64,000 nucleotides of DNA from Tribonema minus (taxonomy: Eukaryota > Sar > Xanthophyceae > Tribonematales > Tribonemataceae): the NCBI GenBank assembly GCA_017506865.1, contig JAFCMP010000057.1:310001-374000 (forward strand), given 5' to 3'. The position numbers and the translations under genes are program-made. Positions 1-64,000 of this stretch are shown here, piece after piece (positions within the stretch are counted from its first letter, which is position 1; each line of letters begins with the position of its first letter). The notes beneath the pieces were generated by a model. The model was not told the DNA's origin, ran no database searches, and saw only the letters and a program-made list of their open reading frames with translations.

Positions 1-3000
1 GAGTTCACGGAGTGGTGGGCGGGTGAGGCGCTGATTCCTCGCAACAAGTTCGCGCCATACGATCAGCCATTCAAGGTGAGTACTTGCGGGTGTTGAGGCT
101 GTTGACGCTGAGTGTGGTGCTGATCTTGATAATGAGTGCTTGCTTATGATGCTCCTGGTGTTTACCACTTCGTGTTCATTGGAGTACCTGCTTGGCTGAC
201 AGAGCAAGGAGCACTAACAGCAACGATTCGCAAATGCTGCGGCGTGTCCACTGTGCTGTTCAGTATGCTGGGGCACAAGGGTAGCTACGATTCATTGATG
301 CTGATTGTGCTGGGGAACCGAACATTGCTGCTCACTTCATGATTTTTGTTATAAATGAACTTGAAGCAAAGTTGAATGATGACTTGTGGCACATGGGACT
401 CCAATGGGCAGCACAGCAGGCATATATTCCTGTGCAAGTGGCATGAATGCATAGCTGCTTAAAGAAAGTCAGTCCGTGAGCTGAAGGGGCAGGCGTGAGT
501 TTTACTGCAGAAAGCACAGAATCGTCAGCCTGTTTTATTGTGACGCAAGTACTGGTGAGTCTACCAGCTTCCACAGATTACTTTGCTCTTGTATGGTCAC
601 ATGACGTAGCATCTTTGTAACAGTAGCTTGTCATGCCAGCCGGATCAGAATTCAACCATCATGTATGCGCCCCCTTTTGTGGTCCTCGTTATGGGTGCTT
701 GTGCAAGAGGTCCACGTCACCTTCAATGGGCAACTCGGTGATCAATGCTGCAGTGGGGGCACAGCGTGGCATTGTTGGCTGGATCAAAGCCGTGTTTGCT
801 ATAGCTGGTCAGTGCGGGCACGACACATTCTAAGGCACCTGCATAGCCCAAACAGCCTTGATGACTGAACATGTGTGTCGCTTCACCCCCAAACTTCGAG
901 TTTGTTACAGGGGTTGTGTTGGGGGCTATTCCCTTCTCAATATTACCTTGCGTACTGTTTGTGAAGTTGAAGGTGTAGAGCAGACTTCAAAAATACAACG
1001 CCAGGTGTGTGCAGATACGAAATTCAGAATTCAATCTCGTCTAGTACTTCAATCTGTTTAAACTCAATGACTGGTCCTCTGCCCTGTACCCTTGCAATGC
1101 AGCTCATCCTGAACCTGGCAGTGGGGGGCACGCTGCCAGGGGCCATGGCGCCTGCCGACATACCGCTGAATGCCATGCCCATGCGTATGGAATTTGACTA
1201 CGTGCGTGTGTGGGAGCTCACACCTGAGGAAATGGCGGCGGCAAACCCGTTCCCTGGGCCTATAATGGTGCCCACGCCGCTTGAAGATCAGGTGCGACCA
1301 TGCAGTGTGTGTGTCGTGTGTGACAGCGTGTAATGAAGCATCAGGTTGTAAGTACTTCTTGAAGTACCATTCGCAGCTGTGCGTTGTGGTATGCACGCGC
1401 TGACGGCAGGCAGGTGTGTATGCTGGGATAGCGCACAGCCTTCATGCGGCTGGAAGAGTTGCAGTGCTGCAGCTGAACTGGGCAGTCAGCCTTGCGGGGC
1501 ACGCATGTGGTGCTCATGGGTACAGAAGAGGTGAGCTACTAGTGCGATGTGTGTGGCATACGGCTTTGTTGAAAACTGAACAACAGTTGATTACTTTTGC
1601 TGGTTGCAAACTGTCTGACCACTACGACACGCAAATGATCAAGTGGAGCAACCGAATATGCATGAACCAGTCTAACTTTCAAGAGGCGCAGGCTGCAGCG
1701 GCGTTTGCAGCGTGTGCAACTAGCATGCTGCTTCAAAAGCTGTCCATCTCGGTGGGTGTGAGTGTACCATTGTTGGGTGGGAGGCTGGCTACTGCATGCA
1801 TACGGCAATCAATCGTCATCGAAACCACCTTCAATTGCACCACACCTGCACTTACTGTATCACCTCACTCACTTTGCGCATTGCAAACACCGCTCTAAAA
1901 CCATGTACAGGCGGTCGCGCCGTACAACCGGGGGCCAATCACCGGCGAAAAAATTCCATGGACACTGTACCCAGGTGGCACGCGAATCGACGCCGAGTTC
2001 TTTGATTATGGGCCGCAGGGACTGGCCTACTTTGATACGACGCCGGCGATGAACATGGGGACTTCGGCTTTGAGACCGTATGCTGGGGTGGAGGTGTCCG
2101 AGGACAATGTGAGTACACATGTAATCATGTACAACAGAACTGACAAGTACTTGCGGATAGGTATGTAGCTGTAGCATGTAGCACCATGGCGTAGCAGAGA
2201 TCATGAAAAGAATATCATGGCGGCGGCGGGAGGCCCGTATTGCCAACTCTGAATCAGCGCAGAAATGCAAGGAATCCGATCTAGCGTGCGCACAAGCGCA
2301 GGATATTAGCACCAGTGCTGCAGATGGCAATGGCGCTTGTCAACAGGACGATGGCACGAGTGGCAGCAGCAGAGCAACTGGAGACGGACGCGCAGCGCAC
2401 AAACGCAAGAGGGTACAGAATGACGGTTGGTCAATTTCCGATCAAACAGGCGAAGGGGAGCACACGGGCGGGCAAAGTGCAGTCAAGCGCTCTAGAACAG
2501 GTCATAACAGTCTGGAACAGCAACCTCTGATGCTAGACGACGAAGCTGGAGGTGGAGGCAGTGCGGACCCGGAGTACAAGTGCAACTTATGCGACCTCGT
2601 GGTGAAGAAGGGCATGTCGCTGCTCTCGTTACAGCAGAGGTTAAACGCCCACATCGCGGCGAAGCACCAGCGCAAACACCACAGTGGGACAGCAACAACG
2701 TTCCTGGAGCGCTCCGACCTCAGCACGTCGCACTTGCAAACCATCTACACCGAGTGTGCCTTGTGCAAAAACCTGTTTCATGCCAACAAGACATTCAGAG
2801 TGGACAGCAGCGATGCCAGCGCGGGCAAGCACTGCCGCAAATGCAGGCCTATCACTTCACCCGCTGCAGTGGCGGCAACATTGTCAACAACAGCATCAGC
2901 AGCACCGCTAGCACCTGATGCATCGACGGCAACAGCTACCACGTCGCTGCCACAGCAGCAACCGGCGTGCACACCCATCGGCAACCCCTACGCAAAGGGA

Positions 3001-6000
3001 CCAGCGCACGCGCAGCAGGCACCTGCTGCTCAGGCTGGTGGCAGCAGCTCCTCCGGCAGCTCGAAGAGGCCGGAACGTGGGGGCAGCAGTGCTACACGAG
3101 GGGGTCGGGGTCGCAGTGGAGGGCGCGGACGTGGCAATGGAGGACGCGTTCGCAGCGGCAGCAATGATGCAGACATCAGCAGTAGCAGAGCGACTAGCGG
3201 CAGCAGAACCGGAGGCGGCAGCAGCAGCGGTGCCGGCGGCGGCAGTGCAGCCGGTACTAAGGACAGCGGCGCTGGCAACGGCCGCAGCAGTGATGCCAGC
3301 AGCCGCAGCGGCGGTGCTAGCAACAGCGGCAGTGGCGCGCGAACTCAAAACGGCCGCGGTGGCCGTGGCAGCGGTCGCAGCAGCGACAGCGGCGGACGAG
3401 GCTGTGGTCGTGGCGGCCGCGGCGGCGGCGGAGGGGGCCCCAGAGCGGCAGGTGCGGCGACAGCAGCGGCAGCGCCAGGCCCTGCAGGCGCAGCAGGTGG
3501 GGCAGGTGGGCTTTTCACGTGGACCATCTCAACCCCCGCAGTCGCAGCAGTGCTTGACAGCATCAGCCTCGATGAGCTGTGCAAGCTGCAGTTCGCGACA
3601 ACTAGAAGCCTTGCTAGACCACGCAATCGTCGCTATGTGGGAGCTGCACTGGAGAACGCAGCAACACATCTGTTGGCACACACAATGACGATGTTCGTCA
3701 ATGCGGCGCGGGAGCCAGATTCCGCAGGGCGGGTGCAGCGACTGCAAAGATCCACGATTCTACACCACCTCATGCCATCACTCATCACCTCCACCGATGG
3801 CGCACCTGGCATCACTCGCTCCGACAGAATCAGAATGTTGGCACGCGGTGAGCTTGACCGGTTGGTGCCAGCGCTCCTCGCACACGCGCGTGCGCACCGG
3901 CGCTGGCGCGCGCGCCAGCAAACGGAGGCAGCGATCAACGCCTACGTCCTACAGTGCATGGGCACACGGGGGGGGCTACAGCAGGCAGCGCGTTTCCTTC
4001 AGCCCAAAACGGTGGCGATACCTGATGATGACTGCTTTGCCGCCATGCAGTCCAAACACCCCCCCGCTGCGCCAGGGGAACAACTCCATGAGCTATCCGG
4101 CATGGTTGATCAGCTTGTGGCGAAAGCAGCCGACATGCCAGCAGAACTCAGCCTGTTACAGGGGGAGGGAATTGAGCCAGAGACGGTTGCCAAGCTCATC
4201 CAGCGAGCAAGCCCTTACAGTGGAGCAGGCCCATCGGGGCTGCGCTACAGCCACCTGCAGGATGCGCTACGCACAAGCTGGGGACGGCATGAGTTTGCTG
4301 CTGTCCTCACACGGTGGCTTCAGACCGTTATGCGGGAGGCTGCGCGGCTGCCGGATGCCTTCTGGCAGTTGCATGGCGCGGGGCGCCTGACGCCACTTGC
4401 AGAACAACAGGAAGATGGTACAGCTAAGCAGCGGCCCATCGTTTGCGGCGAGGTGCTGCAGCGACTATGCACTTCGGTGTACGTGGCAGACCGCAAAGAC
4501 TTCCTGGCGGAGCTCCTTGAGCCAGACGGGCAGTATGGGGTAGCCGTCTCAGCAGGAGCGGAGAAAGCGGCCATGGCCGGCAAACTCGCGTATGAGCTCG
4601 GTCACTGGCAGTTCATGCTGGACCTCAAGAATGCCTTCAACATGGTGTTCGTCCTGGCGGCAGCGGAATGGGTAGCAGCACAGCTGCCGGACTTCCTCGA
4701 CTACTTCATCGGCACATACGTTCGCACTCGGCCACGCCTGCTGTTCCAGCACGTTGACGGCTCCACGCGCATCATCATGTCTCAGCGCGGGTTTAAGCAG
4801 GGGGACCCCGCGGCACCGATGCTCTTCTGCGGCGCCATTGCTCAGTGCTTGAAACGGTTCAATGAGGCGGCGGCTGCGCAGCGCGCGCGGAGGCGGATGG
4901 GCGCCTACATGGACGATGCCAACGTCCGAACAGGCGCTTGCACGCTGACTCAGGATGACATACAGGCGGTGGCGCAGCTCAAACAACACTTTGCGGAGGT
5001 GGGGCTGGAGCTAAACCTCACCAAGTCACGCGCGCTGCCTGGCAGGGGGCATGTGGTGACAGACCACGAGCGGCAACTGCTGCAGCAGCTGGGCGTTCAG
5101 CTAGTGGGGGATACGGATGAAAATCAGAACCGTGGAGCTGTGTTGCTGGGGGTGCCGGTGGGCCACAGCAGCTTTGTGGACGCATGGCTGCGCAGGGAAG
5201 CGGGTGCAGGCGGGGCAGGGGCTCGATTTGCAGAGCGATGCGCGCGCCTGACATCTCCGAGGGCTATGTTCAGGTTACTGCGCTACTGCGTGGTGCCTCG
5301 CATGACGTACTGCCTGCGCACCATTCCCACTACGCAGACAGCGCCAGCCGCCAAGGAGTGGGATCGGGTCACGCAGTGGGTGCTTGAGCACTCAATGGGC
5401 CTGCAGCCACCAGGCCAGACCTGGCGCCAGTTTGAGCAAAGTGGGGCCCACTTCCATCTGGCAGCGCACGGCCCAGCCTTACAGCAAGCGCGACTCCCAA
5501 CACGGCATGGCGGCCTTGGCATTACCAGCGCCTGCGACATCGCTGATGCTGCGTATGTGGCGGGCACGTTGCAAGCGCTGCAACCAGCACTCTCTGGATG
5601 GGCGGGGGTGCTGCAGCAGGCGGCTCCTCAAGCGGCTGCAGACAACGCTGCTGAGGATGCGGCAACACAAGCGGCACCGGCAGCAGCGGCAGCAGCACCA
5701 GCACCAGCAGCATCAGCAGCGGCAACTGTTACAGCGGCAGCGGCGGTTGCCAGTGGAGGCGCGACCGCCCCGGCAGCGGCAACTGCATCAGCGGCTGGCC
5801 GCGCTTATGGCGCAGCCATTCCGGCAACACACGACGCAGCTGCCGCTGGATCAGGGGCCGCGGCGGCAGCACAGGCGGCACCAGCGGCAGCAGCAGCAGC
5901 GGCGGCGCACGGCGCAACTACTCCGGCGGCAGCAGCAGCGGCGGCAGCAGCAGCTGCTCCAGCATCAGAGGCTGCTGCAGCAGCGGCAGCACATGTTGCA

Positions 6001-9000
6001 CCTCAAGTGGCCTCGGCGGCATCACTAACTGCAGCATCAACAGCAGCGGCTGCGGGCATAGGCAATACAGCTGCTACAGGCCCTACTAGCCTAAGGGCTG
6101 CTGCAGCACCTGCAACAGGAGCAGCGTCGGCAGGCGGCGCCGCAACCGTGCCGGCTGCGACAGCGGCAATGGCGGTGGCAGCGGCCAATGCGGCAGGTGC
6201 TGCACCAACACCTGCGGCAGCAGCAACACCACTGGCAGCAGCAGCAACGGCAGGCGGCACAGCTGCAGCACCAGCGCACGCAGCAGCGGCAGCCGTCAAT
6301 TCAGGCGCTGCGCGTTCCACACCAGCAATGCTACAAGGCGCAGCAGCAGCAGAGGTGGCGCGCCTGCCCCTCATGCAGACGATCGCCACAGCTGCCACAT
6401 CTCTACGTGCAGCAACAGGTGACAAGCTGGAACATATACTGCCACCAGCGCTAACGCCACTGCAGCAGCAACCACCTACGCAGCAGCCGCCGCTGCGGCC
6501 GACAGCAGGTGGTGGCACTGGTGCGGATGCTGCTTGCGTACTTGACGCCAGTGCTCTGCAGTTGCAGTGTAGCCTGAAGCGCCCCAATCAGAGTGCGCTT
6601 GCAGATGCCGTCGCTACCGAGCTTGCAGATAAGGTGGAGGCGGACCTGCAACAGCTGCCGCAGGGCACGCAACGCACGCAAGCACTTGCTCGATTCCGGT
6701 CGCAGCGCCACATGCACTCGATCGGCATGGCATTCCTCAACGAGCCCATGTACTCCACAACGGCTTCGTTCGATGGCCTATCCTGGCAGCTGGCCGTCAA
6801 ACGCGCCATCGGAGTAGAGGAGCAGACGGCAGGCTGCAAGCTGTGCGGGAAGTCGCCGGGCGGCACCCTGCATGCACGGCTGTGTCAAGCGCCACGCGTC
6901 AAGGCGCACGACACCATTGTCCACAATAGCGTCAAGAGGGCCACGCAGCGCCTCCTGCGGCAATACCTCAAAACGGGACTGGTGGACGAGGACTACACGC
7001 CGTTTCTGGGGTCCGCCGGGCCGCCGGGGAGTCGCAGGATGGACATCGTGCTGCCTGCCGACGCCTTCCCGGTGACCGGCTACGACGACCCGACACGCCA
7101 CCTACCGCTCATGGTGGACGTTACCTGCTTCGAGGCACAGGTGGCGTCGCGGGCGGCGAAGACTGCAGCAGACCCCGAGCGATGCTGCCGCGACCAAGAG
7201 GCCGCCAAAACTACCCACTATTCTGGTCATTATGATCAGAATTGCTACAAACTTGCCACATTGGCAATAGGGTCATTTGGCAGCATCGGGGAGCAGGGGC
7301 GGAAGCTGCTGGAGGCTGTGGCGACGGAGTATGCCAGCAGGATGTCAGTGCCCGGAGGAGCGCGCCCTAAAGCTCTCAAGGGCATCGCCCTGGCGCGCTT
7401 ACGCTCGGCACTGTCGGCAGCGCTCCACATGGCGTACTCTGGCCGTGTCATGACACACATGGCAGAATCCAGGGGGGGGGGGCACATGGAGGAGGACGTA
7501 GGGGAGGACCCCGAGATGCCATTTGGCGGCGGCGGCGTTTGAGTGGTTGTCGTTGCGACACTTTCAGACTGTCATACGACATGTAGATTCCTTACAGCTA
7601 GATGCCAATCATCTGGGCTTTTTCGCGCCCTGAGCGAGAATTAATAAAAAGTACACATGTAATGTATGTGGGTAATGTACATAGAAGCAGCTAGTCGCCA
7701 ATGGTATGGTGTCTATGCTGCACATGCTCTATATGATACAGGGTGCTTGCCCCTCAAGCGACAATGAATGAATGTATATACCTCGAAGTACTTCAGAAAA
7801 ATTAGCAGATGAACCTCTGTGCCAGTTCACATACATGATTGCCAGATTGCACAGGATGTGACAATTTTCTTGGCTGCTGTTAGACTACTCTTGATCATTC
7901 CTAACCAGGTAGTACTGTACCTCAGTGCATTTCAAGCATGAACTCTCAGAGTACATCCAATTGCCTCTTGAAGTACCACTTGGCGCATGCTCTGCCGGTG
8001 GCTGTTCCTTTTGGCTGCTGGGTGAGGCAACTGCAACAGAAGACGACCTTATACGCCACCGCCATTTCTTGGATGCCTTGCCATGTGGCCAAGCTGAGGC
8101 AAGCACTGATGCTTGTCTGCCGTGCTCAGTATCCCCTCCCCCCCCTCTCCCTTGACCCAATGATTTACCCTCTTTACCCCTCTTTGCCCAAAGAGACTGT
8201 ATACGACTGCACCTACTCTACTCACCCAGTCCGCTGCTGTGTGCCCTGTACGGCTGAAGCCATACATACTGAGCTGCGCAAATGTGATCTGCGGCAGCAA
8301 TTGCCACAACTCCGCCATTTGTTCAGGCACAGCTGACTTTCCCATGGTGGTCCTCCAGTTAGTGTTCTTACCGAGCATCATGCCTTCAGGACCGGCCTTG
8401 ATGTTTTGGTTGCGGAAAATGCAGCCTGCAAACACTGTGGCATGCCTCACCTTATGCTGGGCTTTTGACACATTACGGAAATGTGTGCACTGCATGGCGA
8501 TGGCTGCTCCTGTTTTGGCCACGGAAATGTGACTCATGATCATTGCCTGTACCGTAGTCGTCTTGGCTGGCGGCGCTGCCACGACCACTTGTAATGCCTG
8601 CACTCTTAAAACGAGCCTCTTTGTGACTAGCGTATCCCCATGCTCCCCTTGCTCTCTCACCCCCCTAGGTCTTCATCCCCGCGACCGCCTTCAAGTTTGG
8701 GGACAGCAGCGGCGCCTACATCACGGACAGCCGCTCCTGCTTGTACTTCTGAATGCATGCACTCGAGTATTGCCTGCTGCTGGATTTCATCACACTCTCT
8801 GTCTGTCCCATCCCGCACCACTGCGCGCACACACGCAGGTCTTCATCCCCGCGACCGCCTTCAAGTTTGTGGACAGCAGCGGCGCCTACATCACGCTCGA
8901 TGCCGGCGAGTGGACGCGCTACACCATCGCGCTCCCCTACCCCTACCTCGAGATGTGGGTGGAGATGCGCCACAGCATCCTCGGCGGCGGCGCCTTCCGC

Positions 9001-9785
9001 CTCATCGCTGACAGTTACAACTGCGCCGCGCCTGAAACCGACGGTGGAGCGCTGCTGCTCGATGTGCCCGATGTCATGGCCACTTTTGAGGTTGCTGCGG
9101 AGCCTGCGATCATTGGGTACCAGGGGCTGTGCTGGCAGACGCAGAGGTGGCCCGCAGAGCCGATCGCCACGGGCGGGGAGCACTATATGGTGCTGTGCTC
9201 GCTGTCGGATGGCCTCAATGTTCAGGTGATGACTCGAAGTGCAAGGGTTTCAGTGCCAGGCAATGCGTCAGCTCAGGCGTGGAAATAACATCAAGTGCAT
9301 CTGTCATGTAAAAAGTACTGGTCGAGCTATGGTGTTCAAGTCAGCACAACAACCGGAGACAACGAGCACGAGTTGGGTGCTTGACTTTGCTTTGCAAAAA
9401 AGTTTGAAAAAACTTCAAGTACAAGCCAACTCAGAATAACGTATCAGAACAACGTAGCACCATGCGCATGGACTCCACAGCTTTGTTGGATCAGCAAGCG
9501 CTTGCAACTAATGGTTCAGCTGGTGATGCCTGATCGCAAGTCACCACGTCTCAATGACGCTCTGCATATGGTCACCTCAAGAAGACTGCAGCAGAGAAGC
9601 GCTAACACAGAACCAGTCAGCGCCCTCAGGCTTGAATCTGCCACACATGCATCCTCTAGCTTGATGCTCGCACCGCAGCTGATTCAAGCCTCCTTTACTC
9701 GCTTCTTTGCGCCCTGCAGTACATGGACATCACGCCATACGAGCCCGATCACGAGCTCAAGGTTGGCCCTGGCTGCGGCTACTAA
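1..9785 (+). CDS. GH16 beta-glucanase (laminarinase type) with CBM6-like module, 5' incomplete
   Basis: Likely hydrolyses beta-1,3-glucan; secretion is probable but the N-terminus lies outside the window. Five exons, all phase 0: 1-75, 1103-1291, 1911-2108, 8839-9225 and 9720-9785 (TAA). The first two exons give the C-terminal part of a GH16 domain: PYDQPF, then LILNLAVGG and MEFDYVRVWE, the end strands typical of family GH16 laminarinases. The catalytic glutamates would lie upstream and are not seen. Exons 3-5 encode a CBM6-like beta-sandwich: RIDAEFFDYGPQGLAYFDTTP, then DAGEWTRYTI, GGGAFRLIAD and a last strand VQYMDITPY. The joined part is 278 residues. The intron 2109-8838 carries a complete retrotransposon in sense orientation and a partial copy of the following exon. 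Other introns (76-1102, 1292-1910, 9226-9719) show nothing further. Family calls are from motifs only. Confidence 0.8.
2112..2125. repeat. Target-site duplication, left copy
   Basis: AGTACACATGTAAT, identical to 7650-7663 on the other side of the retrotransposon. It starts four bases into the 5' splice site region of the host intron (GTGAGTACAC), so the duplication left the donor intact. Confidence 0.88.
2126..7649 (+). mobile_element. Non-LTR retrotransposon with restriction-like endonuclease, apparently full length
   Basis: The element sits in an intron of the glucanase gene. It is flanked by an exact 14-bp direct repeat AGTACACATGTAAT at 2112-2125 and 7650-7663, which reads as the target-site duplication. 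There are no LTRs. The 3' untranslated part (7543-7649) ends in TTAATAAAAA and is repeated, mostly near-identical, at several later sites in the window, most of them 5'-truncated copies. One long ORF occupies 2203-7542. The 5' untranslated stretch is only about 77 bases, so a short 5' truncation cannot be excluded. The intact ORF and clean duplication suggest recent insertion. Confidence 0.9.
2203..7542 (+). CDS. Retrotransposon polyprotein: zinc fingers, reverse transcriptase, RLE endonuclease
   Basis: 1779 codons, ATG at 2203. In order: a C2H2 finger near residue 125 (CNLC ... H, H), a second Cys cluster near 186 (CALC ... CRKC), a Gly/Ser/Arg-rich RGG-like stretch at about 286-440, then a reverse transcriptase with LDLKNAFN near 807, GFKQGDPAAPMLF near 866 and the catalytic box AYMDDA near 902. 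A strongly alanine-rich stretch follows at about 1150-1390. The C-terminus has a knuckle CKLCGKSPGGTLHARLC near 1545 and then RRMDIVL and LMVDVTCFE, as in the PD-(D/E)XK restriction-like endonuclease of R2/NeSL-type elements. This order (finger, RT, CCHC, RLE) is that of early-branching non-LTR elements. YMDD instead of FADD in the RT box is less usual for them. Clade assignment would need a tree. Confidence 0.9.
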   Translation: MKRISWRRREARIANSESAQKCKESDLACAQAQDISTSAADGNGACQQDDGTSGSSRATGDGRAAHKRKRVQNDGWSISDQTGEGEHTGGQSAVKRSRTGHNSLEQQPLMLDDEAGGGGSADPEYKCNLCDLVVKKGMSLLSLQQRLNAHIAAKHQRKHHSGTATTFLERSDLSTSHLQTIYTECALCKNLFHANKTFRVDSSDASAGKHCRKCRPITSPAAVAATLSTTASAAPLAPDASTATATTSLPQQQPACTPIGNPYAKGPAHAQQAPAAQAGGSSSSGSSKRPERGGSSATRGGRGRSGGRGRGNGGRVRSGSNDADISSSRATSGSRTGGGSSSGAGGGSAAGTKDSGAGNGRSSDASSRSGGASNSGSGARTQNGRGGRGSGRSSDSGGRGCGRGGRGGGGGGPRAAGAATAAAAPGPAGAAGGAGGLFTWTISTPAVAAVLDSISLDELCKLQFATTRSLARPRNRRYVGAALENAATHLLAHTMTMFVNAAREPDSAGRVQRLQRSTILHHLMPSLITSTDGAPGITRSDRIRMLARGELDRLVPALLAHARAHRRWRARQQTEAAINAYVLQCMGTRGGLQQAARFLQPKTVAIPDDDCFAAMQSKHPPAAPGEQLHELSGMVDQLVAKAADMPAELSLLQGEGIEPETVAKLIQRASPYSGAGPSGLRYSHLQDALRTSWGRHEFAAVLTRWLQTVMREAARLPDAFWQLHGAGRLTPLAEQQEDGTAKQRPIVCGEVLQRLCTSVYVADRKDFLAELLEPDGQYGVAVSAGAEKAAMAGKLAYELGHWQFMLDLKNAFNMVFVLAAAEWVAAQLPDFLDYFIGTYVRTRPRLLFQHVDGSTRIIMSQRGFKQGDPAAPMLFCGAIAQCLKRFNEAAAAQRARRRMGAYMDDANVRTGACTLTQDDIQAVAQLKQHFAEVGLELNLTKSRALPGRGHVVTDHERQLLQQLGVQLVGDTDENQNRGAVLLGVPVGHSSFVDAWLRREAGAGGAGARFAERCARLTSPRAMFRLLRYCVVPRMTYCLRTIPTTQTAPAAKEWDRVTQWVLEHSMGLQPPGQTWRQFEQSGAHFHLAAHGPALQQARLPTRHGGLGITSACDIADAAYVAGTLQALQPALSGWAGVLQQAAPQAAADNAAEDAATQAAPAAAAAAPAPAASAAATVTAAAAVASGGATAPAAATASAAGRAYGAAIPATHDAAAAGSGAAAAAQAAPAAAAAAAAHGATTPAAAAAAAAAAAPASEAAAAAAAHVAPQVASAASLTAASTAAAAGIGNTAATGPTSLRAAAAPATGAASAGGAATVPAATAAMAVAAANAAGAAPTPAAAATPLAAAATAGGTAAAPAHAAAAAVNSGAARSTPAMLQGAAAAEVARLPLMQTIATAATSLRAATGDKLEHILPPALTPLQQQPPTQQPPLRPTAGGGTGADAACVLDASALQLQCSLKRPNQSALADAVATELADKVEADLQQLPQGTQRTQALARFRSQRHMHSIGMAFLNEPMYSTTASFDGLSWQLAVKRAIGVEEQTAGCKLCGKSPGGTLHARLCQAPRVKAHDTIVHNSVKRATQRLLRQYLKTGLVDEDYTPFLGSAGPPGSRRMDIVLPADAFPVTGYDDPTRHLPLMVDVTCFEAQVASRAAKTAADPERCCRDQEAAKTTHYSGHYDQNCYKLATLAIGSFGSIGEQGRKLLEAVATEYASRMSVPGGARPKALKGIALARLRSALSAALHMAYSGRVMTHMAESRGGGHMEEDVGEDPEMPFGGGGV
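7650..7663. repeat. Target-site duplication, right copy
   Basis: AGTACACATGTAAT directly after the TTAATAAAAA end of the element; matches 2112-2125. The first A could belong to element or target. Confidence 0.88.
8669..8725 (+). repeat. Partial duplicate of the next glucanase exon
   Basis: 57 bases nearly identical (one G/T difference) to the first 57 bases of the exon at 8839-8895. It is preceded by its own acceptor-like CCCCCTAG. After the match the sequence diverges and a frame read from here reaches TGA at about 8750. Splicing to it would truncate the CBM6-like module. The flanks of the two copies are unrelated, so only this segment was copied. Confidence 0.8.
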
Positions 9786-11967
9786 GAACGCTGCCAGCTT
9801 TGCTGCTGAGCACTGCCTCAGCTGTGACTGTTGAGCACTGCCACCTTCATTGGCGAGCACTGCCTCGGCTGCAGCTATGGAGCGTCAACTTCACTGCTGA
9901 TGGCAGCAGCAACTTCAATACTGAGCACTGTGTCTGTGGGCTGTCCACACTTGCGGAGCGCTGCTCGGCTGTCCACTGCAGTTCGCTGCTCAAGGTAGCT
10001 ACTGCCGTCGCCGTTGCAGCAGAAGCCGCTGAGTTTTTCACGCGTTCAGGTGGCTGCTGAGCACTGCTGCAGATGCTGCGCGCCGCCCTTGCGGAGCCGA
10101 CGTCGCTGGCCCCGTTTCGGCCCATCGCAGCACAGGCAGCACAGCCTCGTGGGCGAGCGTTTCGCGAGTGGTTATGACCGCGAAGTAAACTACATAGGCA
10201 ACGAGCGGTTGCAACCGACCACATGCTGGCAGTTGGAGACCAGCTGCACCCATCAGCAGGGGTTCCATCGTGGAACGCGTGCCGATACTTTTCTGCATCG
10301 TGTAGACACCAATTCGGTGCATCATTTCAGGGGAGTTGATGTGCATTAGGCTTTTGTTATGGCTCATCCATGTGCTTCCTCGTGGTATTTCGCTCGTGGC
10401 TTAGCCCAACCGAATGCATGTTTACTGAGGTCTGTCGCGCGGCAGTTCAATTCAGGATCTGAGTTTGTACATGTTGAAGGAAGATGCCACAGCCCCACAT
10501 GGGAGCGTCAGCACGAGGGCCAATTATCAGCGCATCGTGGCTCGTACACTATTGCGTCGGTGTTGTGGGTATTTCATCCAATGCCCTACGGCATGCGTAT
10601 CACACAATGAATACACTGAAGCATATGAGAGCAGCTCATGCTTTTCACCACCTTGTTTCAATCTGCAGTGGTCATTGTGCTACGCCATGTGGCAGCTGTG
10701 CAGCCATCTATGTACCCGCTGTGATTATTGTAATGCGGCTAGTGACAGCATGCTATTGCACATGATTGCAAGCAAACGCACCAGCTGCTATCCACCATCA
10801 CGACATGTTGCACATTGCTACAGACATTCACGCGCGTGGGCTGCTTGTCGCTGCTGCATCTTTACAGAGGAGTGATTGCATGCCACCAACATTACCAAGG
10901 CGTAGGAGAATCAAATGCAGGCCGCCGATATAGTTCTGGTCACCACTACTGTACCTCTGTAGGCAGACGCTGTCATGGCATGCTGCACAGCCATTACAAC
11001 TTGTGCTGTGTGGGGCAAGTGCTCTGTCACTTGTCATGTTCAAAGCCACGCCTGTACTCATGTCGCAGCTGTACTTTTGAACATTGTCATAGGTCTCAAA
11101 CACAAAAAACATCACTGACCCAAAAGTCTTGAGGGCTGTTGGTAGACACAGCACCACTGACACGCCATCAGTAGATCTTAGACTTCCTGGTCGCCAATCT
11201 CCAGCATATACCCGCGATGTTCGTCTGATAGCCTCAAAAGGAGCTCTCAAACATTTGGAATTAACTCACTCCCGCTTGAGCGGGACTGCCCAAAAATCTA
11301 ACACGATTCTGCGTATGCTCAAAGAGGGTGGAATGGAATGGCCAAATAAAGCACGCAGGCTTGAGAGAGAGCACTGCAGCATGCAACATGACATTTGTGG
11401 CGTCACACAACATGCAGCGAAAAAGTGTCAAGAGGCCATGGTTTGAATGTGCAGTACCATTCATGCAAATGGCGGGAAATGCCCAATCCGTTCAACGACT
11501 TTATGTGCATTCACTGTGTGCAGCGGCAGCAGCAGTGAGCCGACTCAAAAGCCAGACAGCAGCTACGCCCGACCCGCAATGCACTCAGTCCTCCCCCAAA
11601 CGGGCGAACCGGAGTTGTCAACAACACACAAATACACACAGAATTATAACGAGACGTGCCGTTGCAGCGATGCTCAATGTGCCTGAACCACCCACGTGAT
11701 CTAATGCCTCGCATCTGTCATACGGTGACGTTCCCGTACCAAAAGGCCATGGAGGCTGAGCTTTGTGGCCACAGGTGACAGCAACCGCTCTCTGCCGAAT
11801 GGCTGCGATTGTGAATGAGCTGTGCCACAGCAAATGCGTGCGTGCGCACTGCGCGCAGCACGCATTACCTCAAACCTCAGGCGCCATCTCAGCACCTGGC
11901 CAGAGCGATGTGAAGAATGCGAAAGTTTGAAGAAGGCGATTGAAGAAGGCTAACATCCGCATGCCTC
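9786..11967. other. Intergenic, convergent gene ends
   Basis: No supported gene between the glucanase stop and the end of the cysteine-protein gene on the other strand. GAGCACTG words recur at 9810-10070 (e.g. TGAGCACTGC). Several ORFs of 100-140 codons lack motifs, splice structure or codon bias. Confidence 0.5.
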
Positions 11968-13668
11968 TTAAGGCCAGTTAATATCCGGAATGTCCGGAAT
12001 GGGGATATCTGGGATGTCTGGCAAGGGGATGTCAGGTATGTCAGGAATGGGAATGTCCGGAATGTCTGGTATAAGGCCCGCAATGGTGTCTTTGACTGTG
12101 TTGAGAGCCTTGTTGAGGGCGCTGTGTAGGGAGCACTGGACCAGAGCGCCTGTCTGCGTGTCGTGATTGACGATGAGGTCGGTGCAAGACTTGGGGAAAG
12201 CCTGAGAGGAATGGGAAGGAGCCGGCAGAGGCGAAGGTAAGGAAGGGAGTGATGCTAAACGTTGTGTTAGAGACGCGCAGCATGAGTCAGAGCAACTGCT
12301 GCACTGTTCTAGTGGCGATGGTACTGACAGGAAGCACACAGTGACGGACTTGTGTCTGCTGTGCAGCAGGCGTTCAATGGGAATATACCAGAATGCAAAG
12401 GCATTCGCGTCACATGTCATGCACTGCGGCCGACACCAGCACAATGAGCGTCCGAGAAGTTTTTACATGGCTGTGGAGCACTGCTGCAGAAGTACATATA
12501 CGTCATTGTGCAGTACAAGAGAACACAGTGGGTGCCACCTATACGACGTTGAATCCACTCGCACGCGGCAGCTTGTTGCATGTAAGACGCTGCTGCCAAG
12601 TATATATACTTCAAGTATACACTATTGATACATGTGTGCACCAAGCACAACAAGTGGAGCGAGATGAGGTAATGGTGATCTGGGGCCAACAGAGCCACTT
12701 CAGCAAGTTGCTCACTCTTCTAAAAGTATATATCACAATGACTTGCACGCCAAGCACAACAAGTGAACAAAATGAGGTAATTGTGATCTGCGGCCAATAG
12801 AGCCACTCCCAGAGACACCTTAACAAAGTTGCTCACCGCTTGAAGTTGAGCAAGTGCGCCGTCAAAGTCGAGGGTGACCAGGTACTGCGGATCAAAATTG
12901 AAGGCGTCCGGGTTAAAATCCTTGGCACACTGGCTGCACTCTGCATCAAGCGCGCAGTCAACGACCTCTTTGCCGCAGTCTTGGATCAGCTGCAGGCACA
13001 CGTACGTGATATGTGGTAGCACGGTTTGGTGAGCAGTGCTGTGTGTGGTAGCTCTCAAGAATTAGCATCATGTTTTCGGGTTTGCGTTGAAGTAAGTGCG
13101 GCAGCAGCAATCCAGCAAGCGTTGAGGTTAGAATGCCCAACAAAAAGTGTGGGCTGGTACGCATTTAGTAGGTAGGGTGGAGGAAAGCTGTGCGCAGGTG
13201 AAGCAGGTCCATGTTGGGCCGAACGAGGTTGCCAGTTGGTTGGAACAGACGGCGTGACACACACTGTATCGTTGGCACAATCTGTACTCGGTGGTGGGCA
13301 GCTACGAGTCTTGACGAACAAATGGGCGCTAAAATTTAATGCAGTTGCGTCAATAGAAGTGGTTTGAGACTGGCTAAACAGTCACCCTAATTGCTAATCA
13401 AAGTCACTAATGGCTTCTCTCATACACCAGCGTAGCTGCAATGCGGAGGCCTGAGTGCTCAAAATTAACAACACTTGCTACAATGAAGCCTGCATCACCG
13501 CCGTTGACTCACCTGAGCAATCACATCCGAGGTGGTAGGACCTATGGCCAAATTACGCGCTTCGTCAACCCTCGCTGCCAGCGTACCAAACACATCGTCA
13601 TCCTCGATCTGCGCCGCCGCCGCCACCACCACTGCCGCCACAGCTAAAACCTGCAGGACACGATTCAT
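11968..13668 (-). CDS. Secreted cysteine-module protein with PDIP-repeat tail
   Basis: Three exons, read on the minus strand: 13668-13513, 12989-12837 and 12201-11968 (TAA). All are phase 0 with good GT-AG sites, giving 180 residues. The N-terminus MNRVLQVLAVAAVVVAAAAQ is a clear signal peptide. An in-frame ATG at 13710 would add 14 residues but bury the signal, so the inner ATG is chosen. Residues 57-73 hold C-x6-C-x5-C-x2-C (CGKEVVDCALDAECSQC), and the last exon gives C-x16-C. The C-terminus is a regular low-complexity tail of PDIPDIP(I/L) units. Module and intron position match the gene at 15096-19021, which has eight cysteines per module where this one has six. A segment at about 13240-13310 with three cysteines was considered as an exon but has no convincing splice sites. 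Function unknown. Confidence 0.78.
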
Positions 13669-14229
13669 TAGAGCTGCGTACCTGCAAGTTGACACAGCAC
13701 GGAGAGACATGAGAGCGCTGATGATTGATGATCATGCTGTCATGGCAGCAGACAGAGCACGAAAACTCTGTACAGATACAATGGCACTGCAACTAATGCA
13801 GCATTGGAATTTACTGCAGCTGTTGATGTGGCCCCGCAGCATGCAATACAGCCACGCTTGCCTTGGTGTACACTGTACAGCAGTCATCATTTTTCGGCAA
13901 GATTGCGCGCTGCTCTCGTCACGCACCTGCGGCAACCGGCAGTAAGAGTGGCTGTGCCGCTCAGCAGTGAGCTCACTGCTCTTGAGATGTCGGCGTGTTA
14001 CTCCACGCAGCACCCGGTACCCAGTCGGCCTGATTCTCCACCTGAACGGCAGACAGGGTTACACTTCACACTTTTTACTTCAAGTTGAAGTACGAGTCAA
14101 AATCCCTTAGAGATCTTTTTTTTTTCGACTTTGTCGTCAAAGTAGAAGTGCTTGCCACGAACGACAACAACGCCAGCGACATTCACAATGTCAGATAGGC
14201 TGGCATCCCCACCATCGGCTTGGTCCGAA

Positions 14230-14265
14230 GTCCTTGGGCCTTTATAAATACAAGTCCATAAGTAC
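14230..14265 (+). repeat. Sequence shared with the 3' end of the second retroelement
   Basis: CCTTGGGCCTTTATAAATAC followed by AAGTCCATAAGTA resembles 48834-48868 (CCTTGGGCCTATATAAATAC, AAGCCCATACGT). Read as a tail-only copy of that element. The TATAAATA core could alternatively be a promoter element shared by chance. Confidence 0.5.
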
Positions 14266-14426
14266 CATACACCATATGCAACATAGCTCAGCGCGTCACT
14301 TCAAGTTTGGCACTTGGCCTTGTTTGACACGCACCAAGTGCATATGGCTGCTGTGGTGACGCATCTGTGGTGGACATGTTTTTACCACAGTGCAGATCTG
14401 GCAGCCATTCACGGGTGACCCTCGCT

Positions 14427-14483
14427 GTGGTATAGTTAGCTTCATTGTAAAACCGATTTTTACAACGAAGCTAACTATACCAC
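14427..14483. repeat. Long near-perfect hairpin
   Basis: Two arms of about 26 bases, GTGGTATAGTTAGCTTC... and ...GAAGCTAACTATACCAC, pair with one mismatch around a 4-5 base loop. It could be a MITE, a small-RNA precursor or a cruciform. No target duplication was recognised. Confidence 0.85.
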
Positions 14484-15095
14484 GCTGCACTTGCTGCGCT
14501 CCCTACATGGAGACTTTTGTGACTGTACATACATTGCTGATGCCTCAGAAAGTGCCAGTAGTAGATTCCTCGCCAACACAGCACAAACCCGCACCTCGAC
14601 AGGCAGTCCAAACAGCGAGCAATTGGAACTTGCCAGCAGAGGAGCAGACACAAATAGCAAAAATCACGAAAGAAATGAATAGTACTGGCACGACATCCAT
14701 ACTTTGATGCGATGAGCAAAACTTGCAATCGCCTGTGAAAACCTTAACGAAGGCATACTTGGTAGACAGGACCAGTGGGGCCCAGGCCTGGAATCCCCGT
14801 ACGTGCCCACAAAGGTGGCGTCGCTTGGTGGACAAGGATAAGCGCTCCATGATCCATAACAACAAAGGCGATTCTTAAAGTTACAACGGGGGCGGGCGGG
14901 CCATGTGGTTTCCGCTGACTGTGCTGAGCCATGGTGGCCCCTGCTTAGCCACTCAGGCTATGGCAGTTATGCAGCAGCGTCCGTACAGAAGCCCCCTTCC
15001 ACCAGTGGGGCGTGAGGGACCCTGCCGAGACCTGTGGCGAAATGTGTGCGTGTGTGTGTGCTGTGTTGGGGGAATCAGCACCTTGCTCAGGAAGC

Positions 15096-18000
15096 CTAGT
15101 CGAACTGGCCCAGAAAGGGGGGCTTCGTTTTGCCGCTGCCGCAGGGTGTCTGGGGGATGAGTGTGTCCACAACACACTCCATGAGGTCGTTCAGGGGGGT
15201 CTCCGCGGTGGTCACGTCACATGCTGGGGGGACATCCTGCGTTCGAGAGGAACATATGAATGAAAGAGCAGTCAGGACCGGCAGACCTTGGGCAGAACGA
15301 TAGTTGCTTTGACCTTTTCATGGTACCAGGCAGCATCCTGTTCACAGTCTGGACTCTTCTTCAGGGAAAAAAAGGCAAAAGCTCATTGCAGGCAAGTTGA
15401 TGCACACCCAGATGTGTGTAGGCGTATGAGTTCGTACGCTGTCGTGCTTTGTGCAAGTCACGATGAGCAAGCACTGCGTTGCCTTCGTGGCATCATGATG
15501 CACTGCTTTTGAGCTGTGTGAACCCCAATTGCCGAGCTTTGCACCACCAAATGGTGCCGTCAAATTATCAACAACATTTGTTGAAGAAAGGGCAATGGTT
15601 TGAAGCAGGAAAACAGCCAAATCAAACTAAGATTAATGCACGCCACCGCAGCGTGGTCATGGTGCCTTTTTTCTCACAATCAGCAAGTTGGCCGCAGTTG
15701 TCACAATTACTTCAACTGTGAAGTCTCATTTTGTACCTTAGCGTAAGTATGCTCAATAATGTTCTGAGCACGGTCCGTGCACGCACCTTCTGCAGCAGCG
15801 CCAGGTACGACGCGCACGTGGCGCCCTTCTTCTGCTGCCTCAGGTTCACCTGGAAGTTCTTCACGCACGCCGCGCACACCAAATCCGCAGCGCACGTCAG
15901 CCCCTCCAATTTACATTGCTTCGCAATCGCGCCCTTGCCAGGCGCGACCTTGGGCTGGGTAGGCGCGACAGTGGGGGCTGCAGAGGGGGCTACGGTAGGG
16001 GCCTGTGTGAGCGCTGCCACGGGGTTGGTGCCGCAGGGCATGTTCGCAACGGAGATGTCGATGAAGCAGACGATGACGTCGTGGAGGGCGCCCTTGGCAA
16101 TCACGTCGCAGCCTGCGGCGAGCGCCTGTGACGCAATGCAACAGCAAGGTGCAGAGGGGCAGGGGACGGGTGGTTGCGCATCAGGATATGTGTGGTGTGA
16201 CATCGGCGAGCAGTGCACCTACGCATCAGGATGTGGAGGTCTGAAGTGTGCGCGCAGTGCACCTGTGTATCACCGTTGCATTGAATAGAGTGTGAACGGA
16301 TATGTTGGAGTGAATACAGCGGCTGGAGGGGCTTCTCTGGCAAGAATTGCTATTGCGGTGGGCAATGTTTGGCAGCGCATTCCTGCAGCTGCACGCAGTA
16401 AGCGCAGGTCTTGTAATGATTGACAAACGCGTGCATTCTTACATGGGCCCACCGTAAACTAGAGAGGCGACATTAAGAACTACGCCCTTTTTAAAGTGCT
16501 TGCACAGCTGGCTGCAAAGTCACCACACCCACAAGTGCCTAAACCAGCCTAGCATGATAATGTTATTGGTGCAGAAGCGCTCGTGTGAGTCACCACACTT
16601 TTTCAACCGTACTAGCATTTCAGCCTCCACTGAAATAATAAACATGCCTCTGTAATAGGAAAAATCGAGCCCTTCTATCGCGAAATAACATGTGCACAAG
16701 CAAACATTCGCATAACGTGCAGACTTGAAGATGGAGCAACTGCACCATGCGTTTGCGGCACCCGCGCACTGAGTTCGTTGTCATCTGGCGGTATGGCGAG
16801 CATACTTCAACTACAAGTTCAAGACCTTTGTAGGGACATTAGCAAAGCACTTCGTCAGTGCAGCAGTAAAAACTTGGTTTGCACAACAGGAGAAGCAGTG
16901 TCGCCTGCGCCTGCTTATGTATTATGTGTAAGGAATGAATAAGCTGACCAGATAAGCTGGCTTCGGTGTCACGGAGATATACGCAGGTACAAGAGATCAA
17001 CATGTGTCTTAGCATCAAGCAGCAACGCTTCTCAGTGTCATGTCATGCAGCCGCGTGCACTGATAAAGTGTACCCAAGCTGACTGCTCATTCGCAAAACC
17101 AATACTGGAACTAATCTGGCTGTGTAAGGCAAGCCTGCAAGCCATGGATTTGATTGTGCTCCACGGGGACCATGACCTGAATTATGCAACAGTGCAGTTG
17201 CACCTTAATGTAGCATTGAATCAAATGGGCCTCATTTGGCTCAGGGCTGCCAAGACACTGTATGTCTGCCAAAAGTTCAAAGCACAGGAAGGGCCCACTT
17301 GCATACTGATTCAGGTACCAAAGGTATTCAATTTCAACTCATTAAGACCCACTGGATCAGTTCAGCTATTGGAGTCCGACAGTGATGCAAGTGTTCATCA
17401 TTGATTACAGCAGGGTTTTGAGGCCAGAATACGTTTGAATGGAGAGTGCATTTAACTGCCTTGCCAAGGACAAGTATAGCGGCACTCAGCACATCGTCTG
17501 CGAGATGTAATTTCCACTGACGGGCACGATGCAAATGATTGAATGCTTTCCGAACGTTGTCCAATCAAGATATGCAACGAACAATGGTCGGGGAAATTCA
17601 TAAAAAGGTACATGACAACCATAGACCTATGGGTTTTGCTCACTGGTGCGCTGTTGTTGAGGTAGACTAGCAGAATGTGTTCACATAACTTATACCATGG
17701 TGCCACAGAGCACTGTGGTGCAACAACGCAGCACAGCCTGAGCGCTGGTGCAGCATGTGCATCTAAACTTTGATTTGTTCCTAACCAAACTGGCAGGGTG
17801 GCTCGGCCGGGCAAACTGAAACATGGATACGGCAGCATGGCAATCTAATCTACACTTGGCATGGCATTCAAACTGCCAGCACGGGCTGCAAAGACAAGCT
17901 GAGAGAGAGGGGCCATTGCGTGGATTGCTGCTGTGTATGCAAACGCTTTCATTTCGTCATCAAGTCAGCGAGCATCCTGCCTATGCTGTATTCCTGCAAA

Positions 18001-19021
18001 CTCTCTCAACTGCACAGAATGTAAGGCACAGTGTGCCAGCCTCACTGATGCTGACAATGATCACATGGGCCTTCACTGAAACATTTGATTGTACTGCCAC
18101 CACGAAATCAACCAGAAAATATCATGGGCGCCTGTTGGCAGCCACGGCAGCAAGCATTGCCGAAGTGCCTCGTCAGTTGTAAGTCTTGGCAGCAAGCTAC
18201 CCCATCGGTCAGAAAGGAACCGGTGAGGGCTTGTACTAGTACTAGCTTCCGAGAAAAACTCATGTGCATTGCTGCACTTGTGATGGGCGCAGTAAATATG
18301 TGCACGCCCAATATGTTCAAAATAGTGTTTGTGTGTGTTTTCATCTGCTGTAACAGCTGCACAGCTGCCTACTTCTTTGCGGCATACAAAGTCTGTGTTT
18401 GTGAAAGCTTCGGCTGCTTGCAAAACCAGGAGAGGCTGCAGCGGAGGCCGCCAACTTACAATGACTTTGACAGGCATGCTGATGCCTTGTGTTTCGTGGT
18501 GCTGAGGGACTGATTGCAGCCATCGGCTGAAGCCGCAACCATATGTTCATCGACGTGAACTGCATAACTTGGTTTGTGGAAGAGTGGCATGAATCAGGTC
18601 ATCAGATTACGTTAGGACAAAGCATTGTACACCACACTCAGCATCGTAGACCACTTACCTTGCTATACGACACCAGCAGGTTGGGGCACGTAAGCGTGTC
18701 CGGTCTGGGGATTTTGCCGCCCTGCGCCTGCAGTCCATTGTAGCATGCCGCGCAGTCCTCGTCGAGGTAACAGTTGTACACTTGATCTTCGCAATATTTG
18801 GCTATGGGAGTCTGCCCGTCTGCTGGCGCACCAGCCTGCAGCTGCCGCGTTAATCCTCTAGGTGTGTCCAGCATCGCAACCTCCTGGGCAGTGTCCTGCC
18901 GCAAGCGCCAGAACGGAAACCCCAAAGCATCGCAGGTCCTGCCTCCCGCCAAGAGCGCCAGCGCCACTGCGGTGCGCACACCACTCCTCCGCTTGAGCGA
19001 TGGCCGCTGCGTTTGACGCAT
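15096..19021 (-). CDS. Secreted protein with two eight-cysteine modules
   Basis: Three exons on the minus strand: 19021-18659, 16125-15787 and 15236-15096 (TAG). All are phase 0, giving 280 residues. The start ATG at 19021 opens an N-terminus with basic residues and a hydrophobic core (AVALALLAGG), a probable signal peptide. Module 1 has cysteines near 77, 84, 90, 93, 112, 127, 141 and 152; module 2 near 192, 199, 205, 208, 225, 240, 255 and 266. Both follow C-x6-C-x5-C-x2-C-x(16-18)-C-x14-C-x(13-14)-C-x10-C. The linker is an Ala-Pro-Thr repeat (APTVAPSAAPTVAPT). In each module an intron falls exactly five residues before the sixth cysteine. Introns 16126-18658 and 15237-15786 show no further exon. 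Spacing recalls the cysteine-rich region of violaxanthin de-epoxidase-like proteins, but no lipocalin part is present. Function unknown. Confidence 0.78.
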
Positions 19022-20441
19022 TTATGCTGTTGCCTGTGAATAGCATACGCAAGAGCATGCGATGGGCACAAGCAACACCCAAATACGCAGTGAGGGTGGA
19101 AGCTAAATGAGATATGAGATCGACGGCTTTAAACACGCCCTGCTTGTCCGAGCAGAGCGCGCGACGTCGTGATTGACATGCGTAGTACAAAACTCTGGTC
19201 ATCACGTCACGATACCTGTGACTCCTGCGACCACCTGCAGAACGCTGCTCCCCTTTCGTGCCGCGGAACACTTCACAGGCTCTCACGCGCTGCGCGAGCG
19301 TTGTGTCGATTGGTCTCTCGCTTTGCAGTGTCCGCTATCTATCTCTACACACACACACCAAGCTTTTTCGCCGAGAGGGTCTGAACGACAAAGAGAGCGC
19401 AAGAGCGCACTGATGCAGGAGGTCCTGAAGTCACAATGCTCTGTAGCAATGTCAGCGACAATCGGTTCCACGATGTGTGCTCGTTTTCGCACAATGCGGG
19501 CTGCGTGGTGGACCGGGTCAACTTCAGGCGGAGAGCTCTTGATCGCGCGCGAAACAGTTGAACGTTTGGCGGTGACGCGCCTCTTCCCAGCTTCAACTTC
19601 CGGTGGTGACGTACCTCTTGTCCGCGTGCAGCCACACAATTGGATTCGCAAAGCAGCTTCATCTTACGGTAATATGACTACTTCCGCCAAACTCGCACTT
19701 CACAGATGGGAGGTCAACATTTCCCAATCCTTGCTTGCATCCGGGGAGGCCCTCACTCAACAACTTTCAATTCCAGATGTATGGAGGGCCTGCTTGGTTG
19801 AAGTCTTGTGAAGCTGCGGGATACCTGTGGGTCAGGGTTGCTGGTGTGTGGTGTGCGGTGCCAAGATGAGTGTGTTGACATCTTGTGCACACTGTGGCAC
19901 TTGTAGTGACACTTCTCGTCTGTTGCATGCCTGAGGGAAAATCATCATAGAGATATGGTGATCTCGGAAGAACGATGCATATAGTCACAAGATCAGAGAG
20001 ATACCACAAAGTATTGCATATCCTAGGATGCAGCGTGGCACGCGCCAGTAACGTGTACACTTACGCTGCAAGATGTCGGGCAGCTGCTGTACACTTTTTT
20101 TTTTAATGAAACATAAACATGAGGGGTTCAGATGTGCAGCACCTGCTCATGAGCAATGATGCTGTTGCGCTTTCATCACTTCGCATTGCATGGCACGTCA
20201 CCCTCCTGGGTCGCACTCCAACCTAATCCCGGGATCCCCAACCCACACCCGCAACAGCAGCAGCAGCGCAGAGTTCTTAGCTCGCGGAGCAGGGGGAGGA
20301 ACAAGGAGCACCAGGTGATTCCATGCACTGGCCATGCAGTGTGTTGCAGCAGTTGCGCCATCTGACCGCACAGACAGCGCTCTGAACACTGGGATATCTT
20401 GCACGTCTGCAACTCGCTCTGTCTCCTCTCCAGCGCGCACC
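19022..20441. other. Divergent intergenic region
   Basis: Lies between the start of the two-module cysteine gene (-) and the membrane protein gene (+), so it should contain both promoters. A CA microsatellite occurs at about 19350-19363. A 212-codon ORF (19173-19811) has no recognisable domain and is not called. No clear TATA box seen. Confidence 0.45.
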
Positions 20442-21613
20442 ATGCCGGCTGATGCCACAGAGGTCGCCGTGGCCGCCAAGGTGGGAGCAGCGCTGTTTTT
20501 GCTGTAAGGCATACTGCACGTCTGGTGAGTGAAGCGTGCGGTATCTGTAGGCGCGCGATCATTTCCACACCGCAACCCAAGTACATTTTCTAGCTGGTGT
20601 GCCAGTTTTCCCGCTGAAGGTGAAACTGTTGAAGTGAGGTGAAGCAATGTTGTTAACCACAACATAGTGGCCACTGTGGTGGACAGTTGTCGATCAAACC
20701 ACTATGTTGGTACAAACAACGAGGTGTGGTGCTACACACAACGAGTTGAGTAGAGATCCTGTGCATACAACCTGTTCAGTCAACAGGAAGTGTCCGTGCC
20801 AACAGCCATTTGTATGCACCATGTAGCAGGCAAGTTGTTCAGACGTGAATGCGCTCACACTGCATGAAGGCCGGTCGTCTCTTCAGCATCTCCGTTCAAC
20901 TTGGCTCAACGCAGCTGCCCCCCCCCCCCCCCCCGCTTCGGACATGAGGCACCGCCGTACAATTCCAGCAGTGACACTGCGGCGGCGCGTTCACCGCCAC
21001 GGTGCATATGCGAGCACAAGCCTGATGACTGATGACACACACGCCTGCCAGTGGTGACTGATGATATCGAGAGATTGTCTGCCTAGCGTTTGTCGAACTC
21101 AGTCATGCATGTCGCAGTGCACGTCTCATGCCACCATTTCAAACCTCCAGTTCATCCGTCCACCTTGACGTACACCTCTACCTATGCAGGGTGCCTTATG
21201 CTGGCATCAGCGCATACTACGAGGGCGGCGCCGCTGACCAGTGGAACATGATCATTGGCGGCGACAAAGCGCCATTAGCGGCATTCAAGCACACCGCCGA
21301 CGCCACCACCGCGTATGCACAGTCGCGCCTCATGCTCAACTTTGTCATCGACGTCGGCGGCTACGGCGTTCTCGGCTTCCTGGTCGCGTACAAGCTGTGG
21401 ACGGAGGCATCGCTGCTGTTCTACCTGTTCGGCACGTTCATCATTGGTATTGTAGACCTCGCTTTCCTGTTCCTCATGGTATGGCCGGGACGCGTCATTG
21501 TGTTCAGCCCGGAGAGCCTGGGTGGCCCTGTTATCAGGGCTCTGGCGGTCATGATCACGCCGTTTGGCCTGCCCGCATTTACCAACGCTGTCGTCAAAGC
21601 AAAGAGCGGTTGA
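20442..21613 (+). CDS. Small multi-pass membrane protein, unknown
   Basis: Two exons: 20442-20503 and 21190-21613 (TGA), joined in phase 2 (donor GTAAGG, acceptor TATGCAG), giving 161 residues. The join makes an unbroken hydrophobic stretch VGAALFLLVPYAGISAYY across the exon boundary, which supports it. Further hydrophobic segments lie at about 67-90 (LMLNFVIDVGGYGVLGFLVA), 95-119 (LLFYLFGTFIIGIVDLAFLF) and 132-150. Three to four membrane spans are likely. The family is not recognised. The intron 20504-21189 contains a 17-base poly-C run at 20918-20934 and a short inverted repeat around 20653-20709. The gene converges on the receptor kinase downstream. Confidence 0.72.
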
Positions 21614-22584
21614 TGAACAGCCCCTTGCACTAAAAAAAAAACAACCATTGCATTGACGTATATGCACGCACGTAGGTGAAGATCACTTGCCTGCGCCTTG
21701 TCGTGCTGGCTCCTTCTTGATCCCGAGGCCACCAATGCTGGAAAATACTACGGTGGTGCACTCTGCAGTCTTTGAGGTAGCCGCTTCGGTGCCCTTCTTA
21801 TTTATACAACAGCAGCAGCTGCTGCCATTTTTGAGTTCAAAAGGCATACAAACTGACAGCTAACCTCAGGCTTCTTGGTCGCGACAAGGCAGTAAGCACA
21901 CTCTGTCGCCTCCCACTTCTGTACTAGGCGCTGATCAAAGGATTTACATTCTTGCATAAATGATCAAGCATGGTTTTTATCCGATGCCTCTTGTGTCATG
22001 TTTGTGGTGCTCGTATCTGCCGCATTGCCTGAGGACAGCATATTGTTTGCAATGCGCACGCATGCATGCTCAAGCTTGACTGCAATGTAATCGTGCACCC
22101 TTGTTTAGCTGTGACTATTCATGGACTGCCAGTGACAGTATGATGTCATTGAGCATGATCAGTATACGTGCTGCGCTGCACGACAGTTCTCCAAAGTGCA
22201 CCCCCTTGCAGCTGGCAATGGCCACATGGCTATCCCCACTGCGCTTTCAACATGTAGGTAAGCACAACTGCAGTGCAAGACATCAAGACAGCAAGGCTGC
22301 AACATGGACAGTGTTTCTGGCGCAGTTTATGTTCCGCGGGTGGCGATATCAACATGTGATCAATGTACATGTGCACGCAAGTGTGCGCCAGTGGCCCTCA
22401 AGAGGGCATAACAGCACTGAGACCAAACAGGGGGACGCAGGGGCACCCCATTCCGCAACACTGCTCCACAAAGCCTGCGACTACCTTCCAGGGCTCCGGC
22501 AGCGCATGGCGCGTGAGCGCACGGAAATGGGGCGGCAGGTAAACCGAGCAGCAACAAGTGCGCCAAGCAACGAGGCGCAAGTGG
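21614..22584. other. Intergenic, convergent gene ends
   Basis: About 970 bases between two gene 3' ends. A short A-run follows the stop at 21633-21642. Nothing else seen. Confidence 0.5.
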
Positions 22585-25500
22585 CTAGTGCCCTCCTCCC
22601 TTCTCTTCGGGACGGTGCCGCTGCCTTTTCCCCTTGTGCCGCCGCGACCGCCCCCCCGCCCGCTGCGACCCCTCCCTGGCAGGCGATTCCAAACTGCTGG
22701 GGCCATCTGCCTCCTCCAGAGCTTGCGCGTGTGACCGCGGCGCGGGCCTATCTGATAGCACGGGCATGGCAGAAGTGCCAATGACGGCGGCAGAAGAGGT
22801 TTCGCCGCCAGCCTTTTCGCCGGACTTGTCTCGCGGCGGCTTGTCACCGGGCTGGCCGCCACTGCCAGACTTGCCGCTGCAGAAGGCAGATGCAGAAAGA
22901 AAGCGTCTTTCTTGACATAAATGGTTGATGCTGCCATCATGATCCAAGCATTGACAGGCAAGAGCAAGACCAGCAGCGGCGCGCGGGGGGGGGGGGGGGG
23001 GGGGTATTTTAATGTGGGGTTTTGCAGGTGTGCTGCATTTGCCTGGGGGCGCTCCCAAACGCATGCAGAGGCTTCAATGCACAGGCTTCGCAAAGAACAG
23101 ATAATTGCGTATGGCATTTGTACAGACTGCATCCATGGCAGCACACATTTACCATACCAATTCAGTTGACACAGCAGTACCTGCGGTATCTACCTTTCAG
23201 GGCTAATGTCGAATGACAGCTGCATGCATATGCGAAAGCAAAGACGTCAGACCGTCCTCTTGATGCGTGATGGCGCAACGCAGATGGCCCCTTGCAGGGC
23301 CTCAGGTCCCCATGACACACCACTTAAGCTTAGGAGTGGGCTGATGGCAAAGAATGAAATCACATGATCCTACGCACAGCTTTGATGCATCTCACCATGA
23401 GATTCCTGTGACGTATCAGGATGGTGGCCATTCATACAGGTGTCATTCTACATGCCAAAGAGTGTACTCAGGAACTGTCGTGCTGACGCACTGCCTTTAG
23501 CCTGGCTTGCAAGCATGCGGTGTCTTGCTGAGGGACAAGATTGATGACTTCAACATGATTGCCGCTTCTAAGAGCAATTAAGGCAGGATGTCAAGCACGT
23601 TGGTCCTCCTTGACGTGCAAAAGCACTTGCGCTGATCAGGGCATACGGTTCACAAGTGGGAGTTGGCAGCTCCAGGTTAGTCCTATGCAGGCTGTGTGTG
23701 AGTGTATTACATGCAGCAAAGACTCACACAGCAAAGACTCACAAAGCAATGATGGTGCTGGCAGCTCTATGCTGCTGAGATCATGTGTATGTATGAGTTG
23801 CACGCAACGAGTAGTCATGGCGACAAAATTATGTGGTTGTGTGGTGCTTGTGATCGAGACCTGCCACTGCCCTATGCAGCACTACATTTTCAGCATGCAA
23901 GGCACATGTAGCTACTGCAGCCCCTGAACCAAAGCCATCATTGCATAATACTTGTACTGCTACACGGCCTGCAAAAAGTGCTGCAGGAGTACTGTGCTCT
24001 CATGACCCACCTTCCGCCCCCCTTGGTGCCAGACGGCGTCTTGCTCCGGCGGTGCGCGGCCCTGAACGGCGAGATTGAAGAGCCGCTAGCGCTGGCAGCA
24101 CTCGCACTTGCACTTGCGCTAGATGCCACCACGGTGCTGATTTGCGGCCCCTGACGTCGCTCCAAAATGTCCGTCAGGCGCTGTACCACCTGTTACCAGG
24201 GCAAGGATTTGTATCGATGGAGGTTAGCATTATGGTGAGGTTTGTGCGTGGATCTCGGATGTAAGCACCGAGATGGGGGTGCCGAATTGCAGTCAAGACA
24301 TCACTGAAGACACTGGTGGTGTAGCACGTGCAGTTGTGTCCCAAAGGTCTGTGGCTGTTGTCAACACTTCAACATCGACTGGCCGCTGTACGCTTGGGGT
24401 GTAGGTAACGATTGGAGTGGAGTGGTAGCTGTACTTCTGCGAGCTTGCAATTGCAGTGAAGCCTCACAGCTGGATAAGTGGTTGATGAGCTGGCAGGATG
24501 GTGGCAACTGCGGTTGTGGAGGCGTTTTGGCTCATGCATTCACTGCGCTGTTCGGGAATTTAAACCGGGCAGGCAATTCATGCGGTGAACTCTGAACCTT
24601 CTGTCACGGCCAGCATTTCAAGGGTCCAGACAACACTCCGTGCAACGTCTGACAGCAGAGTGCCACATGGAGGCGACTGCCAAGAGCATGCATGTAAGTG
24701 GTACATAGCAGATTCATGTGCGACCAGAGCCAACGAGTCTGTTGCAAGTGAACTTGCGACATGTCCAAGAACGCTGCCATGTACTTGAGTGCGCTCGTAG
24801 CATTGTGCCGCCACATGCAACAAGCATATGGCAAGTGCGTTCTCAGCATCTAGTGTGAGTCGGCCAGACTTTAAGTTTGACGAACACCAGGGTACTCACG
24901 CAACCCAATATCATGCCGTGCAACTGTACGCAGTTCAACTCAGTTGGCCATGGCCATGATTCCTCTTCAGAAAGCTCCATATGCAATATCAACTTGAAAC
25001 TTCAACTTGTGTTACCTCGCTGAATGGCGGCCGTGCCTCTGGGTCCTCGTGCCAACAAGAGACCATGACATCACGCCATGGACATGCACGGGGGACCTGC
25101 GGCCGCAGCCCGTCATTCGCAACCCGCGCTATAATCTGTGGCTCAGCGATTGAGGTGGTAGGGTGATAAGAAGGGGTTGGCACCCGGGTCAGGCGAGGGG
25201 CTTGGGCCTTACTCTGTGGTGAAGTACCTGCAGCTCCGGGGTATGGCGAGGTTGAGGCAAGATACTCTTGGTAGCCCCAGTATGTCACTTGAAATAGGGT
25301 TAGAGTTGTTGACGGTCTACGATAACAAATTTGGGCCGTAGTTTGCAAATGAGATGTTGCGTTATGATCGGCGCCAATAAGGACATGGGAAAGGGAGAGC
25401 TGATGGGCGATCACTGGGGCAGTGACCTGCACCAAGCGATCCATACAATGCAATGATGCGTAGAGGGTGGCTCATGACGGTCAGCAATGCCATGCAATTG

Positions 25501-28500
25501 TGTGTACTGGCGAGCTCATTGGCGCACTGCACGGCCAGAAACTGACAAGCAAACGCGCATCTCAGCAGTGGGTGCTGATGCTGAAACTGCGAGTTGTGCG
25601 CAAACACCAACTGCCACTTGCGTCACTCATGCATGCATGCAATCGCTGCCTTGGCCTTGTAGTTGGGGTGTGGTGCGCAGCGTGGCACGTGCCAGTGATT
25701 TGAGCCATAGCGCTGGGCAGCTGCTGTACCTAAGCATTGTCGAAAACACGAGGTTCTCACCAAATTTCAGGTCTGCTCAGGTGCCGCACATGTGAACTCC
25801 TCTCATGTTCATCATGCATTGACAGCACTCATGGCACGACACCACAGGACATGCGTACACATGCTCTCATGTGCCGCTGCCAACTTGCATCATTCGCACT
25901 GAAGCGCATGCTCTTAGAACGCGCAAAGTTCACATCACAACTTCAAGCAGCACAATTCTAACCGCAACGCCACGCACCTGCGCAGCGCTGAGATTGGAGT
26001 GGACCTCCTCCCTTGTGGCCAGCTCCCACAGCAGTATGCCAAAGGCATACACGTCGCTCTGCCAGCTGCCCTTGGCGTGTCGTATGACCTCCGGTGCTAG
26101 CCAGCACGCAGTGCCAACGCCGTGCGTCATGGTGCGCATGCCCCCCGTGTGCAGCGCCACCGCGCGCGCCGACCCCCAGTCCCCTATCTGCACCGGTTGA
26201 AGTTGTGGAAGCGTGGTTGAAGTTGCGTTAAGGTGAGACATGAACACTTTCAAGGGTGTTCAAGGTGCTGAGCACACGAATGGTTTCGAGTTTCCGATGT
26301 CTCAAAATACGTGTACGTGTACATGTGAATGAATGCATGCCCCCCCCCCCCCCCCCCCCCAATACAGTGTGCAGGGTCAAAGCAGTCTCTCATGTGCAGT
26401 GCACACAGGATCACTGTTGCGCACATCGAGACGCGTTGCATGCCAGGCAGCTGCGAAGCGCACAACCGCAGCAAGTGTCAACACCTGCACAGGTGTTGTG
26501 CTCACCACACGCACCGCAACACCCTTGCTCCACTGCACACCCACACCTACAGCAATCGCACACAAGCACTTGAGGCAGAAACGCTTTCCACATCTGCCTG
26601 CCACATACGGATGGACGCACCTTGGGAAGCAGCTCCCCCGTTGCTGTCTCCTGTATGAAAACGTTGTGGCTCTTTAGATCTCTGTGTATGATGGGCTGGT
26701 CTCTTGTGTGCAGGTAAAGCATGCCCTCCGCCACGTCCACGGCTATCCGTAGCCGCTGCACGGGCGTGAGCTGCTGCGATCTATCGTCCAGAACTTGTCG
26801 CAAGCTGCGGCGGGGGGGAGCAGCGGCGGGTGGCAGCGGTGGCGGCACCAAGCCTTAGGCATGAGGTTACGCAGTGCAAAGGGTCACCTCCCGAAGCAGA
26901 TCAAACATAGTGTTGTCGATATGGCACTGTTACAAGAGGACCACACAAGCGCTCGGTGATCTGTAGGTGCTGTATCGGCGTGTCAAGCTGCTGCGGTCTA
27001 TTGTTGAGCACTGTTGCACGCTGCGGCAAGCATGATAGGTCACGTGCTCACAAGTGAAGTTGGCTGATCTAGAGCAGAAGGCAGTGCAAACAGCTGGACT
27101 GCTGCTAAGACACCACTGAGTGCCCGATCGGCACCACTTGAAATTTGCAATTGTCAAGACTACTACAATGACCAACAGATGATGTGTTGTCCATTGCAAA
27201 TATGTATACCACTATGTAGCACTATAGCAAGGGAAGCTAGTGACATCTTGTCAAATACGCACGAGGCCAATCATAAGCTGCGATCAGCATACAGAGCATA
27301 TACACACAGGCGCAGGAATAGGTGGGCTGGAGCTAGAATGGCCATGGCCAAGGTGAGAATTTGTTGAAGACAGGAGCTGCACAGAAACAATACAGGCACG
27401 TATCAGAAAACGACACTGCTGCATGCAATAGCCTGATGCCGCCTTGCATCCTCTACATGTCAGCTCCACACCGGTTTACCCCTAGCACCAAAAATCATGT
27501 CACACCGTGAGTTGTTTTAAATGCAACAGAAGCCACACCCACACGGGTGTGCACAGAGTGAAACTTCGCCAATGTGTGTGGCATTGACGCTGAAACCATC
27601 GGACTTGAAACTGCATTGTTGCATGCATTTGTCCTAACGACACGCTGGCGCTGATCATTCCGGTGCACACACACGCTGCCGGTGCCCCCCTGCCCCCCCC
27701 TAATACTGCCTCAAGCTTCTCCTGCACCTTAATATTTGCTACTACACACCACCATTCTCTTCAAACGCTGTTTCCATTTCCAAACAACAAACAACAGCCA
27801 TGCATACCTGCCCCTGCTGCACAGCTCGCTGACGATCCAAATGGCGTTCGCAGTGAGGCTGCAGCCGTACAGGTGCAGGATACGCGGATGTCGCAGGAAT
27901 GACATCAAGGCCGCCTCCCCCACTATCTCTTCTATAAGCTCAGTCCGCTGCAACGAACCCCCCGCAACTGCGGCCTGTTGGGGTGCCAAGGGGAAAAGGG
28001 GGGGGAGGATTAAGGAGTGCAGCTGGAAAGGGTGGCTTAGCCAGAGCGAAGAAGCAGATCTTGATCTGATTTCTTGAAGGTGCTCGTTGATGGAGTGGAT
28101 GTAGCGGGCGAAAGCGGAGCGAATGGCTGATGGTGTTGATCTTTGCACATAGGTCTATAGCTGCAAAAGCTTCATGATGTGTGGACACCTCTGGGGTCGT
28201 TGCCTGATGAAGTCGTGGCTACTGTAGCCTGGTACTCACTGGAAGTCTGGAGAGTCCTACGTTAGAACCGCAATGGCAGGGCGTACAACAAGGCACCTCA
28301 ATAAGAACAGTGACTTTGTACACTCACAAAGTTAGAGCAACAATGCCTGCGCAGACACAGAGTGCATAGTGTCATGTCACGAAAAGCACGCCCGCAGCCG
28401 CTGCGTCCGGCATAAAGAGCACTGCTGCACTGTGTGACAGTGCTCAGACCCGTCTGCGACTATGGCTCGCATGACTGTTATTGCAAACACTTTATTGGGC

Positions 28501-31500
28501 AGCAGTATGATGTCACTGTTTGACTCGTGGCCAATTACTGCAGCAGCAACGACCACGGTTATTTGTGGAAGGCACTTGCGGCTAACCACACCTTGTCGCC
28601 TGGAGCTCTACGATCTTTTGATTGCTTTCCATGAAAATTATTGCTGATACTTTATTGGGCAGCAGCGCTCACCTGAGCAAACACAAATTCCTTGACAGCA
28701 ACAGGGCTGCTGCGCCACATGCCGCTCCATACGCGCCCAAATGAGCCTTCGCCGATGATCTGCAGCAGTGTGATAGCGGTGGCAGTCAATGGTAACAAAT
28801 AATAGCTGTAGGGCCGGCAGTTTCGCGTCTGTCAGCAGTGCGTATTGGCTGCTATGCTACCTTTTGGGCCGCTGAATTTCCATTGTACACTTGCACATGT
28901 GTGCCAACACTCTCACGAGAGAGGCGACAGAAGTGACTGCACCTAAGGCTCATGAGCTCCAAGCATGCACGCCCCAACAACCTTCCCCGAATCATCACCT
29001 GATGAATACTTTGTACTTCAAATATCATACTTGAAGTACATGCTTTCAGCGAGCTGGGTGAACAGACAAGCAACCGTATCGGCAGCATGCACAATGATGT
29101 CGTATCAGGTGATGCAACATACGCCTTACAATGTCAACATGCAAGTGGATAGACACGAGAGGAGGTAAGGGCGAGAAGAGATATGCAGAGGTACTTCAAG
29201 TTAAAAAAGTATTTGAAAAAAAGAAGTGCCCGCATAGAGCAGCAGAGGCAGCTTGCCATGACATACAGCAACAGAATGTGAGCGCTGCTGCCAAAAAGTT
29301 CATTTTTGAGGTGTCGAGCATGTAGGCCAAGATCATCTGCATGATGATCACGCACAGCGTTTTCGTGATGGCAGTAACCGAGGGCATGGCATGGACACAA
29401 GCAGGTATCAACAGCCCATCTTTTGTGCGCACGCAATCACATGACTGTTAAAGACGCCAAAGCAGCACTTCAGATTGGTCTCGCATGACCACTTGCGACA
29501 ATTAGGATGCGCAGACAGGCGATGGTGCATGCTGTCTGCCGCTTTGCGGATCTGGCACTGCCATTGTGACACGCCATTCACTGGCACACCATTCACTGAT
29601 ATTGCGCACGCATCACGTCTCTTGCAGGTGATGCCAGCGCTACACAGCCATCAGTGACGCTGGTCAGTGACTCATCACCGCAGGCCCTCCTCACAAGCCA
29701 AAATGACTTGATTCATTGTAGGCGTGCTGCATGATGTGTATGCCCTGATTGCGAACGCATCCACTTACCTTCAGTAGCACAATCTCTGATGGGTTGACCA
29801 CGCTGAGGTTCTGGTCGGACTTGAGGTGCCGTGATTCCATGGCACTGTAGCATAAGAAATGGGGATGAAGTGACACACCATAGCAATGCTGTCATGTCAG
29901 CCCACATGCATCTGTTGCTTGACAGCGTGTATGTTGGGGTACACCGCACACGTGCACTGAGAAGCAGCGGTTTGGTCGCATCCAACAGGAGATGCTGTGA
30001 TGGCGTGCAGCACAGCATTCAGCAGACCGTGTCAACATACATGCACACACACATAACACTGTGAGCGCACCGTGCATGCACTTCACAAACAAACATGTAT
30101 ACTGAGTGACTCACACGCCGCTGCAAAATCTTCAGTCACATCAGCTCTCATCACGGTTGAAACTGACGCAGAGACAAAGAGTTTCCAGGCATGTCACAGT
30201 CGTGTTTCTGGTCAAAGTGATCAAGCGTCTGAACACAAACATGCGAACAACAACTGCCGTGCGGCACCCCATTTTTTTCATGTGTTGCCGAAAAGCCTGC
30301 TCCACGCCATGCCACCTCTACTCCTGGCGACATCGAGCTTCTAGTTTCCAGGCAAGTCAAGTACAGTAGCGCTTCCAGGTTGAAGTTTTGAAACTGTCAG
30401 GACACACAATTATTGCAAAGGGCTACTGCTGTGCGGCAACCCACTTTTCAATGTGTAGCCGGAACTCCTGCTCCACCCCATTGGCTACTTCCGGTGCGCC
30501 TGCCAATGATGTGAGGCTGATTCCATTCCGCCCTTCCACCATGCGCTTCAGGCATGGCATGTTCATGTACTCCTGGTTGTGGCACATGAAAGCCATTGCA
30601 ACCCCCAGGCAGATGCCCAGTATAATGCACACCACCTAGGTGAGAAAGGGGGGGGGGTGGGTAGTGTGAGGAGTCACCTGTGGTATGAGAAGCAGACTGA
30701 GATCCGAAACAGACATCCAAGAGAGTGACACCGTCTCCGTTGATTTTCATGCCTCTGAAAAATGTGTTGGTCAGTGAGGAGGCATCGTCGATACCACTTC
30801 ATCGAAGGGCAGGCTTCAAAGTACATGTGTGCTGTGTGAAAACACCTGACGTATAGTTAGTGTGTGCGCACGGAGTTTACACCTTGTGCAAGCTCTGGGG
30901 CACCTAATATTGGCAGAATGTAGCAACACGTGCAGCTGACTCCTCAACGCATGCTGACCGTGTTGCAGCTGAATGACCCCAGGTTCTATCATAGTCCTCC
31001 GCAGAGTATTTGATCAAACTTCGACACACTTCATGCATCATGAGCAGCAGCCAACAGCGTTTCTTAATGCCCATTTTGCTGTTCAGCAGTAGGGGGCAAT
31101 GTGATACTTCGAAGTATTGATTGTGATGCCTGTGAGTGTGCCAATGTTGTGCTCATAAGCCAAACTTATGTGTAACCACCCACCACACCGCATGCAGTTG
31201 CTGAAGTGACATGACCATTATTCATATAAAGCCCACGCATGATCCGCAATCACTGTCACATGAAGATGGTGACAGCCTTGAGGGCACGCACAAGGAGTAA
31301 ATAAGCCGCTCAATGCTTCAAGAGGCGCAGGTGCTTGATGCTTTTTGTTCACGGTTCATCAGAAAACCTACATCTCATGCATTGCAGCAGTTGAGCGCTG
31401 CTGTAGTCAGTGCTGCTGCCAGAAATTGCGCAGTACATTGAGCACCATGGGTTTCTATTCTACGCCAGGCTTGACTGAGAGAGCTCGGCTTGACTTGTGC

Positions 31501-34500
31501 AGCATGTCAGCACGCAAAGCTTACTGCAGTACTCCAAAGGCTTGAACTTGTCAGTTACAAATGTCAGTTACGCATGGGGTAACCGCACTCACCACCACGC
31601 CCAGCGTAAACGTGCTGATAGTGCCGGACGGTACCGCCGCCCCCCCCGTCTTATCCCCCTTTGTCCCCCCCTTGTCCCCCTGCCCATGCGCCGTATCAGG
31701 GGGCGCCAACTGCATCTGAGTAATGCTGGTGACAACCCCCACCAAGTCCCCCTCCTCCCCTATGGTGCTGGTAGAGGCACCCCACTTTGGGTCATCCTGA
31801 AGAGCAGAGGCCACAGCATCAGCCATTTGCAATCAGGTGACAGTAGCTGGCAGCTTTCTGGTTGCGGCAAGGCTCTCTTGGAAATGAGCGGTGCATTGAG
31901 TAATGAGCCAGTGGAGGCGCGGCTTTCGGGGCAGCCCCCGAAGCACTGATGAAGCCTACATAATGTTGCCAGCAGGAGCAGTGCATTTGACCCACTGGTT
32001 TCTGAGCCTCTACAACATACTGGCAATATCAACTGATGCATGCGCTTCACTGCATGTGATGACTTGACTGCAGCTCAACCTATTGACTGTTTTGAAGTAG
32101 ATTCCAATTGCGTAATGCGCCACTTGAATATAAGTGAGTCAGCAACACGGCATGCTTGCAGTGGACATTATGGGCAAGACTTCGCAAATATTCATGGGTG
32201 ATTGCACACACCGCCTGCACCTGATGTCCAGTCTATGAGAGGCGATAAACACCTACCGTACCTCAAGTCCTCCTCATCCCTTGAAACCACATGCCATCGC
32301 ATGCTGAGCCAACCTGGGCATGCTGCTAGAATGACACTGCGGCATGTCACACTAATGCTCACGTCCACACGTAATATGGGTAGACGAGTAGGTACGCAAA
32401 TGGGTTAGCGCAGAAGTACACATTGCAAACTCACCGTCCACACCAGCACTGGCGGCAAGAACTCTCCAGCGATGAAAATGCTGCTGGAAAACTCCCCCGT
32501 CCCCCCCGCCAGCTTGTTGATACGAGCGGGCTGCCCACCAAAGCCTGGCAGCCACTCCCAGTAAAACCTATGCAAACACGGCACATGGCATTATTGGTGA
32601 ATGGTGTCAGTGAGGGGCATCAGCACACAGAATAAGGATAGGGGCCCATAGGGCCCGGCACTTGACAAGATGACGCCTGGTCATACACGGAATGGGCACA
32701 CAGTGTTGAATATGTACTTCACGCGGACGCAGCGAAGCGTCACAGGTTGCGTCACAGGTTGCAGCTACAACTGCAGGCTCAACTTCAACTTCAGAGCAGG
32801 CATCAGTGCCGATGCACTCCAACACATGACACTGAACCTTACTATTCAGTCAACACTCAATGTGGTCATGTACTTCCACTTCCGCAGTTCAAATATGCAG
32901 ACTTCAACACTGTCACCTGTAACTGTCACTGCCCCCTTCGCTGATGGTCGACGTGTCACCAGCCTGCTCCACAGTGGCCGCTTTTGGTGGCGGATGCGTA
33001 ACTGACGCTCGCCGGCTGCTGCCTCTCAGCATGCCATGTCTCTGCATAGGCGAGAACCGTCAGCCAATGACTGTGAGAAGGGGTCGCTACACAGAGAGAA
33101 GAAATGCTGTTGCAACTAAGGGCTTGAAGTTGTTCAGTGATGTTTGTGTTTTTGCAGACAATGAGTGAGCTGACTGCTGAGCTGACTGCCAAGAGCAACT
33201 GCAGCGCAACTTCTGCTGACACTAAAATGCAATTTTCAAGTGCACTTGTGGGTCCCCTTAAAGTACGCACGGTACACTTGAACACTGACCAGCACATTCA
33301 CACAGCACACAAAGTACATCAGCACGAATTGCACGTGCAGTTCGTCAATATGGCTCACCTGAAACGCGCTCCGCAACCGCGTGAACACCATGCCCCCCTT
33401 GGCAATATCCGTAGGCGCCGCACTGTCCTCCTTCCCCCCCCCCGTCGCCCCCGCACTCCAATCCTCGTACTTTCCAGAAAATAATGCTGGGCTCTGGCTC
33501 ATGCGCGCAATCATGTAGGCGGGTGCGCCTCCATTCTGTCGCCGCGGATATGGGTTGCTGGCACGAGAGGCCGTGTTGGCCCAGGAGCTGTTCTCGGCAG
33601 GCATGCCTGCCACGTAAAGCATCTGCACAAGGGGGATGCGCGAGTGGAGCAGGTGAATTGCTGGTGTCAGTTAAAGCCATCATGTGACCACCAGGCATTG
33701 TGTACATCCGGACTTATGATGGTGGCCACCAGGTGCTGCAGCACAATGTGTGGCGTACTGATCCAAGTCGATGCATGACCAGAAGCTTCACGCGATAGTT
33801 GTCCTCACAAGACATGGGCGCAAATAAGAACAGAATGCAAGACAACGTTGTTGAAAGGTAGGTACATACCTAGGGCGAGATGCACCACTGCAGACGCAGG
33901 TGTGAGCTTCAGTATGCCCTACCGCAAGTCAACTTCTACTGTCAAGTTGAGGTTACAAGCTCGAGACAGATGAGCCGGATGGAGCCATGGTGCCATTGTC
34001 ATGGAGAAGCAATGCGCAGATACGACAGCAGACAAGATGTGTCACCGAAGTTTGAACAATTCATTTGAAGAACTGGTATCGAGCACTGACACTGAAAACC
34101 CCAATCAACTTCAAGACCTTCGGTGCACCTGTTTTGTGTAGAGCAGCGAGGTGATGAGGCTGAAGCTGTGCTGCTCCTCGTAGAGACATGTCCAGGCCTG
34201 CCGCTCCTCCCGCCACACAGCAATGCTGTTAAGTGAACAAAGCAAACAGTCATGATTGATTGAAGTCGAAAACAAATGGCGAGTCAACGTCAGCTACTTC
34301 AATTGATAACTGCATCAATGTGGCGCAGTGCTGTGACCAGTGGCAGGCATCCAGTAAACTGCCATCTACGTGCATAGGAGCGTTGCGCTTTCCCAAAGTA
34401 CACGAGAGCACTTCAAGCACATGTACTTCAAAGTACGGTTGCTGAGCAGTGATGGCACTGGATGCAGATATCATGCTGACTTTGCATTTCAGTACACACA

Positions 34501-37500
34501 AGCACTCTGCGTGCGGCTGTTCCATGAAGAACCAGCATCGTGAGGCTGGTTGTTAGTGGCGAATGAATATGCCATTGTGAGCCGTCACCAGCCACGACAC
34601 TCACACATGCTACTTGCTGAACTTGGGTGGAGCGCAGGCACGGCGTAACAGCGCATTCAGAGTACGTTTGTATGTGTGAAAGATTCGGAGGCCAGAAATG
34701 ATTGTGCTACCTCATGTTTGCTGCCGGAATCGACACAAAAGCATTGCTGCCAGTGATGAGCAGAGTGCGCCGCAATGCAAACAAGGATGGGTGCAAGTCG
34801 ACCACAGAGACATTGAAACGCATTTAGACATGACGCATCCTAGAACGTGTATGCATGTGTGTGCACAGTGCTCAGCTGCTGCTGACCATCCTGAGCAATA
34901 AGGCAGAAGCACGCTGCCCAATTCAAAACGACTTGCATGGAGCCTCTGTGCAGCAGTGCTACTTTCTACACGTGCAGCGGTGCTACGATTCAACATGTAC
35001 AGCAACAGTTGGGTGTACTTGCGCACCTGCTGCAGGGCTGCCCGTTGACCAACTGGAACGTCCCCGCCACGTATAGGCTCCTTGAGTCGCCATCGTACAC
35101 CAAGCTCGTCGCCACACCATCATACACCGTGGAGCTGTGTGCCATACAAGGTTGAAATTCAGAGTAAACAATGTCAAGTGTGTCCTATCAGCACTGTCTG
35201 CAAGAGGTCGAGCCCGCACTCGAGTGAGCTGACAGCAGCAAGATAATGGGATTGGGATGAAAGTGGTACAGATGTGCCAAATGTAAAGTGTACAGATTAT
35301 GCCACAACAGAACTCGCAGTCTTAAGAACTTCCAAACATGGCTCGGTCATGTTGAAACACAGAGAGTGGTAGACTCCGCCCTGTGCTACCCCTCAGCATA
35401 GGACAGCGCAGCAGGTGTGTGCTGGTCCTCAGCACAAGCCAGGCTTTACAGGCGCAGTAGGTGCAGGCAGCGAGCACACATGTGATTGAATCACAAAAAC
35501 TGCATCTTTGCAACACCAACTTCAACTCCAGCAACGCAAGTCACATGCTCACCCGTCATCCCCCTCAGGCGTCTGATACGACAGGCCTCCCCCCGGAAAC
35601 GCCTGTATCCCCCCCTCACGCGTCCACATGGCCAGCCCCGGCGCAATGTACGCCCCATCCACCATGTTGAACTTGCCCCCAATGTACAAGATCTTGTCCT
35701 GGTCATTCCACGCCAGGCTCAGCACGCTCACTGTGCACCAGTTGCAGCCCAGCCCCCCGCCCCCGCTCGACTTCCCCTGCAGCGGCAGCCACGCGTCCTG
35801 CGCAGCGGCGGCAGCGCTCAAGCAGCGGTGGCAGCGCTCAGCACAGTATCAGTGATGGCGACAAGCAGCAAACGTGCGATGCGCGGTGAAGCTGCAAGGG
35901 ACGGCGTTCGCTGCTCTAGATGTGTGACGGACGCACGGCTGAAGTGTCACTCGACGAAGTGCTGTGGTGGTAACTGCACAATGCTCAGCAGTTTCCCGGA
36001 CAGCCTAGGGTGACAAGGGGGTGCAAGGATATTGGCGCATGCAGGTGCCGCGATTTGATGCTATTAACAGAAGTTTGAAGACACACCACCATTACGCTTA
36101 CATTGCTGGCATCGTGGAGCGCCACATTGTAGATGTTGACAAACTTCTCGCCGCTCCACACGCGGCTCTGAAATGTGCTGCAGGAAACAAATTGCACAAC
36201 ATGATTGAGCACTGATGAGCACGAATGCTACATAACTTGAACAAGCATGTGAGTCCAACGCAGCAGTTGCCAGGTTCTATATGCAAACTCCACCACACAA
36301 CGACAGACCAGAACTGCACATGAAGTAGGACTTGAAGTAGGACAAGTGCCAGTTGTGACTCACCCGCCCACAAAGAAGTCGCCTGAGGGAGTCAGCGCCG
36401 CAGTGAGGATTTTCATGGTGACGTCTGTTGCCCTGGGGCAAAGCCCATCGCCAACCTGAGGATAAGCCGCGAGTGTCACGGCACAACCCAAGTGATCAAC
36501 AGGCAGGACTACAGGAGATGGCCATTGATTGACAAGCAATGGTTGAAGATAGGCAGGCTAGGCCACTATCCTTCCGAAGGGTTGTTGGGTATGATACGCG
36601 GGCATCTGTCAGTGTCACACAAGCTTCACGATGACGACTCTGCACCCATTAAAGGCAAGCACAGATGCGAGGTACTTCGACAGAAGAAACTTCAAACACA
36701 CTACACACGGAATGCACGCAATGCCTGACATGCGTACCTTTGATGTATGCATGCATGCGACCAATGGCACAAGCACCTGCACAGAATCATCGTATTTCAT
36801 GAAAATGCTCTACTGGAAGTTGAGCACTGCTGCACACCTTGTCAAACTCATCGCCAGTCCAAAACCCCACGCTGCAGTACAGCTGCTGGCACGTCTGGCA
36901 CACCGTGTCAAAGCTGCACACAAGAGACGACAGAGCACACCAGCGAAATGTGAAGTTAATGAATGAATGTCCGCTGGTGGAGGCCACAGAGAACAGACAA
37001 AGGCGCACAGCAGCAAACACAAACTTTGTAAGTGGACACACACGTCAAGAGTGGGTGGTTTTGCATACAAGTCCACCACTAAATCGTGTTGACTTCATGT
37101 AGGAATGACTTGCGGTTTGAAGCGCGCTGGTGCTTCACTCATCGCATTGAACTGAGGCGTGATGAAACTTGTTGCCTGTGAGCTGAATTGCTTTAATCAC
37201 ACGATTGTGCCTCGCAGGGGCTGATATCATAACCCATGGAGTCACTGCAATCCTCTCCAGAGCTGTTGATGCCGAAACGCGGCAGTTGCGGGTTCCGTCC
37301 CCACTCCAAAGCACACGCTTCGAACTGGCTATCAATCCTGGGTGCAGGACTGAATGAAGTGGCCAGATACACCTTCTGCTTGTCAACGCGTCCTACGCAA
37401 ACCTGTAGTGAGATGTGCACAGGAACCATCACTACAACCTGAACATCAACTTCAAGTCATAAGGCAGTTGCAGTCAGGAGGCAGTGCTCACCTTCCCACC

Positions 37501-38887
37501 AGGTACAGGCTGTCGTACGGATTGGCCGGCTGCACCACCAGATCATTCACCTCGCCAGCAGCTTCGCCGTAGAGATATAGCTGGGGGTCACATAGAAAAA
37601 ATGATGCTTAGTGACAGTTGTGGTGCTCGTGCAAGGCCGTGAGGTCACAAAGCCTACAGCTGCTGCCCTCTTGAAGTGGACATCTGCTCAATACCTTCGT
37701 GCACGGTGTCTACATCCTGTTGCACTGCACGTCAGTGTACTCATTATGCGCTACAACAGACGTTGAATGTGCGCAAGTGCCTTCAACAGTGCCAACAAGC
37801 TCAAAACAAACTGACATCTCCAGAGATTGGGTGGCCAACTTGGAACACTTGACGTCCTCCAGAACAATATGACGTGAGATGAAGCGCAATGGAGTGCAAG
37901 GGTCGTCAATTCGCCTGTGCCAACAGCTGTTGCTGATGACAACGACCGATCGTGTCATAGGTATTCGATGAATCAAGCAACAACATCAGGAGGGCTCGAC
38001 AGCAGCTGATAATCATCGGTTTGAGAATCAAAGTTACTCATTGACGTCAGTATACCTCTTACCTGAGGTTCAAATCGTGTGTACCAGGTGTGGGAGTTGG
38101 TGTCATACTGCGCCAGATTGGTGGTCTTTCCGTTGAGAGTGAAATTTCCGCCAATCACAAGCGCTGGCACCGGGCTGGCTGACTGCTGGTGACAAACAGT
38201 GCAGCAGCGATTCGCCATGTACTGAGCACTGCACAATACCGAATTGATCTGATTGCAACAGCACGGCCGAAGTGTAATGACACAAACATGAGTGCTGCGA
38301 TATGCTGTTGGATGCTTGCTGCGAGAGAGAGCTCAATCAACACAGAAGCTGTGTTGCGGGTTGTTCAACATCGAGGGCCTGCCATTCACTGTTGCAACCA
38401 GCAATTTGTGTCTAGACGAGAGCACACACAACGGTGGTGAGAGATGTCGCAGGTCAAAGGGCACGCTGACTGAGGTGGGCGTCAAACCTCTCTCCCAGAA
38501 CCTTCATGCGTCATGTGCAGCCGACGTCTGATGGAAAAAACGATGATGTCGATTATGCACATCTGAATGATCTGGACGAAAGCGAGGTGTGGGCCGTGCA
38601 GACTCCTCTGCTGCAGCACTTCAAGTACGGACTCCACAAAAAAGATGCAGCCGCAGGACATCTATGCAGCGAAAGTGGATGCTTTGAATAGAGCGATCAC
38701 ATTCCCGACGTAGCTGGCGCAGAGCTAGAAGGCTGCTTCAAACGCGTACCTCGACCTTGCTGCGCTCCACAGATGCGCTGCCCCCGGCGCTGCCTCCGCT
38801 GCTCCCCGGCAACGCAGTCCCTACGGGCACCAGGCGCAGTGCTAGCAAGGCCCACAGAGCGGCATTCATGAGCTTGATTAAGCTCAT
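22585..38887 (-). CDS. Receptor-like TKL protein kinase with repeat-type ectodomain
   Basis: 22 exons on the minus strand (start-end): 38887-38750, 38182-38063, 37580-37500, 37402-37203, 36913-36838, 36455-36364, 36177-36102, 35797-35553, 35134-35027, 34225-34129, 33622-33359, about 32554-32435, 31796-31593, 30635-30445, 29844-29769, 28759-28673, 27974-27808, 26804-26621, 26187-25978, 25135-25016, 24189-24011, 22876-22585. About 1108 residues. A signal peptide comes first (MNAALWALLALRLVPVG). The ectodomain has recurring beta-propeller-like strands (ALVIGGNFTLNG, DFFVGGTFQS, ILYIGGKFNMVDG, SLYVAGTFQLVNG, IFIAGEF), as in Rax2/kelch-like proteins. One membrane span lies at about 599-624. The cytoplasmic kinase has GEGSFGRV, VAVKEF, HRDLKSHN, a DWG in place of DFG, and LAPEV; it ends near 965 and a Ser/Lys/Gly-rich tail follows. 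Weak points: exon 12 acceptor (phase does not close from TAG at 32568) and non-standard donors of exons 3 and 4. Confidence 0.85.
22985..23004. repeat. Poly-G run (20)
   Basis: Uninterrupted G run in the last intron of the kinase gene; unstable length expected. Confidence 0.95.
26340..26360. repeat. Poly-C run (21)
   Basis: Uninterrupted C run on the plus strand, in the kinase gene intron 26188-26620 next to the exon with DWG. Confidence 0.95.
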
Positions 38888-39395
38888 TACCTCACTGAGG
38901 CCCCACCCATGGGGCGGGGCCTACCCAGCCTTGGCTCGGCACAGTTAAAGAAGTCTTTTTGCCGGGCTGCGCTAGGTCTGGTGCACTCAGGACCACCCCC
39001 TCCTTGGCGCACAATCACCCGCCTTGCTCGGCGTCACAAATCCACCACCAGCGCCCCCCACTGCTCCAGCGCCCCCCACTGCTCCTGCGCTGAAGCGCGT
39101 GTCTAAATTCGTGTCACAAGTCGTGAGTGGGTCTACCTACCCTGCCAGCACTAACAAGCACGCGCAGCACCAGAAGTGCGAGAGACAGACACACTTATAT
39201 ATATTTGTGTCTAGACGCAGCTGCTGCTGTACCATGTTGGTTTGCGAAAAAGTGCGTTGTCCATCCTCATCAGCTCAGCAGCTTGCATGTGAAGTGGCGA
39301 TATGACTTCATGATCTGCCAGTGAAAGCTGAAGAAATCAGCTTTCTGTGAACATACCATCACATATTGACAGCTACATTTGTGTATGCGGCGCGC
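38888..39395. promoter_or_regulatory. Probable 5' region of the receptor kinase gene
   Basis: About 500 bases upstream of the kinase ATG on the minus strand. A TATATATA tract at about 39197-39206 could serve as a TATA element, 310 bases from the ATG. No other signal. Inference only. Confidence 0.3.
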
Positions 39396-39409
39396 GGGGG
39401 GGGGGGGGG
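39396..39409. repeat. Poly-G run (14)
   Basis: Borders the retrotransposon pile on its left side; the last G is also the first base of the GTACAGTG at the insertion point. Confidence 0.9.
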
Positions 39410-39416
39410 TACAGTG

Positions 39417-39557
39417 ATGCCATTTGGCGGCGGCGGCGTTTGAGTGGTTGTCGTTGATACACTTTCAGAAGCCACACGACATGCAGACTCCGTACAGCAG
39501 CATCAACTTAGACCATCATCTGGGCTTTTTCGCGCCCTGAGCGAGAATTAATAAAAA
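39417..39557 (+). mobile_element. Short 3'-end copy of the retrotransposon
   Basis: Matches the last part of the element from ATGCCATTTGGCGG through the stop codon region to TTAATAAAAA, with some divergence in the middle. GTACA lies on both sides (GTACAGTG before, GTACACAC after). Opposite orientation to the following copies. Confidence 0.88.
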
Positions 39558-39593
39558 GTACACACTGCAGGTTCAGCCTGAGATTCACTGTAC

Positions 39594-39616
39594 TTTTATT
39601 AATTTCGCTTCGCAAT
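39594..39616 (-). mobile_element. 23-bp tail-only insertion with 8-bp duplication
   Basis: The plus strand reads TTTTATTAATTTCGCTTCGC and three more bases, flanked on both sides by CACTGTAC (39586-39593 and 39617-39624). On the minus strand this is GTACAGTG, then a unit ending in AATTAATAAAA, then GTACAGTG. It looks like an insertion of only the last bases of a related element. Confidence 0.7.
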
Positions 39617-39624
39617 CACTGTAC

Positions 39625-41158
39625 TTTTTATTAATTCTCGCTCAGGGCGCGAAAAAGCCCAGATGATTGGCATCTAGCTGTAAGGAATCTACATGTCGTA
39701 TGACAGTCTGAAAGTGTCGCAACGACAACCACTCGAACGCCGCCGCCGCCAAATGGCATCTCGGGGTCCTCCCCTACGTCCTCCTCCATGTGCCCCCCCC
39801 CCCCTGGATTCTGCCATGTGTGTCATGACACGGCCAGAGTACGCCATGTGGAGCGCTGCCGACAGTGCCGAGCGTAAGCGCGCCAGGGTGATGCCCTTGA
39901 GAGCTTTAGGGCGCGCTCCTCCGGGCACTGACATCCTGCTGGCATACTCCGTCGCCACAGCCTCCAGCAGCTTCCGCCCCTGCTCCCCGATGCTGCCAAA
40001 TGACCCTATTGCCAAAGTGGCAAGTTTGTAGCAATTCTGATCATAATGACCAGAAAAGTGGGTAGTCTTGGCGGCCTCTTGATCGCGGCAGCATCGCTCG
40101 GGGTCTGCTGCAGTCTTCGCCGCCCGCGACGCCACCTGTGCCTCGAAGCAGGTAACGTCCACCATGAGCGGTAGGTGGCGTGTCGGGTCGTCGTAGCCGG
40201 TCACCGGGAAGGCGTCGGCAGGCAGCACGATGTCCATCCTGCGACTCCCCGGCGGCCCGGCGGACCCCAGAAACGGCGTGTAGTCCTCGTCCACCAGTCC
40301 CGTTTTGAGGTATTGCCGCAGGATGCGCTGCGTGGCCCTCTTGACGCTATTGTAGACGATGGTGTCGTGCGCCTTGACGCGTGGCGCTTGACACAGCCGT
40401 GCATGCAGGGTGCCGCCCGGCGACTTCCCGCACAGCTTGCAGCCTGCCGTCTGCTCCTCTACTCCGATGGCGCGTTTGACGGCCAGCTGCCAGGATAGGC
40501 CATCGAACGAAGCCGTTGTGGAGTACATGGGCTCGTTGAGGAATGCCATGCCGATCGAGTGCATGTGGCGCTGCGACCAGAATCGAGCAAGTGCTTGCGT
40601 GCGTTGCGTGCCCTGCGGCAGCTGTTGCAGGTCCGCCTCCACCTTATCTGCAAGCTCGGTAGCGACGGCATCTGCAAGCGCACTCTGATTGGGGCGCTTC
40701 AGGCTACACTGCAACTGCAGAGCACTGGCGTCAAGTACGCAAGCAGCATCCGCACCAGTGCCACCACCTGCTGTCGGCCGCAGCGGCGGCTGCTGCGTAG
40801 GTGGTTGCTGCTGCAGTGGCGTTAGCGCTGGTGGCAGTATATGTTCCAGCTTGTCACCTGTTGCTGCACGTAGAGATGTGGCAGCTGTGGCGATCGTCCG
40901 CATGAGGGGCAGGCGCGCCACCTCTGCTGCTGCTGCGCCTTGTAGCATTGCTGGTGTGGAACGCGCAGCGCCTGCATTGACGGCTGCCGCTGCTGCGTGC
41001 GCTGGTGCTGCAGCTGCGCCGCCTGCCGTTGCTGCTGCTGCCAGTGGTGTTGCTGCTGCCGCAGGTGTTGGTGCAGCACCTGCCGCATTGGCCGCTGCCA
41101 CCGCCATTGCCGCTGTCGCAGCCGGCACGGTTGCGGCGCCGCCTGCCGACGCTGCTCC
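39625..41158 (-). mobile_element. 5'-truncated retrotransposon copy (1.5 kb)
   Basis: Closely matches the full-length element from about position 6118 to 7649, on the opposite strand. Starts inside the alanine-rich region. A 479-codon reading frame (39689-41128) keeps the CCHC knuckle and endonuclease motifs. One extra C in the homopolymer at about 39793-39804 (12 instead of 11) shifts the frame and replaces the normal C-terminus. The far end abuts another copy directly at 41158/41159. Confidence 0.93.
39689..41128 (-). pseudogene. Truncated retrotransposon ORF, endonuclease end
   Basis: 479 codons covering part of the alanine-rich stretch, the CKLCGKSPGGTLHARLC knuckle and the RRMDIVL / LMVDVTCFE endonuclease motifs. 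It lacks reverse transcriptase and fingers. Compared with the full-length copy a few residues differ (for example Trp for Arg, Tyr for His). The C-terminus is altered by the homopolymer frameshift. Part of a dead-on-arrival copy. Confidence 0.85.
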
Positions 41159-41292
41159 TTTTTATTAATTCTCGCTCAGGGCGCGAAAAAGCCCAGATGA
41201 TTGGCATCTAGCTGTAAGGAATCTACATGTCGTATGACAGTCTGAAAGTGTCGCAACGACAACCACTCAAACGCCGCCGCCGCCAAATGGCA
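41159..41292 (-). mobile_element. Short 3'-end copy of the retrotransposon
   Basis: About 134 bases from TGCCATTTGGCGG to TTAATAAAAA, joined without spacer to the next copy (41158). Its start is preceded on the minus strand by GTACACAC (41293-41300). Starts within two bases of the same point as the copies at 39417 and 62895. Confidence 0.88.
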
Positions 41293-41300
41293 GTGTGTAC

Positions 41301-41356
41301 TTTTATTAATTTCGCTTCGCAAGGGGCGCGAAACTTTTATTAATTTCGCTTCGCAA
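41301..41356 (-). mobile_element. Tandem tail-only insertion flanked by GTGTGTAC
   Basis: Two tandem units of a tail variant (plus strand TTTTATTAATTTCGCTTCGC) separated by AAGGGGCGCGAAAC. The pair is bounded by the 8-bp direct repeat GTGTGTAC at 41293-41300 and 41357-41364. Same structure as 39594-39616. Confidence 0.65.
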
Positions 41357-41364
41357 GTGTGTAC

Positions 41365-41845
41365 TTTTTATTAATTCTCGCTCAGGGCGCGAAAAAGCCC
41401 AGATGATTGGCATCTAGCTGTAAAGAATCTACATGTCGTATGACAGTCTGAAAGTGTCGCAACGACAACCACTCAAACGCCGCCGCCGCCCAACGGCATC
41501 TCGGGGTCCTCCCCTACGTCCTCCTCCATGTGCCCCCCCCCCCTGGATTCTGCCATGTGTGTCATGACACGGCCAGAGTACGCCATGCGGAGCGCTGCCG
41601 ACAGTGCCGAGCGTAAGCGCGCCAGGGCGATGCCCTTGAGAGCTTTAGGGCGCGCTCCTCCGGGCACTGACATCCTGCTGGCATACTCCGTCGCCACAGC
41701 CTCCAGCAGCTTCCGCCCCTGCTCCCCGATGCTGCCAAATGACCCTATTGCCAAAGTGGCAAGTTTGTAGCAATTCTGATCATAATGACCAGAAAAGTGG
41801 GTAGTCTTGGCGGCCTCTTGGTCGCGGCAGCATCGCTCGGGGTCT
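41365..41845 (-). mobile_element. 5'-truncated retrotransposon copy (0.48 kb)
   Basis: Nearly identical to the last 480 bases of the full-length element, from GACCCCGAGCGATG to TTAATAAAAA. The homopolymer has 11 C as in the full-length copy, so the C-terminal frame (41473-41853) is intact. GTACACA on both outer sides (minus strand) is the likely target duplication. Confidence 0.92.
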
Positions 41846-44800
41846 GTGTACAATATATGCTACAACACAAAAATGCAGCCTCAGGAAGTGCTCGTAGCAT
41901 TCATGGAATCGACAAGAGCCTAAAGTACTGATTAAATCTGCTCACACATATAGCTTTCGGAAGATTTGATTGCTGCAAGCATGCATGCATTGAACTGGTG
42001 CAATAATGTTGCTTTGGACGGTCGAAGAGAAGCTGAGATGCAATCATGATGTGCACACATTGATCAAGGCGAAGCAGGAGCAGAGCACGCGTGCTAAAAC
42101 TTATGTGTCACTATCTGTGGCGACAAAACCCTCCATCGACTATTGGCGCACACCCTCAAATTTTAATAGACTGGCATACTCGTTCATATATTAGGAACTT
42201 TTGGAGGTATGGTATATTCTTTCTTGACTATAGCCAATGAAGTATACTTCATGAAGGTGTGCAAGTCGCTGCAACCATGGTCGACGGATCTGCACTTTTG
42301 CTTCTAGTTCATTACTATTGATGATTAATCAATTGATGCCGTTGAGGCTGGTGCGTGTGGTGATGCATCACCTGGACCCACGATGAATGCCTGCCACCTA
42401 GGTGACAGTGTGGTACGACGTCGATCGCGATGTCTGCAGCCAGGAGCACCTGGTGTAGTACTGTTGCAGTGGCGTACGACACTACGTGCGGTGCGTGACG
42501 CCCCCTGGAGGTGTGTGTCACTCAGCAAACCTACTTGATCACCATGACGACCAAGCACCGCGCCCTGTCTTGGACTGCAAACGCCAAGATCACATGCAGC
42601 ATGCGCTGACTGATGCCCAGCATGCAGCTCTGCCAGTGCAAGACTCACGTCATGCATGGCTTCCGTGCGGCACATGAAAGCCCGTCCTCAGGCTAGCACT
42701 GTGCCCCCGTGAGTCCAACTCCTCCAACTAGTTGCAACCTGCTGCGCGCCTTGGTGTACCAGATGCTCTGTTGGCACTCAGTCTGGCCCTACTCCTCCTC
42801 CGTTTATTGCCGCTGTCAGAGGGACCCCTGGAGGTGAACATGGCCAGCAGCAATTTCCGCTGCTCCAACGGCTTCTGCCAGTGACCTACTGCAACGCCTT
42901 TGCCGCCATGCAGCTCTGGACATGATGTCATGCAGTTTCCGCTGCTGCGCCTGACAGCAGAGTTGCCCTTTGACACAAGTGCTCTGTGTGCTGCGTTTGA
43001 GCCGCGTGGCATCGCGTCTTTTGCTTTTCGCAAAAGGTCTTGCACTTTTGTGCGCTGCATCATCATCCTGAGGTCCTGTCAACTGCGCCTTTCAGATTGG
43101 CTGTTGCCTTGCCAATATGTGTGGTGCGAACGTGCCCTGTGCGAGGCTGTGACGCCGCACGATTGAATTGCCACATGGTTTGCTTCTTCTGTTGCGCCTG
43201 TTCCGTTGATGGCTAGCTCTACTTGTTGGGCTAACAAATGGAATATCACGCTGCTGCATTCCGCTGTGTTTGGCTGCTCCTCTGCGCGTAGTGCGCCGCG
43301 TACCTAAGTTGTTGCTTGCAAAGTTGGTCCAGCTGCAATCTGAGCACTCTCAGAAGCGACAGAATCTGGCTGCAGCATCACCTGGAGCAGTTCATACTAC
43401 GTTTGCACGCATCCATGGTGACGACAGTGCCGTTCTGTTGCTCCGTTGCGTTTGCGTTCGAGTTTCTTCTTGTACACTTCAACTTGTACACTTCAACTAA
43501 AACTTGAAGTTGGTTGAGAGAGGGCGGCAACACGGTTTACGCCGTCCTTGATGCGCCTGATCATTGGCTATGCAAAATGTTCGTCGAGGAGGAAGCGTTT
43601 ATATGGTGGACTTCAAGCCAGCTTGAGAAATATGCTGGATGCTCACACCACAAGGAGCTTGCCCGGTTCTGAATCAGTGACAGTCAAGTGGATACATGCT
43701 GCTGAAACGATCGCGCAGCATAGGTCGGGCAAGCAGGTGTTCAATTTGGCTTTTGTCATGGACAAACCCAGCATACAAAAATTGTGAGCCACGTTGGCGG
43801 ACTTCAACACTTAGTGGTTTGAACCCTTGCCGCGTTCGCTGCTCCGTTTCAACATGATGGCTAGGGGGCTATGGGTGATGGCACCGGTGTTGGAGCTGGT
43901 CAGATTCACTGAGCAAACTTCAACTCAAAGTTCAACTTCTCTACTCAGGTTCACAAGAAAGCACCCCCCTCCTGAAGGAATGGGGGGCGAGCGACCAGGA
44001 ACAGACAGCCTCTTGTGTAAGTTGCGCTTAAAGCAAGTCAGAGACCATCAACATGTTGCTTCATCTGAAACATGTTCATCACTGCATGTTTCTGTTCCTT
44101 TGAGATCATGTTATGCGCATGCTGCGGGATTACATCTGCATTGCCATTAAGCCGTCATGCCACGCTTAGCACATCAACACCATCAGGCCAGCGCCAAAGG
44201 GCTTTCTGGCTCTAACCCAGTTAGTGCCTCAGGAAGTGAAGTTGCGCGTAACGCTTGAAGTAGACGAAGCGAACTTGCAATAGAGACCGTCTCGAGAGCT
44301 CTGCAGGTCGCGAAGCGTGGCCGCAGGCTTGATACTGCAAATGCGGTACATGCCAAGTGCCAAAACGCTGCATGCGGTCAGCGCCGCCTGTGCAGCACAA
44401 CACCTCGCGAGCTGAAGAGCCAGCGCCAGAATAAGCTCGCAGCTTCCTGGGTGTTGCTGCTGGAGAGCGGCAACTAGACCCCAGCGCGCTGATTGGTGAA
44501 CGGTTGTAGCGATACGCACGTACGCGTACCCGGCTCGCAAAAATCAGCAAGCGTGGCATCACTCAAGTGCATCATCACCCAAGTGCATCAGCAGAGCGGA
44601 GGCTTGCGCGCGCCATGACTTAAGAAGGCTCGCGCCCTGAAGGGTCCCTCGCCTACAAATTGACGTTCTGAAATGTCCAAGTTCAACATGGGATCATATT
44701 TTCTCTCAAGATCCTGAGCGCAGGAAAATCTTTTTCCCCCATTGTTTAATTTAAAAATGTCTCTAGGCGTTATCTTGAACAAGGACATCCATCATCACAC

Positions 44801-46986
44801 AAATGTCCCGTTTTTAATCCAGGTCCCATTTTTGCAATTCAATACCTTCTTTGCCCATGCCATGTGGCAAGGCTCCTCAAAATTCAATGTTGACTCGTCT
44901 AAGATCATCGTCACATTTTCTTGCAGAAATGCTGGGCCGCCCGGCTGGTCCTGGCCTTTGCCTTGAAGTTCGAGGCTTGACAATGACCACCATCAAGAGG
45001 ATGAAATGTGTCGCTTGTGGAGTGACGGTGCTCCGATCCTCGAGCCGCTTCAAACCTCGCAATACATGGTGTCACCAGGTGTCACCCGCGGGCAGCGGCG
45101 TGTTCGGCGGTATGCATTCACCTGAAAGGACCTGGTCCAGAGGCGAACAGTTACGGCATTGCAACACACCTCCTACACACGACGCACGACACTGCACAGT
45201 CAAGGCGGATATCGGCTTGAAGGGAGCGTACGCGCTGGGACCAGGTGCGTGCCAAAAAACACTAAGAACGAAAGGCCCTTCGTTCTCTCCCCGACAGGGG
45301 CAGTTGAGCCATTGTAGGAGCCTGTCAGTGAACATCAATTTGTCAAGATGAACCAGTTTTTGTGGAATGACTGCAGCGACAATTTTACAAAAAAGTCAGC
45401 AGCAGCTCACCCCTTACAACCGGAGCCCTAGTCTACAGCTTGAGGTGTATCAAGCAATTTTTGAGAAGAAAAAAAAAGTTCACCGATGAGACTTAAAAAA
45501 AAAAAGAGACCCTTGACCTTTCCGGCGTGTTTTGAGGGGCTTGCCTTGCCTTGCCCTTGCCCTTGCCCTAGTCGTTTTCCCCGGCGCAAACCCTAGCTTG
45601 ACGTGGATGCTGGCGCACGCTGTACTCCACAGCAGGAGACAACAAGACGTGGCACAGTCGCCTTAGACACAGTCGTGCTTGCCTACCAAGCGCTTCACCC
45701 CAACGTGGGCGCTAGCGGCTAAAGAAACCATGTTTCGTGTTGGGAGCTCTCGGGGTTTGACTGCAGCATTGATGCACACCACACGTGCTAGAGGCGGTGC
45801 GCTGCGTTGCTACCACTATGGTGCCAACAATATACATTCATGGTAGCTACTGCTGCCCCACGTCGCCGCTGTGTCTTACAGCGCCCACCTTGATCATTTA
45901 TTCACGAAAACTAAAAAAGTTGAATCATCAGATGCATTGCGGCATACAACGGCACAGCGACTGCAGCTTCACGCTGACCACAAACTGGCAGTGCCACGAC
46001 AGAGGAGTAAGCTGCTGCAGTTGACTTGATGACAACTGATGACGTAGTGGTTGCTGTGCTTCAAATGCAATAGGTGGTGTGCATGAGGGGCTAACAGTTC
46101 TGTGTGGGCACGGACGCATCGTGTCAGGCACACCAGATGAGCGCTCTGTGGCAAGAGCCTTCCAAAACAACACATTTTTAGAAGACCAGCAATAGTATAC
46201 AGAACAGACTTCTTCAACTTATTCAACATTTTTTTTGTGCACGCCAAATTTGCACGACACGAGGCGACGCACACGACATCTGCAGGCGCGGCGCACAGCA
46301 CTGCGACCAACCGAAACATTCATGGCATGCGCAGCATACCCCTGTGTCCTCAGATGGCGACTCCGCAGCAGGTGCGCGCTGTGCACTCTCCGAGCCTGCC
46401 AGGCGCTTGTGCGCATCTGCTCACAGACAGGCTGCTTTGCGTTGAGGCTGAGCGGAGCGTCGACGAGGTCCTGCGGCACTTGTAGTGCCTGTGTGGCACG
46501 CAAGGGCCATAGAGGGCAGGCTTTCATGAGCATCACCACTCCATGGCAGCTTGTGACAGCATCAAATTCGCGGGGTATGATACAATGACGCTGTCGCGCA
46601 GTGAAGGCTATTAGTAAGTGATCTCCGCAGGCTCAGCGTCAGGCCCTGGGTTAGGGGCGACATCAGGGAATATCAAGGGTCAGCTACATAGAAGTACAAA
46701 AATTATCGAAGTTTAACTTATGATCGATCAGATGGGGGTTACGGTACTGCAGATGCAGCACCTGCTGCTTTTGTAGTTGCCCTCGGGAGCGATGCGGTCT
46801 TGGTTGAGACTGGCGCTTTAGACACGTGACACTGTCTACGCACGACACCTGACATGCAGCAATTTGAAAGCCAGAGATGAAGTGTGTCAGGCAGTGCAAC
46901 CCTAACTTACAACCAACTTGCTGTTGGACCCCAAACCTAGCGGTCATCGCAGCCCTGTCAACGGGGCAAATGCGAGCCACGCAGTA
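41846..46986. other. Long stretch without a supported gene
   Basis: About 5 kb. Holds a decayed ORF pair at 44588-44983, A-rich tracts at 45470-45505, a CCTTGC-type simple repeat at 45540-45575 and many CTTCAA/TTGAAG words (43480-43515, 43915-43945). A possible terminal exon at 46355-46485 (+), preceded by TGTCCTCAG, reads MATPQQVRAVHSPSLPG and ends in TAG. The minus frame here is also open, so it is not called. Confidence 0.4.
44588..44983 (-). pseudogene. Possible decayed coding region
   Basis: Two reading frames in the same phase (44983-44795 and 44788-44588) are separated only by two adjacent TGA codons. Residues include NFEEPCHMAWAKKVLNCKNG and then RDIFKLNNGGKRFSCAQDLE. The composition is more protein-like and more A/T-rich than the surroundings. 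No family recognised; a degraded transposase or other mobile ORF is possible. Confidence 0.35.
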
Positions 46987-47011
46987 CTACCAGCCTGAGC
47001 TCATTGAAATT

Positions 47012-47366
47012 GTCGACCCCTCTGCTGCAGGCATCCGTTCAGCTCCTTGTGGTGGTTGTACTGCCCGTCCAGCATGCAGAGCTTTCCCGCTGAGGCGCAG
47101 CACGTCGTTGGAGAGCTGTTTCATGAGGTCCTGCAAGGGAGGCATGCGCTGCTGCGCAGCCGCAAGAGGCGCGGCAGCGTGCTGCCATGGGTTCAGCTGC
47201 AATGTGTCGCTGTACTGCTGCAGATGCGGCTGAGCCGGAGTCTCAAACTGCTCCAGTATTGGCTGAGGTAAATCACCATGCACGAGTTGCTGTAGGTTAA
47301 CAAGCCCTGACACGGCCCCATATTGCTGCTGGCGTACTGACAGCAATACTGACAGGGGCATTAACT
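47012..47366 (-). pseudogene. Last exon of an unknown gene with apparent +1 frameshift
   Basis: On the minus strand an acceptor CCCACTGCAG at 47367 opens a frame (LMPLSVLLSVRQQQYGAVSG ... LMKQLSNDVLRLSGK). At GGGAAAGC the natural continuation KLCMLDGQYNHHKELNGCLQ is one frame off. Removing one base joins them and the frame then stops at 47011. Without the shift the frame runs to 46987 with low-quality sequence. It may be an assembly or sequencing error, a pseudogene, or a tiny intron. Gln/Pro-rich first half, charged helical second half. Upstream exons were not found; a retroelement lies just upstream. Function unknown. Confidence 0.45.
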
Positions 47367-47594
47367 GCAGTGGGCCGTTGCAGGCCTGTCATGAATACTT
47401 CGAAGTATCAAGTTATCAAGATGATTCAAAGCCAGAATTTGTGGACATTCTTATGTTTAACAGCAGCTCAGCCCAGTGGCGCCCTACGGCTTGAAGTGCG
47501 TAAAGCAATAACAATGACAACGACAAGAAAAATTATTTCAAAAATATCAATGTACATGGTGTGTTATGACAACAGCTTGGTCGCTTGACGGCGT

Positions 47595-48785
47595 TTGCTC
47601 CGCAAGGTCTCAGAGAGTCCAAATCAGGCCTCTTCCACGCCCGCTAAAACACAAACTAGCGCGGAAGAACGCAACTGCAGCGGCGGGCAGGAGGACGACG
47701 ACGACGAATGGGAGGCCTATGCTGACGAGATCTGCAGGAAGGTAGTGCCCCGCCGCCGGCGCGGTCACTTCACGCACGGACTACAGGCCGGCTTTTGAAA
47801 TGTTCTTCGACGCCAATACGAGGATTGCCTGGTGAAGGATCTAGAGGCTGCCTCGGCTGGTGCCGGGGGCAAGCTGACGCAGGCAGCACCTATTGGTGAC
47901 TCGCGCGACACCAGCCGCCGCCGCCAACAGGCTAGCGCGCGGGTCCTGGCGCAGCTGCGCAGCCAGCGTGCGTCGGGGGCAACGGCATGGATGAGCGTGC
48001 CACCCACTGCCAATGACCGCCCGGATGTGGCGCCCATGTCCGGTATGGCAGCAGCCACGATGATTTTGGTTGCGATCTTCATAGACAGGTTGGGCATACA
48101 GGGCGAGGTGTGCCCATGGCGGTGCAGTGACGTGAGCCCCACCTCCACGCATGCGCTCAGCTGCCCCAGCCAGCACATACGGGGGCACAACGCGACACAC
48201 ACTGCCCAAAAGCGGTGCCTGCAGCGCATCTTGAGACAGCACCATGTCTCTATTGTCCGCAATGAGGGCGCTAGCGTCTTCAAGGTGCCGGGGTATCGGG
48301 CGGACACAGTCATTGACCCAGGGTGTCTGCACTTTAGCAGTGCATACCGTAACAAGGAAATAGTGCTAGACACAAGTGTGCGCGCGCCCACAGCGAGCTC
48401 GTACCTGACAGGCAAAACAAATGCCTCGAACACGGACGGCTATGCTGCTGGGGTGGGGGAGGACGCGAAGGTCAAGCACCACACCGGCACCTTGACGTCA
48501 TCTTGGGCTTTTGTGCCGTCCGTGCAGGAGTCGTACGGTCGGCTGGGCAAGCAGACAAGACTTTTTGTCAAGGAGTTGGCAATGCATTTAGCACTGTGCT
48601 CAGGGGGGGTGAAGGCGGATGTGTTACGCAAGGCCGGATTAGCTAAGCGTCAGATCCTCATTGAGCTAAGCGTTTCGCTGGCGCGGGAGTTGGCGGAGCG
48701 CGTCATGGCGTACACACGCGGAGCGCGAATGCTGGGCTGTGTTGCAGCGCCGGTATCCAGGCTCCTAGGGCACAGCGCAGACTAG
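47595..48785 (+). pseudogene. Broken 3' end of a second RLE retroelement
   Basis: One reading frame from 47595 to TAG at 48783-48785, interrupted by TGA at 47796-47798. The downstream part has GATAWMSVPPT, a knuckle CPWRC ... H-A-L-S-C, then GYRADTVI and EIVLDTSVRAP. This is the layout of the C-terminal restriction-like endonuclease of non-LTR elements (SGAWL-type stretch, CCHC, PD-(D/E)XK). No reverse transcriptase is present, so the copy is 5'-truncated. Sequence and motifs differ from the 2126-7649 family. The 3' sequence at 48830-48870 (CTTGGGCCTATATAAATACA) is shared with 14237-14262. Confidence 0.65.
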
Positions 48786-50499
48786 ACTGCTGCGTTGGCG
48801 CAAGCTTTTCGATTGCATAGGCAACCCGGCCTCCCTTGGGCCTATATAAATACAAGCCCATACGTCCAAATCAGGTACAACACTGCATAGCACTTGAAGC
48901 ACGGCGCTCAAGGCTACCTCATGCGGCAACCTCTGTTGCTCACGCTTTCCCAATTCTTTCTTCAAAAACATCACGCGATTGGGAGGTGTATGCAGCCAGT
49001 CAGTGAATGACACAAGCAACCCCATCAAAAGTTGCTCTTGCAGCTTGGAGCATGGTGACGCCCCAAGCTAATCTCTAATCCGCTTACGTCCGAGCGTGTG
49101 CTAGTCTTACGTACATGGCAAGCCCTGTATCATGCTTCAACAAACATAAATGGTTTTGCAAAGCTGTAATATTTCAAATTAAGCTGCAAGTATAATTGCC
49201 TTGAAGAACTCAAGTAGTGCTTACTTTCCAGCAAGCCAGCTTTTGAGCCAGTGGTCTTTCATATTGAACCATGTTGGACTGCTGCACTTCAAGTCAAGTC
49301 TTCCTGAGCTGGCCTGCTCATTTCATGTGGGTTCTTTGGACCTCAGATATGATAGTCAGTCATCATGCTTCACTCAGCAGCGCACATTTGCCACTGGCAG
49401 CCTACCATAATGCACGCAGTGTGCTAGTGTTGGAAGCGGTTCAAGACAAGCATAAAGTACTGCCACGGCCCTGAGTCCAGCATCATCAACTGCACTCTGC
49501 CACTTTTGCGTCTCTGGCAGGCCTGCTCAGTTTCCATCAGCACTACCGTGTACACTGGCACCTGCTACAAATCTGGAGAACAGCCAGCCAACTCAAACCT
49601 ACTGGATGCGGGTGTCAGAGATTGCACCGACACCATGCTCGCTGCGTTGCTTCATTCAGAATGCACCAGCACGGTTTAGTTAGAGAGTTTGATTTTCCTG
49701 CCAAACCACCGGAAGGTTTTTGAGCGGACCCTGCAGCTCCTTTGTTCAAAGGGGAAGATTGACGTATTTGAGGGGGATGGCACCTAGTTGCAGTGTGACA
49801 AGTTCAGGTCCTAGGCGGAGTGTCACCGCCACAGCACCCCTGTTAATATATGATTACTCTCAGTCCCAGCCACAGCAAGCACAGCTGTTGTGGTCCCTCC
49901 ACCATCCAAGCCACAAGTGTCGGACTTCCTGCTGCTCTGCCGTTCGCCGACAACGCGCCACTTACGTCATGTTTGGCGACCTCGGCAGGAGTGCTGCAAT
50001 GCGATTACCAATGATGCAAACACTACTGCTGCATCCTGCTGCCTTACTACTGGTAGTTCCAGTTGCCCCACGCGTGCGTTGTTGGATCTGGTCATGGACT
50101 AGTCTACCACATCAGTATCTCCCTTTCATGATGTCAGGGCCAACTGACATCCACTGGAGCCACAGCTTCTCAGGACGCTTGCCTGCTGCACGTATGCTCA
50201 TAGTTGGCTACCATTTTTTCTGCACTCGTTGTCTGCTGAGGAGTGCGGCCTGGCACCTCACGTGTCCAGCGGCCTGTACAGTAACTTCTAGATGACCTAA
50301 AGGCCATCCGTTGCCAACTAGCGCAGCGGCTGTAATTGCTTTAGAGGTTTTGCGCTGGCCTAGGTACCCGTCTTGCAGTTGCCTCGCAATCCACATTAAG
50401 TTGTTGGCCGTCCCGTGCCCTGGAAGGTGTTGCCTTAATTGACTTTCCATGTGCTACACTCTTGACAAACTGGCGCGCTGTGTACATCCCAAGCTCACT
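48786..50499. other. No supported gene
   Basis: Begins with the 3' tail of the second retroelement (to about 48875). A 191-codon ORF at 49720-50295 and an overlapping Ser/Pro-rich frame have no motif. Nothing else recognised. Confidence 0.4.
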
Positions 50500-50724
50500 C
50501 TTGGTCGTGGCAGCACCGCTCAGGCTCAGCTGCAGTCTTCGTCGCCCTTACTAACTGCGGCTGTGCCTCAACGCAGGTGACGCCCATCGTCAGCGGTAGC
50601 TGACGCGTGACGTTGTCGTAGCCGGTGACCGGAAGGCGCCGGCAGGCACACGACGTTCAGTCTGCGATCACCAGAGTCGCCAGTATTGGAGTGCAGACCA
50701 GCCCTGCCTTGGACATACTGCAGC
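50500..50724 (-). mobile_element. Old, diverged retrotransposon fragment
   Basis: Aligns with 40080-40320 (endonuclease coding part, minus strand) through recognisable blocks such as CTGCAGTCTTCGTCGCCC and GTCGTAGCCGGTGACCGG. Many substitutions and small indels are present. The reading frame is lost. This shows the family was active over a long time. Confidence 0.8.
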
Positions 50725-50734
50725 AGAATGTACT

Positions 50735-50910
50735 TTTTATTAATTCTCGCTCAGGGCGCGAAAAAGCCCAGATGATTGGCATCTAGCTGTAAGGAATCTA
50801 CATGTCGTATGACAGTCTGAAATTGTCGCAACGACAACCACTCAAACGCCGCCGCCGCCAAATGGCATCTCGGGGTCCTCCCCTATGTCCTCCTCCATGT
50901 GCCCCGCCCC
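50735..50910 (-). mobile_element. 5'-truncated retrotransposon copy with 10-bp duplication
   Basis: Last 176 bases of the element, close to identical, inserted into the end of the older fragment. Exact flanking direct repeat CAGAATGTAC at 50725-50734 and 50911-50920 (GTACATTCTG on the element strand). The sequence after 50921 (TTTATTAAATTTCATTTTGC, then a GGGCACAAAAGCCC stretch) resembles a further diverged tail. Confidence 0.9.
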
Positions 50911-52009
50911 CAGAATGTACTTGTGTTTATTAAATTTCATTTTGCTTCGCCAGGGGCACAAAAGCCCTCTCTTCTATGCAATGGCGGCGGCGTAAATAGC
51001 GCTCAGTTTTGAAAATGTCATCCCTGTTCAGCGCTGACTCTGAGGTTTGCAGCAGCTGCCCACTCTTGCCTCTGCCGTGTAGTCATGACCCTCGAGGATT
51101 ATGCCATTTTGAGCGCTGTGGAGTGCGACAAGTGCATATAGCCCATGGCGACACTGTGAAGCAGATGTTGTTGTTGTATGTTTGCTCGTCAGCAATTCTT
51201 GCTTTGGCTCTCACCAACCCAATGCTGTGTGTGCTTCTTGCCCATATTATTATGTTGCAAGAAAGAGCCAGTCATGCTTGTCCGCAAACAGAGCCGAGAT
51301 TTGTGCAGCATGGCTGCCTCGGCTGCACGGTGTTGGTGACACACAGACTTCTGATTTGGTATGTGTGCCACCATATTTGAGTTCGTGTGTCAGTGCATAG
51401 CTTTCTTCCTGCTGGTTTCTTCAATGTACGTGGTTGTGTGATTGCAATGTGATTCCCCCGTGCGGTGTAATCATGATGATACAGCCATTTCTCATGGCAT
51501 TTGCAAGGCAGTGCTGCCAACAGCATCAATAGAACCACAAGTAGAGCATCAATGTTGAGCGGTGTCGCAATACCAGTGTCCAATGCAGTGCAGATGAGGC
51601 TGTCTCAAAGATTGCAAACCTTGGGAATACATGGGTCACCCAGCCTCCTGTGGGGCTTTCTGACAAATGCACACCCCATGAATGGTACTCTTGTTGCACA
51701 TTCTGTAGCATGTTGACCGCAGTAGCAAAGCAGCCATCACGCACTCATCAAGTTTGTTCAAGCATGATAAAAAAAAAACAAGACTGCTGATACAAACATG
51801 CAGGCGTAGAGGAGCTGAACAAAAGGATAAAGGGAGGCATGTATATAAACGCCGGTCCAGCACAGCGACCACAGCGTCCAGAGAGTTTACCAGGAGTGTA
51901 TGCGGTTGAGCAGGCACGACAGGAACCCATCCTGGCATATGCCCAAGTGCTCTGATGTCTTGTCTTTTTATCTTGTTCTTTATTGTTGAAAGTGAGAATC
52001 ACTGTCAGT

Positions 52010-52244
52010 TAGGGTTGCCAAAACGGTATTATTGAAAAAATACGGTCAACGGTACTTGTAGCGTAAACCATGCTGATCTTGACCATCTTCGGGTGCCCTG
52101 AGGTTTATCTTCGGGCTGACTGTGCCAGACGCAAAAAATGGTATCGGAGTTCTCCAAAACCTCAATAGGCAGGAGTTTACGGTCAAATTATGGTACAATT
52201 TACGAAGTATATATGTAAAAAAAGGTTCGGTTTTGGCAACCCTA
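52010..52244. mobile_element. hAT-type MITE, 235 bp
   Basis: Terminal inverted repeats TAGGGTTGCCAAAAC (left) and GTTTTGGCAACCCTA (right). Flanked by an exact 8-bp direct repeat CTGTCAGT at 52002-52009 and 52245-52252. The 8-bp duplication and (C/T)AGGGTTGCCA-like ends fit hAT elements. The interior is A/T-rich and too short to code, so it is non-autonomous. Confidence 0.88.
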
Positions 52245-52395
52245 CTGTCAGTCAGGGCAATCAATTGCATTGCGTTGTTTGTCCTGTACATAAGTGTGCG
52301 CGCAGAATAGCGAACCCAGTGGCCAGCGGCAGGGGTGTAATGTGGGGCGCTGTGCTTATGCAGTCCAGGTGCAGCCTATATGGCATTCATCACAA

Positions 52396-52600
52396 CTGCA
52401 GTGTCAGCATCACTAAAATAATGCAACAGCAACAGCTGCAGTGTCAGCATCACTCACACAATGCAACAGACGCTTTGCATGCACATCAGCAATTATCCAT
52501 GCGTGATGAAACAGATACTTTGCCTGCACATCAACAACATCTGTGCTCGGTGGAACAGACACTTTGCCTGCACAACAACACATATTTGTGCTCCAATCAT
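52396..52600. repeat. Degenerate tandem repeats
   Basis: CTGCAGTGTCAGCATCACT recurs at 52396 and 52436 (period 40). It is followed by imperfect repeats of ACTTTGCCTGCACA(T/A)CAACA near 52516 and 52559 and a related CTTTGCATGCACATCAGCA at 52471. Confidence 0.7.
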
Positions 52601-53394
52601 TACCCTGTCGTGTGCAAAGCTTGAGAAAAGACCATCACAGTTGGCATATTTGCAAGAGTTGTGCTGGAGCACCAGGTGATGGTGCAGTGCAACTTGCTCT
52701 CTGCTGATAGTTCTCTACGCATGCCCCACAAGCAACAGTCCCATATTGTGATGATGCACACACAGGGAGTCACCACCAACTTAAAAGCCACATGCCCCAC
52801 TTGATCACACAACACAACAACTGTGGTTTGGGGTGGGTCATCAAGAAGCATGCTGTACATGCGTAGCACGAATTACATGTGTGGACTGCGTTGCGCATTG
52901 CTGCAGCAGCCCGGTGTTGACACATCTGGTGATGGCAGCTTAAATTCAGGCCGATGCGACTGCAGAAGCGGCAGTGGCGCCGGAGCGACCGCAGCAGCTG
53001 CAGTGGCGGTCGTTGCCCCAAGCGAGAGCATCGTGCGGCTGTGCAATAATCATGAATGCAGCTGCGATGCAGCAGCACAGAAACTCCGCATGCAGATGCG
53101 CGTCATGCAGTGCAGCCTGCACTAGCAGAACAAGGTTTCATCAGACTATCAGCTGCAGCTGCAGGCTCGGCACAGCAGTATCCGCCGGCGGTGGCAACAA
53201 CAGAAGCACGAGCGGCTGAACTGATGCTCCGGCGCTGACATGACAGCTGCAAAGAGGCCGCTGTTGGAAGCTTCCGTTCACAACATTGCCGCCAACACCG
53301 GCAGCACCAGCGGCAGCAGCGGCAGCGGCAGCAGCGGCAGCGACAGCAGCGGCAGTGGCAGCACCAGCAGGCATGGCAGCGCTCAATTCGCAGG

Positions 53395-56300
53395 TCACTC
53401 TGTCTTCTGGCGCTTGGCAGGCTCCTCAAAGCCGTCGCCATCGTCCATGTCCATGTCCTCATCCTCCGGGTCCAGCGACCCTTCGCTGAAGTTGCCGTCC
53501 GTGATCTTCTTGAAGACGTCCGCTGCCGAGTCGTTGTGTGCCACCTCTGCCAGCGGCTTCACTTCTGGGTCTGCAGAAGGGGGCGACGCCATTGGCAGCA
53601 GGGGCGGCGGAGGCGGCACCTGCCCCCAGCTGCTGAGGAATTGAGGGGGGGGCGGAGGCGGTGGAGGCTGCTGCTGCTGCTGTTGTGCTGCCGCATCTGG
53701 GGCTGCTGCTGGTGTTGCTGCAGATGGTGCGTCACCGGTGGCACTTGCGCCAGCAGTTGCGGTTTCATCTGAGGGCGCTGCGCCCCAGCGACTGCGCCGC
53801 ACCTTGGGTTTGGTGGTGCCGGGCGATGGTTCGGCACTGGTTACTTGACTGGCAGGAGTTGTTGCCGCAGCCACACCTGGCGATGACAGCAGGTACAGAG
53901 AAAGGAAATTGATAGGGTGAGATTCCAAGTGATTGGCACAATCTGTCAAGTCAGAGCAGCAGACTGTGATACCCATGATGCAATGGTGTCAATACCTGAG
54001 TCACCTTGTTCGCAATCAAGAGGTGTTCAGCAACACTGAGAGCGAAGCAACGCACATGCCATGCGCACACCGTTTTCGCACGATGAGTGCAGGGTGTGCA
54101 GCGCATATTGAAGAGGACTGGCTGTATAATGCGCGATACCAGTGCAGCACTTCAAGTGCAACTAGGCGCTTCGCTGGCGCATCACGTGCACGGGCGCTGT
54201 ATGCGAAGAACATCACTCAGCAGAAGATTGGCCCTGCACTTATACCATCACGGTCTGCGGATGCGCCGAACTGTCACAACAGAGCGCGATATGATGCGAG
54301 CTGCACTGCTTCAGACAAGCGACATACACCAAGAACACCTACATGCACGTGAAGTGTCAGAATGTGAGAGTCACCTTCGGTGCCGTTTGATGCTGTGTGT
54401 GTCACCACTGCCTGCTGTGCTGGCACGGTGAGCTGTGGTGGCGGTGGGAGTGTCACCTGCGGCGGCGGCGGCGGCAACCCCGTCTGTGCGCGAAAGCAAT
54501 AACCAGAAGAGGTGCACAGATGTCAGAAACGTCGCCACTGCCGCGTATTCTTGCACATTGGTCACCATCAGACAATGGTGCCGGTGGCGCATGGAGCAAG
54601 AGCACACAAGTACACATGCGGGCATACAAGAGATCTATTATTTCTGTGTCCGTTATAACATTCAGACTATCCAATACCACAGGAGGCACGGCAAACAACA
54701 TAGAACAGCTTGCCTGCTGTTGCTGAGCGCTGGGCCACTGGTGAACTTGAACTTGAGCTTGCGGTGCATACCCTGACGCGCCAGATTGTGCAAAGGCCGG
54801 GTTGTAACCGGGCGGGTACGCCTGCATTGGGGAAGCATGCAGTGACACAGACTTCTGAAATCAGCAGCGCTGACGTAATCACTCACTCTGACACTGTGAT
54901 GGTTTGTTGGCAGTAATGCAATGCTTTGGGTACAATTTCTGGCACGGGCAATGTTGTTTCAAACAGTACTCAAATGGGCAGATATTGGGCAGATATGAGC
55001 CGCTGACTCATGCTGCACCAGCTGATTCAGCGAGAATGTAGCTATAGCACCAACACAGCTCAGACTGTACGGCCTGCCAGCAACTTCAAGCAATGCACAA
55101 CTCGTGCATTAGCACATACAGGGTGCACGTGTGTTGGTGTGTCTGCGCCTGTGCCGAAAAGGAAGGACACCAGTGAGTGCGAGGCGCACAAAATCATGTG
55201 ACCACGCTGCTACATGGCTCCTGTCTGGTGGGCGGTGATACAACACGCATCAATGACTACTTCGGCTCCAAACTCAGAGCATGTGTTAACTGCACCTCAA
55301 ATTATACATAATGCAATGCCACTCAGCACTTTCTGCAAGCTTTGACACTTCAAAGATCAAGTGAGCACATGAACAACCGTACCTGCTGCTGCGGGGGGTA
55401 CCCCCCGTATGCCTGCTGCCCATAGCCTTGAGGGGCGAAATTTTGAGCAGCATACCCGGGCGTGGGTGTATACTGGCCGTACTGCGCAGCCTGGGGCGCG
55501 TATTGGTGCTGCTGCAGCACCGCCTGAGGCGTACTTGCGTACTGCTGATCAACTGCGGCCGTGGGCGAGTATTGAGGTTCGGGGGGTGGCGGCGGGGGCT
55601 TGTCAGCCTGTGAAATTGGAGGTACAAGCATAGCAAAATTGCAGTGAGACTCGCGGTTGCTGCAGATTGGCGTACTGCACATCGCAGACACAGCGAATGA
55701 ACATGCAGGAGTGGCGTCGCTCTCGTGGCGAGCGTGAGCAACGTGCACCGTATGCTATGAGGTACGGTCAGGTGCAGCAATTGCCGTCTTTACTAACACA
55801 GTTGCAGATCAAATGTTCATACTGCAGCCACAGCAGCGCTTGACGCAAACTTGCAGTACACCTTGGCGCAGCAACGTGGCTGCCATCGGTAAAATGGTGG
55901 CATTGACGGCAGCTCTGCGCCCTTGCCCACCTGTTTGTCAGCACCAGCAGCGGACGCGGGCGGCGGAGGCGGCACCTGCGCCTGCGTGGCGGTCAAAGCA
56001 GCAGCAGCGCTCGACACAGCAGCAGCAGTGCTCGGCGCAGACACGTCAACGCTCGACAGCGCCTGGAGCGAAGGGGAGCCGCTGCCGCCACCAGCGCTGG
56101 TGTCCGTCTTGCCTTCCTCCATGGGGGGCGGGGGAACAGCTGCGTAACCGTAGTCTTCATCGGGGTACTCGGCCAAGAGCTCATCGTAGAGAGCATCGTC
56201 CTGACCCGTGGCGGGTGGAGTCTCCTTCTTCTTTACAGGGGGCGTAGCGCGTTTGGTGGAGGATGCGGAAGACGTTCGTGCGGGGCGGCGGTGGCTGCTG

Positions 56301-58724
56301 CTGTGGGTGCTGGCGGCAACCTGGCACAGCGATGCAGGGGGCAAGTGTACATTTGAATTAGCGAGGTGAGATGCAGTGCGATTGCATTGGGGACGGGCAG
56401 GCCATTGGTGGACAAAGGGGTTGCTTTCATGCAGCATTAGACTACATAACTGCAGGTAGCGTGCATGCGACGTTCAGGCAGTCTGGCGCTTGGATAGTAT
56501 GCAACCATCACACTCGATAGCAGAGGGCGCATCCTAAGTTCCCGGTCACTGTTGATGTGGTCAATTCTGACTGAATACGTCAGATTTTTACATCCACGCA
56601 TGCATAAATACCCCACCTGTGCCAGTACTTCAGCGCTGGGGCTGCTCAACCCCCCCGACTCCCACGGATCTGCTGCGGACCGCGACTTTTTTGCTGACGA
56701 TGATCGCGAAGCCTTGGAGTTTGATGAGGAGGAGCGCGAAGGCACCACCATGTCTGCTTCAGACAGCCCAAAGAGCCCTCGCGTGTGCCAGTTGGCAACT
56801 ACTCGTTCCACAGCCGGCCTGCGCACAGAGAGGGACACAGTTACAATGATGCATTTGAGTTGACTGACTGGTATGGCAGTCAACAAGGGGGGTCAGTCCC
56901 CTCCCCTGCCGTCATTGCCACTGATGAAGCAGAACAAGTCCCCCCTATAAGAGGAATCACCCAACCAGTGCGCAGGCCGAGAAGACAGTATGTATGCGCT
57001 TCTGCATCCTGCTTGCACAAGCCCCAAACCATAGTGTGTTCATGTGGTACATACATACTTCAACATACTAAACACAGCGTTATATGTGACACGGCGATCT
57101 TTGGTGGGAGGCCCTGACCCGAACCCTGGCAGGCCAAGGCACAGGCACGCGACTTGCGCCTTGTGGTGTGGTGACAACGTGCAGTCAACGATGCTGCTAC
57201 AAGTGACTGTAGGTAACACAACTGCTGCGGAGCAAAAAGTATGCCCTACATACCTGGCTCTAAGTGAACCCTCATCCTCCAAAAATACGCCAAAATTGGT
57301 GCTAGTAGTCCTGAGTGATGACACTGTATAGATTATCAGCATTACTGCAGCTGCCCGCCGCACCGCGCTCGCTTGTCAGAAAAGGAGGTTAGGGTTGGGG
57401 CCCTGATCGAAACCACAGCCTGGGGGTGTCAAACCCTAACCTAACTCAACACCTTCTAATGTTAACCCTGAACCCTAACCCTAACCCTAGCCCTAATTCT
57501 AATCAAGGCCCGCCACAACGGTTCTGCAACCTCATTGCTACAGCTCTTCCCCGTAGGCACGCAAGTCATGACAGTCATCCGCCGCGCCTCGCTCACCTGT
57601 CCGAAGAGGGCACCTCACGCAGCTTAGGCAGCGTTTCCCCGCGCATGCGCTGTCCGAACCGTGCCGCAAAAACAAGTCCCGAGTCCTTGGCACCAGCGCT
57701 CGGCGGACGACCCGACGACTTGCACAGCGAGTCAATCAGGTACACCACGCCCAGGCGCTGCTGCGGCTTGGCGTGCTTGAGGAACTTCTCCACGGCATGC
57801 ACGACGCGCTGCGCAACGTGTGTCGCGGCGCAGAGGGCAAGTGGCAGGCAAGAGAATGCGCGCATGTGATCAGTTGAGGACATTGGTGACTGAAGTTAGG
57901 CGGCACGGTCGGCATGGTGGTTACGCGCAGGTGGAGCAGCGGTGGCAACAGGACAGGCAGCTCCAGTCACCGTGTCAGCATGCGCAGGTGACTGTTATGT
58001 ATGGGTTCAAGTTGAACATGACATGGCATGACTTGGGTAACAGTAGTCAACCGGCACATGTGTGCCGTGCACATGTCATGACCGACCATACACTCGTTGT
58101 CAACTAATCAAGGGGAACAAATGGGCGAATGGATCCAGCATACTGCTGAAAACATCAGCACCGAAAAACTGCTCATTCGTTGACCATCGACAAATGATAT
58201 ATGGGCATTCATCGGACACGATCACTGTCATAATTTTTTAGTGCTGCGGCAACAAACTGTTGACCACTGTAGGCAAGCTCCCATGGGTAGAGAGGCAAGG
58301 AGCGCATGTTGCAAACGCATTAAAAAAATTGGTACTAGCGTCACTGCAGCAGCTGAGGTCATTTGGAGCAATTAACCTTGCAGGCACCAGCCAGTACCAG
58401 CTGTTGCGCGGACATGCTTGCACATCTGAAAATTGAATTTGAAACGAACGTGCGCTTCTAGCGTCGAGCCATGACACGCCCTTGCACAAAGTGGCATGGT
58501 GCTGAACACTGAAACCCCGCCTTGATTCAAACCAGACTGCACCTCCTGTATAGCTCTTGTTTTGGTACGTCGCGACATATCCATGCACCTTATGGCATGA
58601 TGTAGCAATGTTCAGTACCTTGTACTCCTTCACTTGAGCCTGCGCCTCCTTTGCCGCTTCCTTCACACGCGCCGCAGATATGGGGCGCTTGCTTGTGGCC
58701 AGATACGCCAGCGCCTTGTTCAAC
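53395..58724 (-). CDS. CID-domain (RPR) protein, CTD-binding mRNA-processing type, first exon unresolved
   Basis: Eight exons on the minus strand: 58724-58619, 57808-57597, 56818-56617, 56320-55931, 55607-55383, 54821-54714, 54483-54375 and 53876-53395 (TGA). Phases close at every junction, giving 610 residues. The first seen codon is split (phase 2), so a short upstream exon with the ATG is missing. Residues 1-125 form a CID: LNKALAYLATSKRPISAARV, VVHAVEKFLKHAKPQQRLGV, VYLIDSLCKSS, FAARFGQRM, RVVANWHTRGLF. CIDs bind the phosphorylated C-terminal domain of RNA polymerase II (RPRD, SCAF4/8, Pcf11, Nrd1). The rest is low complexity: Ser/Lys, DDALYDELLAEYPDEDYGY, Pro/Tyr/Gln-rich repeats, poly-Pro, and an acidic end with KRQKTE. 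No RRM is seen. The intron after 54714 starts GCAAGC (GC-AG). The intron 56819-57596 holds a telomere-like tract. Nuclear role inferred. Confidence 0.82.
57432..57494. repeat. Interstitial telomere-like tract (CCCTAA)n
   Basis: Degenerate CCCTAA units, clearest as CCCTAACCCTAACCCTAGCC near 57472-57491. A GGTTAGGGTTGGGG stretch in opposite sense lies just upstream (57387-57400). Located in an intron of the CID gene. Consistent with TTAGGG-type telomeres. Confidence 0.75.
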
Positions 58725-60782
58725 CTGTGCAAACGCAGGCACCATACGCATCAACAGTGGGTAAGCTTAATACTACCAATAAATGAGCCTGTGTCTCAAG
58801 CAACAGCACCAGGCGCAGCACCATTGAATGAACTGATGGCAGCTTTTGGGTGTGCGTCAATACATTGATTTGAAGTGCGTGCAGCCATCCCGCTGAGTGT
58901 ACACTATCATGCAGTTTCAGGTTGCACGTCTGCCGTAACGGTGTTCTTTGAGCACAACTTCGTACCTGGTGGTTCAGTGTACACTCAGCCGGCAGACGTG
59001 CAATCTGACACTGCATGATAGCTCAACTGTCAGCAAGGACCATGGACGGGATGGCAAGGCCCATGCAACCAACTTTTAAGTTGGTGTCAACAGCTCTTGT
59101 TGTATGCCGTGAGGATCATAGAGTACTGTGTACTCATCTGCTGCTCTCGCCTAGAGCATTCACGTGCGTGTTTGTTCAGGCACTGGCAATCTGACACCCT
59201 GGATACATTGCAAGTATGTCAACTTGGCATGGATGTACGCTTCGACAAGTTGGTGGCAGATGCCGCCAACAAAAGCCAGGCTCGCTGTTGTGCAATTGGC
59301 ATGCTGATCAACCGGTATGTACGATCTAAGAGCTAGTTCAAGACACGATCCAGCTGACAGGAAGCTTCAGCATCTCGACGCAAAGTCTTAACCAAAGCAT
59401 CCTGACAGGGTGCCCCCGCAAGACCTGACGACGGATACTGCAAATTTACACCTCGCCGTCGGGCCTGACTGCTGATGGAAACAATCAAAAAACCCAACTC
59501 TGACAGGAGATTACACAGCCGCCACCTTCCCAGTTCCTGCAGAAATTACCAAGTTCGCTGGATCTACTCGCGTCTTTCGACGCAGCGGCCCTCATGAGCT
59601 TGGCAAGACATGAACTGCAAGAAGCGTTTGTCGTCAAAAGACTCGCCTTTCGCCTTCAGGCCAGTCCGCCATGGTGTCAAAGCTGCTGGTGCACCAGATC
59701 ACGTTGCGCCGTGAACTTGGCTGATTTTTTGCTCAAGAGCCTCTGAGCCACTTGTCCTTCAGGCGCTACTGACCGCCGCACGTGCCTTTGGTAAGCGTTG
59801 CACAGGAATGCAGCACTGGCAGCACACAGCCGTCAATAGCAGTCGCTCTCTTCACGTGTTTGGGGAGGATCTCTCTCGGGTATGTACGTATACCATCGAG
59901 CAATGGTGATGATCAGTTCAGGTATATGGAAGTGCTTCCGAAGTGAAGTGAGGGGGCATGCCCAGAAGATTGCTGCCACTCGGAACAAATCTCTTTGCTG
60001 CCACTGGAAAATACATTCTGCGTTGCATCGAGGGCTGCCGTATGACACAGATGCCGCCAGCGAACGCGGTCTTACTTGGCTCGCGCCAGGAGTCCGCAGC
60101 GGCTGTAACGGCATCCAGTCTCGTGCATTACAGCACAAATGCAGCACATTCAGCAAGTAGACTGTACGAATTGGTACACATATGCTGTGTGCATCATGCC
60201 CTCGCTGACGTAGGTCGTTTACAGTCAACCAGCGTGTTTGACGACTTTGTCCACGCCCTCATGAGTGAGAATCAATGAAACTCTGATAAGAAAGTACTTA
60301 TAATAAAATTACTTAGCACACCCTGCAACACAATATGCCACGTGTCTAGCACCAGTACTGCCTGCGCCAGCGTGATGACGTGAACGGCAGGCCAGACTGC
60401 ATGCGATGGTGCAATGCATTGCCGCCTGGCACAGATCTGCCAAGCACAGCTTCCACGCAGTGCGCTCTGCTGAATCACCTGGCTCACTTAATCGGCGCTC
60501 CCGTGACAAAATTTGGGGTGAAGCTTCTTCAACTTCAGCAGTGCCGCGGCCCTCGCCGGCCAGCGCCGAACCGCCGGCTCCTCCGTAGATTTAGTTATTG
60601 CAAGCCCGATTTATCGTGCGCGCAGCCCATGCGGTCCAGGACATAATATACAACTTCAGCTTCAACTTGAAACTGAAACCGTCAAAATCAGCGAGTGTTG
60701 GCAGCGCAGGAGCGCAGCAGCAATGATCATACAGCCTGTGGGCAATAACCACTGTAAGTCTAGTTTGTGAGAACAGATACGC
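58725..60782. other. Divergent intergenic region
   Basis: Between the CID gene (-) and the ankyrin gene (+). It should contain both promoters and the missing first CID exon. It has the unusual inverted repeat 58892-59019. Other ORFs (for example 59097-59336) have no motif. Confidence 0.4.
58892..59019. repeat. Two interleaved inverted repeats
   Basis: Segment A (GCTGAGTGTACACT, 58892-58905) and B (58906-58935, containing TTGCACGTCTGCCG) each recur as reverse complements, A' at 58976-58989 and B' at 58989-59019 (CGGCAGACGTGCAA...). The order is A B A' B', not the A B B' A' of a simple hairpin. A contains the palindrome AGTGTACACT. Confidence 0.75.
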
Positions 60783-63700
60783 ATGCGTAAAGTCGCTCCA
60801 GACTCGGAAAGCGAGCCGGGGCAGCGAATGGGCGAGAGCGGCGGCATGACGCCATCGCAAGAGCAGCAAAATCAGCAGCAGCAACATCAAGACGAGCAGC
60901 AACAAGACATCAGTCAACGCCAACAGCAGCAGCATGGTCAGACGCATGAGCAGGCACCGCAAGTAGAAGAGCCTTTGGGCAGCGCACTGTCCTCGACGCC
61001 CACTCCTGCATTGCAGGAGTCCCAGCACTCTCGCCCAATCACTACCGTCACCGACGGCATGAGACGCAGCAGCAAGCTTCATGTGGCATTACAGGCTAGA
61101 GGGAGGTCTCAAAAGGATATATCTGATGAGATATCGTCCCTGCTCTATGCGGCGGGAGGCAGCAGCCCGGGCAAGCCCCCATCAGTAGCTGAGAGGGACC
61201 CCGATGGTAACACAGCTCTGGCGCTTGCCGCCAGCAAAGGCATGCCTCACATAGTGCAGCAGTTGTTGGATGCTGGCAGCGACATAGACGCAGCTGATCT
61301 TATAGGCAGGCCACCCTTGATGCGAGCAGTCATGGAGCGCCACGCGGAGGCAGCAGATGTACTTTTACGGGCTGGCGCAAACATGGACATTGTATCCAAC
61401 GAAGGCCGCACAGCGCTGCACTACGCCGTCCTCATCAAGAGCTACGAAATGGTGCGCAAGCTCCACATGGCTGGCGCATCACAAGCAATTGCCAGTGCCG
61501 ATGGGGCCACGCCGTTGTGCCTCGCGTCATCCCAGCACCTCGAGGGCATGGTAGAACTGCTCACCAGCCTTCTGACGGCGGCGCACGAGTCACACACCGG
61601 CAGCGGCACAATCAGCATCACTGGCACCGGTGCGAAGCCCGTTGTTGACGTCCCAGATGCTCACGGCTACACGCCGCTGATGCACGCGACGCTGGCGGGC
61701 AGCGTGAAGATGACAACAGCATTGCTCAGCGCTGGCGCCGATCCAAACGCGTTTGACATCACCGGCGCCACCGCCCTCTACCACGCTGTCACGCGGCGCC
61801 AGAAGTCTGTGCTACGCTTGTTGCTCGCAGCGGGTGCGCGCGTAGACACGGACGCGGGGGGGGTGCACTGCCCTCTGTATCAGGCGGCGGTGTCGGGCAG
61901 CAACAGCATGACAGACATGCTGCTGAAAGCGGTGCGGGAGAGGGAGAAGGAGGAGCAGGCGACTGCGGCAGCCAAGCAGAAGGCGGAGGGGGGGGCAGGG
62001 GGCAGGCGGCACAGCCTGATGCTGGACCATGATGCTGAGGTCAAGGAGACCCGAAAGGAGAGGTGGTTTGGCTTCACTGCACTCAAGGAGGCGCAGCAGC
62101 GAGGTAAGCAACCTGTACCGAACCAAGTGATCATGTTCAGTCTCCAGTGTGTTGGAAGTACATCAGCTGTGGCTACTATGTGGTACTGAACAACATAATT
62201 TCATAGTGAGCATGCACACGTTCTCCTTCAAAAGGCATTGAGCAGCGCAACATGATGTTTTGCACACACTTGCTACTTCTGCACAATCACTTGCGTGCAA
62301 TGCAGGTGTTTTAGAGGTTGAAGCGTCAGGAGCACACATTGTTGATGGCTCCTACTTTTCTAACCCCATACCATTGCACAAGAATAACAGCAGCATATCA
62401 AGAATATCTCATAGGGTGTCCGCCCTCCGTAAGGAAGGAAACAAAATAATGACTGGTGGCAGACCTTGCACAGCCGAGCATGCTGCACGCGCTGAGAGTG
62501 CAGTAGTCATGGTGCACATGCGTTTGTGCGCAATGCAGTGTCAAGTCACTTCAATGATGGACCAGGCTGCAAACAAAGAAGCAGACCTGCGCCAACATGC
62601 TGTGGTGTACAAGCAGCGCTCTTTGTACCAAGCCACAGCACCTAAATCATCTTAAATTATGAAGCTCACAGCATGATCAACCGCCAGCCATGCACGGAGC
62701 AGCACGGACAGACACTTGAAGTACATAGCGCTGGAGGCCGCATCAGCGCAACAGTAACATGTTGACGCTTGGCTGTGCAAGCATGCTGATGTATCTGGCG
62801 GAGACTAGTTTCAAGCTTGTGCTCACTGCAGGAGGTGTCAGAAGTAGTGTTGCTCAAATGCACATAGAAGTATGTGTAATGCTTGAAGTACACAGATGCC
62901 ATTTGGCGGCGGCGGCGTTTGAGTGGTTGTCGTTGAGACACTTTCAGACTGTCACACGACATGTAGATTCCGCTGATGTTTTTGGGGAAGACGACGCTCA
63001 CCACACAATTCCTACATGCATGTTGACGGTGACGTCCCCTGAAGCGTTGTTACATGTGGTAGTGCATATTAGCAGGGCGGCGCTGTCACTTTTTGGCATA
63101 GCACAAGCTGATGTGCTTCTACATGTGCTGGCACACGTAGTTACGAGCGCGCTAACCGCCCTGTGCTATTCTTGGGGTCATGACTACATGTTGATTACGT
63201 TACGGCTAAGGGTTCGGGTTAAGGGACAGCCCCCTGACTGCTCCCCCCATCCCCACCCCCCCCCCGCCCCTTTCCAACAGGCCACCAGGGGGTAGTACGG
63301 CTTCTGGCGATTGACCTCCTCCAGTATGACCTGCGCCAGGCCACAGACGAGAATGAGGAATGGGCACAAGAGCACCACCCCAACCTCACCACCCCCCGCG
63401 CCCCCCAAATCCCCGGAGCCGCCATCTGGGACACCATCAAGATGAAGACGCCTCGAATATCTGCCTACCTACCGGGTGGGGAAGGGTCCATTCGAGCGGG
63501 GGCCTCCAAGCCGGGCAACCTGCTCACGTGGTCCGTCGACAACAACTGCGCGGATCTGCTGCGCTGCCTGCTAGACGCAGACACCGCGCCCTGCGAGAGC
63601 GACTTGGACGAGTGGCGGTTTGACCTGTGCCTCAAGCCGACGTCCGCAGGGTCGCCCATTGAAGTTGCGAGCTCGGACCACAACTGCAACTCGCTGGCGG

Positions 63701-63855
63701 TGGAGCTGATACTGGGGCTGCTGCGCAAGGCGTGGGACCACCACCACGACGACCCTGCGGCGTGGTACGATGCACACCCGCTGGACCAGTTTGCGCTGTC
63801 AGATCTGATTGCCGTTGTGAAGAAGTTCCCCAAACTGGCGGCTGCATTCCTCAAG
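60783..63855 (+). CDS. Ankyrin-repeat protein, 3' incomplete
   Basis: Two exons seen: 60783-62103 and 63281-63855, joined in phase 1 (donor GAG|GTAAGC, acceptor TTTCCAACAG). A donor at 63856 (GTGGGT) shows the gene runs on past the window. 632 residues so far. The N-terminus is Gln/Glu-rich (about 25-60). Ankyrin repeats start near 139 (DPDGNTALALAASKGMPHIV), with further repeats at about 172, 205, 238, 299, 332 and 365 (GYTPLMHATLAGSVKMTTAL, TGATALYHAVTRRQKSVLRL). A basic-acidic helical stretch follows (VREREKEEQ). The second exon opens with an ankyrin-like GHQGVVRLLAIDLL and continues with a non-repetitive, Asp/Trp-rich region. It could be an ankyrin-coupled membrane protein or channel, as the membrane part would lie outside. 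Partner unknown. The intron 62104-63280 carries a retrotransposon end copy. Confidence 0.82.
62895..62971 (+). mobile_element. Short retrotransposon end copy, tail lost
   Basis: 77 bases from GATGCCATTTGGCGG to CATGTAGATTCC, close to the full-length element, preceded by GTACACA (62888-62894). The match stops before the usual TTAATAAAAA end. Lies in the ankyrin gene intron. Confidence 0.85.
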
Positions 63856-64000
63856 GTGGGTGGCACAGCTTTGTGTTGACTTGAAGTTGAACTTACACGA
63901 GTCCAAGGCATTGGCAAATCTTCAAGTCAAGAATGAAAGGCATGACGGTGCTCGCTGATTGCAATGACGAGATAGCACGACTCCTTCAGTGCTCTATAAG

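Follow-up and report, generated by a model that had tools for sequence, protein, structure and literature searches.

What sets the landing sites of a retrotransposon whose copies are scattered through a genome? The question arises from a 64,000-nucleotide stretch of DNA of the yellow-green alga Tribonema minus (the window; contig C57, positions 310001-374000) that holds seven copies of one LINE. Six of these keep the 3' tail, and in five of the six the tail reads AAAAA-GTACA; the sixth (41159) abuts another copy instead of GTACA. The first-pass annotation of this DNA had described the same 3' end with the same exception, and had proposed that the copies sit at a five-base GTACA target; the flanks it cited are confirmed in the sequence. 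We analysed the element, its junctions and its tails across the 158-Mb assembly to define the target and to weigh how it might be chosen.

An R2-like element and its protein

The full-length copy carries one ORF encoding a protein of 1,779 aa (Table 1), and a query with this protein returned 99% identical proteins from Tribonema minus. RVT_1 is the sole Pfam match. At the N terminus, a C2H2-like motif was recognized by eye at aa 125-156, without a Pfam match, and a Myb domain was not seen. The CCHC knuckle (CX2CX8HX3C, aa 1545-1561) ends one residue short of CX2-3CX7-8HX4C, the pattern given for RLE LINEs in an excerpt of PMC5678591. C1548, H1557, and C1561 are invariant across 10 relatives, as are D1614, D1639, K1669, and Y1673 of the putative endonuclease core across 10 sequences.

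Table 1. Coordinates, in the window, of the full-length LINE, its parts, the other copies and the family C tail fragments
Feature	Position	Strand	Details
Full-length LINE copy	2126..7650	+	5,525 bp, 3' end is five A
Left target-site duplication GTACACATGTAAT, full-length copy	2113..2125	+	sequence read
Right target-site duplication GTACACATGTAAT, full-length copy	7651..7663	+	sequence read
Single ORF, 1,779 aa	2203..7542	+	
C2H2-like motif, aa 125-156	2575..2670	+	by eye; no Pfam match
Reverse transcriptase RVT_1, aa 741-945	4423..5037	+	Pfam, E 2.1e-10
CCHC knuckle and predicted restriction-like endonuclease core, aa 1545-1673	6835..7221	+	CCHC residues C1545, C1548, H1557, C1561; core residues R1612, D1614, D1639, K1669, Y1673
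3' tail CTGAGCGAGAATTAATAAAAA	7630..7650	+	basis of genome-wide counts
Older 5'-truncated copy, 85% identical	39416..39557	+	GTACAGTG before, GTACACAC after
5'-truncated copy	39625..41162	-	tail then GTACAGTG
5'-truncated copy, template-jump candidate	41159..41292	-	tail joins 39625..41162 copy without GTAC
5'-truncated copy	41365..41846	-	duplication GTACACA at 41358-41364 and 41845-41851
5'-truncated copy	50734..50911	-	duplication GTACATTCTG at 50724-50733 and 50911-50920
Internal fragment, 3' end lost	62894..62971	+	GTACACA before
Family C tail fragment	39594..39616	-	GTACAGTGA both sides
Family C tail fragment	41301..41323	-	then GTACACAC
Family C tail fragment	41335..41357	-	then GTTT

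A single-sequence PDB search with the element protein gave just two weak, unrelated matches. Searching PDB with a profile of the element protein and 12 relatives placed R2 proteins first (best E 2.7e-25) and L1 ORF2 next (3e-9); the R2 match rests on the RT, and the CCHC/endonuclease stretch was aligned with a score that is weak alone (8.7 bits). The endonuclease region (aa 1440-1760) was modelled at a mean pLDDT of 80, and its seven best PDB matches in Foldseek are all R2 chains (E 2.7e-4 to 4.7e-3), with low TM-scores of 0.32-0.42. Pfam found no APE-type endonuclease/exonuclease/phosphatase domain in the protein, and the variable poly(A) of L1-type APE LINEs is likewise absent, the A-run being five in 92 of 98 sampled tails. 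RNA folding of the 3' region gave no signal above shuffles (z -0.98), and viral contigs yielded no relatives. Judged by profile and modelled fold, the element is a LINE bearing a predicted R2-type restriction-like endonuclease, in line with its first-pass assignment as an RLE element.

The insertion target and its GTAC core

To count insertions genome-wide we used tail patterns, as the 136-bp 3' end gave nothing as a DNA query (the search skips common words). Allowing at most two mismatches, the tail CTGAGCGAGAATTAATAAAA occurs at 3,177 places, and the reversed pattern at 0. Exact matches to the tail, its five A included, number 1,782. GTAC stands directly behind 1,667 of these (93.5%) and is absent behind 115; GTACA stands directly behind 1,249 (70.1%), and the scrambled palindrome CATG behind none. 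Per position, the background in the sampled sequence is 0.0042 for GTAC and 0.0015 for GTACA, and control A-runs lacking a preceding AAT are followed by GTAC in 8/267 (five A) and 8/880 (four A) cases. The enrichment of GTAC behind tails is far above chance. As to the proposed five-base target, the enrichment stands and the length does not: GTAC is the near-invariant core, and the fifth base, A, is frequent and dispensable.

The junctions were resolved in a non-random sample of 98 distinct tails from the window and contigs C1 to C6. The A-run numbers five in 92 of them, four in 4, and six in 2; 87 continue with GTAC and 75 with GTACA. The flank check that had been suggested, done on these 98 tails and by whole-genome counts, shows very strong GTAC(A) enrichment. 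Among these copies, 86 had a 5' end that could be placed and 12 did not. Duplications of 7-13 nt flank 37 of the 86 (~4% in shuffled pairings), and duplications of at least 5 nt flank 50 (~34% in shuffled pairings, because the partners have GTACA in common); 34 have no duplication of at least 4 nt. We noted that 36 of the 37 duplications of 7-13 nt start with GTAC, and 31 with GTACA, and that the letters past GTACA vary between copies. Hence, the motif was present in the target before insertion. GTAC is part of the target rather than of the element, as the earlier reading of the window had it for GTACA. Sorted by identity to the full-length copy, 15/15 copies at 70-90%, 3/6 at 90-97%, and 58/65 at 97-100% lie at GTAC.

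In a logo of 37 sites, G1, T2, A3, C4, and A5 hold 1.2-2.1 bits each, with a weaker A at -1, -2, and -4. Within 80 nt of these sites, further values above 0.2 bit occur solely at -52, -14, -12, -7, +6, and +7, and none exceeds 0.25 bit past -14 and +7, so the information sits at the cut. We compared 24 clean GTACA targets with 529 background GTACA sites at 16 positions. A is enriched at -1 (15/24, p 0.0009), -2 (15/24, p 0.005), and -4 (13/24, p 0.0056); because 16 positions were tested, only -1 passes Bonferroni correction. Over the 75 GTACA 3' flanks, T at +6 gave p 0.017, uncorrected for the four positions tested. The A-run is five at 35 of the 37 sites (one four, one six) regardless of the base at -1, which places the probable cut immediately before GTAC and suggests that the five A are supplied by the RNA. 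On the element strand, the target consensus is AA^GTACA: a GTAC core, then A, and a weaker upstream preference for A.

Among the 50 copies whose duplication measures at least 5 nt, 41 have a 5' junction where target and element agree in one or more nucleotides; the chance expectation for a shared nucleotide is one in four, and selecting long duplications inflates it. Behind 15 of the 98 tails, a stretch of at least 14 exact element letters follows within 20 nt (one case, L020, is perhaps chance). At two loci (L049 and L052) a second copy is flanked on both sides by the same duplication, as expected if a renewed target was reused. The copy at 41159, whose A5 tail is joined to a truncated copy without GTAC, fits template jumping, which is described for the R2 RT in an excerpt of PMC4117753.

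Empty sites had been suggested for comparison, and we sought them in a whole-genome search with the joined flanks of three sites. It turned up no clean empty allele; what it returned was filled loci and short weak matches, and two of the three joined flanks matched well at their own locus only. One joined flank matched a tandem unit, 82% alike and without the insert, in which CTAC takes the place of the filled unit's GTAC. This diverged unit, a single case, is compatible with GTAC being the target. Within the sampled loci there was also no empty site: each match that spanned a junction was either the locus itself or another copy of the tail.

Two further tail families bear on the generality of the rule. 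Family B (AGCCACAAGTGGAATATAATAAAA) occurs at 552 places genome-wide, ~538 of them followed by GTAC, a ratio that is approximate because each count allows two mismatches that may fall in GTAC. In the sample, 29 of 32 family B copies lie at GTAC, and all 11 duplications of at least 6 nt start with GTAC. Family B obeys the same GTAC rule as the LINE (family A). A reading of family B as a 300-bp SINE was rejected, as most copies reaching that point extend further upstream. Family C (CTTGCGAAGCGAAATTAATAAAA) occurs at 336 places genome-wide; five of six sampled copies lie at GTAC, and on these six the family seems to obey the rule as well.

How the target might be chosen

We consider it probable that this R2-like RLE LINE integrates genome-wide at AA^GTACA through a nick at TGTAC^TT and target-primed reverse transcription (TPRT) of an RNA with a terminal run of five A. 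In this scheme the element endonuclease would nick the opposite strand (5'-TGTAC^TT-3'), and the freed 3' end would prime reverse transcription of the five-A RNA. A second cut downstream, at a loosely fixed distance, would yield ~4-13 nt duplications led by GTAC; cDNA synthesis would mostly halt early, and the 5' junction would be sealed at short microhomology. Since GTAC would be retained on both flanks, the site would remain usable and tandem copies could arise. The GTAC core, the exact five-A end, the duplications, the truncation, the tandem copies, and the endonuclease homology are evident from the sequence; we infer the strand and order of nicking, as well as recognition of GTAC by the endonuclease itself. 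Counting against this reading are the 34 of 86 copies with no duplication of at least 4 nt, the 115 exact tails that lack GTAC, the 3/6 at GTAC in the 90-97% identity class, the failure to find a clean empty allele at three sites, and the low scores of the endonuclease stretch in sequence and fold comparisons.

A different view of the same junctions holds that GTACA is simply the conserved end of the element, which its presence behind the tail in most copies would suggest. Truncation points, however, span element positions 1 to 5504 (mostly within the last few hundred bases), and these variously truncated copies carry GTACA and site-specific letters at the 5' side too, which means that the element does not end in GTACA. 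GTACT, GTACC, and GTACG also occur with matching duplications, and the 37 duplications contradict this view, to which we give practically no credence. It is also very unlikely that the true target is a longer or distant motif or some repeated host sequence, of which GTAC is just the visible core. GTAC density is 0.0064 per position over 200 nt of upstream flank, against 0.0045 downstream and 0.0040 in the window, and R2 offers a precedent for a distant motif (excerpt of PMC10499050). Against this view stand the logo, which stays at or below 0.25 bit outside -14/+7, and the two of three joined flanks that match well only at their own locus.

RNA-guided target memory deserves more weight, although we think it doubtful. 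Here a putative read-through RNA ending ...AAAAAGUACA would pair with the nicked strand ending ...TGTAC, with no need for the endonuclease to recognize GTAC; because source copies precede GTACA, the target would perpetuate itself. Such pairing would account for the exact five-A junction (92/98) and for a GTAC common to differently tailed families. Against it, the 24 clean targets have no clear base excess over background GTACA sites from +6 on, so any pairing would hardly extend beyond GTACA. An extension of this idea, which we put forward as tentatively and hold no likelier, is a guild in which the LINE and tail families B and C use one four-base palindromic target, which would be maintained as read-through RNA (A5-GUACA) pairs with the nicked strand. 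If so, every insertion would renew the target and rewrite the guide for the next round. Between target choice by protein, as in the endonuclease-driven scheme that we favor, and target choice by RNA pairing, this R2-like protein, with its short target and many natural insertions, offers a means to distinguish.

Comparison with known retrotransposons

The statements on published systems in this section follow excerpts of the papers cited. R2Bm and R2Tg resemble the Tribonema element in having one ORF and RT, CCHC, and RLE parts related by profile and fold. R2 also shares an exact 3' junction and a tail-to-truncated-copy junction fitting template jumping (PMC4117753). R2 locates its 28S rDNA site via N-ZnF and Myb domains, using two motifs, and is being adapted for targeted insertion, including retargeting (PMC10499050). 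R2 proper is bound to that single site, whereas the Tribonema element is dispersed over thousands of places that have GTAC as their core, where no distant motif was detected.

Most RLE LINEs insert specifically into RNA genes, microsatellites, or similar sequences, and HERO is often non-specific (PMC4640811). Togen, Utopia, NeSL, and HERO share with the Tribonema element the RLE type and a choice of target (PMC4640811). The microsatellite-, snRNA-, and tRNA-targeting RLE LINEs use repeated genes or simple repeats, and many HERO elements have no target (PMC4640811), in contrast to the dispersed tetranucleotide here. The brown alga Ectocarpus has two CRE families with 4,821 copies (PMC12477816); their likeness to the Tribonema element is the stramenopile alga host. 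In the open-licence literature (supplements and subscription papers lay outside this scope), we found no description of a GTAC-targeting LINE. The Entamoeba motif is reportedly GCATT; a literature search found no paper for it, and we do not rely on it.

The nearest precedent that we found for a short RLE nick-site preference, going by an excerpt of PMC3118788, is the Entamoeba LINE endonuclease, which favors certain nick sites, including one that coincides exactly with a point of SINE1 insertion. EhLINE1/EhSINE1 (RLE) is likened here by description: it shares dispersed insertions and an endonuclease nick-site preference with the Tribonema element (PMC3118788). The preference of EhLINE1 appears as hot spots in a test fragment, whereas the Tribonema core is kept in 93.5% of exact tails. 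RLE LINEs are known chiefly for long, repeated targets, and here an R2-like protein targets essentially one restriction-type site; some 1,700 natural insertions show how short the target of an RLE LINE can be. We suggest a lifestyle intermediate between site-specific and random integration, in which copies are dispersed yet tied to a short sequence and the target is renewed because each insertion duplicates it.

Junction variants and nested copies

The element, an R2-like LINE, inserts at GTAC. The sequence directly following the tail was GGACA in 3 of the 98 distinct element 3' tails read in a non-random sample of the window and six contigs (loci L011, L031, and L035). At L031, GTACAGCT on the 5' side faces GGACAGCT on the 3' side; hence, the 3' junction has a different second base.

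The window also holds a nested hot spot, in which four element copies, in both orientations, lie inside 2.5 kb together with three tail fragments of family C, a differently tailed family that also seems to sit at GTAC. Most neighbours within this hot spot are separated by GTACAGTG or GTACACAC.

Features located in the window
Feature	Window position	Extent	Placement
Long alanine-rich stretch of the element protein	5593-6372	aa about 1130-1390	between reverse transcriptase and endonuclease
Nested hot spot	39408-41851		
Ankyrin-repeat ORF	60783-62189	468 aa	

Family B copies

Two copies (L009 and L045) of family B, another tail family at GTAC, seem to carry, ahead of their tail on its upstream side, an internal direct repeat, and in L009 one peptide stretch is present twice within a single frame. 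In the part of these copies that was examined, no reverse transcriptase was found, nor any relationship to the protein of the element.

Element protein in relatives and gene models

The alanine-rich stretch is shorter or missing in some relatives. Element protein sequence is also contained in three public Tribonema minus gene models (P0009, P0011, and P0013), named as a Lon protease, a CCAAT-binding factor, and a condensin II subunit, and may reflect either insertions read into the gene models or real exonisation.
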